NCBI GenBank assembly: GCA_029780695.1
Contig: JAKOYD010000013.1
Coordinates: 1-64,000 of the forward strand
Direction of reading: 5' to 3'
Length of the DNA stretch: 64,000 nt
From: Pseudomonadota bacterium
GTDB lineage: Bacteria > Pseudomonadota > Gammaproteobacteria > Burkholderiales > Burkholderiaceae_C
The notes under the pieces are model-generated. The model was not told the origin of the DNA and ran no database searches. It was given only the letters and a program-made list of their open reading frames with translations. A program made the translations under genes and the position numbers. Of this stretch, positions 1 through 64,000 are shown in pieces. The first letter of the stretch is position 1, and every line of letters begins with the position of its first letter.

Positions 1-200
1 CCTGGAAGACCCGCGAGGCCGTCGAGCTTGCCACACTGACCTGGGTCTCCTGGTACAACAATCACCGCTTGATGGGACCACTGGGCTACATTCCGCCGGC
101 CGAGGCTGAGGCAAACTACTACCGCCAACTCGCCGAGCAATCGACTGTGCCAGCCTGAGCACTTAAACCAACCAGCCTCCGCAATTCCCGGGGCGGTTCA
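1..200 (+). mobile_element. Right end of an IS3-family insertion sequence
   Basis: The window opens inside the element. A transposase C-terminus (to 158) is followed by a short untranslated stretch and a candidate right terminal repeat at about 176-200, which on the minus strand reads TGAACCGCCCCGGGAATTG; outward-facing ends beginning TGAACC or TGA are usual for IS3-family elements. Immediately after 200 an unrelated reading frame is already open, which is what an insertion junction looks like. The left end and any target duplication lie outside the window. Confidence 0.75.
3..158 (+). CDS. IS3-family transposase OrfB, C-terminal end (partial)
   Basis: Only the last 51 codons are in the window. 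They include WYNNHRLMG and a GYIPPAEAE segment, the conserved C-terminal end of the DDE integrase core (rve domain) of IS3-family OrfB transposases; the catalytic residues lie upstream, outside the window. The protein would cut and join IS ends. The TGA at 156-158 is followed 17 bp later by the candidate terminal inverted repeat, the normal spacing for the end of an IS. Confidence 0.8.
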   Translation, partial: WKTREAVELATLTWVSWYNNHRLMGPLGYIPPAEAEANYYRQLAEQSTVPA

Positions 201-1045
201 GTTACGGCTATAGCGCGTTTTTTTCCAGCACCTACTCTCCCGCCATCAATTGGTCGACGGCCAGAGAGCAAGCGGCGAGCCTCAATTTTGAGTCGTATAT
301 AGACAGCTATACCCGCGGCAGCTCTCCGTTGTACGCTCGTTTGGTGCGCAGCGGTCCCGCGCTGCAGAACTTTGACGCTCTGGCCATACCGCCCGTGCTG
401 TCGGGCGCTGCGCCCGCCGGCGTGGTGGGGACGACCTACGTTGGCTTCACTCCCACCACCGGGCCGACCAATGTCACGCTGCCGGTCACCTACGCTATCA
501 CGGGTGGCGTGCTGCCGCCCGGTCTGGTGTTTGATCCCAAGACCGGCGCCATCACCGGCACACCCACGAAGGCGGGCACCTATCCGCTGCAGCTTGTTGC
601 CACCAACGCCGGGGGCATCAGCCAGCCGCTGTCGATCACCATCGTGATCACGGCGCCGGTTCCGCCCGTGTTGACGGGCGTGGCACCAGCGGGTGTGGTG
701 GCCACGCCGTACACAGGCTTCACGCCCGTCACCGGCCCCGCCGACGTCACGCTGCCGGTGACCTATGCCATCACGGGGGGCACCTTGCCGCCTGGGCTGG
801 TGTTTGACCCGAAGACCGGCGCCATCACGGGTACGCCCACGCAGGCGGGTTCGTACCCGATCCAGATCGTGGCCACCAACAAGGACGGCAGCAGTCCTCC
901 GCTGTCCATCACCATCGTGGTCACGGCGCCGCAGCCGCCGGCGGCGCCCACGCCAGTGCCGACGCTGGCCGAAGGCGCGCTGTGGTCGCTGATCGCGTTG
1001 TTGGGTGGGCTGGGGATGCGCGCGCGCCGCAAGAAAAGCGGTTGA
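201..1045 (+). pseudogene. IPTL-CTERM-like surface protein, 5' end removed by the IS
   Basis: The frame is open from the IS junction to the TGA at 1043-1045; no ATG start is visible and the first start-like codon is a TTG at 329. The first 60 or so residues (INWSTAREQAASLN, YARLVRSG) resemble the end of a DUF1566-type domain. Two 91-residue putative Ig repeats follow, each with LPPGLVFDPKTGAITGTPT, the He_PIG signature. The C-terminus is a VPTLAEGALWSL motif, a hydrophobic segment and a basic RARRKK tail, a variant of the IPTL-CTERM sorting signal. It was probably an exported, surface-anchored protein; the promoter and signal peptide have been lost to the IS, so it is called a remnant. Whether the IS supplies expression is unknown. 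Confidence 0.7.
389..934 (+). repeat. Tandem duplication of a 273-bp Ig-like module
   Basis: Two adjacent units start at 389 and 662 with the same CCGCCCGTG word, a period of 273 bp or 91 codons. The encoded modules differ at few positions, so the duplication is recent or kept homogeneous. It lies inside the truncated IPTL-CTERM-type gene. Confidence 0.85.
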
Positions 1046-1074
1046 CGGGTTGCGGCGCACGCCAGGCGACTAAG

Positions 1075-1098
1075 AACGGCCCTTCGGGGCCGTTTTTT
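1075..1098 (+). terminator. Rho-independent terminator of the IPTL-CTERM-type gene
   Basis: AACGGCCC, a TTCG tetraloop and GGGCCGTT form a perfect stem followed by a T run, 30 bp after the stop codon of the upstream gene. Confidence 0.85.
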
Positions 1099-1167
1099 AC
1101 ATCTGCACGTCGGCTCTACCGGACGCTGCTTTATGCCGGCGAAAGGGGGCCTGATGGCGAGCGGGTG

Positions 1168-1938
1168 TCAGGCGTCCCGCACGTCCGCCACGGGCTCGCG
1201 GCCAAAATCCGGCCGCGCCAGATACGCCAGCACGCGCAGTGCGGCCTCGTCGGGCGAGGTGAGCTGGCCGCCGGATTTCAGGCGTTCGAAATTGCCGCGG
1301 TCAGGGAAGTCGGCCGCGTCGGCGCCGCGCAGCTGGGCCTGCATGTCGGTGTCGATGACGCCGGGCGCCAGCGAGCAGACGCGCGCGCCGTTGGGCGCCT
1401 GCGCCTCGTCCAGCGCCAGGCATCGGGTGAAGTGGTCCATGCCGGCCTTGGCGGCGCAGTAGCTGGCCTGCGACGCCATGGGGCGCCGGCCCAGGCCGGA
1501 CGAGATGTTGAGCACCCGGCGCACGCCCGGCCAGTCGCGCGTGGCGTCCAGAAAGGCGGCGGTCAGGCGCATGGGCGCTTCGAGCCCCACGCGCAGCGCA
1601 TGGGCCAGGTCGTCGCCGTCGGCATCGCGCAGCGGCTGGATGGCGGGAATCACGCCCGCGTTGTTGATGAGGGTGGCGCTGGCGAACGTGGCGGCGTCTT
1701 GCCCGCGCAGCCAGTCGGCCAGGCGCGTGGCCACGGGGCCGGCGTCGGCCAGGTCGGCCTGCCACGAATGCAGGTCGGCGCTGGAAGCGCTGGCCGCGGC
1801 CTGCAGCGCCGGGTCGGGCTGGCGCGACAGCGTCAGCAGCGTGTGGCCGGGCGCCAGCAACTGCTGCGCCATGGCCTGACCCATGCCGCGCGATGCGCCC
1901 GTGAGGATGAAAAGGTGGCGGCTGGCGCTGGCGGGCAT
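1168..1938 (-). CDS. SDR-family NAD(P)-dependent oxidoreductase
   Basis: A classical short-chain dehydrogenase of about 256 residues. The cofactor motif TGASRGMG is near the N-terminus, NNAG follows at mid-Rossmann fold, and the catalytic Ser-Tyr-Lys set appears as ISSGLG and YCAAK. It is a cytosolic carbonyl/alcohol oxidoreductase; the substrate cannot be read from sequence, although the pattern is closest to sepiapterin/benzil-reductase-like SDRs. The start chosen at 1938 has GGAG about 9 nt upstream; a more distal ATG at 1980 lies in the loop of the preceding gene's terminator and is unlikely. It is the last gene of the minus-strand series downstream of FdxA and FNR. Confidence 0.85.
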   Translation of the reverse strand: MPASASRHLFILTGASRGMGQAMAQQLLAPGHTLLTLSRQPDPALQAAASASSADLHSWQADLADAGPVATRLADWLRGQDAATFASATLINNAGVIPAIQPLRDADGDDLAHALRVGLEAPMRLTAAFLDATRDWPGVRRVLNISSGLGRRPMASQASYCAAKAGMDHFTRCLALDEAQAPNGARVCSLAPGVIDTDMQAQLRGADAADFPDRGNFERLKSGGQLTSPDEAALRVLAYLARPDFGREPVADVRDA

Positions 1939-1963
1939 GGGTGGGTGGCTCCAGAAAAACAAA

Positions 1964-1991
1964 AAGGGTGTCGCCATCATGCGACACCCTT
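1964..1991 (-). terminator. Terminator of the SYLF lipoprotein gene
   Basis: An 11-bp perfect inverted repeat (AAGGGTGTCGC and its complement) with a 6-nt loop, followed on the minus strand by a T-rich tract. It separates the SYLF gene from the SDR gene, so the two are probably independent transcripts. Confidence 0.85.
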
Positions 1992-2073
1992 CACGTTTAG
2001 TCTCGCGCCCCGCGCATCAACCCGAAGGTTGAATGCGAAACGCGCGAGCCGCCGAGTGATCGAGATCCAGCGA

Positions 2074-2661
2074 TCAGGGCAGGTTGATCGGGCTGATCTT
2101 GCTGCCGCCCACGGCCACGCCGGCTTCCAGGCCGACGTTGGTCAGCACGAAGCTGGCGATGGGCTGCTGCACCGTCTTGGTGTCTACGTGCCCGTTGGCG
2201 CCCACCGTGCCCACCGCCACGGTGGCGTCGGCGTCGGCGGTCCAGCCGTTGCTGTTGCGGAACTTCTGCAGCGCATCCTGCGTGTTGAACACGTAGACCA
2301 CGGCGCGCGACTGGCCGCCGGCCTGGAAGCCGATGGATGCGCTGGTGGTGCTGTAGTAGTTGACCGTGCGGCCGCCCACGCGCAGCGCGCCCTTGCCGTG
2401 ATCGGCACCGACCACGAAGGAGCCGCCCACAACGTTGGGGAACACCAGCACGCCAGCAGCCTTGTTGACCATTTCGCGCGAGCCCGGCACGGTGCTGTAC
2501 AGGCGCGACAGGGTTTCGTTGACCGCGGTTTCCATGGCAGCGCGGCTGCTGGCCGGCGTGGCCTGCGAACCCTGCGTGGTCGTGGTGCAGCCCACCATGG
2601 TGGCGCCGCCCAGGCCCAGTGCCACGGCCAGTGCAACGGTGCGGCGATTGATGTTTTTCAT
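2074..2661 (-). CDS. SYLF-domain (YSC84-like) lipoprotein
   Basis: 195 residues from the ATG at 2661, which has a GAGGAG ribosome site. The N-terminus MKNINRR, a hydrophobic run and VGC form a lipoprotein signal with lipobox, so the mature protein is anchored in a membrane through Cys. The rest matches the bacterial SYLF/YSC84 fold: an alanine-rich helical start, GVLVFPNVV, a glycine-rich core (GGSFVVGADHGKGAL), SASIGFQAGGQS and a C-terminal VGLEAGVAVGG. SYLF domains bind lipids in eukaryotes; the bacterial role is not established. A 14-codon longer frame exists upstream but lacks a ribosome site. Confidence 0.85.
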   Translation of the reverse strand: MKNINRRTVALAVALGLGGATMVGCTTTTQGSQATPASSRAAMETAVNETLSRLYSTVPGSREMVNKAAGVLVFPNVVGGSFVVGADHGKGALRVGGRTVNYYSTTSASIGFQAGGQSRAVVYVFNTQDALQKFRNSNGWTADADATVAVGTVGANGHVDTKTVQQPIASFVLTNVGLEAGVAVGGSKISPINLP

Positions 2662-2776
2662 GAAAGCTCCTCTGAGGGGTGGTTCGAAAAAAGGTGATCG
2701 CACTTTATCCTGCGCGCCCGCCCGGCCGCGTAGGACGGCGACCCGTGACGCTGTGGCGCGCCGTCCGAGCCAGCTC

Positions 2777-3844
2777 CTAGTCCATCGCGGCGGGCGAATC
2801 GACCCCCAGCAAGCGGTGCAGGCGTGTGCTGCTGGTGGTGTACTGAAAGGGCAGGTCGTGGCCGGGTGCGACCAGGGCCTGCGCCGCGTACGCCGCCAGC
2901 GTGGCTTCGTGAAAGCCGCACAGGATCAGCTTGCGCTTGCCCGGGTAGGTATTGATGTCGCCGATGGCGAAGATACCCGGCTCGCTGGTCTGGAACTTCT
3001 CGGTGTCGACCACCAGCTGCTTGCGCTCCAGCGCCAGTTGCCAGTCCGCGATGGGGCCCAGCCGCGGGCTCATGCCGTGAAAGACGAGCAGCGCGTCCAG
3101 CGGCAGGGGCGCGGTCTGGCCGTCGGGCCCCAGTACCTGGATGGCGGCGAGGCGGCCGTCCTGCTGCTCGATGCCATCGACCTGGCCGACCGCGAAGCGC
3201 AGGGCGCCGGCGGCGACGAGTTCACGCATGCGTGCCACGGAGGCCGGCGCGGCCTGAAAGCCGTCACGGCGGTGCAGCAAGGTGACGCTGGCCGGCGCGT
3301 GATCGGCCGCCGTGGCAAAGTGAATCGCCCAGTCCAGCGCCGAATCGCCGCCGCCGACGATCACCAGCCGCTGCCCGGCAAAGCGGGCCGCGTCGGCCAC
3401 GCTGTAGAACAGTTGCCGGTCCTCCAAGGCGTCCAGCCCCTCGACCTTGAGCTTGCGCGGCACGAAGGCGCCAACCCCGGCCGCAATGAACACGGTGCGC
3501 GCCAAAAACTGCGTGCCCCGGTGCGTGCCGACCTGAAACCGGCCGTCGGCCTGCCGTTGCAACGTGCTGACCTGGTGCCCCAGGTGAAAGTGCGGCGCAA
3601 ACGGTGCGACCTGCTTCATCAGCCCGTCCACCAGCTGTTGCCCGCTGCACACCGGAATGCCGGGAATATCGTAGATCGGCTTGTCGGGGTACAGCTCGCC
3701 CGGCTGGCCGCCGACCTGCGGCAGCGCGTCGACCACGTGGGCGGAAACTTCCAGCAGCCCCAGTTCGAAGATGGCGAACAGACCCACCGGGCCGGCGCCG
3801 ATGATCAGGGCGTCGGTTTCGATGGGCGCTGGGTGGTCGGGCAT
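2777..3844 (-). CDS. Ferredoxin--NADP+ reductase, thioredoxin-reductase-like type
   Basis: 355 residues with the two-dinucleotide-fold layout of TrxR-like FNRs: FAD motif [14 protein letters not shown] at residues 16-29, [13 protein letters not shown] near residue 44, NADPH motif [11 protein letters not shown] in the middle, and [12 protein letters not shown] before the C-terminus. The CxxC of thioredoxin reductases is missing, which separates it from TrxB. It moves electrons between NADPH and ferredoxin or flavodoxin in the cytosol. It lies 85 bp downstream of fdxA on the same strand, beyond a terminator-like hairpin. The pair follows the sulfate assimilation genes, so supply of reduced ferredoxin to CysI is a reasonable inference. 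Confidence 0.9.
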
Positions 3845-3860
3845 GGCGTGCTACAAAAAC

Positions 3861-3902
3861 AAAAGCGGCCTGCGCAGGTGGGGCCTGCGCCAAGCCGCTT
3901 TT
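3861..3902 (-). terminator. Terminator downstream of fdxA
   Basis: AAAAGCGG and CCGCTTTT bracket a GC-rich inner stem (GCGCAGG/CCTGCGC); on the minus strand the stem is followed by a T-rich tract. It lies between fdxA and the FNR gene and may attenuate or end transcription of fdxA. Confidence 0.75.
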
Positions 3903-3929
3903 GGTGGGTAATTTCTGAAAGGCGGCGGG

Positions 3930-4259
3930 TCAGCGGATCAGTTCTTTCAGCTTGTCCGTCTTGTTGGCCCAGTCCTCGTGGTCGGGCAGCGGGTCCTTGC
4001 GCTTGGTGATGGTCTTCCAGTGGGGCAGCCGCGACAACTCGGCGTTGATCTCGGTCATGTGCAACTGGTCCTTGGGCAGGTCTTCCTCGGCGTAGATGGC
4101 GTTGACGGGGCATTCCGGGATGCACACGGCGCAATCAATGCACTCATCGGGATCGATGGTGAGGAAATTGGGGCCTTCCTTGAAGCAATCGACGGGGCAG
4201 ACGTCCACGCAATCGGTGTATTTGCAGCGGATGCAGGCTTCGGTGACGACGTGGGTCAT
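3930..4259 (-). CDS. fdxA: Ferredoxin FdxA (3Fe-4S plus 4Fe-4S type)
   Basis: 109 residues. Cysteine patterns at the N-terminus, [17 protein letters not shown] and [12 protein letters not shown], are those of the Azotobacter FdI-like 7Fe ferredoxins, with the C-terminal extension ([15 protein letters not shown]) usual for proteobacterial FdxA. It is a small soluble electron carrier. Its neighbours on the same strand are a ferredoxin-NADP reductase downstream and cysN 150 bp upstream. Which of the possible partners it serves is inferred, not shown. Confidence 0.95.
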
Positions 4260-4409
4260 GGGGTGATGGAGAACTTCGGGTAAACGGCTGGCGGCGTTCG
4301 CAAGCAGGGTGTCGGCGCCAGAATGTCGATTTTAGGCGTTTCGCGCGGCCCCCTCGCGGTAAGCCGCATGACGAAAAGGGTCGCCTGCGAGTGGGGGCTT
4401 TGCGCGCGC

Positions 4410-5786
4410 TCAGCGCACCAGCAGCGCGCCGGCGGTCCTGTGGCTGGCCGTGTCGACCAGGATCAGAGAGCCCAGCACGCGGCTGCGCTCGAAGGTCGCG
4501 GCGGGTATCGGCTCCTGCAGTACCAGGTCGACGTGGCCGATGGCGTTGGGTTCGAGCTGCGTGGCTTCTTCGCGCGCCAGGGTGTGGATGTTCAGCCGCT
4601 CCACGATGCGCGCCACCTTGGCCTTGACCCAGCGGTGCCCGTGCAGCGCCCAGTAGACGCGGCCAGCCACCAGCGGCTCGTCGTCCATCCAGGCCACGGT
4701 GGCGGGCAGTTCGCGCCGGCTGGGCCACGCGGGTTGCGGGGGCGGTTCGTCGAAGTCGTCGGCGGCCACCACGGCGGCCGGGGCGGGCGCGGCCACGATC
4801 CAGTCACCGCGCGAGACGTCCACTTCGCGGTCCAGCACGATGCCGGCGCTGTGCCCGGCGCCCACGGCGCGCGGCGTGCGCGCGTGGTCTAGCACCTGCG
4901 CCACCACGGCACCCTGGCCGCCCGGCAGCACCTGCACGCGCGTGCCCGGCGCCACGCTGCCGGTAGCCACGCGGCCCCAGAAGACGCGCCGGCCCTGATG
5001 TGTGTCGGAAGACGAAGAAAACTTCTCGACCCACTGCACCGGAAACGCCAGCGGCAGCGCCGTCTCGCGCGGCATCACGGGCAGGCGCTCCAGAATTTCG
5101 AGCAGCGTGGGCCCGGCGTAGCCGCACCAGCCCGGGTTTTCGTGACCGAAGTCGACCACGTTCCAGCCCTTCAGCGCCGACACCGGCACGATGGCGGCGG
5201 GGGTGATGCCGGCATCGCGCGCAAACGCCTGCAGCGCGTCGCGGATGTGGGCAAACGCCAGCGCCGGGTCGGCCACCGCGTCGAGCTTGTTGATGGCAAA
5301 CACCACCGACGGCACGCGCAACAGATTCAACAGCAGCGAATGGCGCCGGGTCTGGGGCAGCAGGGTGAGGGCGGGATCCTGCCAGTCGAGCTTGGTGGCA
5401 TCGACCAGCACCACCGCCGCATCGGCCTGCGACGCCGCGGTGACCATGTTGCGCGTGTACTGCTCGTGCCCCGGCGCGTCGCCGATGATGAACTTGCGCG
5501 CCTCGGTGTTGAAGTAGCGGTACGCGACGTCGATCGTGATGCCCTGCTCGCGCTCGGCCTGCAGCCCGTCCGTGAGCAGCGCCAGATCGGCCTCGCCGCC
5601 GCGCGTGACGCCCGCCAGGTGGTCCTGCAGCACGGCCTTGCTGTCCACTAGCAGGCGGCCGATGAGGGTGCTCTTGCCGTCATCCACGCTGCCGCAGGTG
5701 ATGAAGCGAAGGGCTGTTTGGGTGTCGTTTGCGGCTTCAGCGCTTGTGGTGCGGGCGCGGGCAGCTATGGATTCTGTAGTGGTCAT
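4410..5786 (-). CDS. cysN: Sulfate adenylyltransferase subunit 1 (GTPase subunit)
   Basis: 458 residues with EF-Tu-like GTPase motifs: GSVDDGKST (G1), DAPGHEQYTRNM (G3) and NKLD (G4), followed by two beta-barrel domains. With CysD it makes adenylylsulfate from ATP and sulfate, driven by GTP hydrolysis. There is no APS kinase domain at the C-terminus, which fits direct reduction of APS by the CysH encoded here. The N-terminal 20 or so residues (about 5-25) are encoded by a family B repeat, so this stretch is unlikely to be ancestral. It is the last gene of the cysI-DUF934-cysH-cysD-cysN series; a family A hairpin separates it from cysD. Confidence 0.95.
   Translation of the reverse strand: MTTTESIAARARTTSAEAANDTQTALRFITCGSVDDGKSTLIGRLLVDSKAVLQDHLAGVTRGGEADLALLTDGLQAEREQGITIDVAYRYFNTEARKFIIGDAPGHEQYTRNMVTAASQADAAVVLVDATKLDWQDPALTLLPQTRRHSLLLNLLRVPSVVFAINKLDAVADPALAFAHIRDALQAFARDAGITPAAIVPVSALKGWNVVDFGHENPGWCGYAGPTLLEILERLPVMPRETALPLAFPVQWVEKFSSSSDTHQGRRVFWGRVATGSVAPGTRVQVLPGGQGAVVAQVLDHARTPRAVGAGHSAGIVLDREVDVSRGDWIVAAPAPAAVVAADDFDEPPPQPAWPSRRELPATVAWMDDEPLVAGRVYWALHGHRWVKAKVARIVERLNIHTLAREEATQLEPNAIGHVDLVLQEPIPAATFERSRVLGSLILVDTASHRTAGALLVR
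5725..5780 (-). repeat. Family B repeat inside the 5' end of cysN
   Basis: On the minus strand the coding sequence contains ATAGCTGCCCGCGCC, then CAAGCGCTGAAGCC, matching the family B core seen between genes elsewhere (AGCTGCT-GCGC, then AAGCGCTGGAGCC). It reads through in frame. Confidence 0.7.
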
Positions 5787-5803
5787 GCGAGAATTTTCTA
5801 AAA

Positions 5804-5900
5804 CCGGACGCGAAGATCACGCGAAGGACGCAAAAAAGACAAATTCAAAAAGGTTTTTCTTTCGCGTTCTTCGCGGACCCTTTGCGTCCTTCGCGTCCGG
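5804..5900. repeat. Family A hairpin repeat, copy 1 (cysD/cysN gap)
   Basis: CCGGACGCGAAG at the left and its complement at the right end enclose GGACGC-type units and an A/T-rich centre. It occupies most of the 128-bp gap between cysD and cysN and could form a long transcript hairpin within the operon. Confidence 0.85.
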
Positions 5901-5914
5901 ATGTTGGGTCTTTC

Positions 5915-6862
5915 TTAGAAATAGCCGTCTTTCTTGCGCTTTTCCATCGACGCTTCGCTGGTCTTGTCGTCCATGCGCGTCGCCCCGCGCTCGCTCACGT
6001 CGGCGGCCAGGGTTTCGATGACGATCTGGCCCGGCGTGGCGGCGTCGCTCTCGACGGGGCAGGTGCAGGTGATGTCGCCCACGGTGCGAAAGCGCACGGT
6101 GCGGGTTTCGGTCGCTTCGCCATCCTTCGGCGGTGTCAGGGGCGTGACCGGCACCAGCAGGCCGCGACGCTCCACCACCTCACGTTTGTGGGCGTAGTAG
6201 ATGGAGGGCAGGGCGATGTTTTCGCGCTCGATGTACTGCCACACGTCCAGCTCGGTCCAGTTGCTGATGGGGAACACGCGGAAGTGCTCGCCGGGCGCCA
6301 GGCGCGTGTTGAACAGCGTCCACAACTCGGGCCGCTGCGCCTTGGGCTGCCATTGGCCGAAGCTGTCGCGGTGGCTGAAGATACGCTCCTTGGCGCGCGC
6401 CTTTTCCTCGTCGCGCCGCGCGCCGCCGATCAGGGCGTCGAAGCGGAACTCGTCGATGGCTTCCAGCAGCGTGACGGACTGGTGCACGTTGCGCGATTCG
6501 CCCGGGTGCGCCAGCCGCACCGTGCCGCGCGCCATGCTGTCTTCGACGCTGCGCACGATCAGCTCTGCTTTCAATTCCGCAGCACGCTGGTCGCGGAAAT
6601 CGGTCACTTCGGGGAAGTTGTGGCCGGTGTCGATCATCAGCAGCGGGTACGGAATGCGGCCGACGCCAAACGCTTTTTCCGCGCAGCGCAGCATCACCAG
6701 AGAATCCTTGCCGCCGGAGAACAGCAGGGCCGGGCGCTCGAAGGCGGCGGCGACTTCGCGCAGGATGAAGACGGTTTCTTCTTCCAGCGCGTCGAGGTGG
6801 GAATTGCTGAGCGAGTGGGCGCTGGCGGCTTGCAGCAGTTGGGGTTCGGTGCGGGCGTTCAT
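5915..6862 (-). CDS. cysD: Sulfate adenylyltransferase subunit 2
   Basis: 315 residues from the ATG at 6862. It is the ATP-pyrophosphatase half of ATP sulfurylase: SGGKDSLVML is the PP-loop, followed by DTGHNFPEV, GARRDEEKARAKER and PISNWTELDVWQYI, all standard for CysD, with the RKKDGYF C-terminus. The start overlaps the cysH stop as ATGA, so translation of the two is probably coupled. The frame stays open 99 codons upstream through cysH, but those codons are antisense-like and belong to cysH in another phase. Confidence 0.95.
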   Translation of the reverse strand: MNARTEPQLLQAASAHSLSNSHLDALEEETVFILREVAAAFERPALLFSGGKDSLVMLRCAEKAFGVGRIPYPLLMIDTGHNFPEVTDFRDQRAAELKAELIVRSVEDSMARGTVRLAHPGESRNVHQSVTLLEAIDEFRFDALIGGARRDEEKARAKERIFSHRDSFGQWQPKAQRPELWTLFNTRLAPGEHFRVFPISNWTELDVWQYIERENIALPSIYYAHKREVVERRGLLVPVTPLTPPKDGEATETRTVRFRTVGDITCTCPVESDAATPGQIVIETLAADVSERGATRMDDKTSEASMEKRKKDGYF

Positions 6863-7746
6863 GCGTGGGCTTTCTGAGGGGCCCCTTCCCCCGCTGGGGG
6901 AAGGCTGGGATGGGGGCTTGCCGGGTCGATGGTGGCGCGGTCGGCCCCCACCCCAGCCCTCCCCCAGAGGGGGAGGGTGTTGGTGTCCTTCACATGCAGG
7001 CCGCACTCTTTCGCCGCCTCGTCCTCCCACCACCAGCGCCCGGCGCGGAAGTCTTCGCCCAGCGTGATGGCGCGGGTGCAGGGCGCGCAGCCGATGCTGG
7101 GGTAGAACTGGTCGTGCAGCGGGTTGTACGGCACGTTGCGCGAGGCGATGTAGTGCCACACGTCGCCCCAGGTCCAGTCGGCCAGCGGGTTGTATTTGAG
7201 CAGCTGCTTGCTCTCTTCTTCGGAGCGGTCTACCAAGGGTACGTCGGCGCGCGCGCCCGATTGTTCGCGGCGCAGGCCGGTCACCCAGGCGCGCTTGCCT
7301 GCCAGCGCGCGGCCCAGCGGCGCCATCTTGCGGATGCCGCAGCAGGCCTTGCGCAAGTCGATGCTTTTGTACATGGCGCCGTCGCCTTCGCGCGCCACGA
7401 ACTGCACCACGGCTTCTGGCACGGGCCGGTAGACGGTGAGCGGCGCGTGCGGGTGCGCGGCCTGCTGCGTTTGCAATTGGCCCAGCAGGGCCAGCGTCTC
7501 GGCGTGCAGCGCGCCGGTGTCGAGCACGAAGACCTCGATCGGCAACTGGTGCGTATTGATCAGGTGCGTGATCACCATGTCCTCGGCGCCCAGGCTGTTG
7601 GCTTGCGTCACCGGGCTGGTGGCGGCGGCCTTGAGCAGGGTGACCACGGTTTCAAGCAGCTTGTCGTCGAAGCTGGCGCTGGGCTGGGCGTAGAGATCGA
7701 TGGCCGACGCCGTGGCCGCGCCGGGCAGGGCGGTGACGGCGCTCAT
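6859..7746 (-). CDS. cysH: Assimilatory APS/PAPS reductase with a repeat-encoded tail
   Basis: 295 residues. The PP-loop reductase fold is clear (VFVLDTGALHAET, WVTGLRREQS). Two cysteine pairs, KACCGIRK and CAPCTRAI, match the [4Fe-4S]-binding pattern of APS reductases rather than E. coli-type PAPS reductases, so the likely reaction is APS to sulfite. The family normally ends with ECGLH plus a few residues; here about 40 further residues (from TNTLPLWGRAGVG) are encoded by the G/C-rich family D repeat at 6883-6977. The stop overlaps the cysD start as ATGA and the start overlaps the DUF934 stop, indicating tight coupling. Confidence 0.93.
   Translation of the reverse strand: MSAVTALPGAATASAIDLYAQPSASFDDKLLETVVTLLKAAATSPVTQANSLGAEDMVITHLINTHQLPIEVFVLDTGALHAETLALLGQLQTQQAAHPHAPLTVYRPVPEAVVQFVAREGDGAMYKSIDLRKACCGIRKMAPLGRALAGKRAWVTGLRREQSGARADVPLVDRSEEESKQLLKYNPLADWTWGDVWHYIASRNVPYNPLHDQFYPSIGCAPCTRAITLGEDFRAGRWWWEDEAAKECGLHVKDTNTLPLWGRAGVGADRATIDPASPHPSLPPAGEGAPQKAHA
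6883..6977. repeat. Family D repeat forming the 3' end of cysH
   Basis: An inverted repeat of C/G runs: CCCTTCCCCC-GGGGGAAGG and GGCTGGGATGGGGG on the left, CCCCCACCCCAGCC and CTCCCCC-GGGGGAGGG on the right. This element type is otherwise an intergenic hairpin in related genomes (from general knowledge); here it is translated as the CysH tail. Confidence 0.75.
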
Positions 7747-8153
7747 GCGGCCTCCTGCGTGCTGTCGTTGCGTGCGAAGTGGGGGCGCGGCTGCAATGCA
7801 TCGCCCTGGTAGAAGGCGCTGTAGCGTGCGAACTGGCGCTCGGCCGCGGCGGCATCCACGCCTTCGGCCAGCACGGCGCTGGTGAAGCCGCTGCGCGCCA
7901 TCTGCACCAGCTGGTCGATCAGCACGTCGCCGGTGGCGCGGATGTCGCCGGCAAAGCCGAAGCGGCGGCGCAGCAGCACGGCCTGGCTGAAGGCGCGGCC
8001 GTCGGTGAATTTGGGGAAGTCGAGTTCGATGCGTTCGACACCACCGAAGGCGCCGCCTGTCGCCAGCGCCGCGAGCTCGGTGTCGTTCTCGATTTTCAAG
8101 ACTTTTGCGTCGCCAGCGCTTGCTGCATCAGCGCCATGAGCTATCAGTTTCAT
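7743..8153 (-). CDS. DUF934-family protein of the sulfite reductase operon
   Basis: 136 residues. The core GVERIELDFPKFTDGRAFS, LLRRRFGFAGDIRATGDVL and ARSGFTSAVL is the DUF934 signature; these proteins sit next to single-chain sulfite/nitrite reductases in proteobacteria and are thought to assist them, but no activity is established. The N-terminal 20 codons coincide with a family B repeat, so the original start may have been replaced. Its stop overlaps cysH by four bases (ATGA) and it follows cysI by 23 bp. Confidence 0.9.
   Translation of the reverse strand: MKLIAHGADAASAGDAKVLKIENDTELAALATGGAFGGVERIELDFPKFTDGRAFSQAVLLRRRFGFAGDIRATGDVLIDQLVQMARSGFTSAVLAEGVDAAAAERQFARYSAFYQGDALQPRPHFARNDSTQEAA
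8094..8153 (-). repeat. Family B repeat at the start of the DUF934 gene
   Basis: On the minus strand: AACTGATAGCTCATGGCGCT, then GCAAGCGCTGGCGACG and AAAAGTCTTGAAA. The order and spacing match intergenic family B copies. It supplies the start codon and first 20 codons of the gene. Confidence 0.7.
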
Positions 8154-8176
8154 AGTATTGGCCTTCGGTTGTCGGC

Positions 8177-9982
8177 TCAGGCCGTGGCGTCTTCGGTCAC
8201 GCGCACGGCGCGGTGATCGACGTGGCGCGCGCCGTTGGCCGCCTGCTTGAACGGGTCGTGGCCGACGCGGCGCAGCGTGTCGATGAAGCGCTCGTTGCTG
8301 CTTAAGCGCAGGTCGCGGTAGGTGTCCAGAATCGCCTCGACCACGCCCGGCACTTCAGCGGCGGAAAACGACGGGCCGACCACCTTGCCCGGCGTGGCGG
8401 GGCCCGACAGAGCCGAGCCGTCGCTGCCGCCCAGCGTAACCTGGTACCACTCCTTGCCGTCCTTGTCCACGCCCAGAATGCCGATGTGGCCGCTGTGGTG
8501 GTGCCCGCAGGAGTTGATGCAGCCGCTGATGTGCAGGTCGATCGGCCCCAAGTCGGTCACCTCGTCGATGTCCTGGTACAGCTCGGTCAGCGCGGCGGCA
8601 ATCGGGATGGCGCGCGCGTTGGCCAGCGAGCAGAAGTCGCCGCCAGGGCAGGCGATCAGGTCCGTGAGCAGGCCGATGTTGGGCTGCACCAGGCCCAGCG
8701 CCTTGGCGCGCTCGTACAGCGCGGGCAGGTCGCTGGCGTGCACCCAGGGCAGCAGCAGGTTCTGCTCGTGCGTCAGGCGCGCCTCGCCGGCGCTGAACTG
8801 GTCGGCCAACTCGGCCAGCGCATCCAGCGTGTCGGCATCGGCATCGCCCGGCGCCCAGCCGGGGCGCTTGAACGACAGCGTGACCACGCTCAGGTTGGGC
8901 AGGCGGTGCTGGCCCACGTTTTGCGTCAGCCAGCGCTGGTAAGGGTTGCTATTGATATTGACGGTGGATTTGAGGCCAGACGGGCGCAGGCGAGGTATTT
9001 CAAAGCTGGCCGTCACCCGGTCGAGTTCGGCCTGGGTGATGGTGTGGGGCGCGCCGTCTTGCGCCACGATGGCGGCGTATTCGGCCTCCACCTCGTCGAT
9101 GAATTTCTGGCCTTCGGCCTTCACCAGGATCTTGATGCGCGCCTTCCACTTGTTGTCGCGCCGGCCGTAGCGGTTGTAGACGCGCACCACGGCTTCGATG
9201 TAGTTGAGCAGCTCGGCCCACGGCAAAAAATCGCGCACCACGCTGCCGATGATGGGCGTGCGCCCCATGCCGCCGCCCACCTTGACGGTGAAGCCGACTT
9301 CGCCCGCGTCGTTCTTCAGCGCCTGGATGCCGATGTCGTACCAGCCGGTGGCGGCGCGGTCTTCCTCGGCGCCGTTGAACGCGATCTTGAACTTGCGCGG
9401 CAGAAACGCGAACTCGGGGTGCAGCGTGCTCCACTGGCGCAGGATTTCGGCAAACGGGCGCGTGTCGACGATCTCGTCGGCCGCGATGCCGGCCCATGCC
9501 TCGCAGGTGATGTTGCGAATGGCGTTGCCGCTGGTCTGGATGCCGTGCATGTGCACGCTGGCCAGCAGGTCCATCACGTCGGCGGCCTTGACCAGTGGAA
9601 TCCAGTTGAACTGCACGTTGGTGCGCGTGGTGAAGTGGCCGTAGCCGTACCGCAGCGGCGGCGCGGCCAGCGTCAGGCCGGGTTGCGAGGCTTGCAACTC
9701 GTCCTGCGTCTTCTGGGCGTGGGCCAGCAGCTCGGGATCGGGCTGGTCGTATTCGCGGGCGATGCGCGCCAGCATGCGCAGCTGCGTGCTGCTGATTTCG
9801 CCATAGGGCACGGCGGCGCGCAGCATGGGCGCGTAGCGCTGCACGTACCAGCCGTTTTGCAGGCGCAGGGGCAGAAACTGCTCGTCGGTCAGCTCGCCGC
9901 GCTGCCAGCGCTCAAGTTGGTCGCGGAATTGCTGGGCGCGCCATTGGACGAATTGGCGGTCGAAATCGGTGTATTGGTACAT
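8177..9982 (-). CDS. cysI: Sulfite reductase (siroheme/[4Fe-4S], ferredoxin- or NADPH-linked type)
   Basis: 601 residues with the duplicated nitrite/sulfite-reductase layout. Cluster and siroheme ligands are visible as CPGGDFC and CINSCGHHH (C-x5-C, then C-x3-C) near residues 430-490. It reduces sulfite to sulfide with six electrons in the cytosol. No flavoprotein subunit CysJ is encoded nearby; the ferredoxin and FNR genes downstream of cysN could be the electron source. It is the first gene of the minus-strand series; the upstream 218 bp shared with the dodecin gene contain a notable palindrome (10021-10079). Confidence 0.95.
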   Translation of the reverse strand: MYQYTDFDRQFVQWRAQQFRDQLERWQRGELTDEQFLPLRLQNGWYVQRYAPMLRAAVPYGEISSTQLRMLARIAREYDQPDPELLAHAQKTQDELQASQPGLTLAAPPLRYGYGHFTTRTNVQFNWIPLVKAADVMDLLASVHMHGIQTSGNAIRNITCEAWAGIAADEIVDTRPFAEILRQWSTLHPEFAFLPRKFKIAFNGAEEDRAATGWYDIGIQALKNDAGEVGFTVKVGGGMGRTPIIGSVVRDFLPWAELLNYIEAVVRVYNRYGRRDNKWKARIKILVKAEGQKFIDEVEAEYAAIVAQDGAPHTITQAELDRVTASFEIPRLRPSGLKSTVNINSNPYQRWLTQNVGQHRLPNLSVVTLSFKRPGWAPGDADADTLDALAELADQFSAGEARLTHEQNLLLPWVHASDLPALYERAKALGLVQPNIGLLTDLIACPGGDFCSLANARAIPIAAALTELYQDIDEVTDLGPIDLHISGCINSCGHHHSGHIGILGVDKDGKEWYQVTLGGSDGSALSGPATPGKVVGPSFSAAEVPGVVEAILDTYRDLRLSSNERFIDTLRRVGHDPFKQAANGARHVDHRAVRVTEDATA

Positions 9983-10020
9983 CGCGGGGCTGGGTTCAGG
10001 TCAGCGGGCAATGTACCGGC

Positions 10021-10079
10021 GTCTTATGCCAAAACAAACCAATAGTTTGTTGTGGATATATGCTTTTTGAGCATAAGAC
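10021..10079. promoter_or_regulatory. Palindromic operator region upstream of cysI
   Basis: GTCTTATGC at 10021-10029 and its exact complement GCATAAGAC at 10071-10079 frame an A/T-rich stretch with a nested CAAAC-N5-GTTTG. This is the only A/T-rich part of the cysI/dodecin intergenic region. By position it is a candidate for a LysR-type CysB/Cbl site or the cysI promoter; no consensus match was tested. Confidence 0.5.
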
Positions 10080-10111
10080 CGGTGCGGCGTTGGCCGACGC
10101 TCATGTCAGGC

Positions 10112-10142
10112 ACCGACCCACAGGCAGGCGGCGGGGGTCGGT
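10112..10142 (+). other. Hairpin in the dodecin leader
   Basis: ACCGACCC and GGGTCGGT form an 8-bp stem with a 15-nt loop, 58 bp upstream of the dodecin start. It has no T run, so it is not an obvious terminator; it may shape the leader RNA. Confidence 0.35.
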
Positions 10143-10200
10143 CTAAGGTCGGGGCTTTCACCCACCGCCCTGCATTGGGGCCATTTACAGGAGCAAGCCC

Positions 10201-10413
10201 ATGAGCGTCGCCAAGGTCATCGAAATCAGCGCATCCAGCACCAAGAGTTTTGAGGACGCCATCCTCACCGGCGTCGGCCGCGCTGCCGACACCATTGATC
10301 AGGTCAAGGGCGCCTGGATCAAGGAGCAAAAGGTTGTCATCGAAGGCGGCAAGATCAAGGAATACCGCGTCAACATGAACGTCACCTTCGTGGTGGGCGA
10401 GGTCGACAAGTAA
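10201..10413 (+). CDS. Dodecin family flavin-binding protein
   Basis: 70 residues, the usual dodecin length. It starts MSVAKVIEISASSTKSFEDA and continues TGVGRAADTIDQVKGAWIKE, VVIEGGKIKEYRVNM, the conserved dodecin fold in which the Trp stacks on bound flavin. Dodecins form hollow dodecamers that store or buffer FMN/FAD. A CAGGAG ribosome site lies 8 nt upstream and a terminator follows, so it is a single-gene unit. Being divergent from flavin-dependent sulfur genes may be coincidence. Confidence 0.95.
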   Translation: MSVAKVIEISASSTKSFEDAILTGVGRAADTIDQVKGAWIKEQKVVIEGGKIKEYRVNMNVTFVVGEVDK

Positions 10414-10438
10414 GCCGCGCTTCGGCCCGCACCGCAAG

Positions 10439-10465
10439 AAGCCGACCCCAAGGTCGGCTTTTTTG
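10439..10465 (+). terminator. Dodecin gene terminator
   Basis: AGCCGACC, a short CCAA loop and GGTCGGCT are followed by TTTTTT, 25 bp after the dodecin stop codon. Confidence 0.9.
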
Positions 10466-10468
10466 ATG

Positions 10469-10520
10469 AAGAAAACCGGCTCCAGCGCAACCTGGTAAAG
10501 CGAAAGCAGCTATTTTTATT
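10469..10520. repeat. Family B repeat at the 3' end of the M20 gene
   Basis: GGCTCCAGCGC, then TAAAGCGAAAGCAGCTATT. Its right edge overlaps the TAA stop codon (10516-10518) of the minus-strand M20 hydrolase gene. Confidence 0.7.
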
Positions 10521-11760
10521 GCAGCAAATCGGCCAGCGTGCGCGCCACCACCTGGGTCGCGCGGCGCAGGTCCTGCAGGTCCAGCCGCTCGTCGGCGCGC
10601 TTGGCGTGGCTTTCCAGCACGGTGCGCGGGCCGGCGCCGTAGATCACGCCGGGAATGCCGCGCTCGACGTACAGGCGCACGTCGGTGTAGAGCGGCGTGC
10701 CCACGGCAGCGGGTTTTTCGCCGAACACCGCTTCGCCATGCTTCTGGATGGCGTCGACCAAGGGCGCGTTGCCGGGCAGCGGCGTCATGGCCCTGGCCAG
10801 CAGCAGGCGCTTGATGTCGACGCGGATGCCTTCATCCGGCCGCCCGGCATTGAAGCCATCCACCGCGTCGGCAATCACCTGGCGGATCAGCGCCTCGACG
10901 TCGGCCGGGTTTTCCTCGGGGATCATGCGGCGGTCCAGCTTGAACACCACCTTGCCCGGTATCACGTTGGTGTTGGTGCCGCCTTCGATGCGCCCGATGT
11001 TCAGGTAGGGGTGCTTGATGCCCGGCACGCGCGAGCTGATGCCCTGGTAGCGCCGGTTTTCGGCGTACAGCTGGTTCATGATGGCCACGGCGCCCTGCAG
11101 CGCGTCGATGCCGGTGTGCGGCACGGCGGCGTGCGCCATCTTGCCGTGCACCGTCACTTCCATCTGCAGGCAGCCGTTGTGCGCGGTCACCACTTCGTAA
11201 CTGAAGCCGGCGGCGATCATCAAATCGGGCTGGGTCAGGCCTTTTTGCAGCAGCCAGCCGGGGCCCAGTTCGCCGCCGAATTCCTCATCGTAGGTGAAGT
11301 GCAGTTCGACCGCGCCGTGCTTCGGCTTGGCGACGGCTTCGAGCGCGCGCAGCGCGAAGGTGAAGGTGCCGAAATCGCTCTTGCTGACGGCGGTGGCGCG
11401 GCCGTACATCTTGCCGTGGTCGATCATGGCACCGTAGGGGTCGTGCGACCAGCCTTCGCCCGGCGGCACCACATCGCCATGGGCGTTGAGCGCGATGGTC
11501 GGGCCGCCTTCGCCAAAGCGGCGGCGCACGATCAGGTTGGTGATGCTTTCCATGCCGTAGGCGCGCACGTCGGCGTCGGTCACCGGGTGCTTTTCGACCT
11601 CGTAGCCGATGCCTTGCAGCAATTCGGCTGCCTTGTCGGCGTGCGGCGCGTTGTGGCCCGGCGGCGTGTCTGTCGGCACGCGCACCAGTGCCTGCACAAA
11701 GGCGACTTCTTCGTCAAAGTGCTGGTCGATCCAGGCGTCGAGGGCAGAGTAGGTGGGCAT
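10516..11760 (-). CDS. M20-family metallohydrolase (ArgE/DapE-like)
   Basis: 414 residues. Zinc ligands and catalytic residues are visible: LNAHGDVVPPGEGW (His-x-Asp), YDEEFGGELGPG (Glu-Glu), the dimerisation part KMAHAAVPHTGIDAL, and a C-terminal ESHAKRADERL. It hydrolyses an amide bond of an acylated amino acid, small peptide or ureido compound. It follows the OHCU/allantoate fusion gene on the same strand, separated by a family A hairpin, so a role in ureide or amide nitrogen use is a reasonable guess; the substrate is not identifiable here. Start at 11760 chosen because the upstream extension runs through repeat DNA. Confidence 0.88.
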   Translation of the reverse strand: MPTYSALDAWIDQHFDEEVAFVQALVRVPTDTPPGHNAPHADKAAELLQGIGYEVEKHPVTDADVRAYGMESITNLIVRRRFGEGGPTIALNAHGDVVPPGEGWSHDPYGAMIDHGKMYGRATAVSKSDFGTFTFALRALEAVAKPKHGAVELHFTYDEEFGGELGPGWLLQKGLTQPDLMIAAGFSYEVVTAHNGCLQMEVTVHGKMAHAAVPHTGIDALQGAVAIMNQLYAENRRYQGISSRVPGIKHPYLNIGRIEGGTNTNVIPGKVVFKLDRRMIPEENPADVEALIRQVIADAVDGFNAGRPDEGIRVDIKRLLLARAMTPLPGNAPLVDAIQKHGEAVFGEKPAAVGTPLYTDVRLYVERGIPGVIYGAGPRTVLESHAKRADERLDLQDLRRATQVVARTLADLLQ

Positions 11761-11787
11761 GGTGTGTGGAGGAGGGTTTGCAAAAAA

Positions 11788-11893
11788 CCGGACGCGAAGA
11801 ACGCAAAGGGTTCGCGAAGGACGCGAAAGAAGACCAAAAAATTCTTGAATTCTTTCGCGTCCTTCGCGCAGCTTTCGCGTCCTTCGCGTCCGG
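11788..11893. repeat. Family A hairpin repeat, copy 2
   Basis: CCGGACGCGAAG and its complement frame GAAGGACGC-type units around a centre with GAATTC. It fills the gap between the M20 gene and the OHCU/allantoate fusion gene. Confidence 0.85.
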
Positions 11894-11903
11894 CTGTTGG
11901 GGT

Positions 11904-13697
11904 TTATTCGGCCGCCAGGTCTTCCAGCAGCCGCTGCATGGCGCGCACTGCGAGGTTCATGTCTTCGGCGTTGGTCGATTCGAGCGGGTTGTGGCTGATG
12001 CCGGCGTTTTCGCCGCGCACGAACAGCATGGCTTGCGGCATCACTTCGTGCAGTTTCATGGCGTCGTGCCCGGCGCCGCTGGGCATGCGGAAGATGGGCA
12101 GGCCGAGCGATTCGACGGCGCGCTCCCAGCGCTGCTGCCATGCGGGGTCGCTGGGCGCGGCGCTGGCGCGCAGGGTCTCTTCCAGCGTATAGGTCACGCC
12201 GCGGCGCAGGCTGATCTGCTGCAGTTTTTCGAGCACGTCGGCGGCCAGGGCGTCGCGCTGCGCGTCGTGGGGGGCGCGCAGGTCCAGGCTGAAGGCGCAG
12301 CGGCCGGGCACGACGTTGATGGAGCCGTTGGGCACGTTGAGCAGACCCATGGTGGCGACCGAATCGCCATCCTGGGCGGCACGCGCCTCCAGATAAAGCG
12401 CCAGCTCGGCCGCCGCGCAGGCCGCGTCGCGCCGCCGGTCCATGGGCGTGGTGCCGGCGTGGCTGGCCTGGCCGATGAATTCACCCACAAAGCGGATGCT
12501 GCCGTTGATGGAGGTGACGATGCCCAGCGGCAGGTTCAGCTCGTTCAGCACCGGCCCCTGCTCGATGTGGACTTCGATGAAGCCGAGGTAGTCCTTGGGG
12601 TTGCGCTGGAGCTTGGGGATGTCGTCGATGGCGAGGCCCGCGTGTTGCATCGCGTCGCGCATGGTCACGCCGTCGGCATCCTGCTGGTCCAGCCAGTCGG
12701 GGTTGAACTGGCCGATGAGCGCGCCCGAGCCGAGGAAGGTAGCCTTGTAGCGCTGGCCTTCTTCTTCGGCAAAGCCGATCACCTCGACGTCGAACGGCAG
12801 GCGCCGGCCGGCGCGGTGCAGTTCGCGCACGCAGGCGATGGGCACGAGGATGCCCAGCCGTCCGTCGTACTTGCCGCCGTTGCGCACGGTGTCGTAGTGG
12901 CTGCCGGTCATGAGCGTTTTGGCGCTCCTGCGCTCGCCGGTACTGCGCGAGTAGCTATCTGAATAATAGCGGCCCACCACGTTGCCGACGGCGTCGAGGC
13001 CGACTTGATCGAAGCCCGCCTCGCGCATGGTCTGGGCGATGAAGGCGGCGGCGGCGCGGTGCGCGTCGGTCAGGTAAGTCACCGTCAGCTGGCCCGCCTC
13101 GGCAAAGCCGGGGTCGCTGTGCAGCGCCAGTTTTTCGTGCCAGTCCCACACGTCGTTGCCCAGTGTCGGCTCCACGCCAAACTTGTCGGCCAGGCGAATC
13201 TCGACGATGCGGTGGATGTTGCGCAGCGCCTCGGCCAGCTCGAAGTCGGGGTGGTTGGCCAGCCGGCGCGCAAAGGTGTCGATGATCTGCTGCTTGTTCA
13301 GCCCCGCCCCGCGCGGCCCGCGCACGGCCAGGATGAAGGGAAAGCCGAACCTGGCGTTGTAGTCGGCATTGAGCTTCTGGATGCGCGCGAATTCGTCGGG
13401 CGTGCACTCAGTGAGGCCGGCCTTGCCTTGCTCGTGGGTGGATTCGGCGGTGAGCGTCTTGGCGACCATCGCCTTGCCAGCCAGCTCGGGGTGGGCGCGG
13501 ATGAGCGCCAGTTGCGCGTTCTGGTCGGCGCGCGCCAGCACCTGTGTCATCACGTGCTTGAGATGCGCCAGCGACCGGAAGGGGCGTTGCTTCAGCGCTT
13601 CGGCGGCGATCCAGGGCGTGTGCTCGTACAGGCCGTCGAGCATGCGCTGCGCCTCGTCGGGCGAGGCGGTGTTGAGTTGATCCAGTGTGTAGGCCAT
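11904..13697 (-). CDS. OHCU decarboxylase - allantoate amidohydrolase fusion
   Basis: 597 residues in two parts. Residues 1-170 are 2-oxo-4-hydroxy-4-carboxy-5-ureidoimidazoline decarboxylase (FRSLAHLKHVM, AHPELAGKA, FGFPFILAVRG), which gives S-allantoin. Residues 185-597 are an M20-type allantoate/carbamoyl-amino-acid amidohydrolase (TGSHYDTVRNGGKYDG, FAEEEGQRY, FIEVHIEQGPVL, SHAGTTPMDRR, PSGAGHDAM). PuuE just upstream supplies the missing middle step, allantoin to allantoate. About 15 residues before the first zinc motif (SDSYSRSTGERRSAK) coincide with a family B repeat and look like an in-frame insertion. The start at 13697 gives the usual MAYTLDQLN beginning; it lies 5 bp from the puuE stop. 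Confidence 0.93.
   Translation of the reverse strand: MAYTLDQLNTASPDEAQRMLDGLYEHTPWIAAEALKQRPFRSLAHLKHVMTQVLARADQNAQLALIRAHPELAGKAMVAKTLTAESTHEQGKAGLTECTPDEFARIQKLNADYNARFGFPFILAVRGPRGAGLNKQQIIDTFARRLANHPDFELAEALRNIHRIVEIRLADKFGVEPTLGNDVWDWHEKLALHSDPGFAEAGQLTVTYLTDAHRAAAAFIAQTMREAGFDQVGLDAVGNVVGRYYSDSYSRSTGERRSAKTLMTGSHYDTVRNGGKYDGRLGILVPIACVRELHRAGRRLPFDVEVIGFAEEEGQRYKATFLGSGALIGQFNPDWLDQQDADGVTMRDAMQHAGLAIDDIPKLQRNPKDYLGFIEVHIEQGPVLNELNLPLGIVTSINGSIRFVGEFIGQASHAGTTPMDRRRDAACAAAELALYLEARAAQDGDSVATMGLLNVPNGSINVVPGRCAFSLDLRAPHDAQRDALAADVLEKLQQISLRRGVTYTLEETLRASAAPSDPAWQQRWERAVESLGLPIFRMPSGAGHDAMKLHEVMPQAMLFVRGENAGISHNPLESTNAEDMNLAVRAMQRLLEDLAAE
12915..12970 (-). repeat. Family B repeat inside the OHCU/allantoate gene
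   Basis: On the minus strand: GATAGCTACTCGCGCAG, then GAGCGCAGGAGCGCC, in the order and spacing of family B. It is in frame and adds about 15 residues to a surface stretch just before the GSHYDT zinc motif. Confidence 0.65.
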
Positions 13698-13701
13698 GCG
13701 T

Positions 13702-14658
13702 TCAATCCTGAAAGGGGTGCTGCGCGATCCAGTGTTGTGCAATGTCGATGCGGCGGCAGACCCACACATCCGGGTGCGCGGCGACGTGCGCCATGAAGCG
13801 CTGCAGCGCCGTGATGCGCCCGGGCTTGCCGAGCAGGCGGCAGTGCATGCCGATGCTCATCATCTTGGGGCGGTCCAGGCCGCGCGGGTCGCCTTCGGCA
13901 TACAGCGCGTCGAAGCTGTCCTTCATGTACTGGAAGAACGGGTCGGCATGGCTGTAGCCCTGCGGCAGGGAGAAGCGCATGTCGTTGCAGTCGAGCGTGT
14001 AGGGCACGACCAGGTGCGGCACCACCTGGCCGTCGGTGCGCTGCACCTTCATCCAGAAGGGCAGGTCGTCGCCGTAGTAGTCGCTGTCGTACAGCAGCCG
14101 GCCGTCGTCCACCACCAGGCGGCGCGTGCGCGGGCTGTCGCGGCCGGTGTACCAGCCCAGCGGGCGCTCGCCAGTCTGGCGCTCGATGATGTCGAGCGCC
14201 TCGGCCATGTGGGCGCGCTCGGTGGCTTCGTCGATGGACTGGTAGTGGATCCACTTCAGGCCGTGGCAGGCGATTTCGTCGCCGCGCGCCTGGAAGGCCT
14301 TCACCACGTCCGGGTGTCGCGCCATGGCGGTGGCCACGCCAAAGACGGTGAGCGGCCAGCCGCGCGCATCGAATTCGCGCAGGATGCGCCACACGCCAGC
14401 GCGCGAGCCGTATTCGTAGATGCCCTCCATGCTCATGTGGCGTTCGGGGTAGGCGGCCGGGTTGAACATTTCGGACAGGAACTGCTCGCTGGCCGCGTCG
14501 TCATGCAGCACGCAGTTTTCGCCGCCTTCCTCGTAGTTCAGGACAAACTGCACCGCAATGCGCGCGCCATTCGGCCAGCGGGCATGCGGCACGTCGGCGC
14601 CGTAGCCCACCAGGTCGCGCGGGTAGGGCGCGGTGCTGTCGTAGGAAAGATGCTTCAT
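13702..14658 (-). CDS. puuE: Allantoinase PuuE (polysaccharide-deacetylase fold)
   Basis: 318 residues. The sequence YPRDLVGYGADVPHARWPNGARIAVQFVLNYEEG is the standard PuuE opening, followed by GVWRILREFDARGWPLTVFGV, DEIACHGLKWIHYQ and YTLDCNDMRFS. PuuE opens the allantoin ring to give allantoate without the urea-type amidohydrolase fold. Its start overlaps the GntR stop as ATGA and its end nearly abuts the fusion gene, so GntR-puuE-OHCU/allantoate form one operon. Confidence 0.93.
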   Translation of the reverse strand: MKHLSYDSTAPYPRDLVGYGADVPHARWPNGARIAVQFVLNYEEGGENCVLHDDAASEQFLSEMFNPAAYPERHMSMEGIYEYGSRAGVWRILREFDARGWPLTVFGVATAMARHPDVVKAFQARGDEIACHGLKWIHYQSIDEATERAHMAEALDIIERQTGERPLGWYTGRDSPRTRRLVVDDGRLLYDSDYYGDDLPFWMKVQRTDGQVVPHLVVPYTLDCNDMRFSLPQGYSHADPFFQYMKDSFDALYAEGDPRGLDRPKMMSIGMHCRLLGKPGRITALQRFMAHVAAHPDVWVCRRIDIAQHWIAQHPFQD

Positions 14659-15365
14659 GCTATTGAATTGGTAGCTGCGACCACCCTTGCATGGCGCGCT
14701 GGGCGGGTTTTTTGTTGGGGTGCGGCAGCGGGACGGTCCAGGTTCAGCCCCGCTTCCACGTGGTCGAGGTGCTCACGCATCAGCTTGACCGCCTGCGTCA
14801 CGTTGCCGCTGGCAAAGCAGGCCACCAGTTCGGCGTGCTCGGCGGCGGAGTCGTGGGCGGCGCTGCGGCTCTGGTACATCAGCGTGGCCACGGCGCAGCG
14901 GGCCAGCAGGTCGCGCAGCACCTGGGCCAGCACGTGGTTGCCGATCAATTCGGCCATGCGCACATGAAAGTCGCCCAGCAGTTCGGTGCGGTCGGCCACG
15001 TCGTCGCGTGCGACGGCGGCCTGTTCCTGCGCCACGTGGGCGCGCAAGGCATCCACCTGGGCCGGGCCCGCCGCGCGCACAAAGGCGCGCGTGAGTTCGA
15101 CTTCGAGCATCCGGCGCACGGCGAACACCTGGCGCGCCTCGTCGGCCGACGGGCAGGCGACAAAGGCGCCGCGCGCCGGCGCCAGCGTGACCAGGCGCTT
15201 TTGCGACAGCTGAAACAGTGCCTGCCGCACCAGCGTGCGCGACACGCCGAACTGGTCGGCCAGCCGCTGCTCGGCCAGCTTGCCGCCCGGCTGCAGGCGA
15301 TGATCGACGATGGCCCGGGTCAGGGTGGCGACGATCTGGTCGGTGCTGGAAGAAGACGCAGCCAT
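14655..15365 (-). CDS. GntR-family (FCD) transcriptional regulator of ureide genes
   Basis: 236 residues from the ATG at 15365. The N-terminal winged helix (residues 8-70: ATLTRAIVDHRLQPGGKLAE, FGVSRTLVRQALFQL) and an FCD effector domain (ADEARQVFAVRRMLE, DFHVRMAELIGN, EHAELVACFA) are clear. First gene of an operon with puuE and the OHCU/allantoate fusion, and divergent to hiuH; it probably controls both through the TGTATACA site between them. Effector is unknown, perhaps allantoin or a precursor. The last residues are encoded by a degenerate family B element. Confidence 0.9.
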   Translation of the reverse strand: MAASSSSTDQIVATLTRAIVDHRLQPGGKLAEQRLADQFGVSRTLVRQALFQLSQKRLVTLAPARGAFVACPSADEARQVFAVRRMLEVELTRAFVRAAGPAQVDALRAHVAQEQAAVARDDVADRTELLGDFHVRMAELIGNHVLAQVLRDLLARCAVATLMYQSRSAAHDSAAEHAELVACFASGNVTQAVKLMREHLDHVEAGLNLDRPAAAPQQKTRPARHARVVAATNSIA

Positions 15366-15396
15366 GTCGGGGGCATGATAGAGCGTGCGTGCAAAC

Positions 15397-15404
15397 TGTA
15401 TACA
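15397..15404. promoter_or_regulatory. Candidate GntR operator TGTATACA
   Basis: A perfect 8-bp palindrome lying 32 bp from the GntR start and 34 bp from the hiuH start, the only palindrome of this type in the 72-bp divergent promoter region. FCD-type GntR regulators commonly bind TGT-ACA-type sites. Confidence 0.6.
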
Positions 15405-15437
15405 CTTTTGTCGTTGGCACAGAAGGAGCGACCCGCC

Positions 15438-15791
15438 ATGGGCCTGAGCACACACGTTCTCGATACCGTGCATGGCACGCCCGCCGCGGGCATGCGCGTG
15501 ACGCTGTACGAAACGCATGGCGAGATGGCCACGCTGGTCAGCCGCTTCACGCTGAACGCGGACGGACGCCACCCCGATGGCCTGCTGTACGACGACGCGA
15601 GTCTGAAGGTGGGCACGTACCGGCTCGCGTTCGAGGTGGCGGCATACTTTCGCGGCCGCGGCGTGGCGTTGGCCGAACCGCCTTTTCTCGACGTGGTGCG
15701 TCTCGACTTCGGCGTGGCGCATGCCGACCAGCATTACCACGTGCCGCTGCTGTGCAGTCCGTGGAGTTATTCCACCTACCGCGGCTCGTGA
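15438..15791 (+). CDS. hiuH: 5-hydroxyisourate hydrolase
   Basis: 117 residues, the usual length of bacterial transthyretin-like proteins. MGLSTHVLDTVHGTPAAGM at the start and CSPWSYSTYRGS at the end match the family; the C-terminal YRGS is the catalytic signature of HIU hydrolase. It converts 5-hydroxyisourate from urate oxidation to OHCU, the substrate of the decarboxylase domain encoded on the other strand. AGAAGGAG lies 9 nt before the ATG at 15438. No urate oxidase gene is in the window. Confidence 0.95.
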   Translation: MGLSTHVLDTVHGTPAAGMRVTLYETHGEMATLVSRFTLNADGRHPDGLLYDDASLKVGTYRLAFEVAAYFRGRGVALAEPPFLDVVRLDFGVAHADQHYHVPLLCSPWSYSTYRGS

Positions 15792-15804
15792 GGGTGGGCG
15801 CGGC

Positions 15805-16446
15805 TCAGTCCTGGCCCTCGGTCAGCGTGTCAAGCTGCCACTTGCCGCTCTTGTGCCACAGCCAGGTGTCGGTATAGATCAGCCCGCCGATCAGCTTGGG
15901 CGGCGGAAACGGGTCGGCCGCGCGCACGATGCGCTCGATCTGGCGCATCACCTCGGGCGCGTGGCACGGCGCGCGCATCCAGCTGATCGTGCCCACGCGG
16001 CCTTGGCCGTCCACGTGCACCTGCAGCACGCCGATGGCGTACAGCAGCGGCGGCATGCGGCCCTGGTAGATGCTGTCGGCATTCATGCTGTAGATGTGGC
16101 GCGCGGCGTCCTTGCGGTAGGCGCGCGCGGTGGCGGCATCAGACGCATCGGGCACGGGCACCGGGCGCGCCGACGATTGCCCGGCGGCTGGCCGCGCGCG
16201 CCGTCGCGGCGCCATCGGCCTGGCCTGGCGCACCGGCGTGGCCTGTTTCTTGACGGCGCTGGCGGTGGGCGCGCCCGTCTGCGCCAGCGCGGTGTCGACC
16301 AGCCCGCACGTCAGCGTGACCAGGGCCACGGCCAGGCAGCCGCTGACGTGGCGCAATGCAGGATGGGCGCGATTCGGTGCGGGCAACGGCAAACTCCGGC
16401 AACGGGCGGCGCAATGCACCCGCGAGCATACTGTCTGCACCGACAT
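15805..16446 (-). CDS. TonB-C-like exported protein of unknown function
   Basis: About 213 residues if the ATG at 16446 is used. A hydrophobic stretch (CLAVALVTLTCGLVDTALA) looks like a signal peptide; a basic, Pro/Ala-rich linker follows; the C-terminal 110 residues (LQVHVDGQGRVGTISWMRAP, VMRQIERIVRAADPFPPP, YTDTWLWHKSGKWQLDTL) resemble the TonB C-terminal fold. It is convergent with hiuH and divergent from xdhC. The start is uncertain because the region overlaps the first codons of xdhC; a later GTG before the signal peptide is possible. Function unknown. Confidence 0.65.
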   Translation of the reverse strand: MSVQTVCSRVHCAARCRSLPLPAPNRAHPALRHVSGCLAVALVTLTCGLVDTALAQTGAPTASAVKKQATPVRQARPMAPRRRARPAAGQSSARPVPVPDASDAATARAYRKDAARHIYSMNADSIYQGRMPPLLYAIGVLQVHVDGQGRVGTISWMRAPCHAPEVMRQIERIVRAADPFPPPKLIGGLIYTDTWLWHKSGKWQLDTLTEGQD

Positions 16447-17281
16447 GCCGCTTGTCAATCGGAGCAATACCCCACCCGTGCGCGATCTGGATGATCTGTT
16501 GACCCGTCTGCGCCTTGGCGCGCGCGCCGTGTTGGTGAGCGTGGCGCGCACCGAAGGCTCGACCCCGCGCGAAACCGGCGCGTGGATGGCCGTGCTGGCC
16601 GACGAGATCATTGGCACGGTGGGCGGTGGGCAACTGGAATGGCAGGCCATGCAGCACGCGCGGCGCATGCTGGCTGGCGAGGGCGGGGCGGCGCGGCAGC
16701 GCTATCCGCTGGGGCCGCGCCTGGGCCAGTGCTGCGGCGGTGTGGTGTATCTGGCATTCGAAGGGCTTGACGGCGTGCCGCAAGCCGCGCTGCGGGCACG
16801 CCTGGCGGCGCCGCTGAGGCAACTGGCCGTATTTGGCGCCGGTCACGTCGGGCAGGCGTTGATGCGGCTGGCCGGCGACCTGCCACTGGCCCTGACCTGG
16901 ATCGACAGCCGCGAAGCACCGCGCCCGCCGCTGGCGGGGGCACACGTGCGCTGCGAACATTCAGACCCGGCGCCAGCGGCGGTGCGCGAATTGCCGGCGG
17001 GCGCCCACGTGCTGGTCATGACGCACAGCCACGCCGAAGATCTGGAGATCATCGCCGCCTGCCTGCAGCGCCAGCGCACCGCGGGCGACTTAGGGCAGAT
17101 CGGCCTGATCGGCAGCCGCAGCAAATGGGCGGCGTTTCGCACGCGGCTGCTGGCGCGTGGACTGGACGAGCATGACCTGCGGCGCGTCACCTGCCCGGTC
17201 GGCGTGCCCGGCATTCAGGGCAAGCAGCCAGCCGTGGTGGCACTGGCGGCCTTGGCGCAGGTGATGCAGGCAGCGGGCTGA
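16445..17281 (+). CDS. xdhC: XdhC-family molybdenum cofactor insertion protein
   Basis: 278 residues. The N-terminal part (VLVSVARTEGSTPRETGAWM, GTVGGGQLEWQA, LGPRLGQCCGG) and C-terminal Rossmann part (LAVFGAGHVGQAL, MTHSHAEDL, GLIGSRSKW, PVGVPGIQGKQP) define XdhC, which matures xanthine dehydrogenase by handling sulfurated Moco. It links the neighbouring ureide genes to purine oxidation; the xdhAB genes themselves are not in the window. An in-frame GTG at 16478 preceded by GGAG is an alternative start. Confidence 0.9.
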   Translation: MPLVNRSNTPPVRDLDDLLTRLRLGARAVLVSVARTEGSTPRETGAWMAVLADEIIGTVGGGQLEWQAMQHARRMLAGEGGAARQRYPLGPRLGQCCGGVVYLAFEGLDGVPQAALRARLAAPLRQLAVFGAGHVGQALMRLAGDLPLALTWIDSREAPRPPLAGAHVRCEHSDPAPAAVRELPAGAHVLVMTHSHAEDLEIIAACLQRQRTAGDLGQIGLIGSRSKWAAFRTRLLARGLDEHDLRRVTCPVGVPGIQGKQPAVVALAALAQVMQAAG

Positions 17282-17307
17282 CGGTCTGGGTAAAAAAAGG
17301 CGCGGGC

Positions 17308-17334
17308 AAAAAAAGGGCGCCGTCATGCGGCGCC
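17308..17334 (-). terminator. Terminator of the small basic protein gene
   Basis: GGCGCC, a 7-nt loop and GGCGCC, followed on the minus strand by a run of seven T. It lies 42 bp after the stop of the 52-residue gene. Confidence 0.75.
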
Positions 17335-17375
17335 GTGTCGGGGTGGGGCCGGCCTGTGCCGGCGGACGCCCGCCA

Positions 17376-17534
17376 TCAACCCTGGTGCGGACGCTTGCCG
17401 GGGTTCTTCTTGCTGCGGGTGTGCGAGCCGCGCTCCAGGCTCTTGCGCTGGCCGGTGCCCTGTTTCTTGACGACGGCGCCCGGCAGCGGCGGCGTGGCTT
17501 TGCGCATGGCTTCGGTGACGATCTTGTTGCCCAT
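17376..17534 (-). CDS. Small basic protein, 52 residues, unknown function
   Basis: A short frame starting MGNKIVTEAMRKATPPLPG and ending with a Lys/Arg/Gly-rich tail (KKQGTGQRKSLERGSHTR, then SKKNPGKRPHQG). AAGGA lies upstream of the ATG and a good terminator follows, so it behaves as a complete gene. More than a quarter of the residues are Lys or Arg, with no hydrophobic core, which suggests an extended nucleic-acid- or ribosome-binding protein. No family recognised. It is followed on the minus strand by nothing until the xdhC end. Confidence 0.6.
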   Translation of the reverse strand: MGNKIVTEAMRKATPPLPGAVVKKQGTGQRKSLERGSHTRSKKNPGKRPHQG

Positions 17535-17755
17535 GGTGGATGATCCTTGTGTGTGTTGGCTGAAAAACCCAACATTTTCGCCGATTTTCAGGCCGGCGGG
17601 TAGGGCGCCGCGCTTGTTTCAGCGCGACCAGCGCGTCAATGTGCGCGATCTGCTGGCCGCCGGCCAGCGCAGCCGCGCGCGCCAAGGCGCTGCAGCAGCG
17701 GATTCAGCGGCGGCGATAACCCATGTGCGGCAAGCGCTTTACGGCACGGTATTGC

Positions 17756-18835
17756 TCAGTCCGCGCTCACGGCGCTGCCGTCGGACTGGAGGATGGCGGT
17801 GGCGGCTCGCGCCAGCGCCCGCGCCGAGCGGTCGGCCAGCGGTGCCGGCAGCGCTTGGTCGAATTGCGCGAAATTGCGCCTCGTGGACGCGGCGTAGCCC
17901 GGGTCGTAGTGCCGCGCCAGCAGCTCGCGCACCACGGTCTCGGTCTGACCCGCGGCGATCAGCGCCCTCCAGCCGTCGATGACGGCGTGGCCGCGCAGGG
18001 CGACCAGCGTGTCCAGCCGCTGGCCGAAAAAGTCCGGATCGGTGACGAAGAACGGGTAGTCTTCCAGCAGCAGCGCCACGCGCTCGTCGTCGGGCAGTTC
18101 GACCCGCACGCAGGGGCTGGCGCGCATGGCGCCGATCAGCGCGTCGGGCAGGGTGCAGTTGCCGACTTTCTTGCTTTCGGCTTCCACGTACACCGGCCGC
18201 GCGGGGTCGAAGCCGCGCAGGGTTTCCCACACCAGCATTTCGAAGCGCTTTTGCGACGGCTGCGGCCGTCCGGGGATCAGCCCCAGCACCGAGGCGCGGT
18301 GGCTGGCCAGATCTTCCAGGTCCAGCACCTGCGCTCCCGCGTCGCGCAGCGCGTGCAAAAGCCGCGTCTTGCCCGAGCCGGTGGGTCCGCACAGCACGCG
18401 ATAGCGCAGGCGCTCGGCCTGCTTGGGCAAATCCTCGCGCATTGCCTGGCGAAACGCCTTGTAGCCGCCCTCGATCAGCGTCACGCGAAAGCCGATTTGC
18501 CCCAGCACCAGCGCCAGCGCGCCGCTGCGCTGGCCGCCGCGCCAGCAATAGATGAGCGGCTGCCAGCCCTTGGGCTTGTCCATGGCTTCGCGTTCGATGT
18601 GGCTGGCGATGTTGCGCGCCACCAGCGCCGCGCCCAGCTTGCGCGCCTCGAAGGGGTTGACCTGCTTGTACAGCGTGCCCACGCGGGCGCGCTCGTCGTC
18701 GCGCAGGCTCGGCCAGTTGACGGCGCCGGGCAGGCGGTCGTGGGCGTATTCGCTTTCGCTGCGCGCGTCGATGACGGCGCTGAACTGGTGCAGGCGCGCC
18801 AGCGCGTCGCTGGCGTCAACGGTTTGAACGCTCAC
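17756..18835 (-). CDS. mnmH: tRNA 2-selenouridine synthase (SelU/MnmH)
   Basis: 359 residues from a GTG at 18835 that overlaps the TesA-like stop as GTGA. Residues 1-130 are a rhodanese domain with the active-site loop YCWRGGQRSGAL; the second half carries a P-loop (CGPTGSGKT) and the EVESKK-type region (YVEAESKKVGN). The enzyme replaces sulfur of 2-thiouridine in tRNA wobble positions by selenium through a geranylated intermediate. In E. coli the orthologue YbbB also lies by tesA and ybbA, the same trio as here. A selD gene is not in the window. Confidence 0.92.
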   Translation of the reverse strand: MSVQTVDASDALARLHQFSAVIDARSESEYAHDRLPGAVNWPSLRDDERARVGTLYKQVNPFEARKLGAALVARNIASHIEREAMDKPKGWQPLIYCWRGGQRSGALALVLGQIGFRVTLIEGGYKAFRQAMREDLPKQAERLRYRVLCGPTGSGKTRLLHALRDAGAQVLDLEDLASHRASVLGLIPGRPQPSQKRFEMLVWETLRGFDPARPVYVEAESKKVGNCTLPDALIGAMRASPCVRVELPDDERVALLLEDYPFFVTDPDFFGQRLDTLVALRGHAVIDGWRALIAAGQTETVVRELLARHYDPGYAASTRRNFAQFDQALPAPLADRSARALARAATAILQSDGSAVSAD

Positions 18836-19476
18836 GGGGTCTTCAACAGTTTCTGAATCTCGGGCCAGAGGTTGCCCAGGATGATGGGGTGCGCCTCGGC
18901 CACGGGGTGAATGCGGTCTTGCTGGAACAGCGCCAGCGGGTCGGCCCGGTCGGCCACGCCCTTGAGCAGGAAGGGTACCAGCGCGGCGCGCTGCGACCGG
19001 GCGACCTTGGCAAACAGCTCGGCAAAGCGCCGCCCATGGTCGGCGCCGTAATTGGGCGGCACTTGCATGCCCACCAGCAGCACCCGGGCGCCAGCGGCCT
19101 GCGCGGCCTGGGTCATGGCGAGCAGGTTGGCCTCGGTCATGTCCAGAGACAGGCCGCGCAACGCATCGTTGCTGCCCAGCTCGATCACCACCACGGCGGG
19201 TTGGTGCGCTTTCAGCAAGGCCGGCAGCCGCGCGCGGCCGCCGGCCGTGGTATCGCCCGATACGCTGGCATTGACCACCTTGGCGGCGATCTTCTCGGCC
19301 GCCAGTTTTTTCTCCAGCAAGGCCACCCAGCCGCTGCCGCGCGCGATGCCGTATTCGGCGCTGAGCGAATCGCCCACCACCAGCAAGGTGGGCGCACCCG
19401 CGGCGCGCGTGGCCCCGGCCCATGGCCCCGGCAGCGTGGCGGCCAGGGTGGAGCGGATAAAGTGTCGTCGGTTCAA
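18832..19476 (-). CDS. tesA: TesA-like GDSL esterase/lysophospholipase
   Basis: About 214 residues from a TTG at 19476. A twin-arginine-flavoured or Sec signal (NRRHFIRSTLAATL, then ATRAAGA) precedes the SGNH blocks: VVGDSLSAEYG (Ser), SVSGDTTAGG (Gly), ELGSNDALRG (Asn) and QDRIHPVAEAH (Asp, His). It is a periplasmic thioesterase/arylesterase. The start is inferred from the signal peptide position; the frame is open further upstream into the divergent ABC gene. Only 16 bp separate it from ybbA. Confidence 0.88.
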   Translation of the reverse strand: MNRRHFIRSTLAATLPGPWAGATRAAGAPTLLVVGDSLSAEYGIARGSGWVALLEKKLAAEKIAAKVVNASVSGDTTAGGRARLPALLKAHQPAVVVIELGSNDALRGLSLDMTEANLLAMTQAAQAAGARVLLVGMQVPPNYGADHGRRFAELFAKVARSQRAALVPFLLKGVADRADPLALFQQDRIHPVAEAHPIILGNLWPEIQKLLKTP

Positions 19477-19492
19477 GAAAACGGTTCTTTCG

Positions 19493-20233
19493 ATGACGGA
19501 TTCAACGCCCGGCACACTGCCTGACGCCCCTCGCTCCCACATCGTTGCGGTGGAGCATGTATTCAAGTCGGTCACCGATTCCACCGGCACGCTCGATATT
19601 CTGCGCGATATCCATTTCGACCTTGCCGCGCGCGAAACCGTGGCCATCGTGGGCGCGTCCGGATCGGGCAAGAGCACGTTGCTGTCCATCATCGCCGGGC
19701 TGGACACGCCCACGCGCGGCACCGTGCGCATTGCCGGCGAGGACCTGTTCGCCGTGGGCGAGGATGCCCGCGCCGCGCTGCGCGCCAGCCGCATTGGCTT
19801 CGTGTTCCAGAGCTTTCAGCTGATGGGCAACCTGACCGCGCTGGAAAACGTGATGCTGCCGCTGGAGCTGGCCGGCCGCCGCGACGCGCGCAGCGCCGCC
19901 ACCGAGATGCTGGTGCGTGTGGGCCTGGCCGAGCGGCTGGACCATTATCCCAAGGTGCTGTCGGGCGGCGAGCAGCAGCGCGTGGCGCTGGCGCGCGCCT
20001 TCGTCGTGCACCCGGCCGTGCTGCTGGCCGACGAGCCGACCGGCAGCCTGGACTTCGCCACGGGCGAGAAAGTGATGGCGCTGATGTTCGAGCTGAACCG
20101 CGAGCAGGGCACCACGCTGGTCCTGGTCACGCACGACCGCGCCATTGCCGCGCGTTGCCAACGCCAATTGACCGTGGAAGCCGGCCGCATCGTGCTGGAT
20201 GAGCGCGTGGCCGAGGGCCAGCCGGCCGCGTAA
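19493..20233 (+). CDS. ABC transporter ATP-binding protein, YbbA/LolD type
   Basis: 246 residues. Walker A GASGSGKSTL, Q-loop FVFQSFQLMGNLTALENV, signature LSGGEQQRVALARA, Walker B LLADEPTGSLD and H-loop LVTHDR are all intact. It belongs to the lipoprotein-release/macrolide-export group; E. coli YbbA lies divergent from tesA in the same way. The YbbP-type permease that normally follows is absent: the next gene is the unrelated glycine-zipper protein. So either the permease is elsewhere or the ATPase works alone. Confidence 0.92.
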   Translation: MTDSTPGTLPDAPRSHIVAVEHVFKSVTDSTGTLDILRDIHFDLAARETVAIVGASGSGKSTLLSIIAGLDTPTRGTVRIAGEDLFAVGEDARAALRASRIGFVFQSFQLMGNLTALENVMLPLELAGRRDARSAATEMLVRVGLAERLDHYPKVLSGGEQQRVALARAFVVHPAVLLADEPTGSLDFATGEKVMALMFELNREQGTTLVLVTHDRAIAARCQRQLTVEAGRIVLDERVAEGQPAA

Positions 20234-20608
20234 ACCGGACGCACGTGCCGCGCAGCCGGCCGCCGCGGCCGCGTACGGCGGCACTCAATTGCGGCGCATC
20301 ACCATGATGCGCGTCATCGGAGCGACGCGTCGTTATAGCTATCGTTTAAGTAGCTATAAACCCAATGCATTCAAGCGCTCGGCCGGTATTTGTCGGATCA
20401 GCGTGACGCCGCCACGCGCCGCGGCCGGCAAGCCCTGCGTCGTTTCGCGCACATCGCGCGTCGGCGCCCGCTGACACGCCCGCCGCCAACCCTTGCCGAC
20501 ACTGGCGTCACCGATGCGGCTTCAAGCCGATGCCAGTCGGGACGAACCCTTCGTCACCGAGTTTTCAACCTCTCTCTACTCAATCAAGCAAGCAAGGAGC
20601 AAGCAACC
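20234..20608 (+). other. 375-bp intergenic region with a degenerate family B element
   Basis: No convincing gene. Around 20310-20385 there are two TAGCTAT-type words and TTCAAGCGCTCGG, a decayed family B element. The last 60 bp before the glycine-zipper gene contain AAGCAAGCAAGGAGC, including the ribosome site. Otherwise nothing is recognised. Confidence 0.5.
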
Positions 20609-22300
20609 ATGGCCCAGGATCGAATCGCTCAGGATCAGAACCTCGACCCCATCACCGGTGAACCCGGCGCGCACCCGGTCGGGACCGGTCTGGGCGCCGT
20701 TGGCGGCGCGGCGGCCGGTGCCGCCCTCGGCACGGCCGTCGCCGGGCCTGTGGGCACCGTGGTCGGCGGCATCATTGGCGCCGTCACCGGTGGCCTGGCC
20801 GGCAAGGACGTGGCCGAAAGCCTGGACCCGACCGTCGGCGGCGAGCCGTCCGAACACAAAGTGGCCACTGGCGTGGGCGCCGCCGGCGGCGTGCTGACGG
20901 GCGCTGCCATGGGCTCGGTCGCCGGTCCCATTGGCACCGTGGCCGGTGCCGCCATCGGCGCCGTGGCAGGCGGCATGGCCGGCCGTGGTGTGGGTGAAGT
21001 CGTCAACCCGCGCAGCGACGACCAGCTGCATGAGCACAACCTGGCGTCTGGCGCCGGCGCGGGCGCGGGCGCGATGGCTGGCGCCACGATTGGCCTGGCG
21101 GGCGGCCCGGTGGGCGCGGTCGTCGGCGCCGCCATCGGCAGTATTGCCGGTGCCAAGGCGGGCGAAGGCGTGGGCGAAATGGTCAACCCCAAGGCGGGCG
21201 ATCAGCTGCATGAACACCAACTGGCCAGCGGCACCGGTGCAGGCGCGGGCGCGCTGACGGGCGCCGCGGTGGGCGCCGTGGCTGGCCCGGTCGGCGCCGC
21301 CGTGGGTGCCGCCGTGGGCGCCGGTCTGGGCGCGCAGGCCGGCAAGGGTGTGGGCGAAGCCGTCAATCCCAAGGTGGGCGACGACGTGGCTGACCACAAC
21401 CTGGCGACCGGCACCGGCGCTGGGGCAGGTGCCGCCACCGGCGCGCTGGTGGGCGCGGTGGGTGGTCCCGTCGGCATGGCCGTGGGCGCTGCCGTGGGCG
21501 GGTTGGCGGGCGCGGCCGTGGGCCATGGCGCCGCCGAAGCCGTCAATCCGGCGGCTGAAGACGCCTACTGGCGCACGGCCTACGCCACGCGTCCCGGCTA
21601 TGTCACCGGCTATGACTACGACGCCGACTACGCTGGCGCCTATCGTCTGGGCTACGAAGGCCGTGGCCGCTACGTGGGCCGCCGCTGGGACGACGTCGAA
21701 GCGTCGCTGCGCAGCGACTGGGAGCGCGCCAAGGACCGTTCGCGCCTGAGCTGGGACCAAGCCCGTTACGCCGTGCGTGACGCGTGGGACCGCGTTGACG
21801 GTCACGACGCCGCCGGTGCGCCGCGCATGCGTGACACCACCGCCGGCATGGTCGACGAGCACCCGGTTGGCACCACCGTGGGTGGCTTGGGTGGCGCCGC
21901 GGCCGGTGCCGCCATGGGCGCGGTCGGTGGCCCGATTGGCATGGCTGCCGGTGCCGTGATTGGCGGCCTGGCCGGTGCCGCTGCCGGTCATGGCGTGGCA
22001 CGCGTGGTCAACCCGACCGCCGAAGACGCCTACTGGCGCGACAGCTACACGCGGGCCCCCGGCTACCGCGCCGGCTACACCTACGACGACTACGGCCCCG
22101 CCTATCGTCTGGGCTACGACGGCTATGGCCGCTACAACGGCCGTTCTTATGACGACGTCGAGCCGACGCTGGCACGCGAATGGGATGCCATCAAAGGCCA
22201 GTCGCGCCTGACCTGGGAAGAAGCCAAGGCGTCGACCCGCGCCGCCTGGCACCGCATCGAGCGCGCCCTGCCGGGCGACTTCGACGGCGACGGCCGTTAA
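20609..22300 (+). CDS. Large glycine-zipper repeat protein
   Basis: 563 residues from the ATG at 20609 (AAGGAG 9 nt upstream). There is no signal peptide. Six modules of about 55-60 residues each contain a glycine-zipper hairpin (G-x3-G-x3-G patterns such as GAAAGAALGTAVAGPVG) and end in a VVNP or AVNP turn. Modules 5 and 6 are each extended by an 80-100-residue aromatic segment: EDAYWR, a Pro-Gly-Tyr stretch, YRLGYEGRGRY or YRLGYDGYGRY, RxxDDVE, and a helical SRLxWxxA part. Glycine zippers form membrane-inserted or oligomeric helices, as in outer-membrane stress proteins. It is a monocistronic unit with its own terminator. Function unknown. Confidence 0.85.
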   Translation: MAQDRIAQDQNLDPITGEPGAHPVGTGLGAVGGAAAGAALGTAVAGPVGTVVGGIIGAVTGGLAGKDVAESLDPTVGGEPSEHKVATGVGAAGGVLTGAAMGSVAGPIGTVAGAAIGAVAGGMAGRGVGEVVNPRSDDQLHEHNLASGAGAGAGAMAGATIGLAGGPVGAVVGAAIGSIAGAKAGEGVGEMVNPKAGDQLHEHQLASGTGAGAGALTGAAVGAVAGPVGAAVGAAVGAGLGAQAGKGVGEAVNPKVGDDVADHNLATGTGAGAGAATGALVGAVGGPVGMAVGAAVGGLAGAAVGHGAAEAVNPAAEDAYWRTAYATRPGYVTGYDYDADYAGAYRLGYEGRGRYVGRRWDDVEASLRSDWERAKDRSRLSWDQARYAVRDAWDRVDGHDAAGAPRMRDTTAGMVDEHPVGTTVGGLGGAAAGAAMGAVGGPIGMAAGAVIGGLAGAAAGHGVARVVNPTAEDAYWRDSYTRAPGYRAGYTYDDYGPAYRLGYDGYGRYNGRSYDDVEPTLAREWDAIKGQSRLTWEEAKASTRAAWHRIERALPGDFDGDGR

Positions 22301-22331
22301 GAGAAAAGCGGGGCGCGCAAGCGTCCGCAAT

Positions 22332-22361
22332 AAAAAGCGGCGCTTCGGCGCCGCTTTTTTG
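22332..22361. terminator. Bidirectional terminator between convergent genes
   Basis: AAAAAGCGGCG, a CTTCGG loop and CGCCGCTTTTTT. A and T runs flank both sides, so it can end the glycine-zipper transcript from the left and the PLD-family transcript from the right. Confidence 0.9.
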
Positions 22362-22378
22362 TTGCGCTGGGCGCCGCC

Positions 22379-23869
22379 CTACAACTGAAACGCCACCGTG
22401 GCCACCACGCCTTCCAGAATGTCGCGCCCCCAGCTGGGTGGTGTGGCGCTGGCGCGCGTGCCACTGGCGGCGGTGCGGCCAATCCAGTCGGCCAGCCAGG
22501 CGATTTGGGCGCGGCCGTAGAACGCGGCCATGGCCTCGTAGTTGATGAACAGGCTGCGGCTGTCCAGGTTGGCCGAGCCGCACAGCGCCAGCGCATCGTC
22601 CACCACCACCGCCTTGGCGTGCAGCATGTGGGGCACCAGACGCACGTCAACGCCGTTTTCGGCCAGCTCGCGCACCGCGCGGCCGCGTGCCCAGTCGGCC
22701 AGCCGGTGGTTGGACTGGCGCGGCAGCGCCAGCGTCACCTGCACCCCGCGCTTGGCCGCCAGCAGCAGCGCTTCGATCAGGCCTTCGTCCGGCACGAAAT
22801 ACGGTGTGGCCAGCAGCAGCCGCTGTTCGGCATGAAAGGCCGCCGACACCAACAGCGCGTGCAGAATGTCTTCATGAAAGTCCGGCCCGCTGGGCACCCA
22901 TTGCGCCAGCGCGATGTCGTCGGCCATGGGGCGCATGGGCATGGGGGGCGGCGCAACGCGCTGCGTGGCGGTCAGCGCGCTGGCGGCGTATGGGCGTGGC
23001 TGCGCGCGCAGCTCGGCGTCGTGCAGGGCGGCGCGCTCGGCATAGCCGATGCGCGGCGCGCGCCGCAAACCCAGCGCGATGCGCCAGTCGCCCTCGAACA
23101 GCGCCAGCGCTTGCGTGGCCAGCGCGCCTTCGGCGGTAAAGCTCAAATCCAGCCAGGGCGGCTCGCCCGGGCGGCCGATGAAGTATTCATTGGCCAGGTT
23201 GCGCCCGCCGCCCCACAGTCGCACGCCGTCGGCCACCACCAGCTTGCGGTGGTTGCGCAGGTTGGTGCGGCCGCGTCGCGGGTTGCGCAGGGCCGGCATG
23301 AAGCGGCGAATCTGCACGCCCGCCGCGCGCAGCACGGCGTCGTGGCTGCGCGAACTCTTCAGGCTGCCGATGCTGTCGACCAGCAGCCGCACGCGCACGC
23401 CGGCGCGCGCGCGCTCGGCCAGTTGCGCGGCAATGGCGGCGCCTACCTCGTCGTCGCCCAGCACGTAGGTGCAGATGTCCAGCGTGCGCCGCGCCGCGCC
23501 GATCACGTCCTGCAGCGCGCGCAGCGCCGCGTCGCCGTCGGCCTGAAAGCGCACCAGGGCCTGCGGGCGGGCGCCCGCCACGCCCAGTGCCGCCAGCAAC
23601 TGCGTGGCCCACAGCGGCGCCAGCGCGGCCCACGGCCCGGCCGGCGCGGGTTGGCGCCGCGTGGCCGGGCGCACCGTCTTGCGCGTGCCGAACAGCAGGA
23701 ACACGGGCAAACCCAGGTAGGGGAAGGCCGCGATGCCCATCACCCACGCCAGCGCCGCGTAGGGGTGGCGGCGTTGGCGCCGCACCCGCGTGACGACCAC
23801 ATAGGTCAGCAGCCCCGCTGCCACGAAGGCGGCGTGTTCCAGCGGGCTGAGGACGGGCAGTCGGATCAT
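22379..23869 (-). CDS. Phospholipase-D-family cardiolipin synthase
   Basis: 496 residues from the ATG at 23869. Two N-terminal membrane segments (HAAFVAAGLLTYVVV and ALAWVMGIAAFPYLGLPVFL) precede two HKD motifs: NHRKLVVADG with GGGRNLANEY, and HAKAVVVDD with CGSANLDSRS. This is the layout of bacterial cardiolipin synthases of the Cls family, which condense phosphatidylglycerol molecules at the inner membrane. Spacing and length fit ClsA/ClsC-type enzymes; the exact subtype is not assigned. Convergent with the glycine-zipper gene. Confidence 0.88.
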   Translation of the reverse strand: MIRLPVLSPLEHAAFVAAGLLTYVVVTRVRRQRRHPYAALAWVMGIAAFPYLGLPVFLLFGTRKTVRPATRRQPAPAGPWAALAPLWATQLLAALGVAGARPQALVRFQADGDAALRALQDVIGAARRTLDICTYVLGDDEVGAAIAAQLAERARAGVRVRLLVDSIGSLKSSRSHDAVLRAAGVQIRRFMPALRNPRRGRTNLRNHRKLVVADGVRLWGGGRNLANEYFIGRPGEPPWLDLSFTAEGALATQALALFEGDWRIALGLRRAPRIGYAERAALHDAELRAQPRPYAASALTATQRVAPPPMPMRPMADDIALAQWVPSGPDFHEDILHALLVSAAFHAEQRLLLATPYFVPDEGLIEALLLAAKRGVQVTLALPRQSNHRLADWARGRAVRELAENGVDVRLVPHMLHAKAVVVDDALALCGSANLDSRSLFINYEAMAAFYGRAQIAWLADWIGRTAASGTRASATPPSWGRDILEGVVATVAFQL

Positions 23870-24027
23870 GCGGTGTCGCGCGGTGGCGGAGGGATGACGA
23901 TGGCTATGACAAAGCCGGCTGGCAGCGTTGCCGGAACACGCCGCGGGCGGCCCGGTTCGAGTCAATTATGCGGCGCGACGCCGCGTGGGCGTGCTGCTGG
24001 CGCGATGCGGTGGTGGCCCGCAGAAAA

Positions 24028-24095
24028 TTCAAAAATGATAGCTATCCGTGCAATAGGGACGTGCGCTGGCGCGTAAAAGCATCTCGAATCATTGG
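24028..24095. repeat. Degenerate family B element upstream of rlmB
   Basis: Contains ATGATAGCTATCCGTGCAA and GCGCTGGCGCGTAAAAGC in family B order but with weakened pairing. It occupies the region just before the rlmB start. Confidence 0.4.
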
Positions 24096-24112
24096 CCGCC
24101 GATAATCGTGCC

Positions 24113-24856
24113 ATGTCTACTTCCAAAGTGCTGTTCGGCTTTCATGCCGTCGGTGTGCGCCTGAAGACGGCGCCCGCGTCCATCGTCGAGGTCTATGCCG
24201 ACCCCACGCGGCGCGACGCGCGCATGAAGCAATTTCTGGCCCGCGCGGCCGAGGCGGGCGTTCGCGTCATCGAAGGCGACGCGCAGCGCCTGGCCCGGCT
24301 GTGTGGCAGCGCCGGGCATCAGGGCGTGGTGGCGCGGGTGCAGGCCATCGAGGGACGTCGCACGCTGGACGAGCTGCTGGACGACCTGCAGGAGCAGGGC
24401 GTGGCGCCATTGCTGCTGGTGCTGGACGGCGTGACCGACCCGCACAACCTGGGCGCCTGCCTGCGCGTGGCCGACGGCGCCGGCGCGCACGCCGTCATCG
24501 CGCCCAAGGACCACGCCGCCGGCATCAACGCCACCGTCGCCAAAGTGGCCAGCGGCGCGGCCGAGACGGTGCCGTACTTCATGGTCACCAACTTGGCGCG
24601 TACGCTGGGCGAGCTGAAGGAGCGCAGCATCTGGGTCACCGGCACCAGCGACGACGCCGAGCGCACGCTGTACGAGGTGGATTTCAAAGGCCCTACCGCG
24701 CTGGTGCTGGGCGCCGAAGGGCCGGGTATGCGCCAACTCACGCGCAAGACCTGCGACCAGTTGGTGCGCATCCCCATGATGGGCGCGGTGGAAAGCCTGA
24801 ACGTCAGTGTGGCCAGCGGCGTGTGCTTGTACGAGGCGCGGCGCCAGCGGCGTTGA
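24113..24856 (+). CDS. rlmB: 23S rRNA (guanosine-2'-O-)-methyltransferase RlmB
   Basis: 247 residues. An N-terminal substrate-binding domain ([30 protein letters not shown]) is followed by a SPOUT domain with motif 1 [21 protein letters not shown], motif 2 [14 protein letters not shown] and motif 3 [20 protein letters not shown], the knot region that binds SAM. It methylates G2251 in the peptidyl-transferase P loop. Two in-frame ATGs occur; 24113 is used because it gives the family start. It stands alone between a PLD gene and a VOC gene. Confidence 0.95.
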
Positions 24857-25027
24857 AAGGCCGGTCAGCTCGCTTTTTGGGTGTTGCCGCGCGAGCCGTG
24901 GTGAGTCCACCTTGTTGTGCCATCCATAGCGACTCGTCGCTTGGCTGGCTCGGGCGGGTGCTCCAGGGCGCCTGCCTGGCGCGGTGCCTGAGCGCCAGCA
25001 GCACGGATCGCAGCCGTGGCCGCGGCG

Positions 25028-25411
25028 TCACTGCATCGAATGCAGGCCGATCATGTTGCCTTCGGTGTCCGTCACCAGGGCCGCCTGGCCGTATTCGCCA
25101 ATCGAAAACTTCGGCTTGAAAACTGTCCCGCCGGCCGCTTCGACGCGGGCCTGCTCCACGGCACAGTCGTCGCAGGCGAAGTAGACCAGCGTGCCGCCGC
25201 CGGAGGGCACGCCGTCCATCTTGACCAGCATGCCGCCAGCGCCCATGGTGGTCATGTCGCCGGGAAAGGCCAGCATCTGCATGCCGTGCGTGTCGGCCGA
25301 AGGCGCGGGCAGCGGCGCCAGCTGGCACTGGAACACCGCTTCATAAAAGGCTTTGGCGCGCGGCATGTCCTGTACGTAGATTTCGAACCAGACGACCGGA
25401 TTGGGTTTCAT
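25028..25411 (-). CDS. VOC-family (glyoxalase-fold) protein
   Basis: 127 residues, one pair of babbb modules: VVWFEIYVQDMPRAKAFYEAVF, LAFPGDM, GGTLVYFACDD, VTDTEGNMIGLHS. Proteins of this subgroup (PhnB/lactoylglutathione-lyase-like) are small cytosolic metal-binding or ligand-binding proteins of mostly unknown reaction. It is the last of four genes (two more VOC, one SRPBCC) transcribed away from the TetR operator. Confidence 0.88.
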   Translation of the reverse strand: MKPNPVVWFEIYVQDMPRAKAFYEAVFQCQLAPLPAPSADTHGMQMLAFPGDMTTMGAGGMLVKMDGVPSGGGTLVYFACDDCAVEQARVEAAGGTVFKPKFSIGEYGQAALVTDTEGNMIGLHSMQ

Positions 25412-25435
25412 GGTGATGCTCCTTGAATGATGCGT

Positions 25436-25846
25436 TCAGGCACGGCCTTCAACGTGGCGCGCAAAGTTGTCCAGGATGGCTTGCCAGCCCTGGCGCTGCT
25501 GCTCGGCGCTGTGCATGTTCTCGGCATCAAAGGTTTCGCGCACCGTCACGGTGCCGCCCGTGGGGACGAACTCGACGCGCACCTTGCGGCCGTCGCCGAT
25601 CACGTATTCGATCAGGCGCTGCGGCTCGATGCGCGTGTAGGTGCCTTCGAAGTCGAAGCCGGCGCTGCCGTCGCGCGCCTCCATGCGCGAGCAGAAACTG
25701 CCGCCCTCGCGCAAATCCACGCTGGCGCGCGGCGTGTGCCAGTCGGGCGAGGCGGCGTTCCACCGCTCGATGGCGCGCGGATCGTTCCACGCCGCCCACA
25801 CGCGCTCGATGGGGGCGTTGACGGTGGTTTCGATGGTGATGTTCAT
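25436..25846 (-). CDS. SRPBCC (AHSA1-like) domain protein
   Basis: 136 residues beginning MNITIETTVNAPIERVWAAWN, with RWNAASPDWHTPRASVDLREGG and a C-terminal GWQAILDNFARHVE helix; this is the START-like SRPBCC fold of AHSA1-type proteins, which bind small hydrophobic ligands. In many proteobacteria it occurs with VOC (PhnB-like) genes, as here. It lies between two VOC genes on the same strand; a family C repeat separates it from the next one upstream. Confidence 0.88.
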   Translation of the reverse strand: MNITIETTVNAPIERVWAAWNDPRAIERWNAASPDWHTPRASVDLREGGSFCSRMEARDGSAGFDFEGTYTRIEPQRLIEYVIGDGRKVRVEFVPTGGTVTVRETFDAENMHSAEQQRQGWQAILDNFARHVEGRA

Positions 25847-25865
25847 GGGTCAGTTCTCGACAAAC

Positions 25866-25972
25866 AAAAGGCCGCGGAGCAGGCCATTCGGGGGCGCCGC
25901 GGTCGGGCTTGCACCGACCGCTGGCGTCGTCCCCCTTGAGGGGGAAGGCGCCGAAGGCGACTCAGGGGGTGG
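25866..25972 (-). repeat. Family C repeat, copy 1
   Basis: Starts on the minus strand with ACCCCCTGAGTCGCC, where the TGA is the stop codon of the upstream VOC gene, and ends with GGCCTGCTCCGCGGCCTT. It contains two inner hairpins (CGGTCGG/CCGACCG and CCCCCTT/AAGGGGG-like). Confidence 0.8.
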
Positions 25973-26399
25973 AAACGTTCACCATCCACGGCGTGCCGAA
26001 GCGGTCCGTCACCATGCCGAAGCCGGGCGACCAAAAAGTCTTCTCGAATGGCATGGTGACCTGGCCGCCCTGCGCCAGGGCGTCGAACACGCGGCGGCCT
26101 TCGGCCGCGTCGGCCACGCCAATCGACACCCACAGGCCCTGCGGCTTGACGTAGGCGCCGGCGCAAGCTTCGCCTGCGCCCGGCATGGTGTCCGAGCCCA
26201 TCAGCGCTTGCTCGCCAACCTGCAGGTGCACGTGCATGATGCGGTTCTTGGCTTCGGGCGGCAGCGGCGGCATCTTCTCGTCGGGCGGCATCTCGCCAAA
26301 AGTGCTGCTGTGCACGATCTGGCCCTTGAACAGATCCTTGTAGAACGCGAAGGCTTCGGCGCATTGGCCGTCGAAGTTGAGGTAGGGGGCAAATTGCAT
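25962..26399 (-). CDS. PhnB-like VOC-family protein
   Basis: 145 residues from the ATG at 26399. MQFAPYLNFDGQCAEAFAFY, FKGQIVHSSTFGEMP, MHVHLQVGEQALMGSD and a C-terminal DRFGTPWMVNVS are typical of the PhnB/YjdN subgroup, whose members are close to 3-demethylubiquinone methyltransferase-like VOC proteins. The function is not established. The last two residues and the stop codon are supplied by a family C repeat. It forms an operon-like array with the VOC gene 25 bp upstream. Confidence 0.88.
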   Translation of the reverse strand: MQFAPYLNFDGQCAEAFAFYKDLFKGQIVHSSTFGEMPPDEKMPPLPPEAKNRIMHVHLQVGEQALMGSDTMPGAGEACAGAYVKPQGLWVSIGVADAAEGRRVFDALAQGGQVTMPFEKTFWSPGFGMVTDRFGTPWMVNVSTP

Positions 26400-26424
26400 G
26401 GTGGGCTCCTGGGGTGTGAATGAT

Positions 26425-26928
26425 TTACCTGCCTTCAAACGCGGCGCGCAGCCGGGCCAGATCGAGCTTCTTCATGGTCATCATGGCGCTCATGTAGCGT
26501 TCCACCGCCGCGCGGTCGGGCGAGGTGATCCATAGTTCGAACACGGCGGGCGTGACCTGCCACGACACGCCCCAGCGGTCCTTCAGCCAGCCGCATTGTT
26601 GGGCCGCTGGGTCACCGCCTTGTGACAGGGCGTTCCAGTAATGGTCGATCTCTTCCTGCGTGTCGCACAGCACCATCAGCGAAATGGCTTCGCTGAACTT
26701 GAAGTGCGGCCCGGCGTTGAGCGCCAGAAAGGGCTGGCCGAGCAACTCGAACGACACCGACATCACGCTGCCGGGCTGCTGGCCGTGCTGCTCGCGCCCG
26801 GCCTCGGCGTAATGCGATAGGGCGCCCAAGCGCGAGTCCGGGAACACGCCGGTGTAGAACGTGGCGGCTTGGTGCGCCTGCTGGTCGAACCACAGGCAGG
26901 GCTGGATGCGGTGATGAAGGCGGGGCAT
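26425..26928 (-). CDS. VOC-family protein (3-demethylubiquinone methyltransferase-like)
   Basis: 167 residues from the ATG at 26928, which has AGGA upstream. It carries CLWFDQQAHQAATFYTGVF, SVSFELLGQPFLALNAGP and CGWLKDRWGVSWQVTP, the signature of the family annotated as 3-demethylubiquinone-9 3-methyltransferase fold, though no methyltransferase motif is present. It is the first gene after the TetR operator, so it and the following three genes are likely repressed together. Confidence 0.88.
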   Translation of the reverse strand: MPRLHHRIQPCLWFDQQAHQAATFYTGVFPDSRLGALSHYAEAGREQHGQQPGSVMSVSFELLGQPFLALNAGPHFKFSEAISLMVLCDTQEEIDHYWNALSQGGDPAAQQCGWLKDRWGVSWQVTPAVFELWITSPDRAAVERYMSAMMTMKKLDLARLRAAFEGR

Positions 26929-26941
26929 GGCAAATCCTGTT

Positions 26942-26990
26942 TGTGGACAGTGTTCACAAATTGTGGGGGCTAAAATGAACACTGTCCACA
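26942..26990. promoter_or_regulatory. Double operator for the divergent TetR regulator
   Basis: TGTGGACAGTGTTCA at 26942-26956 and its exact complement TGAACACTGTCCACA at 26976-26990 form a perfect 15-bp inverted repeat. Each arm is itself nearly palindromic (TGTGGACA-G-TGTTCACA, one mismatch), so this looks like two regulator sites facing each other across the divergent promoter. The left arm begins 14 bp before the VOC start codon. Confidence 0.8.
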
Positions 26991-27045
26991 TTTGACCCTG
27001 CGGTCGTCAGGGGCTCCATTGCAACCCGGGCTTCCGCGTTTTTTC

Positions 27046-27702
27046 GTGACCACCCGCCACAGCCGCACCGACGCCGCGCCCCGGCGCCCCACCTACCGCC
27101 ACGGCGATTTGCGGCGCGCGCTGCTCGACGCCGGCGTGGCGCTGGCGCGCGAGGGCGGCCCCAGCGCCGTGGTGCTGCGCGAGGCCACGCGGCGTGCCGG
27201 CGTCGCGCCCAACGCGGCGTATCGGCATTTCGCCGGCCACCAGGCGCTGTTCGACGCCGTGCGCGCGCACGCGCTGGGCGCGCTGGCGCAGGCCATCGAG
27301 CGCGAATGGGCCAAGGCGCTCAAGGTGCGCGAGCCGGCGGCGCGGGCGCGTGCCATGGTGCGCGCGGTCGGCACGGGTTACCTGGGTTTCGCGCAGGCCG
27401 AGACCGGGCTGTTTCGCGCCGCCTTCGTGTTTGGCGAGCACGACGTGCAGGTGCCGCCCGACCCGGCGCGTGCCGCGGCCATGGGCCTGAACCCGTTCGA
27501 ACTGCTGGGCGCGGCGCTGGATGCGCTGGTCGCCGCCGGTGCGCTGCCGGCCGACCGCCGCCCGGGCGCCGAATACCTGGCCTGGTCGGCGGTACACGGC
27601 ATGGCGCTGCTGATGATCGACGGCCCGCTGCGCGGCGCCTCGGCCGCGCAGCGTCGGGCGCTGGGCGAGCGGCTGCTGCGCATGGTCGAAAACGGCTTGT
27701 GA
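27046..27702 (+). CDS. TetR-family regulator of the VOC/SRPBCC cluster
   Basis: 218 residues from a GTG at 27046; a TTG at 26992 is the only other upstream start in frame and lies against the operator. The helix-turn-helix (LRRALLDAGVALAREGGPSA, LREATRRAGVAPNAAYRHFA) is at residues 20-66; the C-terminal ligand domain has FGEHDVQVPPDP and a final AVHGMALLMIDGPLRG, resembling the WHG-type TetR group. Divergent from the VOC gene, with the double operator between, so autoregulation and repression of the cluster are likely. Inducer unknown. Confidence 0.85.
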   Translation: MTTRHSRTDAAPRRPTYRHGDLRRALLDAGVALAREGGPSAVVLREATRRAGVAPNAAYRHFAGHQALFDAVRAHALGALAQAIEREWAKALKVREPAARARAMVRAVGTGYLGFAQAETGLFRAAFVFGEHDVQVPPDPARAAAMGLNPFELLGAALDALVAAGALPADRRPGAEYLAWSAVHGMALLMIDGPLRGASAAQRRALGERLLRMVENGL

Positions 27703-27834
27703 CGGCCGGGCGCGCCCAGCGCCACGCTGCGGGCCGGTTGCAGTCTGTCACAGGCGGGCGCGGCGCCGGTCGCCCCCGTGCAGGCATGGCGCGTTGAGGG
27801 CGAGGCCACTGTCGGCCCGACCTTGCCCGCTCAC

Positions 27835-28977
27835 ATGCCGCTGGTTCAATCCATCCGCGAACGCCCCGATCGCCTGCGCGGCCTGGCGCGCGTCGGCGCG
27901 GTGGGTTTGGCGCTGTGGCTGGGCGGTTGCGGGCAGCCGCCCGCACCGCCGCCGCCCGAGCTGAGCGTGGCGCAGATCCACCGCCTGATGCGCCAGGCGG
28001 CGCCGCATCGGGCTGTGGACGCCGGCTGGGCCACCGACATGCGCGCGGCCTTCACTCGGCTCGACGTGCGCGCCACGCGCCAGAACGTGTGCGCCGCCAT
28101 CGCCGTGGTGGCGCAGGAGAGCGGTTTCGTCGCCGACCCCGAGGTGCCCGGGCTCGCCGACATCACGCTCCGAAAACTGCAGCAGATTTCGCAGAACCCC
28201 GCTGCCTGGGCGGCCATCAACGTGCGGCTGCGCCAGCAGGCGGAGGGCGGCCGCACCTTCTACGACCAGCTGCTGCAAATCCGCACCGAGCACGACCTGG
28301 AGCGCTGGTACCAGGCGTTCATGGCGGCCAGCATGACGGGCCCCTTGCTGCGGCTGGTGGGGAAGGACGTGGACACGCTGATCTCCACGCTCGGCTCGAT
28401 GCAGGTGTCGGTGGCCTTTGCGCGCGGCTTCGCGCGCGAGCACGACATCCCCGAAACCGACATCCGCGAGCGGCTGTACACCCGCGCCGGTGGCCTGTTC
28501 TACGGCATGGCGCACCTGCTGAAGTACGAATACCACTACGCCGACATCAAGCACCTGTTTGCCGACTACAACGCCGGCCACTACGCCAGCCGCAATGCGG
28601 GCTTCCAGCGCATGGTGTCGGCGCTGTCGGGCGTCAGGCTCGCGCCCGACGGCGACCTGCTGTCGTACGCCGACGGCCGCGCGTCACCGTCGGCCACGCT
28701 GCAGGCGGTGCTGACGGCGCTGGCACGCTACGGCCTGCCGGCCGATTCGCAGGCCGTGCTGCGCGACCTGCGGCAAGAAAAGCAGGCCGCGCTGTTCGAC
28801 ACGGCGACTTACCGCCAGATCGCCGAGCTGCACCGCCAGCGCGTGGGCTACGCCATCACCGAAGCCATGCCGCAGATCGACCTGCACAGCGACAAGATCC
28901 AGCGCCCGCTGACCACCGCCTGGTTCGCCGGCCGCGTGAACCAGCGTTTCCAACAATGCCTGCGCGCCGCGCTGTGA
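27835..28977 (+). CDS. DUF1615 lipoprotein
   Basis: 380 residues from the ATG at 27835. The signal GAVGLALWLGGC has a lipobox, so the mature protein starts at Cys and is membrane-anchored. The body (DMRAAFTRLDVRATRQNVCA, VVAQESGFVADPEVPG, GSMQVSVAFARGFA, LFADYNAGHYASRNAGFQ) is the DUF1615 family; the AQESGF and GSMQV motifs recall lysozyme-like transglycosylase folds, so a cell-wall role is possible but unproven. Single gene, 31 bp before the sirtuin gene on the same strand. Confidence 0.88.
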   Translation: MPLVQSIRERPDRLRGLARVGAVGLALWLGGCGQPPAPPPPELSVAQIHRLMRQAAPHRAVDAGWATDMRAAFTRLDVRATRQNVCAAIAVVAQESGFVADPEVPGLADITLRKLQQISQNPAAWAAINVRLRQQAEGGRTFYDQLLQIRTEHDLERWYQAFMAASMTGPLLRLVGKDVDTLISTLGSMQVSVAFARGFAREHDIPETDIRERLYTRAGGLFYGMAHLLKYEYHYADIKHLFADYNAGHYASRNAGFQRMVSALSGVRLAPDGDLLSYADGRASPSATLQAVLTALARYGLPADSQAVLRDLRQEKQAALFDTATYRQIAELHRQRVGYAITEAMPQIDLHSDKIQRPLTTAWFAGRVNQRFQQCLRAAL

Positions 28978-29008
28978 GGCGGCGCACGCCATTCGGTAAG
29001 CTGCGCAC

Positions 29009-29773
29009 ATGACCATCGATTCATCGCCGGCATTGCAGCAGGTGCGCCAATGGCTGCAGGACGCCGCCCACATCGCCATGCTGACGGGCGCCGGCGTCAG
29101 CGCCGAATCGGGCGTGCCCACCTTTCGTGACGCGCAGACCGGGCTGTGGGCCCACTTCAGGCCGGAAGACCTGGCCACGGTGGAGGCCTTTCGGCGCGAC
29201 CCCGCGCGCGTGTGGGACTGGTACGCCGAGCGGCGCGTGAACATGCGCGAGGTGCAGCCCAACGCCGGCCACCGGGCCGTGGCCGAGTTTCAGCGCCGTC
29301 ACCCTGGCCGCCTGACGCTGGCCACCCAGAACGTCGACGGCCTGCACCAGAAGGCCGGCAGCGCCGACGTGCTGGCGCTGCACGGCAACATCTTTGAAGA
29401 CCAGTGGCTCGACCCCTGCGCGCTGGCGCGCCGCCCGCAGGACGGCTGCACGCCCGCGCAGGCCGAGCCGGGCCGGCCGCCGCGCTGCGTGCAATGCGGC
29501 AACCTGGCGCGGCCGGCGGTGGTGTGGTTTGGCGAAATGCTGCCGCACGACGCGCTGGGCGCCGCCGAACGCGCGGCCGCGCGCTGCAACGTGATGCTGG
29601 TGGTCGGCACGTCGGGTGCGGTGTACCCGGCGGCGGGACTGGCGCACGTGGCGCGCGCGGCCGGTGCGCGGGTGGTCATCGTCAACCCGCACCCGAGCGA
29701 GCTGGACGACGTGGCCGACCAGGTGCTGGCCGGCCCCTCGGCCGTGCTGCTGCCGCAGCTGCTCGACTTCTGA
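29009..29773 (+). CDS. cobB: NAD-dependent protein deacylase (sirtuin)
   Basis: 254 residues. Sirtuin motifs are complete: GAGVSAESGVPTFRD, TQNVDGLHQKAG, LHGNIFE with the catalytic His, a zinc site with CVQC and two upstream cysteines, and GTSGAVYPAAGLA. YAER gives the Tyr-x-x-Arg pair of class III sirtuins, which prefer acidic acyl groups such as succinyl. It releases deacylated lysine, nicotinamide and O-acyl-ADP-ribose. A family B repeat starts at its stop codon. Confidence 0.92.
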   Translation: MTIDSSPALQQVRQWLQDAAHIAMLTGAGVSAESGVPTFRDAQTGLWAHFRPEDLATVEAFRRDPARVWDWYAERRVNMREVQPNAGHRAVAEFQRRHPGRLTLATQNVDGLHQKAGSADVLALHGNIFEDQWLDPCALARRPQDGCTPAQAEPGRPPRCVQCGNLARPAVVWFGEMLPHDALGAAERAAARCNVMLVVGTSGAVYPAAGLAHVARAAGARVVIVNPHPSELDDVADQVLAGPSAVLLPQLLDF

Positions 29774-29838
29774 TTGCTATTGGTTGTGTAGCTGCTTGCG
29801 CTTATCCGTAAAGCGCTGGCGGCGTGTTTGACCTGAAC
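29772..29838. repeat. Family B repeat after the sirtuin gene
   Basis: TTGCTATTG, TGTAGCTGCTTGCGCTT, then AAAGCGCTGGCGG and TTTGACCTGAA. A near-complete copy of the family, lying in the gap between convergent genes. Confidence 0.8.
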
Positions 29839-29845
29839 AGGCGCG

Positions 29846-30442
29846 CTACACCAGCCCCAGCATTCCCAGCACCGCCCCCGCGCCGATCAGCCACAGCAGG
29901 TGCAGCCGGGTGCGCCAGACCACCAGCGCGGTGACGGCCGTGACCGCCCACAGCGGCCAGTCGCGCGCCGGCTGGTTGTGCGCGGCCGTCAGCAGCCAGC
30001 CGGTGGCGATCAGCAGCGCCAGCACAATGGGCGCCATGCCGGTCTTGAAGGCGCGCACGGCGCGCAGCTCGCGGTTCTTGTGCGCCCAGCGCGTGGCGGT
30101 GTAGGTGAGGATGCCCGAGGGAATCAGCATGCCCAGCATCGTGGCCACCACGCCCAGCAGCGCCAGCGCATAGGCGTGCCAGCCGCCAGCCGGGCCGCCG
30201 CCGGCGTTCAGGCCCACGTGCCAGCCCATCAGGCCGACAAACAGCACGTTGGGCCCCGGCGCGGCCTGCGCGATGGCGATGGACGAGGTGAACTGCTCCT
30301 CGCTCAGCCAGTGGCGCGCATCGACCAGATAGCGGTGCATGTCGGGCGCCGTGGTGATGGCGCCGCCCACCGCCAGCAGCGACAGCGACAGAAAGTGCGT
30401 GAACAGCGCCAGCCAGTCGGCGGCGGACAGCGTGATGCTCAT
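29846..30442 (-). CDS. Chromate transporter, second half (CHR domain protein)
   Basis: 198 residues, 5-6 hydrophobic segments. AVGGAITTAPDMHRYLV, AIAQAAPGPNVLFVGLMGWH and GILTYTATRWAHKN carry the CHR-family pattern (APGPN is the hallmark). Chromate transporters come either as one protein with two CHR domains or as two short ones; here the two short ones overlap as ATGA, so translation is coupled and they probably form a heterodimer that exports chromate or related anions. Confidence 0.9.
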   Translation of the reverse strand: MSITLSAADWLALFTHFLSLSLLAVGGAITTAPDMHRYLVDARHWLSEEQFTSSIAIAQAAPGPNVLFVGLMGWHVGLNAGGGPAGGWHAYALALLGVVATMLGMLIPSGILTYTATRWAHKNRELRAVRAFKTGMAPIVLALLIATGWLLTAAHNQPARDWPLWAVTAVTALVVWRTRLHLLWLIGAGAVLGMLGLV

Positions 30443-31095
30443 GGCCGTGGCACCTGGCCGGAGTCGGCGTCGGTCAGCGCCGGGTCGCGCAGCGACGGCG
30501 TGGGCGTGGGGCCGGGCGGCGGCGTGCGTGGCCCCAGGCAGCGCCACGCCCACGCGCAGCCGATGCCGCCGATGCCCAGCAGCACCCAGCCCAGCGGCCA
30601 GCGCAGCACGGCGATGGCGATGAAGGTGGCCGCCGCCAGCAGCGCGCAGGCGGTGGTGCCCATGGCGTTGCTGCGCAGCGCCGTGATCAGCTTGATGCCG
30701 GTGGCGATGATCAGCCCCGCAGCCACCGCGCCCATGCCGCGCAGCGCGCGCTGCGCCAGCTCGTGATCGGCCACCGTGGCAAACAGCGCCGCCAGCGTCA
30801 GCACGATGACGGTGGGAAACGCCAGCATGCCCGCCAGCGCTGCCAGCGCGCCCGACAGGCCGAAGCAGCGGTCGCCGATCATCATCGACAGGTTGACCAC
30901 GTTGGGGCCGGGCATGATTTGCGCGACGGCCCAGTCCTCGACGAACTGCTCGCGCGTCATCCAGCGCTTTTTCTCGACCAGCTCGCGCTGCACCACGGCC
31001 AGCACGCCGCCAAAGCCCTGAAGCGCCAGCCAGGTGAACGACCAGAACAGGTCGCGGCGCGAGCGCGGGGCGTTCAGGGGCGGGTCGGCGGGCAT
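30439..31095 (-). CDS. Chromate transporter, first half (CHR domain protein)
   Basis: 218 residues. LALQGFGGVLAVVQRELVE, WAVAQIMPGPNVVNLSMMIG and an N-terminal membrane bundle match the N-terminal CHR domain; the C-terminal tail after residue 190 is Pro-rich and cytoplasmic-looking. It overlaps the second CHR gene by four bases. Substrate could be chromate or sulfate-like anions; resistance is the usual role. ArsC is encoded nearby on the same strand but separated by repeats. Confidence 0.9.
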   Translation of the reverse strand: MPADPPLNAPRSRRDLFWSFTWLALQGFGGVLAVVQRELVEKKRWMTREQFVEDWAVAQIMPGPNVVNLSMMIGDRCFGLSGALAALAGMLAFPTVIVLTLAALFATVADHELAQRALRGMGAVAAGLIIATGIKLITALRSNAMGTTACALLAAATFIAIAVLRWPLGWVLLGIGGIGCAWAWRCLGPRTPPPGPTPTPSLRDPALTDADSGQVPRP

Positions 31096-31142
31096 CGGGC
31101 GATTATTGATGCGTTTTTAGGGTGGCAGCGCTGAAGGAACAG

Positions 31143-31337
31143 CCGGACGCGAAGGGCGCGAAGGGTGCGCGAAGGGCGCGAAAGGAAAACCAAACTTGCT
31201 TTTTAAGGCAGCTTGCGTAAGCTCCGCAAGGGATGCAAGCCGTATCGTCTTGAAGCCGTTGTCTGGCGAGCGCCAGCAGCTATAAAAAGGGTAGTTTTTC
31301 GCGGCCTTCGCGCACCCTTCGTGCCCTTCGCGTCCGG
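31143..31337. repeat. Family A hairpin repeat, copy 3, with a nested family B-like element
   Basis: GCCGGACGCGAAGGGCGCG at the left and the complement at the right enclose a longer centre than in other copies. The centre contains AGCTTGCGTAAGC and GCGAGCGCCAGCAGCTAT, fragments of family B, so a B element seems to have landed in an A element. It fills most of the gap between the chromate and arsC genes. Confidence 0.75.
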
Positions 31338-31347
31338 TATTCGAACC

Positions 31348-31761
31348 TCAGACCTTGGTAGCGCGCACCACCTCACCATCCTCCTTGACGAAGTCCTGCG
31401 CCAGCGGCTGCGGCAGGATGTCCAGCACCGCTTCGGACGGCCGGCACAGGCGCGTGCCGCGCGGCGTGACGACGATCGGGCGGTTGATGAGGACCGGCGT
31501 GGCGACCAGGGCAGCGGCCAGTTGGTCGTCGGTCAGCTGCGGGTTGTCCAGGCCTTGCGCCAGGTACTCGGCCTGCTTGGTGCGGATCAGCGCGCGCAGC
31601 GGCTCGCCGGTGGCGCGGGCCAGGGCTTTCAGGTCGTCCGCGCTCGGCGGCGTCTTCAGGTATTCGACGACCTGCGGTTCTGCGCCGCTGGCGCGGATCA
31701 TGGCCAGCACGTTGCGCGAAGTGCCGCACTTCGGGTTGTGGTAGATCGTGATGTCGCTCAT
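31348..31761 (-). CDS. arsC: Arsenate reductase, glutaredoxin-dependent type
   Basis: 137 residues. MSDITIYHNPKCGTSRNVL carries the active-site Cys, and LINRPIVVTPRG the Arg residues of the ArsC/Spx fold. It reduces arsenate to arsenite using glutaredoxin and glutathione in the cytosol. No ArsR, ArsB or Acr3 gene is adjacent, so this is an isolated arsC. It lies downstream of a DUF1343 gene on the same strand across a family B element. Confidence 0.93.
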   Translation of the reverse strand: MSDITIYHNPKCGTSRNVLAMIRASGAEPQVVEYLKTPPSADDLKALARATGEPLRALIRTKQAEYLAQGLDNPQLTDDQLAAALVATPVLINRPIVVTPRGTRLCRPSEAVLDILPQPLAQDFVKEDGEVVRATKV

Positions 31762-31770
31762 CGATGACTC

Positions 31771-31833
31771 CTGTTTTCTATGAAAACGATAGCTGCTCGC
31801 GCTTGTCAGTAAAGCGCTGACGGCCGATCACAT
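31771..31833. repeat. Family B repeat between arsC and the DUF1343 gene
   Basis: ATAGCTGCTCGCGCTTGTCA, GTAAAGCGCTGACGGCC. A clear copy in a 73-bp gap. Confidence 0.8.
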
Positions 31834-31834
31834 A

Positions 31835-33037
31835 TCAATACAGCAGATGCGGCGCGCGCGCTTGCAGCCACGCGGCTTCATCTGCGCGCGCCAGCGCATC
31901 CAGCGCGGCGGGCGGCGCGTTCACGTCGTCCACCCATTCGCGCAGCAGCGGGCTGCCGTTGATGACGTCGATGGCCAGTTTGCCCAGTTCGTATTCGTAC
32001 GGAAAGTCGCGCCACAGCGGGTAGCCCGGCTGCTGCAGGCGCAGCGCGCGGAATGCCAGCGCCTGCAGCCGCCACGGCTGGAAGGCGGAGTGGTCGTAAT
32101 GCGTGGGGTCTTCGACGTGGATCTGCACGCCAGCGCACAGCTGGCCCACGTGCTTGTGAAAGGTCGGCTCGAACCAGCATTCGCGCAGCACGCAGCCGCG
32201 CAGCCAATCGGGCGCCAACGCGCGCATGTCGGCCAGCAGTCGGCGGGTGTCCACGTCGGGCGCGCCGAACAGCTCCAGCGGGCGCGTGGTGCCGCGGCCT
32301 TCGCTCAGCGTGGTGCCCTCCAGCATCACGGTGCCGGCGTAGGCGCGCGCCATCGACAGGTTGGCGGCGTTAGGGCTGGGGTTGACCCACGTCCGATCCG
32401 TGGGCCAGCCGAAACCGGGCGCGGCGTCGGGCTGCCAGCCGTCCATGGTGATGACGCGGTATTCGACGTCCAGCTTCAGCAGGTCGATGAACCAGTGCCC
32501 CAACTCGCCCATCGTCAGGCCATGGCGCATCGGCATCGGGCCGGCGCCGACGAAGCTTTCCCAGCCGTCACGCAGCGTCAATCCCTCGACCGGGCGGCCG
32601 GCGGGATTCGGACGGTCCAGCACCCACACCGCCTTGCCATGCGCCGCCGCGGCTTCCAGCACGTAGCGCAGCGTGGTGATGAAGGTGTAGATGCGGCAGC
32701 CCAGGTCTTGCAGATCGACCAGCAGCACGTCGAAGCTGCCCATCATGGCGTCGGTCGGCCGGCGCACCTCGCCGTACAGGCTGAACACGGGTATGCCCAG
32801 ACGCGGGTCGGTGAAGTCGGGCGACTCGACCATGTTGTCCTGCTTGTCGCCGCGCAGGCCGTGCTGGGGGCCGAAGGCGGCGGTGAGCTGCACGTCGGGC
32901 AAGGCGGCAAGGGCGTCGAGCGAATGCGTCAGGTCGCGCGTGACGGAGGCCGGGTGTGCGAGCAGGGCGACGCGTCGACCTTTCAAGGGGGCGCGCAACG
33001 TGGGGTCTTCTAGAAAACGTTCAAGGCCGAATTGCAT
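31835..33037 (-). CDS. NamZ-like exo-beta-N-acetylmuramidase family protein (DUF1343)
   Basis: 400 residues, full DUF1343 length. The motifs LLAHPASVTRDL, FGPQHGLRGDKQDNMVES, VLLVDLQDLGCRIYTFITT, DRPNPAGRPVEG, GLTMGELGHW and SEGRGTTRPLELFGAP are characteristic. Bacillus NamZ of this family releases MurNAc from muropeptides, so a role in cell-wall recycling is likely. No export signal is visible, so it would act in the cytosol or the signal is absent. Single gene between two family B elements. Confidence 0.9.
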   Translation of the reverse strand: MQFGLERFLEDPTLRAPLKGRRVALLAHPASVTRDLTHSLDALAALPDVQLTAAFGPQHGLRGDKQDNMVESPDFTDPRLGIPVFSLYGEVRRPTDAMMGSFDVLLVDLQDLGCRIYTFITTLRYVLEAAAAHGKAVWVLDRPNPAGRPVEGLTLRDGWESFVGAGPMPMRHGLTMGELGHWFIDLLKLDVEYRVITMDGWQPDAAPGFGWPTDRTWVNPSPNAANLSMARAYAGTVMLEGTTLSEGRGTTRPLELFGAPDVDTRRLLADMRALAPDWLRGCVLRECWFEPTFHKHVGQLCAGVQIHVEDPTHYDHSAFQPWRLQALAFRALRLQQPGYPLWRDFPYEYELGKLAIDVINGSPLLREWVDDVNAPPAALDALARADEAAWLQARAPHLLY

Positions 33038-33039
33038 TT

Positions 33040-33108
33040 GAAATACTCTTGTTTTTGTAGCTGCTCGCGCTTGTCAGACAAGCGCTGAAGGCTGTTTTCG
33101 CTTCAAGT
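33040..33108. repeat. Family B repeat between DUF1343 and DOMON-like genes
   Basis: GTAGCTGCTCGCGCTTGTCA, ACAAGCGCTGAAGGC and CTTCAAGTCAA, fully matching the family. Its right edge runs up to the stop codon of the DOMON-like gene. Confidence 0.8.
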
Positions 33109-33683
33109 CAAAGGTGAGCCGTCCAGCCCGCGCGGTGGTGAAAGTCGGGGCGCGGCGCGGGGTGGTGCAGCGCCCAGTAGGCCAGTCGGCCGTCGCTGGA
33201 TTCGATGACGGCGGTCAAGCCCAGTTGCCAAGGCCTGTCCGCCGCGTCTGGCAGCCCTTCAGCCGGTAGCTCCGCGCCCAGCGTGAACACGTCCGCAGGG
33301 CGCGAGCGGCTGGTGACGATGCGGGGCGGCGTCAACACATCGATCGTCTCCGCTGCCGCATCCCGCACCCGCTCGGCGCTGAAGCGATAGGCCGCCCAGT
33401 CGCCCGAGGGGGCAAAGTTGAATTCGCGGTAGGCCGCAGCGCCTTCTGTCCCCACGAAGACTTCGAAACAGGTGTGCTGCCACAGGCCATCGGTGCGGGC
33501 CGGAACCGAGGTCGGGGCGGGTATCCGCAGTCCGCCCAGGTCACCCCGCACCGTGTAAACCAGCAGCAGCATCGGCTGTGGCGCGGCTTGCCAGTGCAGC
33601 TCGACCTCGATCCCACGCACCGCCGCGCACGGCGTGGCCGGGTGGCAGGTCAAAGGGTGGGTGGACAGCAGGCGCGCGGTCAT
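33108..33683 (-). CDS. DOMON-like domain protein
   Basis: 191 residues from the ATG at 33683. Mostly beta: VELHWQAAPQPMLLLVYTV, GLWQHTCFEVFVGTEG, YREFNFAPSGDWAAYRF, LGLTAVIESSDGRLAYWALHHP. This matches the DOMON/CBM9-like beta-sandwich found in a small group of proteobacterial proteins of unknown function. There is no signal peptide. It lies 14 bp downstream of a LysR gene on the same strand. The function is not assigned. Confidence 0.7.
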   Translation of the reverse strand: MTARLLSTHPLTCHPATPCAAVRGIEVELHWQAAPQPMLLLVYTVRGDLGGLRIPAPTSVPARTDGLWQHTCFEVFVGTEGAAAYREFNFAPSGDWAAYRFSAERVRDAAAETIDVLTPPRIVTSRSRPADVFTLGAELPAEGLPDAADRPWQLGLTAVIESSDGRLAYWALHHPAPRPDFHHRAGWTAHL

Positions 33684-33697
33684 GGCCCCGCATTCTG

Positions 33698-34582
33698 TCA
33701 GGCGGCCGCGGCCGCCAGCCCCTCGGCCAGCCCGTCGAACACCGTGCGGATGCGGCGCGAGGTGCGCAGCTCGCGGTGCGTCACCAGCCAGATCGGAAAG
33801 CGCAGCGGCGGCACGTCGTCCAGCACGCGCACCACGCCGGGCGTGGCCGCGGCGATCTCCTCCATCATCGCGCCGATGCCCAGGCCCTGTTGCACCAGCG
33901 CCCAGTGGGTGGTGCTGTGGTCCACGTAGCAGCTGAAGCTGGCCTCGGTCACCGGCAGGCCATGGTGGTGCAGAAAAGCCAGGTAACGGCCCGAGCGGTC
34001 GCTGCCGACAAAGGCGGGCCCGGCCGCGTCGGCGGCGCTGCGCGGGTGGCCGTGGGCGCGTACCCAGCTCTCGGCGGCGTAGAAGGGTGCCGTGGCCTCG
34101 CGGATGAAGCGCGCGATCAGGTCGGGTTGCTCGGGCTTGACGTTGCGCACGGCAATGTCGGCCTCGCGCCGGCGCAAATCGCTCAGCGCGTCGGAGGCAA
34201 TCAGCTCGATGGCGATGCCCCGTGCCTGCTGGCGCATGGCCCGCACCAGCGGCGGCAGCAGGCAGGTCGCCACGATGTCGCTGGCCGACACCGTCACCAC
34301 GCCTTCGACCGCCTGCGCGCGCCCCGTGGCCGCGAGCGTCAGCGACTCGGCCGCCGCGCCCATGGCGCGCGCGTGTTCCAGCAGATCCAGTCCGGCGGCG
34401 GTCAGCGTCATGGCTTTGCCGACGCGCTCGAACAAGGTCACGCCCAAGCTGGCCTCGATGGCCGCCACCTGGCGGCTGAGCGTCGGCTGGGTCAGCCCCA
34501 GCTTGCGCGCGGCGGCCGAGAGCGAGCCGGTGTCGGCCGTCTCCAGAAAGGCATGCAGCTGATTCCAGTCGAGGCGATTCAT
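33698..34582 (-). CDS. LysR-family transcriptional regulator
   Basis: 294 residues. The winged helix at residues 5-65 (LHAFLETADTGSLSAAARKL, TQPTLSRQVAAIEASLG) and a LysR substrate domain follow (TVSASDIVATCLLPPLVR, ALVQQGLGIGAMMEE). Divergent from a methyltransferase gene 74 bp away, with a palindrome in the gap, so it probably controls that gene and itself. The effector is unknown. Confidence 0.92.
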   Translation of the reverse strand: MNRLDWNQLHAFLETADTGSLSAAARKLGLTQPTLSRQVAAIEASLGVTLFERVGKAMTLTAAGLDLLEHARAMGAAAESLTLAATGRAQAVEGVVTVSASDIVATCLLPPLVRAMRQQARGIAIELIASDALSDLRRREADIAVRNVKPEQPDLIARFIREATAPFYAAESWVRAHGHPRSAADAAGPAFVGSDRSGRYLAFLHHHGLPVTEASFSCYVDHSTTHWALVQQGLGIGAMMEEIAAATPGVVRVLDDVPPLRFPIWLVTHRELRTSRRIRTVFDGLAEGLAAAAA

Positions 34583-34621
34583 GCAAAAAAGTATATGACC
34601 AATACGGTTTTATGCTATTCC

Positions 34622-34635
34622 ATGCGATAACGCAT
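34622..34635. promoter_or_regulatory. Candidate LysR operator
   Basis: ATGCG-ATAA-CGCAT, a perfect inverted repeat in the A/T-rich gap between the LysR and methyltransferase genes, with further TATGC and CATAT half-sites on either side. LysR proteins usually bind such spaced dyads between divergent genes. Confidence 0.5.
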
Positions 34636-34655
34636 ATCGATAGCATCCGCGCATC

Positions 34656-35324
34656 GTGAAATTCATCGCCATGCCGCAACCATCTGCCCCCGCGCGCTTC
34701 TGGGACCGCATCGCCCGCCAGTACGCGCGCGCGACCATCGCCGATCAAGCCGGTTACGAAAAGACGGTGCAGCGCGTGATCGGCCTGCTGTCGCCCGCGC
34801 ACGCGGTGCTGGAGATCGGCTGCGGCACCGGCACCACCGCGCTGCGGCTGGCGCCGCACGCGGGCAGCCTGCTGGCGACCGATGCGTCGTCCGAAATGAT
34901 CTCCGTCGCACTTGAGCGCCTGCACGCGCAACCCACGCCGGGCCTGCGGTTTGCCGTGGCCGATGCCGACCGCGCGCTCGACACGGCGCGCTACGACAGG
35001 GTGCTGGCGTTCAACCTGCTGCACCTGCTGGGCGATCTGGACCGGGCGCTGGCTGCGGTCGCCGCGGCACTGTGGCCGGGCGGGTTGTTCATCTGCAAGA
35101 CGCCGTGCATTGCCGAGATGAGCCCGCTCATCACGCACCTGGCCGTGCCGTTGATGCGCGCGCTGGGCAAGGCACCGCCGCTGCGGAGTTTTGACGAACT
35201 GCATTTGCACGCGGCGATCCAGCGCGCCGGGCTCGAAGTGATCGCCGCCGAGCGGCACGGCACGCGCGGCAAGGACGTGCGCGCCTTTGTGGTGGCGCGC
35301 AAGCCGGCGGCGGCGCGCGCCTGA
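34656..35324 (+). CDS. Class I SAM-dependent methyltransferase
   Basis: 222 residues from a GTG at 34656; an ATG at 34671 would give 217. FWDRIARQYARATIAD, VLEIGCGTGTTALRL (motif I), ATDASSEMISVA and RVLAFNLLHLLGD are the Ubie/Methyltransf-11 pattern. The substrate is unknown. It is divergent from the LysR gene that likely regulates it. Confidence 0.88.
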   Translation: MKFIAMPQPSAPARFWDRIARQYARATIADQAGYEKTVQRVIGLLSPAHAVLEIGCGTGTTALRLAPHAGSLLATDASSEMISVALERLHAQPTPGLRFAVADADRALDTARYDRVLAFNLLHLLGDLDRALAAVAAALWPGGLFICKTPCIAEMSPLITHLAVPLMRALGKAPPLRSFDELHLHAAIQRAGLEVIAAERHGTRGKDVRAFVVARKPAAARA

Positions 35325-35355
35325 ATTTTTTCAACCTTGATCGGAATCGCAATCC

Positions 35356-36180
35356 ATGCCTGGCTTTCCCTGTTTCATTCGCGCATCCCGGAGGCCTTTG
35401 CCGCTGGCCGGCGCCCTGCTGGCCGCCGCCGCGCTTTCCGCCTGCGGCGGCAGCGACGAGCCGGCCGGCACGCTGCGTCTGGGGGGCACGGTCACCGGCC
35501 TGGCCGTGGGCAAGAGCGTGGTGCTGCAAAACAGCGGCGCCGACGAGTTGCGCGTGAGCGAAAACGGCCGCTTCAGTTTCAGCAACCTGCTGGCCAGCGG
35601 CGCGGCCTACGCGGTGACGGTGAAAACGCAGCCCAACGGCCAGACCTGCCGCGTGGCGCACGGCAGCGGCACGGCCACGTCCGACGTGGGCGACGTGGCC
35701 GTTGATTGCGTGGCCGGCAGCACGCCGCCGCCGCCGACGCCACCCGCGCCGCCGCTGGCTGCGGGCACCGCGGCGCTGGAGGGCGAGTGGATCAATCCCA
35801 AGGTCTGCACGCCCGTGGGCGGCGGCCAGTCCGCGCGGCAACTGCTGAAGCTCGTGCGGCAGAGCGACACGGTGGTCGAATACCACGGCGGCACGCTGGT
35901 CTACGGCAATGCCACTTGCCAGGGCGCGGGCAGCGCGCTGCTCAGCCCGATGGGCAGCGTGACGTTCTCGCGCATCGAAAGCAGCCCCACGCTGGCCGCG
36001 CACTGGGGCAGCTGGCGCCTCATCACCGGCACGACCAGCCATCTGGTGTGGGCCAAGCCGGGCAATGACAAGCTGTGCCTGCTGGGCGACGAGAACCCGT
36101 CCATCCTGCCCACGCTGGAGCGCGTGGCGCAAAGCGCGGCGGTGCAGGATCGGCAAAACGCCTGCCATGTCAGGCGGTAA
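35356..36180 (+). CDS. Lipoprotein of unknown function, two domains
   Basis: 274 residues. Signal peptide with lipobox LSAC at residue 30, then a domain resembling a carboxypeptidase-regulatory/SdrD-like beta-sandwich (LRLGGTVTGLAVGKSVVL, ENGRFSFSNLLASG, TVKTQPNGQTCRV), a Pro-rich hinge (TPPPPTPPAPP) and a C-terminal domain with four Cys. It is an outer-membrane or surface lipoprotein. The C-terminal domain was not recognised. Confidence 0.75.
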   Translation: MPGFPCFIRASRRPLPLAGALLAAAALSACGGSDEPAGTLRLGGTVTGLAVGKSVVLQNSGADELRVSENGRFSFSNLLASGAAYAVTVKTQPNGQTCRVAHGSGTATSDVGDVAVDCVAGSTPPPPTPPAPPLAAGTAALEGEWINPKVCTPVGGGQSARQLLKLVRQSDTVVEYHGGTLVYGNATCQGAGSALLSPMGSVTFSRIESSPTLAAHWGSWRLITGTTSHLVWAKPGNDKLCLLGDENPSILPTLERVAQSAAVQDRQNACHVRR

Positions 36181-36328
36181 TTCAATAGGCTGCGGCGCGG
36201 CGCCAGGGCGCGGGTGCCTCGGTGATTCTGTTGCTGCCCGCCCTGCTGCTGGCGGCTGCCTGTCGGATCAAGCGGGTGGTGGCCGAAGGCTTGCTGCGCC
36301 GTGGATCAGCGCTGCTTGCCCGCGGCAC

Positions 36329-36931
36329 ATGCGGGCATGGGTCGTGGGTGTTTTCATGTCCATGTCCAACGGCTTGGCCCGTGCGGCGCCGGCCCTGGTC
36401 ACGGGCGCGCTGCTGTCGGCGTGCGCCAGCACCACCGTCACCGTCGAGCCGGCCGCGGTCGAGCCGCTGTGCGATCCATCTGCCACCGCCGTGGTGCTTT
36501 GGGCGACCCGCTGGCGAGTCGATCAAAAGGACGTGGCAGCACGCGAATCCGCGGCGGCGACGGGTCTGAGCGACTTTTTTTCCGACGGCGCTTGCTTCGC
36601 CCAGGCCCAGATAGGGCGGGTGGACGCGCTGCCGGCATCGAGCGTGCCGAACCTGCGGGGGGCGCGGCTGATCGGCATCGAAGTGCAGGAGCTCGGCCCC
36701 ACCGTCAAGCTGTTGTCGTCGGCTGCGTTGGTGGAAGGAGGCACGGAAGTCGTTTTTCGTGCGGTGCGCTATCCGACGCGCTTGCAAGCCGAACCGCAAA
36801 GCGTCACCGTGCATTGGCGACACGGCGGGCCGGGTGTGGTCAAGGGCGTGGCCAGCCTGCCCCACGACCTGCGCGCGGCCTTGCAGGCGGGCCTGGCGAC
36901 GGGCGCGCACGCCGCCGCGCCCAAGCGATAA
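36329..36931 (+). CDS. Predicted lipoprotein with an ABC-type auxiliary fold (unassigned)
   Basis: 200 residues from the ATG at 36329, or 191 from 36356. A signal peptide ends in the lipobox LLSAC followed by ASTTVTVEP. The body (GLSDFFSDGACFAQAQIGRV, RGARLIGIEVQELGPTVKL, VEGGTEVVFRAVRYP) has no motif I can assign with confidence; it recalls small periplasmic lipoproteins that assemble with envelope machines. Independent of the preceding lipoprotein gene (148-bp gap). Function unknown. Confidence 0.6.
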   Translation: MRAWVVGVFMSMSNGLARAAPALVTGALLSACASTTVTVEPAAVEPLCDPSATAVVLWATRWRVDQKDVAARESAAATGLSDFFSDGACFAQAQIGRVDALPASSVPNLRGARLIGIEVQELGPTVKLLSSAALVEGGTEVVFRAVRYPTRLQAEPQSVTVHWRHGGPGVVKGVASLPHDLRAALQAGLATGAHAAAPKR

Positions 36932-37070
36932 GCGGCTGCTTCCGGGTACACGGCACGTTCCGCCCAGGCCACGGTTCAGGCCATCGGCCAGCGCAGAAGG
37001 CGGTTGCATTTCTGTGCCACTCACCGCTTCGCGCCGGCGCCGCCCGCCTGAGTCAGGCACCGCCATCAAA

Positions 37071-37099
37071 TTTTCATCTGATAGCCATCCATTCGTCAC
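37071..37099 (+). promoter_or_regulatory. Pho-box-like direct repeats upstream of olsB
   Basis: Three 7-mers, TTTTCAT, TAGCCAT and TCGTCAC, are spaced by exactly four bases each (11-bp period), the layout of PhoB boxes (consensus CTGTCAT). Matches are only 5, 4 and 4 of 7. They lie 52 bp before the GTG start of the acyltransferase gene. A weak but architecture-consistent candidate; the region also carries a decayed family B element. Confidence 0.3.
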
Positions 37100-37150
37100 A
37101 CAGGCCAAGCAACATAAGACGCACGAAAAAAGAGGAAAGGAGCCTCCACC

Positions 37151-37996
37151 GTGAAAGAACTTCCCACGCCCACCATCGCGTTTTCTCCCGGCTCGCCAGC
37201 GCAGCTTCCTCGGGGGTCGCTTCATCCGGTGGGCAACGGCGCGCTGGCGGCTCCGGTGGCAAAAAGCGTCGGTGGCGGCATCAGCGTGGCCTGGGCGCGG
37301 CACCAGGACGAGGTAAGGGCCGCGCAGCGCCTGCGCCACCAGATTTTCGTCGGCGAAATGGGCGCGCGCTTGAACACACCCATGCCCGGCCACGACATTG
37401 ACCTGTTTGATGATTACTGCGAACACCTGCTGGTGCGCGACGAGGCCACGCAGGACGTGATCGGCACCTACCGCGTGCTGACGCCCGTGCAGGCCCGGCG
37501 TGTGGGCGGCACTTACAGCGATACCGAGTTTGATCTGACGCGGCTGCGCGCGCTGCGCCCGCGCATGGTGGAGTTGGGCCGCAGCTGCGTGCACCCCGAC
37601 CATCGGCACGGCGGCGTCATCATGGCGTTGTGGACGGCGCTGGGCGAGTTCATGGTGCGCAACGGGCTGGACACCATGATCGGCTGCGCCAGCATTCCCA
37701 TGATGCAGGGCGGCGTATGGAGTGGCGACGTGGCCGCCAGCATTTGGCGCCAGGTGCGCGAAAAGCATCTGGCCCCCATCGAATGCCACGTGCGCCCGCG
37801 CCTGGCGTTGCCGCTGGACAACCTGAACGACCAGCTTGACGTCGAACCGCCCGCGCTCATCAAGGGCTACTTGCGCTTGGGCACCAAGGTGCTGGGGCCG
37901 CCCGCGTGGGATCCGGACTTCAACAGCGCCGACCTGCCGATGATGATGCGCTTTGCTGATCTGCACCCGCGCTATCGCAAGCATTTCCTGGGATGA
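37151..37996 (+). CDS. olsB: GNAT-fold N-acyltransferase, OlsB-like (ornithine lipid synthesis)
   Basis: 281 residues from a GTG at 37151 (GGAAAGGAG upstream). QRLRHQIFVGEMGAR, DIDLFDDYCEHLLVRD, VIGTYRVLTPVQA, ELGRSCVHPDHRHGGVIM and the GCASIPMM stretch are the OlsB family pattern, which acylates ornithine to lyso-ornithine lipid in the cytosol. Its stop overlaps a potential ATG (ATGA) of the next gene frame. No OlsA O-acyltransferase is adjacent. It heads a plus-strand series with a PlcP-like phosphoesterase and a glycosyltransferase, so a membrane lipid function fits. Confidence 0.85.
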   Translation: MKELPTPTIAFSPGSPAQLPRGSLHPVGNGALAAPVAKSVGGGISVAWARHQDEVRAAQRLRHQIFVGEMGARLNTPMPGHDIDLFDDYCEHLLVRDEATQDVIGTYRVLTPVQARRVGGTYSDTEFDLTRLRALRPRMVELGRSCVHPDHRHGGVIMALWTALGEFMVRNGLDTMIGCASIPMMQGGVWSGDVAASIWRQVREKHLAPIECHVRPRLALPLDNLNDQLDVEPPALIKGYLRLGTKVLGPPAWDPDFNSADLPMMMRFADLHPRYRKHFLG

Positions 37997-37997
37997 A

Positions 37998-38114
37998 CAC
38001 CCCCCTGAGTCGCCTTCGGCGCCTGACCGCCTCTGCTGCGGGAGCGGGCGCGCCGCTGGTGGCCGGCGCAGGTCCGGCCACGGCGTCCGCGGGCATGGCC
38101 TGCTCCGCGGCCTT
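37998..38114 (+). repeat. Family C repeat, copy 2
   Basis: Begins with CCCCCCTGAGTCGCC one base after the olsB stop codon and ends GGCCTGCTCCGCGGCCTT. It contains a GGCCGGC/GCCGGCC-like stem. It lies between olsB and the true phosphoesterase start and is open in the same frame as the latter. Confidence 0.8.
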
Positions 38115-38217
38115 CCGAGTCGGGTCATTCGGTGGGGTGGCACACGGCGGTTCTTCGAGTTTGCCGCCCCAGGTCTTGCTGCGGGGGGGCGGCGGTGATG
38201 ACGCTCACGAGCCCGAC

Positions 38218-39006
38218 ATGGCGCAGGACCGGCCCCGGTTCCGCGCCATTTTCATATCCGACCTGCACCTGGGCACGCCCGGCTGCCAGGCGGGTCCACT
38301 ACTGGACTTTTTGAAGCACCACGACAGCGAATCGCTGTACCTGATCGGCGACATCATCGACGGCTGGCAACTGCGCCGGCGCTGGTTTTGGCCGCAGTCG
38401 CACAACGACGTGGTGCAGAAGATGCTGCGCCGCGCGCGCAAGGGTTGCCACGTGGTCTTTGTGCCAGGCAACCACGATGAATTCGCGCGCCAGTTTCTGA
38501 ACCACAACTTTGGCGGCATCGACGTGGTGGAAGACACCGTACACGTCACCGCCTGCGGCCGGCGCCTGTGGATCACGCACGGCGACCACTTCGACGGCGT
38601 GATCCAGCATGCCAAGTGGCTGGCCTATGTGGGCGACCACGCCTACGAGACGGTGCTGAAACTGAACCGCCACTTCAACAGCCTGCGCGCGCGCCTGGGG
38701 CTGCCGTACTGGTCGCTGTCGGCCTACCTGAAGCACAAGGTGAAGAAGGCGGTGAACTACGTCAGCGACTTCGAAGGCGCCGTGGCCGCCGAGGCGCGCC
38801 GGCGCGGCTACGACGGCGTGGTGTGCGGGCACATCCACCACGCCGAAATCCGCGAAGTGGGCGGCACGCTGTACTGCAACGACGGCGACTGGGTGGAAAG
38901 CCGCAGCGCGCTGGTCGAGCACCACGATGGGCGGCTGGAGCTGGTGTTCTGGCAGGCTGGCCACGGCATCGAAGCGCGGCCGCAGCGGGTGGCCGAGACC
39001 GTGTGA
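38218..39006 (+). CDS. PlcP/LpxH-like calcineurin-fold metallophosphoesterase
   Basis: 262 residues from the ATG at 38218, where the conserved part starts (MAQDRPRFRAIFISDLHLG). Metal ligands appear in order: SDLHLG, GDIIDG, PGNHDE, THGDHFDG and VCGHIHHAEI. The family is often labelled UDP-2,3-diacylglucosamine diphosphatase, but this long form next to a glycosyltransferase matches PlcP, the phosphate-starvation phospholipase C that frees diacylglycerol. The frame can be extended to an ATG at 37993 overlapping the olsB stop, but that adds 75 residues encoded by family C repeat DNA. Confidence 0.85.
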   Translation: MAQDRPRFRAIFISDLHLGTPGCQAGPLLDFLKHHDSESLYLIGDIIDGWQLRRRWFWPQSHNDVVQKMLRRARKGCHVVFVPGNHDEFARQFLNHNFGGIDVVEDTVHVTACGRRLWITHGDHFDGVIQHAKWLAYVGDHAYETVLKLNRHFNSLRARLGLPYWSLSAYLKHKVKKAVNYVSDFEGAVAAEARRRGYDGVVCGHIHHAEIREVGGTLYCNDGDWVESRSALVEHHDGRLELVFWQAGHGIEARPQRVAETV

Positions 39007-39011
39007 AACAT

Positions 39012-39115
39012 CCGGACGCGAAGGACGCGAAGGTTTCTCGAAGGACGCAAAAGAATTCAACAACCGAGGGTCTTTTTCGCGTTCTTCGCGTAGCTTTTGC
39101 GTCCTTCGCGTCCGG
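39012..39115. repeat. Family A hairpin repeat, copy 4
   Basis: CATCCGGACGCGAAGGACG at the left is exactly matched by its complement at the right. The centre holds GAATTCAACAACCGAGGG. Lies between the phosphoesterase and glycosyltransferase genes. Confidence 0.88.
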
Positions 39116-39125
39116 ATGTTGGTAT

Positions 39126-39185
39126 TCAAATCAAATCACCCCCCAGCGCGTGCCCATCCAGCGCAAGCAGCTCCTATTTTTGAAG
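39126..39185. repeat. Family B repeat next to family A copy 4
   Basis: ATCAAATCAC, CCAGCGCGTGCCCATCC, AGCGCAAGCAGCTCC and TTTTTGAAG: the family B order in reverse orientation. It directly follows the family A hairpin and supplies the leader of the glycosyltransferase gene. Confidence 0.7.
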
Positions 39186-39192
39186 TAACACC

Positions 39193-40245
39193 ATGAAAAT
39201 CGCTTTGGTGACAGACGCCTGGCAACCGCAGGTCAATGGCGTGGTGACCACGCTGGTCGAGCTGGTGAATTCGCTGCGGGCGGGTGGCGACGAGGTCATC
39301 GTCATCGAGCCTGGCCAGTTCAAGACGCGCCCGTGCCCCGGCTACCCCGGCATCGACCTGGCGGTGCGACCCGCACGCGCGCTGGCGCGCCTGCTGGACG
39401 AAGCGCAGCCCGACGCCGTGCACATCGCCACCGAAGGGCCGCTGGGCTGGGCGGCGCGGCGCCACTGCCTGCGGCGCGGCTGGGCGTTTACCACCGCGTT
39501 CCACACCAAGTTTCCCGAAATCCTGCAGGCGGCCGTCAAGTTGCCGCTGGCCTGGGGCTACGCCTTTTTTCGCCACTTTCATCGCCCCTCGTCGGGCGTG
39601 ATGGTGCCCACGCGCGGCGTCCTGTCGGGGCTGGCCGAGCGCGGCTTCAAGAATCTGCGTGAATGGACGCATGGCGTGGACACGCGCCTGTTCGCCTTTC
39701 GCCCGCAGGCCACCGACTACGCGCCGCTGGGGCGCGTGGCGCGGCCACTGCACCTGTTTGTCGGCCGCGTGTCGTACGAGAAAAACATCCAGGCCTTTCT
39801 GGAGCTGGACTTGCCCGGCACGCAGGTGGTGTGCGGCGTCGGGCCGGTCGAAGACAAGCTGCGCGCGCGCTTTCCACAGGTGCGCTGGCTCGGTCTGCTG
39901 CCGCGCGATGAACTGGCCCGGGTGTACGCCGCGGCCGACGTGTTTGTCTTTCCCAGCCGCGCCGACACCTTTGGCCTGGTGATGCTGGAAGCCATGGCCA
40001 CTGGCACGCCCGTGGCAGCCTACCCGGTCGATGGCCCGACCGAGGTGTTGGCCACGGCAGAGGGACAGCCGCAAGGCGGCGTGATGCACACCGATCTGCG
40101 CCACGCGGTGCAGCAGGCGCTGCGCATTCCGCGCGCCGACGCCCGTGACCATGCGCAGCGCTTTGGCTGGGCCGAGGCGGCGCGCCAGTTTCGCGCCCAC
40201 CTGGTGCCGGCGCGGGTGGCAGCCGTGCCACAGGTGGTGTACTAG
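39193..40245 (+). CDS. GT4-family glycosyltransferase (Agt/SqdX-like)
   Basis: 350 residues. MKIALVTDAWQPQVNGVVTTL is the GT4 opening also found in SqdX and alpha-mannosyltransferases; FHTKFPEILQA, GVMVPTRGVLSGLAERG and the GT-B donor site HLFVGRVSYEKNIQAFLEL, PSRADTFGLVMLEAMATGTPV follow. Next to the PlcP-like gene it would put a sugar on diacylglycerol, as the Agt enzymes do during phosphate limitation; mannosyl, glucosyl or glucuronosyl specificity cannot be read. It runs 46 bp ahead of ppk. Confidence 0.85.
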   Translation: MKIALVTDAWQPQVNGVVTTLVELVNSLRAGGDEVIVIEPGQFKTRPCPGYPGIDLAVRPARALARLLDEAQPDAVHIATEGPLGWAARRHCLRRGWAFTTAFHTKFPEILQAAVKLPLAWGYAFFRHFHRPSSGVMVPTRGVLSGLAERGFKNLREWTHGVDTRLFAFRPQATDYAPLGRVARPLHLFVGRVSYEKNIQAFLELDLPGTQVVCGVGPVEDKLRARFPQVRWLGLLPRDELARVYAAADVFVFPSRADTFGLVMLEAMATGTPVAAYPVDGPTEVLATAEGQPQGGVMHTDLRHAVQQALRIPRADARDHAQRFGWAEAARQFRAHLVPARVAAVPQVVY

Positions 40246-40291
40246 CCCTGCGGTATCCTTGTGGCGATGCTCACCTTTTTGAAGTGCCGCC

Positions 40292-42346
40292 ATGCCATCC
40301 TCCGCTGACGACGCCGACGTGCTGGCGCGCTATCCCCTGCTGGACCGCGACGCCAGCATCCTCGATTTCAATCACCGCGTGCTGCACTGGGCCGAACGGC
40401 CCGACGTGCCGCTGCTGGAGCGCCTGCGCTACCTGTGCATCGTCTCGTCCAACCTGGACGAATTTTTCGAGGTGCGCGCCGAGCCGCACCTGGCCGCCTG
40501 GCGCGCCGGCACCGATGCCAGCGGCGGCATGCGCCAGCTGATGGCGGCGGCGCACGCGCTGGTCGAGCGGCAATACGGCATCTACAACGACGTGCTGCTG
40601 CCGGCGATGGCCGCCGAGCGGATGCGCATCGTTTCGCACGTCGACCGCAGCGAGGCGCAGCGCAAATGGGTGCGCGAATACTTCCTGCGCGAGGTCAAGC
40701 CGCTGCTGGTGCCGGTGGCGCTGGACCCGGCGCACCCGTTTCCGCAGGTGGCCAACAAGTCACTCAATTTCATCGTGCAGCTCAAGGGCAAGGACGCCTT
40801 TGGTCGCAGCAACGAAATCGCCATCGTCAAGGTGCCGCGCGTGCTGCCGCGCGTGCTGCGCCTGCCCGAGCGCGTGAGCGGCGGCGAGGCGCTGTTTGCC
40901 ATGCTGTCCAGCGTGGTGCGCGCGCATCTGGCGGACCTGTTTCCGGGGCGCGAGGTGGGCGACTTCTCGCACTTTCGCGTCACGCGCGATTCCGACCTGT
41001 CGGTGGATGAGCAGGAAGTCAAGAACCTGCGCACCGCGCTGCGGCAGGAACTGCATCAGCGCCACTATGGCGAGGCGGTGCGGCTGGAAGTGTCGTCCGC
41101 CTGCTCCGAAGGGCTGGCCGCGTTGTTGCTGCGCCAGTTCAAGTTGCCGGCCGAGGCCTTGTTCAAGGTGCAGGGGCCGGTGAATCTGGTGCGGTTGCAG
41201 CAACTGATTTCGCTGGTCGATGCGCCGAAGCTGCTTTTCGAGCCGTACAGCGCCAGCTACCCGGTGCAGTTGACGCGCGGCGAATCGGTGATGGAGCGCA
41301 TGCGGCAGGGCGACGTGCTGATCCACCAGCCGTTCGAGAGTTTCGACGGGGTGATCGACTTCTTGCGCGAGGCGGTGCACGACCCCCAGGTGCTGGCCAT
41401 CAAGCAGACGGTGTACCGCACCGGCAACGACAGCCGCATGATGGACTTGCTGATCGACGCCCAGCGGCGCGGCAAGGAAGTGACCGTGGTGGTCGAGCTG
41501 AAGGCGCGCTTCGACGAAGAGGCCAACATCAACTGGGCCGAGCGGCTGGAGCGCGCCGGCGCGCAGGTGGTCTACGGTGTGGTGGGCCTGAAAACGCACG
41601 CCAAGATGCTGCTGGTGACGCGGCGCGAAGGGCGCCAGCTGCGGCGCTACGGGCACCTCTCGACCGGCAACTACAACCCGCGCACGGCGGCGTTGTACAC
41701 CGACCTGAGCATGCTGACCGCGGACGCGCGCCTGACGTCCGACATGGATCAGCTCTTTGTGCACCTGGCCAGCCACAGCCGCCTGCCGCGCATGCAGCGC
41801 ATGCTGCTGGCGCCATTTACCCTGCATAAGCAGATGCTGGCGCGCATCGACGCCGTGGCGCAGGCCGCGCGCAAGGGGCGCGGCGGGCGCATCGTGGCCA
41901 AGATGAACGCGCTGACCGACGAGGCGCTGATCACGGCGCTGCTGCGCGCGGGTGACGCCGGCGCGCAAATCGACCTGATCGTGCGCGGCGCCTGCATACT
42001 GCCCGCGCCGCTGACGCGCAATATCCGGGTGCGCAGCATCATCGGCCGCTTTCTGGAGCATTCGCGCGTTTTTTACTTTCGCGCCGGCGCCGACGAGCAG
42101 CTGTGGCTGTCGTCGGCCGACTGGATGAACCGCAACATGCTGCGCCGCGTCGAAACCGCCTGGCAGGTGACCGACCCGGCCCTGCGCCAGCGCGTGATCG
42201 ACGAATGCCTGACGGCCTATCTGCATGACGGGCGCGATGCGTGGCGGATGGGCGAGGGCGGCCGCTACGACAGCGTGGTGCCACCGGGGGGTCAGTCCGG
42301 CCCCGGCGCGCAGAACGCGCTGATGGCGCGCTACCGCGCGGCTTGA
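40292..42346 (+). CDS. ppk1: Polyphosphate kinase 1
   Basis: 684 residues, the expected length. All four parts are present: N-terminal helical domain (RLRYLCIVSSNLDEFFEVRA), head domain, and two PLD-like catalytic domains. VGLKTHAKMLLVTRREG carries the autophosphorylated His and IIGRFLEHSRVFYF the second conserved His; STGNYN follows the first. It polymerises ATP gamma-phosphate into polyphosphate at the membrane. Same strand and close to the lipid genes and sixA, consistent with phosphate control. Confidence 0.96.
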   Translation: MPSSADDADVLARYPLLDRDASILDFNHRVLHWAERPDVPLLERLRYLCIVSSNLDEFFEVRAEPHLAAWRAGTDASGGMRQLMAAAHALVERQYGIYNDVLLPAMAAERMRIVSHVDRSEAQRKWVREYFLREVKPLLVPVALDPAHPFPQVANKSLNFIVQLKGKDAFGRSNEIAIVKVPRVLPRVLRLPERVSGGEALFAMLSSVVRAHLADLFPGREVGDFSHFRVTRDSDLSVDEQEVKNLRTALRQELHQRHYGEAVRLEVSSACSEGLAALLLRQFKLPAEALFKVQGPVNLVRLQQLISLVDAPKLLFEPYSASYPVQLTRGESVMERMRQGDVLIHQPFESFDGVIDFLREAVHDPQVLAIKQTVYRTGNDSRMMDLLIDAQRRGKEVTVVVELKARFDEEANINWAERLERAGAQVVYGVVGLKTHAKMLLVTRREGRQLRRYGHLSTGNYNPRTAALYTDLSMLTADARLTSDMDQLFVHLASHSRLPRMQRMLLAPFTLHKQMLARIDAVAQAARKGRGGRIVAKMNALTDEALITALLRAGDAGAQIDLIVRGACILPAPLTRNIRVRSIIGRFLEHSRVFYFRAGADEQLWLSSADWMNRNMLRRVETAWQVTDPALRQRVIDECLTAYLHDGRDAWRMGEGGRYDSVVPPGGQSGPGAQNALMARYRAA

Positions 42347-42370
42347 TTCAACCTGGAAAAGGCAACAGCA

Positions 42371-42832
42371 ATGGACTTGATTCTGTGGCGCCACGCCGAG
42401 GCGCAAGACCCCGAAGGCGACATGATCGACCTGGAGCGCGCGCTGACTCGCCGCGGCGACCGGCAGGCATCGCGCATGGCCGCCTGGCTGGACCGCCAGT
42501 TGCCCGAGGGCACGCGCATCCTGGTCAGTCCGGCCGTGCGCACCGAGCAGACGGCGCGCGCACTGGGCCGCAAATACCGGCTGCACGACGAGCTGCGGCC
42601 CGGCGCCAACCCCGACCAATTGCTGCTGCTGGCCGGCTGGCCACTGGCCCGGGCGCCGGTGCTCATCGTCGGCCACCAGCCCACGCTGGGCCAAACCATT
42701 TCGCGCTTGCTGGGCATGGCCGATGCCGAGTGCTCGATGAAGAAGGGATCGGTCTGGTGGCTGCGCAACCGCGAGCGAGAAGGCCAGTCGCAAGTCACCG
42801 TGGTCACGGTGCAGACCGCGGAACTGCTCTGA
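42371..42832 (+). CDS. sixA: Phosphohistidine phosphatase SixA
   Basis: 153 residues. The histidine-phosphatase motif LILWRHAEAQDPEGD, SPAVRTEQTARALG and VGHQPTLGQTISRLLG mark the small SixA form without a lid. It removes phosphate from His of ArcB-like or PTS proteins; in Burkholderiales it commonly follows ppk, as here (24 bp). The linkage suggests phospho-His turnover in the phosphate/polyphosphate system, but no substrate is shown. Confidence 0.92.
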   Translation: MDLILWRHAEAQDPEGDMIDLERALTRRGDRQASRMAAWLDRQLPEGTRILVSPAVRTEQTARALGRKYRLHDELRPGANPDQLLLLAGWPLARAPVLIVGHQPTLGQTISRLLGMADAECSMKKGSVWWLRNREREGQSQVTVVTVQTAELL

Positions 42833-42948
42833 CAAGCGCGGGCGGAGCGCCACACGGGCAAGCCGCGCACCGCCGGGTCGCGCCGGCTCAAAAAACCGGT
42901 CTCCAGCGCGTAACATGGCGGGCAATTACATCTCAAGGAGTTGTCCGC

Positions 42949-43599
42949 ATGCGTCCGCACCCCCTGGTTTCGCGTCCCACCGCCGCCGCGCTGGCGGCCG
43001 CTTTGCTGGTTAGTGCCTGCGCCACGGTCGACCTGGGGCCGCGTTACGACCCGCCACCGATCCGCGTGCCGCAAGCGCTGCCGTCCGCGCCAGCGCCCGT
43101 GCCGGGTGGGGTGCAGCCGCAGGCCATACCGCCGTCCTTGCCGGTGCCACAGCCCTTGCCGCCGGTGGGCCAAAGCGTGCCGGTGCCGCCGCCACCCGTT
43201 TCTGCGCCCGTGCCGGCGGCGGTGGACTCCAAGGCGCACCTGGTCACCTTCACCACCCGCTTGGACGGCGGCAGCGTGGTGCCGCCCAGCCGCAGCGGCG
43301 GTACGGCGCAACTCGACGCGCTGTACGACTCCAACACCTACACGCTGCGCTGGAAGACCAGCTGGTCGGGCCTGTCCAGCGCCATCACCGGCGTGCAATT
43401 CCACGGCCCCGCCGAATACGGGCAGAACGCTCCGGCCGTCATGGTTTGGCCCGGCCCCTTCGGCCCCACCTACGAAGGCCGCGCCACGCTGACGGCCAAC
43501 CAGGCGGTGGACCTGATCGACGGGCGCTGGTACGTGACCGTCTACACCACCCTCCATCCGGCCGGCGAGCTGCGCGGGCAGTTGCGCGTGGTGCGCTAA
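42949..43599 (+). CDS. CHRD-domain lipoprotein, long form
   Basis: 216 residues; AAGGAG is 9 nt upstream. Lipobox LLVSAC, then about 75 residues of proline-rich linker (PSAPAPVPGGVQP, PPPPVSAPVPAA) and a CHRD domain (VTFTTRLDGGSVVPPS, AITGVQFHGPAEYGQNAP, GRWYVTVYTTLHPAGELRGQL). CHRD domains occur in chordin-like and surface proteins of unknown role. The long linker suggests it spans part of the envelope. A second, linker-less paralogue follows 88 bp later. Confidence 0.85.
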   Translation: MRPHPLVSRPTAAALAAALLVSACATVDLGPRYDPPPIRVPQALPSAPAPVPGGVQPQAIPPSLPVPQPLPPVGQSVPVPPPPVSAPVPAAVDSKAHLVTFTTRLDGGSVVPPSRSGGTAQLDALYDSNTYTLRWKTSWSGLSSAITGVQFHGPAEYGQNAPAVMVWPGPFGPTYEGRATLTANQAVDLIDGRWYVTVYTTLHPAGELRGQLRVVR

Positions 43600-43687
43600 C
43601 GGCCACGCGCGGGTAAGCGTCTGCGCCAACCCGTATCAAGGCGCAAGTCTGCTTAAAAAGCAGTGTGGGCGGTGTAAGGTGGGCGCC

Positions 43688-44203
43688 ATGCATACCATGC
43701 CTGCTTGCGTGTTTTCGCGTGTCGTCTTGCATGCCGTGCTGGGCGCGGCAGTGCTGGCAGGGCTGACCGCGTGCGTCAGGGCGCCTGTGCAGACGGCGCC
43801 GCCCGCTCGGTCGGCGACCCCCGCGGCGCAGCGACTGCCCGAACTGGCCGCCTTCAGCGCCCGGTTGAGCGGCGCCGCCGCCGTGCCCGCCAGCGACAGC
43901 GCGGCCAGTGGCGAACTGGTGGCGGTGTTTAACCGCCACACCGGTCTGTTGCAGTGGAAGCTGAATTTCAGCGCACTCAGCGGCCCCGTCACGGGCGGGT
44001 ACTTTCACAGCCCGGGCATGAGTGGCGAAGTGGCACCGCGCGCGATCATGCTCGGCCGCACCCTCGTCAGCCCGGCCGAGGGCCGCGCCATGCTCACGCC
44101 CAAGCAACGCGCCGACCTGCTGGCCGGCCAGTGGTACGTCAACCTGATCACGGCGCGCTACCCCAGCGGTGAGCTGCGCGGGCAGTTGATCGAGCAACAT
44201 TGA
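43688..44203 (+). CDS. CHRD-domain lipoprotein, short form
   Basis: 171 residues. Lipobox LAGLTAC, a short Pro/Ala stretch and one CHRD domain (FSARLSGAAAVPASDSAASG, TGGYFHSPGMSGEVAP, GQWYVNLITARYPSGELRGQL). It is a tandem paralogue of the preceding gene with a shorter linker, so the two may have diverged to reach different depths of the envelope. Function unknown. Confidence 0.85.
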   Translation: MHTMPACVFSRVVLHAVLGAAVLAGLTACVRAPVQTAPPARSATPAAQRLPELAAFSARLSGAAAVPASDSAASGELVAVFNRHTGLLQWKLNFSALSGPVTGGYFHSPGMSGEVAPRAIMLGRTLVSPAEGRAMLTPKQRADLLAGQWYVNLITARYPSGELRGQLIEQH

Positions 44204-44440
44204 CTGCGCCGTGGGCGCGCCAAGCCTTTCGCGCGTGCCGGCATGGGGGCCAGGGCGATGGGCTGCGCAACGCCTGCCCGCGGGGCCAACACCTGTGCCA
44301 GCGCGCGAAAGCCGCGTGCCGGCGCGGGCACCCGTGCCGCCGCCATGCGGCGCTTCATCGGCGCAAAGTCAGGGCATTTCGCCAGGGCGGCGGCGCCGCT
44401 TCAAGTGCTGGGCGAAAATCGCGCTTTCCAACGCGCCCGC

Positions 44441-46855
44441 ATGAACGCTCCGCTCGACGTCTCCTTCTTCCCGCGCGCTGCCAAGCCGCTCGCCAGCTAC
44501 AAGCCGTACTGGGCCAAGCGCTTCGGCACCGCGCCTTATCTGCCCATGAGCCGGGCCGAGATGGACGCGCTCGGCTGGGATTCGTGCGACGTGATTTTGG
44601 TCACGGGCGATGCCTACGTCGACCATCCCAGCTTCGGCATGGCCGTAATCGGCCGCGTGCTGGAAGCACAGGGCTTTCGCGTCGGCATCATCGCCCAGCC
44701 CGACTGGCACAGCGCCGACGCCTTCAAGGCGCTGGGCAAGCCCAACCTGTTCTGGGGCGTGACGGCGGGCAACATGGATTCGATGATCAACCGCTATACG
44801 GCTGATCGCAAGATTCGCAGCGACGACGCCTACACGCCCGGCGACGTCGGCGGCAAGCGACCCGACCGTGCCGCGATCGTTTACAGCCAGCGCTGCCGCG
44901 AGGCGTTCAAGGATGTACCCATCGTGCTGGGCGGCATCGAAGGCAGCCTGCGCCGCATCGGCCACTACGATTACTGGAGCGACAAGGTGCGCCGCTCCAT
45001 CGTGGTGGACAGCAAGTGCGATTTGCTGCTGTACGGCAACGCCGAACGCGCGCTGGTGGAAGTGGCGCACCGGCTGGCGCGGCACGAACCCGTTGAGCAG
45101 ATCACCGACGTGCGCGGCACCGCGTTCGTGATGCGAGCGTCGCCCGACGGCTGGTTCGAGATCGACTCGACCGAGGTCGATCAGCCCGGGCGCATCGAGG
45201 CGCACATCAATCCCTACCAGACGACCAGCGAGCAGGCGGCGGGGCAGGGCGCATCGTGTGATGCGGCAGATGCTTCTAATTTGATAGCTTCTGGCGCTCA
45301 CCCAGAAAGCGCTGGAGGCCAATTTGGCTTGAAGCCCGGCGAGCAGGCGCTGCACTTCGTGCCCAACCCCGCGCTGCGCGGCAAGGCGCCGCCGCGCGAC
45401 AAGACGGTGATCCGCCTGCCGAGCTACGAGCAGGTCAAGCGCGATGCCGTCCTTTACGCCCACGCCAACCGCGTGCTGCACCTGGAGACCAACCCCGGCA
45501 ACGCCCGCGCGCTGGTGCAGGCGCATGGCGAAGGCACTACGGCCAGAGACGTGTGGCTCAACCCGCCGCCGATTCCGCTGACCACGGCCGAGATGGACCA
45601 CATCTTCGACCTGCCCTACGCCCGCAGCCCGCACCCACGCTACGCCGACGCGCGCGGCCGCCACGACGGCGAAACCAAGATCCCCGCGTGGGAGATGATC
45701 CGTTTCAGCGTGAACATCATGCGTGGCTGCTTCGGCGGCTGCACCTTTTGCAGCATCACCGAGCACGAAGGCCGCATCATCCAGAGCCGCAGCGAGAAAT
45801 CCATCCTGCGCGAGGTGGAAGAGATGCGCGACAAGGTGCAGGGCTTCACCGGCGTCGTCAGCGACTTAGGCGGCCCCACCGCCAACATGTACCGCCTGGG
45901 CTGCAAGACGCCCGAGATTGAGGCCGCCTGTCGCAAGCCCAGCTGCGTCTATCCGGGCATCTGCCAGAACCTCACCACCGACCACGCGCCGCTCACGCGC
46001 ATCTACCAAAGGGCGCGCGCGCTGCCGGGTGTGAAGAAAGTGCTGATCGGCTCCGGCCTGCGCTACGACCTGGCCGTCAAATCGCCCAGCTACGTGAAAG
46101 AACTGGTTCAGCACCACGTCGGCGGCTACCTGAAGATCGCGCCCGAGCACACCGAGGAAGGGCCGCTGTCGAAAATGATGAAGCCCGGCATCGGCAGCTA
46201 CGACACCTTCAAGCAGCTGTTCGAGAAATTCAGCGCCGAAGCCGGCAAGCAGCAATTCCTGATCCCGTACTTCATCGCCGCGCACCCCGGCACGACGGAT
46301 GAAGACATGCTGAACCTGGCGTTGTGGCTGAAGAAAAACGGCTTCCGCGCCGACCAGGTGCAGGCCTTCTATCCGTCGCCCATGGCCACGGCCACCACGA
46401 TGTACCACACCGGCCTGAACCCGCTGGCCGGCATTCACCGTGACGAGCGCGGCGAGCAGGTCGACACCGTGAAAGGGGAGCGTCGCCGCCGCCTGCACAA
46501 AGCCTTCCTGCGCTACCACGACCCCAACAACTGGCCGCTGCTGCGCGAGGCGCTGAAAAAAATGGGCCGGGGCGAGCTGATCGGCAACGGCAAGCAGCAC
46601 CTTATTCCGACCTGGCAGCCGGTGACGGACGGCACGTATCAAAGTGCGCGGCGCAAGAATTCGACCGGTGCGGTCAGCGCGCCAGCCGCGACGCCGTCAC
46701 TACAAAAAAAGAAGCGACCTGCGCAATTCCAGCCAGCGCGCGGGGCGATTTTGACCCAGCACACCGGTTTGCCGCCGCGCGCCGCAGCCGCGCGTTCGCC
46801 GTCGCCCAGGCAGTCGGCCAAACCCGGCAGCCCGGTCGGCCGCGGCAAGCGCTGA
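44441..46855 (+). CDS. YgiQ-family radical SAM protein with an in-frame repeat insert
   Basis: 804 residues from the ATG at 44441. N-terminal YgiQ domain ([60 protein letters not shown]) and radical SAM core with [16 protein letters not shown] (C-x3-C-x2-C cluster ligands), then [19 protein letters not shown] and a lysine/arginine-rich tail. The reaction is unknown. Residues about 275-300 ([17 protein letters not shown]), just before KPGEQALHF, coincide with a family B repeat and lengthen a linker that is shorter in relatives as I remember them. Confidence 0.9.
45275..45333 (+). repeat. Family B repeat inside the ygiQ gene
   Basis: TTTGATAGCTTCTGGCGCT, CAGAAAGCGCTGGAGGCC, AATTTGGCTTGAAG: one of the best copies in the window. 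It keeps the reading frame open and lies between the N-terminal domain and the KPGEQALHF segment. Confidence 0.85.
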
Positions 46856-46945
46856 GTGTTGACCGCGTCAGAGTGAAAACCCGCAGGGGTCGCGTCGGGC
46901 GGCGCTGATACGCTCCACGCCCAACGCTCCACGCCGAACCCGCCC

Positions 46946-48628
46946 ATGGCCCTGCATGACCTCGACATCGCCCGCCGCGTCACGCCGCGCCGCATCACCG
47001 ATCTGGCGCGCGAGCGCTTGGGCATCGCCGACGAACACCTGGTGCCCTACGGCCACCACAAGGCCAAGATCGCGCTGCCGTATGTGCAATCGCTGGCCGA
47101 CCGGCCGGACGGCAAGCTGATCCTGGTCACCGCCACCAGCCCCACGCCGGCGGGCGAAGGGAAGACGACGACCTCGATTGGCCTGGCCGATGGCATGAAC
47201 CGGCTCGGCCACCAGGCGGTGCTGGCGCTGCGCGAGCCGTCCATTGGCCCGGTGTTCGGCATGAAGGGCGGCGCCACCGGCGGCGGCCAGGCGCAGGTGG
47301 TGCCGATGGAGGACATCAACCTGCACTTCACCGGCGACTTTCACGCCATCGCGCTGGCGCACAACCTGCTGGCGGCCATGATCGACAACCACGTGCACCA
47401 CGGCAATGCGCTGGGCATCGACGTGCGGCGTGTGTTCTGGCGCCGCGTGATGGACATGAACGACCGCGCGCTGCGCCACATCGCCATGGGCCTGGGCGGG
47501 CCGCGCAACGGCTACCCGCGCGAAGGCGGTTTCGACATCGTGGCCGCGTCGGAGGTGATGGCGATCTTTTGCCTGGCCACCTCGCTGGCCGATTTGAAGG
47601 CGCGGCTCGGGCGCATCGTGGTCGCCGAAACGCGCGACCGGCGCCCCGTGACTGCTGCGGATTTGAAAGCGCACGGCGCCATGGCGGTGCTGCTGAAAGA
47701 CGCGCTGGCACCCAACCTGGTGCAGACGCTGGAGCACAACCCGGCGCTGCTGCACGGCGGCCCGTTCGGCAACATCGCGCACGGCTGCAATTCGCTGATC
47801 GCGACGCACGCAGCGCTCAAGCTGGGCGACTACGCCATCACCGAAGCCGGTTTTGGCGCCGACCTGGGCGCTGAGAAATTCATCGACATCAAGTGCCGCC
47901 TGTCGGGCCTGGCGCCCAGCGCTGCGGTGGTCGTGACCACGGTGCGCGCGCTCAAGATGCACGGCGGTGTGCCCAAGGACGCGCTGGCGCCCGAGAACCT
48001 GCCCGCGCTGGAGGCGGGACTGGCCAACCTCGACCGCCACCTGCACAACTTGCGAGAAGGCTTGGGCCTGCCGTGCGTGGTGGCCATCAACCATTTCGTG
48101 ACCGACACCGCCGCCGAAATCGGCCTGTTGCAAAGCCACGTGGCCGAGCGCGGCGCGCCCTGCGCCGTGTCGCGCCACTGGGCCGAGGGCGGCGCGGGCG
48201 CGACCGATCTGGCGCGCGCAGTGGTGGCTGTGGCCGAACAGGCGCCTACGACAGCGCCGCGCTTCACCTATGCCGACACCGACACCCTGTGGGACAAGCT
48301 GACCAAGCTCGCCACCACCGTGTACGGCGCCGGCCGGGTCACCGCCAGCCCCGAGGCCGAAGCCCGCATCGCGCAGCTGCAGGCACAGGGCTGGGGCCAG
48401 CTGCCGGTGTGCGTGGCCAAGACGCAGTACAGCTTCTCCACCGACCCCAAGCTGCTCGGTGCACCGAGCGGCCACACGCTGCACGTGCGCGAAGTGCGGC
48501 TGTCGGCCGGCGCCGGTTTCGTGGTGATGGTGTGCGGCGACGTCATGACCATGCCGGGGCTGCCGGCGCGCCCGGGCGCCGAAACCATCGACCTGGACGA
48601 CGCGGGGCAGGTGACCGGACTGTTTTGA
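46946..48628 (+). CDS. fhs: Formate--tetrahydrofolate ligase
   Basis: 560 residues, full FTHFS length. [20 protein letters not shown] is the ATP-binding P-loop, [19 protein letters not shown] and [20 protein letters not shown] and [18 protein letters not shown] are conserved blocks. It makes 10-formyl-THF from formate and ATP, feeding one-carbon metabolism in the cytosol. Single gene. Confidence 0.97.
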
Positions 48629-48649
48629 CCGCGCACGCCATTTTTCAGA

Positions 48650-48715
48650 TCAAATCGGGCGCGAGTCGTGGTGAATCCAGCGCGTGAAGCTATTTATTTG
48701 CTAGCAAACTCGGTG
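48650..48715. repeat. Family B-like element after fhs
   Basis: GATCAAATCGGGCGCGAGTC, TCCAGCGCGTGAAGCTATTTA: a degenerate family B copy in the gap between convergent fhs and the rhodanese gene. Confidence 0.5.
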
Positions 48716-48758
48716 CGCCTTCGGGCGGGCGCAAGCACCCGCCCTGCGTCCAGCTTGG

Positions 48759-49163
48759 CTACGGTTTCACCATCGGCCAACCCCGCCTGGCCCACTCGCT
48801 CATGCCGCCGTGCACGTAGCGCAGGTTGCTCCAGCCGGCGTCTTTCAGCGCTTGGTGCGCGCGGCGCGAGCGGTTTTGCGTGTTGCAGATCAGCAGCACG
48901 GGCTGGTTGCGCGGGATTTCAGCAGCGCGGCGGCTGAGCTGCGACAGCGGCAGCAGGCGCGCGCCAGCGGCGACACCCGTGGCGTGTTCATCCGGTTCGC
49001 GCAGGTCGATCAACACCGCCGCGCCCGACTCGTGCAGGCGCCGCGCTTCGTCCAGCGTGGTGCTGCCTTCGGGCGGCAGACCTTGCGCCCACGCGTGGCC
49101 AAGCTGAGCGAGCGCGCTGGCGGTCAACAGCGCGGCGGCCACGCGGCGGGTGATTATTGGCAT
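48759..49163 (-). CDS. Exported rhodanese-like protein
   Basis: 134 residues from the ATG at 49163. A Sec signal (VAAALLTASALAQLGHAWA) is followed by a single rhodanese domain (EARRLHESGAAVLIDLREPD, VLLICNTQNRSRRAHQAL) with the Cys in the active loop. It is a periplasmic sulfurtransferase-like protein of unknown partner. A family B element lies directly upstream of the start. Confidence 0.88.
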   Translation of the reverse strand: MPIITRRVAAALLTASALAQLGHAWAQGLPPEGSTTLDEARRLHESGAAVLIDLREPDEHATGVAAGARLLPLSQLSRRAAEIPRNQPVLLICNTQNRSRRAHQALKDAGWSNLRYVHGGMSEWARRGWPMVKP

Positions 49164-49165
49164 TT

Positions 49166-49214
49166 TCAGGCTCCAGCGCTTTCGCATCAAGCGCGAGCAG
49201 CTATCAAAATCATA
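49166..49214. repeat. Family B repeat between rhodanese and EF-G-like genes
   Basis: AGGCTCCAGCGCTTTCGC, TCAAGCGCGAGCAGCTATC. Fills the 51-bp gap up to the stop of the EF-G-like gene. Confidence 0.8.
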
Positions 49215-51266
49215 TCAATCCTCATCCTGCACCTTGTGCTGGCTCATCAGTTGCTGCTGCACGCCAGGCGGCACCACTTCGTAATGCGACAGCGCCAGTG
49301 AATAGCTGCCCTGACCGGCCGTCATCGCATTCAGGCGCGTCTGGTAATCGGCCAGCTCGGCCATCGGCGCCTGGCCGTTGACGGTGAGCTGGCCGGCTTT
49401 GCCGCTGTCGGTGCCGCTGACCATGCCGCGCCGCGACGACAGATCGCCCGTGATGGCGCCCATGGCGCTTTCGGGCGCGGTGATCTGTACCTTGGCGATG
49501 GGCTCCAGCACCACCGGCTTGGCGTCTCGGATGGCGGCCTGAAAGGCGCGCTTGCCCGCCGTGACGAAGGCAATCTCCTTGCTGTCCACCGCGTGGTGCT
49601 TGCCGTCGTGCACGATCACGCGCACGTCCTGCACCGGGTAGCCGGCGATCACGCCTTCGGCCAGCGCCTCGCGCACGCCTTTTTCCACCGCCGGCATGAA
49701 CTGGCCGGGGATGGTGCCGCCTTTCACCTGGTCGACAAACTCAAAGCCCGCGCCGCGTGGCAGCGGCTCGATGCGCAGGTGCACCTCGCCGAACTGGCCG
49801 GCGCCACCGGATTGCTTCTTGTGCCGGTACTGCGCGGCGGCGTTTTGCGTGACGGTTTCGCGGTAGGCGATGCGCGGCGGCTTGGTGTCGACCTCGAACT
49901 TGTGCACCTCGCGCAGGCGTTCCAGCAGCAGGCGCAGGTGCAGCTCGCCCAGGCCGTAGACCACGGTCTCGTTGGTTTGCGGCACATGCTCCAGGCGCAA
50001 GCAGGGGTCTTCGGCCACCAGCTTGCCCATGATCTCCCACATGCGCTGCTCGTCGCCGCGCCGTTTGGGGCTGATGGCCACGCCGTGCACCGGCACGGGG
50101 AAGGGCAGGGGCTTCAGGTGAATGTGGTCGTCTTCGGCGGCGTCGTGCAGCACGGCGTCGTAGTGCAACTCGTCGATCTTGCCGATGGCGCAAATGTCGC
50201 CCGGCCCGGCGCTGGCCACTTCCACATGCTGCTTGCCCTGCTGCAAGTACAGGTGGCCGACCTTGAACGGCTTGCGCCCGTCGCCCACGTACAGCAGCGT
50301 GCCGGGCGTGATGGTGCCCTGGTGCACGCGCGCAAAGCCCAGCTTGCCGACGTAGGGGTCGATGCTGATCTTGAACACTTGCGCCAGCACGTGGGCGGCG
50401 GGGTCGGGGCGGGCGTGCATCAGCGTGGCGCCGTCGCCTTCGCCCTTGAAGAAGTCGGGCGGGTTGCCCTCGGTCGGATTCGGCAGCAGCTGGGCGATCA
50501 CATTCAGCAACTCCGCCACGCCGGCGCCCGTGCGCGCCGAGACGAAGCAGACGGGGATCAGGTGCCCCTCGCGCAGCGCCTGCTCCAGTGGCGCGTGCAG
50601 TTCGCTGGCGTCCACGTCGCCGTCGTTTAGGTAGCGGTCGACGAAGTCGCCATCGACCTCCACCACCTGCTCGACCAGCGCGCGGTGCGCGTCGGCCACG
50701 GCGCCAAAGTCGCTGTGGCCCTCTTTGTTGAAAAAGCAATCCACCACCTGGCTGGCGCCCGCATCGGGCAGGTTCAGCGGCAGGCATTCCTTGCCGAAGG
50801 TCTGCTGAATTTGCGCCAGCAGGCCGGGCAGGTCGGCGCCTTCGGCGTCGATCTTGTTGACGATGATCAGGCGGTCCAGCCCCTGCTCGGCGGCGTAGTC
50901 CATCATGCGCTGGGCGAAGGGCTCAATGCCGGCGGCAGCGCTGATGACGATGGCGGCGGTTTCCACCGCTTCCAGCGCCGGCAGGCTCTGGCCCACGAAA
51001 TCGGGCGCGCCGGGCGTATCGATCAGGTGCACGCGGCAGCCGCCGTGCTCGAAATGCATGACGGCCGATTGCAGCGAATGGCCGGCCTTGATCTCCAGCG
51101 GGTCGTGGTCGCTCACGGTATTGCCGCGCTCCACGTTGCCGGCGGCGCCAATGGCGCCAGCGCGGTGCAGCAGCGCTTCGGCCAGCGTGGTCTTGCCGGC
51201 GGCGGCGGGGCCGACCAGGGCCAGGGTGCGGATGTTTTCAAGGGTGGGGGCGGCGGTAACGGGCAC
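49215..51266 (-). CDS. EF-G paralogue (FusA2-like GTPase)
   Basis: 683 residues from a GTG at 51266 with AGGAG upstream. The GTPase domain has GPAAAGKTTLAEALL (G1), LIDTPGAPDFVG (G3), NKID (G4) and SARTG (G5). Domains II-V of EF-G follow (GFARVHQGTITPGTLLYVGD, ESAMGAITGDLSSRRG near the C-terminus). The G3 His of EF-G (DTPGH) is Ala here, as in the FusA2-type paralogues where it is also not His as I recall, so it is a non-canonical translation GTPase. Role in ribosome recycling or stress is inferred. It is divergent from the DUF924 gene. Confidence 0.85.
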   Translation of the reverse strand: MPVTAAPTLENIRTLALVGPAAAGKTTLAEALLHRAGAIGAAGNVERGNTVSDHDPLEIKAGHSLQSAVMHFEHGGCRVHLIDTPGAPDFVGQSLPALEAVETAAIVISAAAGIEPFAQRMMDYAAEQGLDRLIIVNKIDAEGADLPGLLAQIQQTFGKECLPLNLPDAGASQVVDCFFNKEGHSDFGAVADAHRALVEQVVEVDGDFVDRYLNDGDVDASELHAPLEQALREGHLIPVCFVSARTGAGVAELLNVIAQLLPNPTEGNPPDFFKGEGDGATLMHARPDPAAHVLAQVFKISIDPYVGKLGFARVHQGTITPGTLLYVGDGRKPFKVGHLYLQQGKQHVEVASAGPGDICAIGKIDELHYDAVLHDAAEDDHIHLKPLPFPVPVHGVAISPKRRGDEQRMWEIMGKLVAEDPCLRLEHVPQTNETVVYGLGELHLRLLLERLREVHKFEVDTKPPRIAYRETVTQNAAAQYRHKKQSGGAGQFGEVHLRIEPLPRGAGFEFVDQVKGGTIPGQFMPAVEKGVREALAEGVIAGYPVQDVRVIVHDGKHHAVDSKEIAFVTAGKRAFQAAIRDAKPVVLEPIAKVQITAPESAMGAITGDLSSRRGMVSGTDSGKAGQLTVNGQAPMAELADYQTRLNAMTAGQGSYSLALSHYEVVPPGVQQQLMSQHKVQDED

Positions 51267-51363
51267 GTGGGTTCTCCTTATGGCTGCCAGCGTAGATCGG
51301 CGACGGCGCCCGCACAAGGGGCGCGTGCGGCTTTTTTGACCTGGGGCAGTGCCAGAATGGCGC

Positions 51364-51990
51364 ATGAACGAACCCTTGGCCACCGCCGCTGACGTCGTCA
51401 CCTTCTGGTTTGGCGCCGCGCCGCCCCATGATGCGGCCGCGCTGGGCCGGCAGCGCGCGTGGTTCACCAAGTCCGACGCGTTTGACGCCGAAATTCGGGC
51501 GCGCTTTGCGCCCATCATTCACACTGCGCTGGCGGGCGGCTGCCATGCGTGGGCCCAGGACGCGCAGGGCTGGCTGGCTTTGATCGTGGTACTTGACCAG
51601 TTCACACGCAACGTGTTCCGAGGCGATGCCAAAGCGTTTGCCGGCGATGCCGCAGCGCGCGACTTGGCCGAGGCCGGCATCGCGCGCGGCTGGGACGCAG
51701 GCCTGCCCTTCATGGCGCGGCCCTTCGTGTACCTGCCGTTCGAGCATGCCGAGGATCTGGCGACGCAGCACCGCAGCGTGGACTGGTTCAGCGCGCTGCT
51801 CGCCGAAGCACGGGCGGCGAGCGCGCCCGAGGCCGTTTTAACCACCCTGGCCAGCAACCTGGATTACGCGCAGCGCCACCTGGACGTGATCGCGCGCTTT
51901 GGCCGCTTTCCGCACCGCAACGCCATTCTGGGGCGCGCCAGCACGGCTGAGGAGCTGGTGTACCTGGCGCAGCCCGGCGCGGGGTTTTGA
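51364..51990 (+). CDS. DUF924 family protein
   Basis: 208 residues, all helical with TPR-like character: EPLATAADVVTFWFGAAPP, DRQRAWFTKSDAFDAEIR, LALIVVLDQFTRNVFRGDAKAF, PFVYLPFEHAEDL, NLDYAQRHLDVIARFGRFPHRN. DUF924 proteins are common in proteobacteria and have no assigned role. A family B element begins at its stop codon. Confidence 0.9.
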   Translation: MNEPLATAADVVTFWFGAAPPHDAAALGRQRAWFTKSDAFDAEIRARFAPIIHTALAGGCHAWAQDAQGWLALIVVLDQFTRNVFRGDAKAFAGDAAARDLAEAGIARGWDAGLPFMARPFVYLPFEHAEDLATQHRSVDWFSALLAEARAASAPEAVLTTLASNLDYAQRHLDVIARFGRFPHRNAILGRASTAEELVYLAQPGAGF

Positions 51991-52048
51991 ATCAAAACTG
52001 GCTCTAGCGCTTGCCCATCAAGCGCGAGCAGCTACTCAAATAATAGCA
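51990..52048. repeat. Family B repeat after the DUF924 gene
   Basis: GAATCAAAACTGGCTCTAGC, TCAAGCGCGAGCAGCTACTC. A full copy between two convergent genes. Confidence 0.8.
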
Positions 52049-52049
52049 G

Positions 52050-52280
52050 TCAGCGCGCCGGTTCCAGCCGCACCAGCCATTCCGACTCGCCCAAATCAGC
52101 GCCCGCGTTGCAGTGCCTGCTGACCAGGCGGTACACGCGGCTGCGGTGGTTGGGAAAGCTCACCATGTCGCCCGCGCCTAAAGCGCACAGGGCGATGTCG
52201 TCATCGGGCGTTGGCAGAAGTCCGGTGGTGGTTCGAAAGCCCGGGGTGTCGTGATCGATGTAGCACGAGATGACGCTCAT
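52050..52280 (-). CDS. Small hypothetical protein, 76 residues
   Basis: The ATG at 52280 begins MSVISCYIDHDTPGFRTTTG and the protein ends EWLVRLEPAR; VSFPNHRSRVYRLVSRHC and alternating hydrophobic residues suggest a small beta-barrel (SH3/PilZ-like). No homology recognised. It follows the RNase gene on the same strand beyond a family C repeat and stops beside a family B element. Coding is supported by codon-position bias over the frame only. Confidence 0.5.
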   Translation of the reverse strand: MSVISCYIDHDTPGFRTTTGLLPTPDDDIALCALGAGDMVSFPNHRSRVYRLVSRHCNAGADLGESEWLVRLEPAR

Positions 52281-52391
52281 GCCAGCCTGTGGGGTGGTTG
52301 CCTTGTGCAGCGGCCAATTGAATTTGGCGATGCATCGAAGTGCAGTGATCCACAGCGCTGGCGCACGACCCGCCTCGAATGAGACAAAAGA

Positions 52392-52497
52392 CTCCAAAGG
52401 CCGCGGAGCAGGCCACGCGGGAACGCCGTGGCCGGGGTCTCCCCGGCCACTGGCGTTGTCCCCTTGGGGGATGGCGCCGAAGGCGACTCAGGGGGGT
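52392..52497 (-). repeat. Family C repeat, copy 3
   Basis: On the minus strand: ACCCCCCTGAGTCGCC a few bases after the stop codon of the RNB gene, then the usual inner hairpins (GGCCGGGG/CCCCGGCC), ending GGCCTGCTCCGCGGCCTT. Confidence 0.85.
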
Positions 52498-52501
52498 TAC
52501 A

Positions 52502-53980
52502 TCACCCCAGCATCTCGAAGTCGATGAAGCCGCGCTCCACGTGGGTGGACAGCAGCTTGGCGCGCAGCTTGTCGCCGACGTTGACCTTGCGCCCGCGCGC
52601 CACCAGCAGCTTGCCTTCGGCCGGCGGGTTGAAGATGCGCACCCAGTGGTTGCCGTTGGCGCTGCCCGTCACCACGCCGTCGAACACGTCGCCAATGCGC
52701 GACTCCAGCAGCATCGCCGCTTCGGACTTGCGCAGCTGCCGCTCGACCTTGTTGGCGGCGTCTTCCTGCTTGGTGCAGTGGTTGGCCAGAAACTCCAGTT
52801 CGGTGTGCGAGTAGGGCGATGCCACATCCGCCAGCGCGGCTTTGATGAGGCGGCTGGTGATGAGGTCGGGGTAGCGGCGGTTGGGCGCCGTGCTGTGCGA
52901 ATAGTCGCGCACCGCCAGGCCAAAGTGGCCGATGGCCGGGCCGCCGGGGCGCTCCACCACGTATTCGCCGCGCCCCATCAGCTTGACGATGATGAGCGAC
53001 AGATCGGGAAAGCGCAGCGGATCGCGCTTGCGCTCGGCGGCGAGGAATTGTTCCAGCGCCGCCGAGTTCGGCTCGGGCGGCAATTGCCAGCCGCGCTCGG
53101 CGGCGACTTCGGCAATGCGCGCCCAGCGCTCGGGCGACTTCACCACGCGGCGGATGGCGGCGCGCTTCTTGCCCGCCAGATAGCGCGCGGTGACGCCGTT
53201 GGTGGCGACCATGAATTCCTCGATCAACTGGCGCGCGCGGTTCTGCACTTGCTGGCGGATGGCCACCACCTTGTCGTCCTCGAACTCGGCGCGCGGTTGA
53301 AAGGTCTGGAACTCCAGCGAGCCCAGCTCACGCCGGCGCGCGCGCAACTGCTGCGCCACCGAATCCTGCGTGCGCAGCTGCTGGTCCATGCCGGGCACGC
53401 GGTCGGCGGCCTCGGGCAGCGGACCGTTGCCTTCGAGCCAGGCCGCGACCGCGTCGTAAGCCAGCTTGGCCTTGTTGTGCACGCGGGCGCGCGTAATGTG
53501 GCTGCGCACGATCTCGCCATCGGGCGCGAACACCATCTCGGTGACGGTGGCCACGCGCTCTTCATGCGGGTTGAGCGAGGTGAAGTCGGTGCTCAGCTTC
53601 TCCGGCAGCATCGGAAAGATGCGCGCCGAGGTGTAGACGCTGGTGGTGTTGATCTGCGCGTGGCGGTCGATGGGCGTGTCTTTGGCGACCAGCGTGTCGA
53701 CGTCGGCGATGGCGACCATGATCTTGACGTGGCCGTTGTCCATCACCTCGCTCACCGTGATCTGGTCCAGGTCGCGCGAATCGTCGTTGTCGATCGAGCA
53801 CCACAGCAGGCCCGTCAGGTCGACGATGCCGGCGCCGTCTTCGGCGCTCGGGCCGTCGATGGTCTTGAGCTGCTCAAGGGCGGGCTTCGGAAACTCCGGC
53901 TCCAGCCCGCGCTCGCGCATGGCGGCCACGGCCAGGTCGGCCAGTTCTTGTTTCTGGTGCGGGTGCAACTGATTGTTCAT
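52502..53980 (-). CDS. RNB-domain 3'-5' exoribonuclease (RNase II/R family)
   Basis: 492 residues. The catalytic site IDNDDSRDLDQITV gives the four acidic residues; AIADVDTLVAKDTPID, HSTAPNRRYPDLITSRLI and EFMVATNGVTARYL follow, with an S1-like C-terminal barrel (VFDGVVTGSANGNHWVRIF). It is shorter than RNase R (about 800) and RNase II (about 640) because the N-terminal cold-shock domains are minimal. It degrades single-stranded RNA in the cytosol. Confidence 0.9.
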   Translation of the reverse strand: MNNQLHPHQKQELADLAVAAMRERGLEPEFPKPALEQLKTIDGPSAEDGAGIVDLTGLLWCSIDNDDSRDLDQITVSEVMDNGHVKIMVAIADVDTLVAKDTPIDRHAQINTTSVYTSARIFPMLPEKLSTDFTSLNPHEERVATVTEMVFAPDGEIVRSHITRARVHNKAKLAYDAVAAWLEGNGPLPEAADRVPGMDQQLRTQDSVAQQLRARRRELGSLEFQTFQPRAEFEDDKVVAIRQQVQNRARQLIEEFMVATNGVTARYLAGKKRAAIRRVVKSPERWARIAEVAAERGWQLPPEPNSAALEQFLAAERKRDPLRFPDLSLIIVKLMGRGEYVVERPGGPAIGHFGLAVRDYSHSTAPNRRYPDLITSRLIKAALADVASPYSHTELEFLANHCTKQEDAANKVERQLRKSEAAMLLESRIGDVFDGVVTGSANGNHWVRIFNPPAEGKLLVARGRKVNVGDKLRAKLLSTHVERGFIDFEMLG

Positions 53981-54022
53981 GTGGGTGCCTTGTGATGCGT
54001 GTCCATCATAGCCAGCGGGTGT

Positions 54023-54709
54023 TTACATGCTGCGCCACAGCAGCAGGCTCAGCGCGCCCAGGTTGAGCACTACGGTGACCACGTAGGCCGTCAGAAACTC
54101 GCGCTTGCGGGACTTGTGCCGCAGCACGCGCTGCGCCAGCCAAGCCGCGGGCCATCCGCCCACGGCGGCCAGCGCGTGCAGGGTGCTCTCGGGCGTTCGC
54201 CAGCGCCCCAGCTCGGCGGCGGACTTGTCGAACGCATAGCTGAAGAAGGTGGCGATGTTGACGAGCACCAGGCCGATGAACACCACGGGCAGATCGAGCG
54301 GCCAGAGCCGGCGCAGGCTGATGGCCAGCAGCAGGCCCAGCCAGATCAGCAGCGCCACGCCGAACAGGGCCGGTTGGCCATCCAGCCCACGCGGCGCCTC
54401 TGGCGTGGCGCCGCGCATCGCGCGTGTGGACTGGCGTCGGTCCGGCGCGCGGCGGTCGTTGGCAGGGGCGGCACCTGCAGGTGAAGCGGTGGGAGCGGCA
54501 GCGCTGCGTGCCATGGGCTGCACCGCCATCGCGCGCGGACCCTTGCCGCCGACCTCGATCTGCTCGAAGCGCACCGCCATGCCCTCGGCCGGCTCGCCGC
54601 CGCGGAAGTCGCGCACATGGAAGAAGATGTTGCGCGTGCCTTGGGGCGTGGCGATGAAGCCGAAGCCGCGCGGGGCGTCCCAGCGGACGATCTGGCCTTG
54701 TCGGTTCAT
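54023..54709 (-). CDS. Cold-shock domain fused to DUF1294 membrane protein
   Basis: 228 residues. Residues 1-65 are a cold-shock domain (GQIVRWDAPRGFGFI and IFFHVRDFRGGEP carry the RNP-type motifs). A 45-residue Ala/Pro/Arg-rich linker follows, then a DUF1294 region with three membrane segments (LFGVALLIWLGLLLAI, VVFIGLVLVNIATFF) and the signature YAFDKSAAELGRWRTPES, LHALAAVGGWPAAWLAQRVLRHKSRK. It would tether a single-stranded nucleic-acid-binding domain to the inner membrane. It lies 42 bp upstream of the RNB gene in transcription order. Confidence 0.88.
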   Translation of the reverse strand: MNRQGQIVRWDAPRGFGFIATPQGTRNIFFHVRDFRGGEPAEGMAVRFEQIEVGGKGPRAMAVQPMARSAAAPTASPAGAAPANDRRAPDRRQSTRAMRGATPEAPRGLDGQPALFGVALLIWLGLLLAISLRRLWPLDLPVVFIGLVLVNIATFFSYAFDKSAAELGRWRTPESTLHALAAVGGWPAAWLAQRVLRHKSRKREFLTAYVVTVVLNLGALSLLLWRSM

Positions 54710-54737
54710 GGAGTGTCGAGGCGGCTGCGTCCCAGCG

Positions 54738-54797
54738 TTTCATGCAAAAATCGTCGCCAGCGCTTTCTGGGCAAGCGCGAGCAGCTCTTATTTTGAG
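54738..54797. repeat. Family B repeat at the 3' end of the CoA-transferase gene
   Basis: CGCCAGCGCTTTCTGGGCAA, GCGCGAGCAGCTCTTATTTT. Its edge overlaps the last codons and the TAA (54788-54790) of the CoA-transferase gene. Confidence 0.8.
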
Positions 54798-55696
54798 AGC
54801 GTGTGCAGCGGAATGTCGTGCTGCGCCGCCAGCGCGTCGAGCTGCCGGCGCGTTTTGGTCAGCGCCCAGGCGGCGATGGCTTCGCGCGCTTGCGGGGCAA
54901 AGGGCGCGCGCAGGTCGGGCTCGGGCAGGCCGGCGGCGGCAAACAGGGCGCGGGCAAAGTGCGGCTCCAGGGCAGCGATGGCGACGCGCCCGTCCTTGCA
55001 CGCATAGACGCGGTAGCCGGCGTGCGCGCCGCCCACGGCGCCGCTGGGCAGCGTCAGCCCCCAGGTGCGCGGCAGCGCCAGCCATTCGGCCGCGCTCGAC
55101 AGCGCCACCTGCCGGTGCTGGCCGCGGCCCGAGGCGCGCGCCTGCATCAGCGCCGACAGCGCGGCTTCGCTGGCCATCAGCGCGCCGGCCATGTCGGCCA
55201 GCAGGGTGGGCGGCAACTCAGTGCCGGTGACCAGGCCGGCCTCGGCCAGGTAGGTCAGGTCGTGGCCGGGCTCGTCGGCGCGCTCGCCGGGTGCGCCGAC
55301 GATCTCGACCATCGACAAGTGGCCGAAGCTGCGCCGCAGCGTCTTCCAGTCCAGCCCCAGCTTGGTCAGCGCCGAGGGGCGGAACGAGGTCAGCAGCAGG
55401 TCGGCGCGCAGCAGCTCGCGCGCCAGTTGGGCCTGGCCGCGCTCGGTCTTCAAATCGAGCTGGATCACGCGCACGTCTTCGTGCATCACGCTGTAGGCGC
55501 CGATGTCGTACTGGCCCATCGGGTCACCGCTGATGGGCCGGCCCGAGGCCGTGGCGCCGGGGCCGGGCGGCTCGACCTTGAGGCAGCGCGCGCCCATCGC
55601 AGCCAGGCGCATCAGCGCCGCGGGGCCGGGCAGGTTGAGCGCCAGGCTGACGATGCGGGTGCCGGTGAGCGGTCGGGCGGAGGAGCGTGTGGCCAT
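54788..55696 (-). CDS. Class III CoA-transferase (CaiB/BaiF family), short
   Basis: 302 residues. RIVSLALNLPGPAALMRLAAMG, LKVEPPGPGATASG, VIQLDLKTERGQAQL and LLADMAGALMASEAALSAL (with the catalytic Asp) match the family, which swaps CoA between acids or epimerises acyl-CoA as in alpha-methylacyl-CoA racemase. At 302 residues it is shorter than most family members (about 360-400); the C-terminal portion is the short part and its last two codons and stop come from a family B element. It may be a short racemase-like form or a truncated gene. Confidence 0.8.
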   Translation of the reverse strand: MATRSSARPLTGTRIVSLALNLPGPAALMRLAAMGARCLKVEPPGPGATASGRPISGDPMGQYDIGAYSVMHEDVRVIQLDLKTERGQAQLARELLRADLLLTSFRPSALTKLGLDWKTLRRSFGHLSMVEIVGAPGERADEPGHDLTYLAEAGLVTGTELPPTLLADMAGALMASEAALSALMQARASGRGQHRQVALSSAAEWLALPRTWGLTLPSGAVGGAHAGYRVYACKDGRVAIAALEPHFARALFAAAGLPEPDLRAPFAPQAREAIAAWALTKTRRQLDALAAQHDIPLHTLSK

Positions 55697-55705
55697 GGCG
55701 GGGAC

Positions 55706-55760
55706 TATGAATTAAATAGCTGGTCGCGCACAACAGGTCTGCGCAAAACGCCAATTTAAC
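55706..55760. repeat. Family B-like element upstream of the CoA-transferase gene
   Basis: AAATAGCTGGTCGCGCAC, TGCGCAAAACGCCAATTTAA: a weaker family B copy just before the CoA-transferase start. Confidence 0.5.
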
Positions 55761-55843
55761 TCATATCCATGGCCATGCGATGGTGGAGCCAGCCGTGGCG
55801 CCATGGGGTCGCCGCCGCGTCTAAGACAAGGGTCGCCCAACAC

Positions 55844-55955
55844 CCGGCCGCGAAGGACGCCAAGGATTCGCGAAGGACGCGAAGAATGCAGAACGCCCTA
55901 TTTTTTGGCTGTTCTTTCGCGTCCTTCGCGTGATCTTCGCGCCCTTCGCGTCCGG
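55844..55955. repeat. Family A hairpin repeat, copy 5
   Basis: CCGGCCGCGAAGGACGCCAAG at the left and CTTCGCGCCCTTCGCGTCCGG at the right pair across a centre containing ATTTTTTGGCTG. It begins 10 bp after the pobA stop and could act as its 3' boundary. Confidence 0.85.
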
Positions 55956-55964
55956 TCTTTGGAC

Positions 55965-57206
<1,242 letters not shown>

Positions 57207-57256
57207 TCAAGCTTAAGGCCCTGATGGCTTTCTTGTCACGGGCGCGCGCCGGACTT

Positions 57257-57293
57257 TGCGCGGTGATCAAAAATTCTGTGCGATCATCGCGCA
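57257..57293. promoter_or_regulatory. Candidate IclR operator in the pobA divergent promoter
   Basis: TGCGCGGTGATC at 57257-57268 and GATCATCGCGCA at 57282-57293 are a 12-bp inverted repeat with one mismatch, centred 21 bp before the regulator's ATG. The right arm ends 4 bp before that ATG, so occupancy would block the regulator's own transcript. Confidence 0.75.
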
Positions 57294-57296
57294 ACC

Positions 57297-58067
57297 ATGA
57301 CGCTCGCTGCCGCTGACACCATTGCTGGCCTGGCCAAGGGCCTGGCGGTGCTGGAAAGCTTTGACACCGAGCGCCAGCGCCTGAACGCCACCCAGGCGGC
57401 CGAGCGCGCCGGCCTGACGCGGGCGGCGGCGCGCCGGCACCTGCTGACGCTGGCGCACCTGGGCTATCTGGAAAGCGACGGCAGCCACTTCTGGCTCAGC
57501 GCGCGCGTGCTGCGGCTGGCGGGCGCTTACCTGGCCTCGTCGCGCCTGCCGCGCGTGATTCAGCCGGCGCTCAACCGGCTGGCGGCCGCCACGCACGACG
57601 TGTATTCGGCGGCGGTGCTGGACGGTGACGAGGTGGTCATCGTCGCCCGCAGCGCGGGCCTGGCGCCGGCCAACCAGCTGCTGGCCTACGGCCGCCACCT
57701 GGGCGCGCGGCTGCCGGCGCACGCCACGTCCACCGGGCGCGTGCTGCTGGCGGCGCTGCCGCGCGAACAGTTGACCGACTGGCTGCGTGGGCGCGAACTG
57801 CGGCGCATCACCGCGCACACCGTGACCGCGCCGCGCGCCTTTCGCACGCTGCTGGCGCAGGTGGCCGAGCAGGATTACTGCGTGGCCATCGACGAGCACG
57901 AACTGGGCGTGCACGCCGTCGCCGTGCCGCTGCGCACGCGCGCGGGGCAAACCGTGGCGGCGCTCAACGTGGTGCTGGCGCCGGGGCGGTTGAGCGACGC
58001 ACAACTGGCCGCCGACATCCTGCCGCGCCTGCGCGAGGCGGCGGGGGAGATTCGGCAGTTGCTATAA
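57297..58067 (+). CDS. IclR-family regulator (PobR/PcaR-like)
   Basis: 256 residues. Winged helix at residues 10-70 (LAKGLAVLESFDTERQRLNA, ERAGLTRAAARRHLLTLAHL) and an IclR effector domain (DVYSAAVLDGDEVVIVARS, ARLPAHATSTGRVLLAAL, VAIDEHELGVHAVAVPLR). The subtype is that of PcaR/PobR/PcaU regulators of aromatic catabolism. Divergent from pobA, so 4-hydroxybenzoate or protocatechuate is the likely effector. A family B element begins at its stop codon. Confidence 0.9.
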   Translation: MTLAAADTIAGLAKGLAVLESFDTERQRLNATQAAERAGLTRAAARRHLLTLAHLGYLESDGSHFWLSARVLRLAGAYLASSRLPRVIQPALNRLAAATHDVYSAAVLDGDEVVIVARSAGLAPANQLLAYGRHLGARLPAHATSTGRVLLAALPREQLTDWLRGRELRRITAHTVTAPRAFRTLLAQVAEQDYCVAIDEHELGVHAVAVPLRTRAGQTVAALNVVLAPGRLSDAQLAADILPRLREAAGEIRQLL

Positions 58068-58125
58068 ATAGAGAAGCTGCTTGCGCTTGACCTGCTTGGG
58101 CTGGAAGCCGAAAAGGCTTGAATTC
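58058..58125. repeat. Family B repeat after the IclR gene
   Basis: TTGCTATAAATAG, GAAGCTGCTTGCGCTTGACC, TGGGCTGGAAGCC, GGCTTGAA. It supplies the TAA stop codon of the IclR gene and runs into the family A copy that follows. Confidence 0.8.
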
Positions 58126-58128
58126 CGA

Positions 58129-58248
58129 CAGCCGGACGCGAAGGGCGCAAAGGATTCGCGAAGGCCGCGAAGCATTCAGGGCAACCAATTTTTTTGGCTG
58201 TTCTTTTGCGTCCTTCGCGTGGTCTTCGCGTTCTTCGCGTCCGGCTGT
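58129..58248. repeat. Family A hairpin repeat, copy 6
   Basis: ACAGCCGGACGCGAAG at the left and its exact complement at the right; centre with CCAATTTTTTTGGC. Between convergent IclR and livF genes, adjoining a family B copy. Confidence 0.88.
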
Positions 58249-58266
58249 TCTTGTTCTATCCGGTGG

Positions 58267-59076
58267 TCAAACACCCAAATGCTGCGTCAGCAACTCCGGC
58301 TGCTCGATCAGCGCATCCGACGTGCCTTCGAACACCACTTCGCCCTTGACCAGAATGACGTTGCGATCCGTCACCTGCGTCACGTGGCGCCAGTTTTTGT
58401 CGACGATGATGCTGCTGATGCCGCTTTGGCGGATCACGTCGCAGATGCGCCAGATCTCGCGCGCGATCAGCGGTGCCAGGCCTTCGGTGGCTTCGTCGAG
58501 GATCAGCACGTCGGGGTTGGTCATCAGCGCGCGGCCGATGGTCAGCATCTGCTGCTCGCCGCCGCTCAGTTGCTGGCCGCCGTGGTTCAGGCGTTCGGCC
58601 AGGCGCGGGAAGGTGTTCAGCACGCGCTCGTACGTCCAGTCGCGCTGGCCGCGCGTGCCGGGGCGGGCCGCCATTTTCAGGTTTTCGACCACGGACAGGT
58701 TGCCGAAGATGCCGCGCCCTTCGGGCACGTAGGCCACGCCCAGCTGCGCGATCTCATACGGCGCGCGGCCGGTCATGGGCTTGCCCATGATCAGCACGCC
58801 GCCGCGGCGCGGCTTGACCAGGCCCATGATGGATTTGAGCAGCGTGCTCTTGCCCATGCCGTTGCGGCCCATCAGGCCAATCGTCTCGCCGCGTCGCACC
58901 GCAAAGTTGACGCCTTTCAGAATGTGGCTGGCGCCGTAGTAGGTGTGCAGGTCGATGGCGTGGATCAGCAGGTCGGGGTCGTGTCCGTGGCGGGCGTCGG
59001 GCGCGGTGTTGTGCGAGCGCGGCGCCAGCGGGTTGTTGGGGTCGTCTTGCAGGTTGGCGTTGTGGGCGGTCGCCAT
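58267..59076 (-). CDS. livF: ABC transporter ATP-binding protein LivF
   Basis: 269 residues. After a 38-residue His/Asp-rich N-terminus with no match, the core has GRNGMGKSTLLKSIMG (Walker A), LSGGEQQMLTIGRALM (signature) and VLILDEATEGLAP (Walker B), with VPEGRGIF of the LivF group. ATG at 59076 is one base after the livG stop. It energises the branched-chain-amino-acid-type transporter with LivG. Confidence 0.95.
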   Translation of the reverse strand: MATAHNANLQDDPNNPLAPRSHNTAPDARHGHDPDLLIHAIDLHTYYGASHILKGVNFAVRRGETIGLMGRNGMGKSTLLKSIMGLVKPRRGGVLIMGKPMTGRAPYEIAQLGVAYVPEGRGIFGNLSVVENLKMAARPGTRGQRDWTYERVLNTFPRLAERLNHGGQQLSGGEQQMLTIGRALMTNPDVLILDEATEGLAPLIAREIWRICDVIRQSGISSIIVDKNWRHVTQVTDRNVILVKGEVVFEGTSDALIEQPELLTQHLGV

Positions 59077-59077
59077 G

Positions 59078-59839
59078 TCAGTGTTCCTCCCCGAGGTACG
59101 CCGCTTGCACACCCCGATCGGCCCGGATGGCGGCCGGCTCGCCGCTGGCAATCACCGTGCCGTTGACCATCACCGTCAGGTGATCGGCCAGGGTGAAGAT
59201 GGCGTCGATGTCGTGCTCGACCAGCATCATGGCGTGGTGGGGCTTCAGGCGCAGCAGCAATTCGACCATGCGCTCGGCCTCGGCCACGCCCATGCCGGCC
59301 AGCGGCTCGTCGAGCAGCAGCACCTGCGGGCTGGTGGCCAGGGTCATGGCGATTTCCAGTTGCCGCTGCTCGCCGTGGCTGGCGGCGCCGGCGATGAAGT
59401 CGCGGCGGGCAGTCAGCCCCGCCAGCTCCAGCGCTTGCTCGGCGCGCTCGTTCACGGCGGCATCGCCGCGCGCGCTTTGCAGCCAACGCACGGGGTTCCA
59501 GGGCTGCTGCGCGGCGCGCGATTGCGCGGCCAGGCGCACGTTTTCCCACACGGTGAAGGGCAGAAAAATGTTGGTCTTCTGGTAGCTGCGCCCCAGGCCA
59601 CGGCGCGAAATCTGCTCGGGCGAGGCGGTGGTGATGTCGTGCGCGCCGAGCGTGATCGTGCCGCTGGTGGGCGGCAAATCGCCGGAGAGCAGGTTGGTCA
59701 GCGTCGATTTGCCGGCGCCGTTGGGGCCGATGACGCAGTGGATGCGTTCGCGCCACAAGTCGACCGACACGTTGTTGACGGCGGCCAGGCCGCCGAACTT
59801 CTTGGTCAGGTTCTTGGCACTGAGCAGCACTTCACTCAT
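59078..59839 (-). CDS. livG: ABC transporter ATP-binding protein LivG
   Basis: 253 residues. GPNGAGKSTLTNLLSGDLPP, RRGLGRSYQKTNIFLPFTVWEN, SHGEQRQLEIAMTLA and LLLDEPLAGMGVAEAERM are the LivG pattern. It overlaps livM by eight bases (59832-59839) and nearly touches livF. Partner of LivF. Confidence 0.95.
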   Translation of the reverse strand: MSEVLLSAKNLTKKFGGLAAVNNVSVDLWRERIHCVIGPNGAGKSTLTNLLSGDLPPTSGTITLGAHDITTASPEQISRRGLGRSYQKTNIFLPFTVWENVRLAAQSRAAQQPWNPVRWLQSARGDAAVNERAEQALELAGLTARRDFIAGAASHGEQRQLEIAMTLATSPQVLLLDEPLAGMGVAEAERMVELLLRLKPHHAMMLVEHDIDAIFTLADHLTVMVNGTVIASGEPAAIRADRGVQAAYLGEEH

Positions 59840-60860
59840 GCTCGCCCCCTTTGCGCCCGGTAAAACGGGCCAGCAAACCCAGCAGCCCGCGCGGCGCGAA
59901 CACGATCACGGCCACGATGAACAAGCCCATCCACAACTGCCAGTGCTTGCCGGTGTTGAAGCCGCCGATGGCGGGCAAGTCCTTGAACAGCTCCAGCATG
60001 AATTCGAAGGCAAACGCGCCGACGATGGCTCCGGCAAAGTTGCCCATGCCGCCCAAGATGACCATCATGATGGCGTGCGCGCTCATGTGGAAACCCATCA
60101 GCTCGGGGTTCACAAAACCCGTCTGCGCGCCCCACAGATAGCCCGCCAGCCCCGCCAGCGCCCCGGCCAGCGTGAAGGCGGTTAGCTTGTAGCCAAAGCT
60201 GCCAAAACCCACGGCGCGCATGCGGTGCTCGTTGACGCGGATGCCCGCCAGCGCGCGGCCAAAGGGGCTCCACAGCACGCGGCGCAGAAACACGTAGGTC
60301 AGCACTAGGCACGCCAGCACGAAGTAGTAGAAGACGCGCTTGTTTTCCAGATCGAACAGCGTGGCGTCGGGCTTGAAGTTGATGTACACGCCGTCGGAAC
60401 CACCCAGCTTGAGCGGCAACAGGCCCAGGAGGTTCAGCTCCTTGTTGTCGAACACCAGGTAGAACAGCATTTGCGCGAACGCCATCGTCACCATGATGAA
60501 GTAGATGCCGCGCGTGCGCACCACGAAAAAGCCGATGACCAGCGCGAACAGGCCGGCGACCCCCACGGCAGCGGGCAGCGTCCACCACAGGCTCACCGCG
60601 CCGCTGTCGGACGACATCAGCGCCAGCGCGTAACCGCCCAGGCCAAAGTAGGCCGCGTGGCCCAGCGACACCAGGCCGGTGACGCCTTGCAGCAAGTCGA
60701 GGCTCATCGCAAAGATGGCCAGGATCATCATGCGTGCCACCATCTGCTGGTAGAACTCGCTGCCCACAAACGGGAAGGCGATCAGCGCGACCAGACCCAG
60801 TGCCAGCACGAGCTGGATGCTGCGCGGCAGGGTTTCGAGGTTGGATTGGGGGGCGCTCAT
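59832..60860 (-). CDS. livM: ABC transporter permease LivM
   Basis: 342 residues from the ATG at 60860, about nine hydrophobic segments. AMSLDLLQGVTGLVSLGHAAYFG, IRVNEHRMRAVGFGSF (permease EAA-like loop) and GGMGNFAGAIVGAF are LivM hallmarks. A family E repeat lies between livH and this start. It forms the pore with LivH. Confidence 0.95.
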   Translation of the reverse strand: MSAPQSNLETLPRSIQLVLALGLVALIAFPFVGSEFYQQMVARMMILAIFAMSLDLLQGVTGLVSLGHAAYFGLGGYALALMSSDSGAVSLWWTLPAAVGVAGLFALVIGFFVVRTRGIYFIMVTMAFAQMLFYLVFDNKELNLLGLLPLKLGGSDGVYINFKPDATLFDLENKRVFYYFVLACLVLTYVFLRRVLWSPFGRALAGIRVNEHRMRAVGFGSFGYKLTAFTLAGALAGLAGYLWGAQTGFVNPELMGFHMSAHAIMMVILGGMGNFAGAIVGAFAFEFMLELFKDLPAIGGFNTGKHWQLWMGLFIVAVIVFAPRGLLGLLARFTGRKGGEHE

Positions 60861-60863
60861 GAG

Positions 60864-60940
60864 ACACCGCCCGGCCGCCCGAAGGTGGCGAAGGCCCCCT
60901 CGGGGGGCAGCGAACCACACGAAGTGGGGAGCGTGGGGGC
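60864..60940. repeat. Family E repeat between livH and livM
   Basis: CGGCCGCCCGAAGGTGGCG, GGCCCCCTCGGGGGGCAG (an internal CCCCC/GGGGG stem) and AACCACACGAAGTGGGG. Only one copy is in the window; it resembles G/C-rich intergenic elements of related genomes. Confidence 0.55.
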
Positions 60941-60945
60941 ACGTT

Positions 60946-61809
60946 TCATTGTTTGAACAGCCCCTCGGGCTTCCAGAGAAGAACAGCGGCCATCAACATG
61001 TACACCAGCATGCCCGCCACCTGCGGCAGCAGCACCTTGCCGAAGGTGTCGACAAAGCCGACCAGCAGCGCCGCAATCAGCGCGCCGCGCACCGAGCCGA
61101 TGCCGCCGATCACCACCACCACGAAGCACATGATCAGCACCGACGCGCCCATGTTGGGGTATACGCTGGAGATGGGCGCGGCGATCATCCCCGCCACCGA
61201 CGCCAGCGCCACGCCGATGGCAAACACCACCGCGTGGATCAGCTTGATGTTGATGCCCAGCGACTCGGTCATCTCGCGGTTGAAGGCGCCGGCGCGGATC
61301 TTCATGCCGAGGCGCGTCTTGTTGATGAGCAGGTACAGACCCACCGCCAGCAGCACGCACACGCCCATCATGAACAGTCGGTAGACGGGGTAGGACTGGT
61401 TGTCGGTCAGCGCGATGGAGCCGCCCAGCAGCGGCGGAATCGCCACGCCATGCACGTCGTCACCCCACAGCAGCGAGCGCATTTCTTCAAAGATGTAGAT
61501 CAGCCCGAAGGTCAGCAGCACCTGGTCGAGGTGATCGCGGTGGTAGAAGTAGCGAAACAGCAGGCGTTCGAGAATCAGCCCGAACACCACCGACAACAGC
61601 GTGCCGACGATGATCGCCGCCGTGAAGCTGCCCAGTTGCGACGAGAGCGAAAACGCCAGGTAGGCCCCCAGCATGTAGAAGCTGCCGTGCGCCAGGTTGA
61701 CCACGCCCATGATCCCGAAGATCAGCGTCAGCCCGGCCGCCAGCATGAACAGCAGCAGCCCGTACTGCACGCTGTTGAGCATCTGGATCAAGAAGTTGGC
61801 GAAGTCCAC
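60946..61809 (-). CDS. livH: ABC transporter permease LivH
   Basis: 287 residues, eight or so membrane segments. ILIFGIMGVVNLAHGSFYMLGAY-like sequence at residues 28-50, FNREMTESLGINIKLIHAVVF (the EAA-type loop) and VGGIGSVRGALIAALLVG match LivH. Pairs with LivM. A family C repeat lies between it and the binding-protein gene. Confidence 0.95.
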   Translation of the reverse strand: MDFANFLIQMLNSVQYGLLLFMLAAGLTLIFGIMGVVNLAHGSFYMLGAYLAFSLSSQLGSFTAAIIVGTLLSVVFGLILERLLFRYFYHRDHLDQVLLTFGLIYIFEEMRSLLWGDDVHGVAIPPLLGGSIALTDNQSYPVYRLFMMGVCVLLAVGLYLLINKTRLGMKIRAGAFNREMTESLGINIKLIHAVVFAIGVALASVAGMIAAPISSVYPNMGASVLIMCFVVVVIGGIGSVRGALIAALLVGFVDTFGKVLLPQVAGMLVYMLMAAVLLWKPEGLFKQ

Positions 61810-61839
61810 GGATCAGTCAACGGTGGTTAAGAAATCGAA

Positions 61840-61950
61840 AGGCCGCGGAGCAGGCCATGCGGTGAACACCATGCCCGGACCTGTGCCGGGCATCGGTGTT
61901 GTCCCCCTTGCGCAGCAAAAGGGGGAAGGCGCGTCAGCGCCTCAGGGGGT
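61840..61950 (-). repeat. Family C repeat, copy 4
   Basis: On the minus strand: ACCCCCTGAGGCGCTGACG begins at the base after the livK-like stop codon, then the inner CCCGG hairpins and the final GGCCTGCTCCGCGGCCTT. Confidence 0.85.
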
Positions 61951-63156
61951 TCAACCCAATTTGCACCCAGCGCCCGAATCCGCCAACGCCTTGGCCGCCA
62001 CGCCGACCACCTTGTTGTCGCCCTTTTCAACCACGCGCAGGTAAATGTCCTGCACCGGGTTGTGCGCCTTGCTCATAGTCCACTTGCCGCGCGGGCTGTC
62101 GATGACGGCGGTTTCCAGCGCCTTGTACAGCGCGGCCTTGTTCGACATGTCGCCGCCGACGGCGCCCAGGCCCTGCACCAGCAATTGGCCCGAGTCGTAG
62201 CCCTGCACGGCGTACACGTCGGGCTGCAGCTTGAACTGGCCCGCGTAGGCGGTGCGGAACTGCTTGTTGCGCGGCGTGTCCAGCGAATCGGCGTAGTGCA
62301 GCGCGCTGTACACGCCTTCGGCGGCCGGGCCGGCGGCCTGCAGCACGCCTTCGGTCAAGAAGCCCGAGCCATACAGCGGAATCTTGCCCTGCAGGCCCGC
62401 GGCGGCGTAGTCCTTCATGAACTTGGCCGCGCCCGCGCCGGCAAAGAAGCAGGCCACGGCATCGGGCTTCAGGCTGGCGATCTCGGTCAGCAGCGCCTGG
62501 AACTCAACGTTCGGGAAGGGCAGGCCCAGTTCCTTGATGATGGTGCCGCCGGCCTTGGTGTAGCTTTCCTTGAAACCCTCGAAGGCCTCGTCGCCCGCGG
62601 CGTACTTCCAGGTGATCCACACGGCTTTCTTCAGGCCCTTGTCCATCATCGGCTTGCCCAGGCCCATGGTCGGCTGGCTGTTGCTGAAGCTGGTGCGGAA
62701 CACGTTGGGCGCGCACAGCCCGCGCGTGGCCGCCAGCACGCCGGCGTTGGGGATGATGTTGAGCACACCCGATTCGCGCGCCACGCGCTGAATGCCCATC
62801 TGCACGCCCGAATGCACGGTGCCGATCAGCACGTCCACCTTGTCGCGCTGCACCAGCTTTTGCGCGTTTTCAACGCCCTTGGACGGCTCGGACTCGTCGT
62901 CCACCTTGAACCACTCGATCTCGCGTCCGCCCAGCTTGCCGCCTTTTTCGGCAATCGCCATGCGCACGCCGTTTTCGATGGCCACGCCCAGCTGCGCAAA
63001 CGTGCCCGTGTAGGGCAGCATGAAACCGACGCGCAGCTTACTGCCCTGCGCACGCACGATTTCGGGCAGCAGCAAACCGGCCGAGCTGGCGCCCACCACG
63101 GCGGCACTGCGCGAGAGCATCAGACGGCGGCTCAGGCCGCGGGAGACAGCGTTCAT
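61951..63156 (-). CDS. ABC transporter substrate-binding protein (HAAT/LivK-like)
   Basis: 401 residues; AAAGGA lies upstream of the ATG. The N-terminus has twin arginines (SRRLMLSRSAAVVGASSAG) and an AQG-type cleavage region, so Tat or Sec export to the periplasm is likely. KLRVGFMLPYTGTFAQLGVAI, LIGTVHSGVQMGIQRVARES and FFAGAGAAKFMKDYAAAGL are the type I periplasmic-binding fold of Liv/HAAT systems. It heads the livHMGF genes. Proximity to pobA suggests an aromatic acid ligand, but a hydrophobic amino acid is equally possible. Confidence 0.92.
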   Translation of the reverse strand: MNAVSRGLSRRLMLSRSAAVVGASSAGLLLPEIVRAQGSKLRVGFMLPYTGTFAQLGVAIENGVRMAIAEKGGKLGGREIEWFKVDDESEPSKGVENAQKLVQRDKVDVLIGTVHSGVQMGIQRVARESGVLNIIPNAGVLAATRGLCAPNVFRTSFSNSQPTMGLGKPMMDKGLKKAVWITWKYAAGDEAFEGFKESYTKAGGTIIKELGLPFPNVEFQALLTEIASLKPDAVACFFAGAGAAKFMKDYAAAGLQGKIPLYGSGFLTEGVLQAAGPAAEGVYSALHYADSLDTPRNKQFRTAYAGQFKLQPDVYAVQGYDSGQLLVQGLGAVGGDMSNKAALYKALETAVIDSPRGKWTMSKAHNPVQDIYLRVVEKGDNKVVGVAAKALADSGAGCKLG

Positions 63157-63506
63157 GGCTTAATTCCTTTAGGTGTCAAGTAACTGCGGCATTGTCACGC
63201 ATGCGTCAGTGCGCGCACTGATGGCTTTCCCTAGCGCCGCACCACGAAATCATGAAATAAACTTCATGTTTAGAGGCAGTATAGTGCATGTTTGTAGGCT
63301 GACCTATTCGGGTTTACGCGGGGGTGGTGGATGCATCCACGCGCGCTTTCAGGGGGCCGGCGGATGCGCAGGGCGCGGCGCGCGTCACGCGTTTTGCGCG
63401 CGCGCGATGCGCCGGGAGGCAGCGGTTTATCAGATCGATGACAGGCCCAGCGCCCGCCAGTCAAGCGCAGGCAGCTATCAAATCGAGAGTACCGCGCGCG
63501 GGCCAG
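63157..63506. promoter_or_regulatory. 350-bp intergenic region with the liv promoter
   Basis: No gene is seen. It contains a perfect CATGAA-N6-TTCATG dyad at 63251-63268 in the only A/T-rich patch, with TATACT (minus strand) about 15 bp beyond it, a possible operator and -10 box for the liv genes. The 63455-63500 end is a family B element. Confidence 0.4.
63455..63500. repeat. Family B repeat upstream of the last gene
   Basis: CCAGCGCCCGCCAGTCAAGC, GCAGGCAGCTATCAAATC. A full-length but slightly degenerate copy, ending 7 bp before the stop codon of the oxidoreductase gene. Confidence 0.7.
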
Positions 63507-64000
63507 TTAAGCGCTGAACAGGGCAGCCAACTGCCGGCGGTCGCGCCGGTCTTTCCAGTGGCCGACTTCGCGGCCTTCCAGGCCCAGCGGACCCCACACC
63601 GCGATGGCGTGGCCGTCGCCGCAGGCCACCACGCGCAGGCGCGAGCTTTCGGGCGGCGCCTTCTTGAAGGTGCCGCCGGCAATGGCGGTGCGCAAGTTGG
63701 CGTCCAGCACGGGGCCAACTTCGAGCGGCGCGCCATCGGGCACGATGAAAATCTGGCGATGGCTGTCGCTTTGCAGCCGTTCGTTGACCACCGGCTCGCC
63801 CGCATCGCTCGCCTGCAGGCCGGCTTGCCGCAGCCAGGCGGGCGTGGCCGCGCCGCCCGCCACCAGGGGCGCGTCGCACGTCAGGGTGGCGCCGCTGGCC
63901 AGCTGCAGCGCGCGGCCGTCCATGCCGGCGCAGCGGTCTTGCAACACGGTGATGTTCAGACTTTTCAGGCGCGCCAGCACGCGGCGCTGCAGCGCGGGCA
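63507..64000 (-). CDS. NAD(P)/FAD-dependent oxidoreductase, C-terminal part (partial)
   Basis: About 164 residues to the window edge; the start lies outside. RLKSLNITVLQDRCAGMDG, LVAGGAATPAWLRQAGL and RQIFIVPDGAPLEVGPVLDAN, RTAIAGG resemble the second half of NDH-2-like pyridine nucleotide-disulfide oxidoreductases. The quinone or selenium-linked identity cannot be decided from this part. No typical C-terminal membrane helix is seen before the stop. Confidence 0.7.
   Translation of the reverse strand, partial: PALQRRVLARLKSLNITVLQDRCAGMDGRALQLASGATLTCDAPLVAGGAATPAWLRQAGLQASDAGEPVVNERLQSDSHRQIFIVPDGAPLEVGPVLDANLRTAIAGGTFKKAPPESSRLRVVACGDGHAIAVWGPLGLEGREVGHWKDRRDRRQLAALFSA

Follow-up and report, generated by a model that had tools for sequence, protein, structure and literature searches.

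A family-restricted palindromic repeat lies in open frame within conserved genes and is retained there at the DNA level

The 64,000-nt stretch of DNA analysed here (the window) carries a short palindrome that is scattered mostly between genes and that also falls within the reading frames of conserved genes, which raises the question of whether these in-gene copies are insertions, and of what keeps them there. In a preliminary description of the window sixteen clear copies were counted, four of them in frame inside conserved genes. A covariance model trained on 11 intergenic window copies only, with the four in-gene copies held out, finds all four (E-values from 3e-16 to 1e-7), in open frame and at the places described. 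They lie at the N-terminus of CysN (5712–5785, minus strand; gene 4410–5786, minus), at the N-terminus of the DUF934 protein (8088–8161, minus; gene 7743–8153, minus), inside the gene for an OHCU decarboxylase/allantoate amidohydrolase fusion, below the allantoate enzyme (12902–12975, minus; gene 11904–13769, minus), and in the YgiQ linker, near residue 345 of P0003 (45267–45340, plus; gene 44243–46855, plus), with 31.9, 33.2, 30.1 and 55.3 bits held out, respectively, and 46.7, 56.8, 40.1 and 71.7 bits in a weight matrix trained on 84 copies outside genes. The word "inside" has to be qualified for CysN and DUF934, where the copy forms the N-terminus at the start codon; these two were called outside genes because the gene caller chose an internal start, and 12 CysN orthologues have an ATG at this codon. 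From their open frames, the in-gene copies are predicted to be expressed as part of the protein.

A consensus scan of the window gave 21 rows, 16 of which have arms separated by exactly 7 nt, in agreement with the earlier count, and the weight matrix raises the total to 22 copies at a score of at least 10. These include a second, weaker YgiQ copy near the C-terminus, absent from the preliminary description (46694–46767, plus; weight matrix 38.6), a weak copy over the 3' end of gene 14655–15365, minus (14654–14727, plus; 23.2), and degenerate intergenic copies at 20333–20406 (plus; 33.6) and 24021–24094 (plus; 39.2). The covariance model also detects degenerate intergenic copies at 3845–3918 (plus; 29.2) and 31227–31300 (minus; 36.1), and intergenic copies at 31772–31845 (plus; 65.6; both flanking genes on the minus strand), 33040–33113 (plus; 75.4), 39118–39191 (minus; 71.8), 48637–48710 (minus; 55.9), 51979–52052 (minus; 83.1, the top score in the window), 55699–55772 (plus; 51.6) and 63422–63495 (minus; 49.9). 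At gene ends, it detects copies over the 3' ends of genes 10516–11760, minus (10457–10530, minus; 59.5) and 54788–55696, minus (54732–54805, minus; 60.8), over the stop of gene 57297–58067, plus (58056–58129, plus; 59.4), from the stop codon of gene 29009–29773, plus, before a convergent gene (29771–29844, plus; 68.3), and overlapping a gene end (49148–49221, minus; 70.1).

The element is longer than the short palindrome first described, as the consensus carries information from about column 4 to about column 68, giving ~65 bp. Its first part is an AT-rich palindrome, GCTATTAAATTAATAGC, and its second a GC-rich hairpin, with ATAGC (GTAGC in some copies) placed 5 nt before the hairpin stem and opposite an upstream GCTAT. 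Its ~50 bits of information are spread over the ~65 columns, exceeding 1.9 bits in two columns only, with no short invariant core, and the column-information profile shows no inverted repeat at the consensus ends. The copies of the window are ~69% alike over ~65 bp, and the mean GC of copies is 44–54% per genome.

In order to place the window in its genome, we used an 864-kb sample, the first 40 kb of 20 contigs each already known to hold a match, which is a mild selection; genome-wide model counts are lower bounds (at least 150 and at least 49), and density was therefore taken from this sample. Contamination of this MAG is put at 6.5%, so that a small number of the contigs sampled may derive from another organism. 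A profile built from copies outside genes finds 235 copies at a score of at least 15 and none in the reversed-sequence control (a looser scan on part of the columns gave 2 reversed-control matches in the same genome), which extrapolates roughly to ~1000 copies in the whole genome. Of the 235 copies, 130 lie outside genes, 31 span a gene end and 74 have the core inside a called gene, so that about one third of detected copies are inside genes and the others mostly at gene ends, above all 3' ends. The copies outside genes or over ends abut the stop codons of co-oriented upstream genes (median gap 0.5–3 nt); among the 160 of them with two neighbours, 48 are in convergent gaps, against 75 of 480 intergenic gaps (Fisher p 1e-4), and 10 in divergent gaps, against 99 of 480 (Fisher p 9e-6). 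In coding DNA the element is far above chance, with 71 peaks at a score of at least 16 in 737 genes against a mean of 0.0 in 10 codon shuffles. A copy is carried by 66 of these 737 genes, including those for LeuRS, PurL (three copies), PutA and LpxB. Few frames are favoured: phases 0/1/2 of the 74 in-gene copies are 24/2/15 on the same strand and 3/6/24 on the opposite strand, a departure from open-frame expectation (p 8e-6 after dropping the stop-bearing frame) that suggests filtering by protein tolerance.

The element is restricted to one family, being present in 44 of 60 same-family genomes, richly in 33, and absent from all 40 genomes examined from other families. A core pattern is over-represented in many genomes of the family, but with one mismatch allowed it does not count copies cleanly: some genomes rated rich by the model give hardly more matches than the reversed control, or fewer (84 against 74 in G001, 83 against 89 in G008, 19 against 102 in G028). 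The YgiQ copy is found in 15 of 28 readable relatives and in 7 of 78 readable loci among the best 80 of 596 named loci; all seven are betaproteobacterial, no locus of Pseudomonas or Acinetobacter among these 80 carries it, and orthologues from distant families thus lack the extra residues. In other lineages the YgiQ linker holds other repeat-like stretches (L158, L160, L174, L199), and is therefore a permissive spot. A RAYT was considered as mobiliser and rejected: PF01797 (Y1_Tnp) occurs in 19 of the 24 genomes of the family that are rich in the element and in 9 of the 12 that are poor in it (Fisher p 1.0) and was not found in the element-rich G005, G016 and G021 (99% complete), and at the Tnp loci an element copy lies just 3' in 6 of 21, with none within the 3.2–3.4 kb stretch in 12 of 21.

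The in-gene copies had been proposed to be insertions, and their excess over chance, their open frames and their absence from the YgiQ of distant families agree with this. As insertions, however, they are not clean. At LeuRS-720 (element in 13 of 15 same-length orthologues) and at PurL-116 (11 of 15) a loop has the same length whether or not it carries the element, whereas at PurL-284 the element loop has 34 residues (the same in 17 copies) and the element-free loops 30, 30, 39 and 40. For the allantoate enzyme, orthologues lacking the insert do exist (25 of 30, with the element in the other 5), and the net gain over the nearest element-free relative (G013) is 6 residues. The element encodes at least 16 residues, yet the net protein gain is 0–8 at the allantoate enzyme, LeuRS-720 and PurL-116. 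Compared with solved homologues, loops with the element are 6–7 residues longer at LeuRS-720, PurL-116 and PurL-284 (7 residues at PurL-284), and net gains over solved homologues span 6–8 residues in all. A single-sequence structure prediction of the allantoate enzyme had a mean pLDDT of 40 and was discarded. Comparison of the window with G023, G013 and G003 for junctions and target duplications gave no pair of a recently filled and an empty site that could be read exactly, the copies being mostly shared or too diverged.

The copies in genes are also retained as DNA. They hold 47 bits against 53 outside genes, with a correlation of column information of 0.93. Rare codons (share of 5% or less) were counted where the residue is the same, with the same pairs for site and control; this matched-pair control includes element-free same-length orthologues (n = 14 for LeuRS-720, 14 for PurL-116 and 17 for PurL-284, one of 15 orthologues being dropped at each of the first two because its reading frame could not be reconstructed). 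Rare codons are kept in 344/679 cases at LeuRS-720 against 110/2793 in the rest of the gene, in 206/401 against 278/3162 at PurL-116, and in 182/536 against 342/3585 at PurL-284, where for PurL the control omits the columns of the tested site only and retains the other PurL copies. Retention is thus 34–51% at sites where the rest of the same gene, with 4–10%, has mostly lost them. For YgiQ the proportions are 346/480 and 80/1421 (13 orthologues picked by score), but YgiQ is separated from its gene by this test only, made after an all-codon test in which the insert showed no excess (308/437 same codons, against 20844/28862 in the rest of the gene). In addition, across four sites the in-gene copies resemble their own genome's version of the element, with an excess of 5.4 bits (p 5e-5, the smallest attainable with 20,000 permutations) and 0/300 in a column-scrambled control. 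The signal persists without G007, whose version rests on 6 copies (p 0.00025, the smallest of 4,000 permutations), and without G007 and G019 (p 0.0005), but falls to p 0.011 without the three most divergent genomes, G007, G019 and G014; PurL-116 by itself does not reach significance (p 0.16). The usual view of translated palindromes is that of single insertions that the protein tolerates, whereas at the sites tested these copies keep rare codons across genera.

The reading that we favour, and to which we give about even credence, is that of a family-restricted, REP-like repeat whose copies are kept alike by mutual overwriting, and not by insertion followed by drift. Copies in and out of genes would be copied over one another, anchored on short homology, in what we infer to be a gene-conversion-like process. 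Such overwriting would account for the little or no change in loop length on carrying a copy, for the rare codons kept in genes over genus-level distances and for the lean of in-gene copies towards their own genome's version. Against it, the analysis revealed no case of conversion whose donor could be named, and ~65 bp at ~69% identity would be a short and divergent substrate for homologous recombination as it is known. An old insertion, trimmed afterwards, could likewise have left loops of equal length. If overwriting is true, some core-enzyme loops evolve in concert with intergenic repeats, by a route of protein change outside ordinary codon models.

The main rival, possible but rather unlikely in our view, is a DNA signal for uptake, recombination or nucleoid organisation read by a putative protein whose specificity shifts by lineage, so that selection or biased uptake would pull all copies to the local dialect, as in DUS. 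The dialects common to in-gene and dispersed copies, the copies in housekeeping genes, the frame preference and the nearly balanced strand counts are consistent with it, as is the avoidance of close pairs (7 neighbours less than 600 nt apart, against 21.1, sd 4.2, in simulations), which would not be expected from conversion alone. In the excerpts available to us, DUS likewise have many dispersed and intragenic copies, lineage dialects and inverted pairs at gene ends, at terminators (PMC3630211), and a member of the Comamonadaceae, Verminephrobacter eiseniae, is described as naturally transformable, its authors raising the possibility that specificity for DNA sequence restricts exchange (PMC4212676). 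However, DUS are 9–11 bp (excerpt of PMC4212676) and have a receptor, ComP; the ~65 bp of this element, with ~50 bits spread out and no short invariant core, tend to speak against such a signal. Only tentatively may one extend this to a dialect-forming Comamonadaceae signal driven back into shape by its putative reader even in essential genes, by which part of the proteome (Ile-Ala-x-x-Ala-x-x-x-Ser-Ala-Gly-Gly loops) would owe its sequence to a process at the level of DNA instead of to protein function. If a protein does read the element, then a dispersed DNA signal has gone unnoticed in a bacterial family; under this reading and overwriting alike, the upkeep of REP-like repeats becomes testable in culturable carriers.

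We consider it comparably doubtful that the element is a translated mobile palindrome of the Rickettsia RPE/MITE kind that entered genes in frame, was tolerated in their loops and linkers and has since been inherited. As far as the available text of PMC2229807 goes, RPE are likewise palindromic and in frame in conserved genes at permissive sites, and the element too lies in conserved genes that have element-free orthologues. Its presence and absence among orthologues of the allantoate enzyme and YgiQ, the LeuRS and PurL loops longer than in solved homologues, and the location of 8 of 13 copies, in ten proteins, outside the listed best Pfam stretches (1 is at an edge and 4 are inside, in PurL-116, an MFS protein, a FemAB-like protein and a carboxyltransferase) speak for this origin. 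In contrast, the net gains (6, 6–8 and 0 residues) fall below the residues encoded, so that the protein is not lengthened by the element's length, simple inheritance keeps neither rare codons nor the own-genome lean, no transposase of the tested kind tracks the element, and the consensus ends show no terminal inverted repeat. RPE are given in the same text as 105–146 bp long with terminal inverted repeats; the present element is ~65 bp, alters protein length little on balance and is retained as DNA from genus to genus.

An RNA hairpin at transcript 3' ends, acting as stabiliser or terminator with the genic copies as by-products, agrees with the abutted stop codons, the enriched convergent gaps and the depleted divergent gaps, but is very unlikely: there is no covariation in the hairpin beyond shuffles (148 rows), folding z-scores of 7 window copies are −1.73 to 0.39, the window has no Rfam match at gathering scores, the hairpin is not retained in the version of G019 (21 copies), and in-gene retention is given no reason. 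Recurrent independent insertion at the same in-gene hot spots, genus by genus, would suit the permissive YgiQ linker but is highly improbable, since independent insertions should scatter, whereas 15 of 16 CysN copies keep the same register to an anchor and the PurL-284 loop length is constant.

Among known repeats, the element shares with REPs a location near 3' ends and rarely between divergent genes. According to the available part of PMC3733652, GTAG/CGTC REPs are short 3'-end palindromes between convergent or co-oriented genes, some of them in frame within conserved ORFs of several species, so that translated palindromes, earlier referred to Rickettsia, are also known outside it. Compared with them, the element has greater length, carries neither the GTAG nor the CGTC tag at the base of its hairpin, is seldom found in close pairs or clusters, is independent of Y1_Tnp presence, and occurs in 66 of the 737 sampled genes. 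BRE, compared by description from an excerpt of PMC3110155, are also dispersed in Comamonadaceae with some copies inside coding sequences, but are ~90 bp, with 69% mean GC, and tandem at some loci. The supposition that the repeat is undescribed in Comamonadaceae holds only in part. We found no published description, in the open-access literature, of a translated, family-wide element; motif parts were already listed in 2017, in a report (PMC5217627) whose available text gives motif pairs only, from the same bacterial family and, as here, mostly intergenic near gene ends and some in genes, with neither an element nor translation nor orthologue comparison. There, GCTTAT(N)5AAGCG of Acidovorax ebreus TPSY (114 copies, 5 in genes) corresponds to the element's hairpin with its 7-nt loop, present as GCTT N7 AAGCG in 42 of the 235 sampled copies. 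The pair ATAGCT(N)22CAAAAG of Polaromonas naphthalenivorans CJ2 (125 copies, 18 in genes), in the same text, is likely the present element: the word ATAGCT is common to both, with a spacing of 22 nt instead of the 30–31 nt mostly seen here between ATAGCT and the second word. The exact pair was not found in seven Polaromonas YgiQ loci, 6 of which carry copies of the element.

One repeat family was aligned by the repeat finder across nine places in the window, and a consensus scan of the window gave 21 rows, 16 of which have exactly 7 nt between the arms. The element is a dispersed repeat of about 65 bp, formed by an AT-rich palindrome followed by a GC-rich hairpin. A covariance model derived only from 11 intergenic window copies recovered all four in-gene copies named in the preliminary description, none of which it contained, namely those in YgiQ (45267-45340, 55.3 bits), DUF934 (8088-8161, 33.2 bits), CysN (5712-5785, 31.9 bits) and the allantoate enzyme (12903-12975, 30.1 bits), showing that the repeat proposed there is real. 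The host identities were also borne out, these being a CysN-like GTPase, a DUF934 protein, an OHCU decarboxylase/M20 peptidase fusion (the allantoate enzyme) and a YgiQ protein with the Radical_SAM_N domain. The alignment of CysN to its solved homologue begins at residue 21, which places the element in an extension ahead of the conserved domain. A weight matrix built from 84 copies outside genes identified 22 window copies, including a second one in YgiQ (46694-46767).

The source genome is a 3.9-Mb MAG of 180 contigs (83.8% complete, 6.5% contamination), whose closest named YgiQ record, among the best 80 of 596 named matches, belongs to an Ottowia MAG (92%). We sampled 864 kb of it, comprising the window and 40 kb from the start of each of 20 contigs, where a purpose-written codon-based gene caller placed 791 genes (87% coding). 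At score 15 the weight matrix found 235 places in this sample and none in the reversed sequence; 130 fall clear of genes, 31 overlap the end of a gene, and 74 have their core inside a gene, 64 of these being internal copies. Extrapolation from the sample gives about 1,000 copies genome-wide. At score 16, the 737 genes of at least 300 nt held 71 peaks, against a mean of 0.0 in ten codon shuffles. The distinct genes with a copy number 66, and include PurL with three copies, PutA, LpxB and an AIRS-domain protein with two each, as well as LeuRS, Tex, a biotin-carboxylase/carboxyltransferase protein and a transglycosylase/transpeptidase protein. Copies outside genes adjoin stop codons and avoid divergent gaps, and copies also avoid each other, with 7 neighbours less than 600 nt apart versus 21.1 simulated (40 stretches of 20 kb of this sample).

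Over the three phases, the 74 in-gene copies are distributed as 24/2/15 on the same strand as the gene and 3/6/24 on the opposite strand, whereas the fraction of the 84 outside copies open in each frame is 0.64/0.54/0.05 and 0.65/0.25/0.75, respectively. Thus, two frames are used more often than their openness predicts, and hardly any copy sits in two others that are also open; with the TAG frame dropped, the counts still depart from what openness alone would give (p 8e-6). The TAG-carrying frame is used 15 times, by copies with the TAG codon altered. The favoured same-strand frame reads roughly Ile-Ala-x-x-Ala-x-x-x-Ser-Ala-Gly-Gly.

Among 100 relatives, a second model matched 44 of 60 genomes of the same family (own genome counted) and 0 of 40 from other families; with at most 49 matches counted per genome, 33 of the matching genomes have at least 21 and 11 have 1-4. 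The core pattern, with one mismatch allowed, occurs at as many as 620 places per genome (the maximum, in G010), versus 74 for the backwards pattern and with nearly balanced strands, and in some other genomes it shows no excess over this control. The Y1_Tnp transposase (PF01797), considered as a mobiliser, does not track the repeat; within the family it occurs in 19 of 24 element-rich genomes and in 9 of 12 element-poor ones. At 6 of 21 Y1_Tnp loci (L001, L233, L235, L242, L245, L248), an element copy lies 315-365 nt beyond the domain, on the opposite strand.

The preliminary description had regarded the four in-gene copies as in-frame insertions, and as far as presence and absence among orthologues are concerned this is supported. 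For YgiQ, 28 of 30 fetched relatives were readable, and 15 of these, from five genera, score above 15; among the best 80 of 596 named matches, 7 of the 78 readable loci carry the element, with no Pseudomonas or Acinetobacter carrier. The element is present in 5 of 30 orthologues of the allantoate enzyme and absent in 25, the loop being 6 residues shorter in the nearest empty relative, G013. For CysN, the score exceeds 15 in 16 of 28 readable orthologues, of which 15 share the register and 12 have ATG at the same codon; for DUF934 it does so in 6 of the 9 orthologues, out of 30, that the anchor could read. At PurL-284 (24 of 30 read), all 17 orthologues with a 34-residue loop carry the element, including three other genera, and loops lacking it are 30 residues long in two orthologues and 39 and 40 in two others; the anchor was misplaced in three further rows, one with the element. 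Same-length orthologues carry it in 11 of 15 cases at PurL-116 and 13 of 15 at LeuRS-720. The addition of a full-length element is not sustained: relative to solved homologues, the gain is just 6-7 residues in the loops of LeuRS, PurL-116 and PurL-284 and 8 in that of the allantoate enzyme, whereas the element encodes 16 or more residues, so its presence does not simply lengthen the protein by what it encodes.

The in-gene copies retain the element at the DNA level, with 47 bits of information versus 53 bits outside genes and a column-profile correlation of 0.93. ATA makes up 1.4% of Ile codons, yet is present in 10 of 15 YgiQ inserts. We compared codons of at most 5% share where the residue is identical, in same-length orthologues whatever their score, with the control taken from the same orthologue pairs. 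Such codons are kept in 344/679 cases at LeuRS-720 versus 110/2793 in the remainder of the gene, in 206/401 versus 278/3162 at PurL-116, and in 182/536 versus 342/3585 at PurL-284. Dropping pairs above 88% identity changed this little (302/617 versus 50/2550, 160/345 versus 214/2862, and 166/499 versus 278/3321, respectively). Between genera, the YgiQ counts are 346/480 versus 80/1421, for 13 orthologues selected by score. When all codons are counted, the same-codon rate is no higher in the YgiQ insert than elsewhere in the gene (308/437 versus 20844/28862), which we read as common codons agreeing through shared bias.

Dispersed copies come in versions that differ by lineage, most distinctly in G019 (21 copies), G010 (30), G014 (11) and G007 (6), and 6 of 7 Polaromonas YgiQ loci have element copies with their own hairpin version. 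Columns 24-54 of in-gene copies were scored by each genome's matrix of its other copies, at YgiQ-290 (11 genomes), LeuRS-720 (8), PurL-116 (8) and PurL-284 (9). The double-centred own-genome excess over the four sites is 5.4 bits (permutation p 5e-5). It falls to 2.7 bits (p 0.00025) when G007 is left out, to 2.2 bits (p 0.0005) when G019 is dropped as well, and to 1.3 bits (p 0.011) once G014 is also removed. With every genome cut to 9 copies and G007 excluded, p is 0.0002 to 0.0015 (ten draws). Of 300 column scramblings, which preserve nothing but composition, 0 reach the observed excess. By site, the signal is strong in YgiQ and PurL-284 (both p 0.0002), moderate in LeuRS (p 0.013) and not significant in the 8 genomes for PurL-116 alone (p 0.16). 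An insert inherited from before the genomes split should show no such lean, so something couples the copies.

From the small length change, the DNA-level retention and the own-genome dialect, we infer that the element is a REP-like dispersed repeat and that its copies, the in-frame genic ones among them, become homogenised by overwriting one another. The main rival, a protein-read DNA signal with dialects, like DUS, accounts for these same three facts. Insertion followed by inheritance accounts for the presence and absence of the element among orthologues, but leaves the DNA-level retention and the own-genome dialect unexplained. The element had been listed in part before: a spaced motif pair given with in-gene counts for Acidovorax ebreus is the hairpin half of the element, and a related pair is listed with such counts for Polaromonas (PMC5217627). 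In-frame REPs are known from other bacteria (PMC3733652) and RPE has been described in Rickettsia (PMC2229807), whereas BRE, likewise in Comamonadaceae, is described with a GC content and length unlike those of the element (PMC3110155). Our search of open-access literature found no paper uniting the copies as one translated family-wide element.

A second dispersed repeat, found by the repeat finder as inverted pairs CCGGACGCGAAGGACGCGAAGG ... TTCGCGTCCTTCGCGTCCGG at 5806-5900, 11781-11898, 31136-31337, 39005-39120, 55837-55955 and 58125-58249 of the window, does not look related to the element. In other lineages (L158, L160, L174, L199), the YgiQ linkers contain other repeat-like peptides, QWIAGQARND, PLPLAGEGRGEG, VRPEPVEG and PHPNPLPQAGEGARAG, which we take to be known repeats, as if this linker acted as a general landing spot. 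A different translated repeat, PLTPTLSPEGRG ... PLPLAGEGRGEG, occurs as two stretches in PurL of the own genome (L056:12098-16417); the window PAPS reductase (6859-7746, minus strand) ends in a similar tail, SPHPSLPPAGEG. The MAG holds two tex genes (L036:208-2589, minus strand; L067:9296-11752, plus strand), one of which may be contamination, with the element at the same YqgF-domain place in both. The gene at 20609-22300 of the window (plus strand) has internal repeats of 180 nt.
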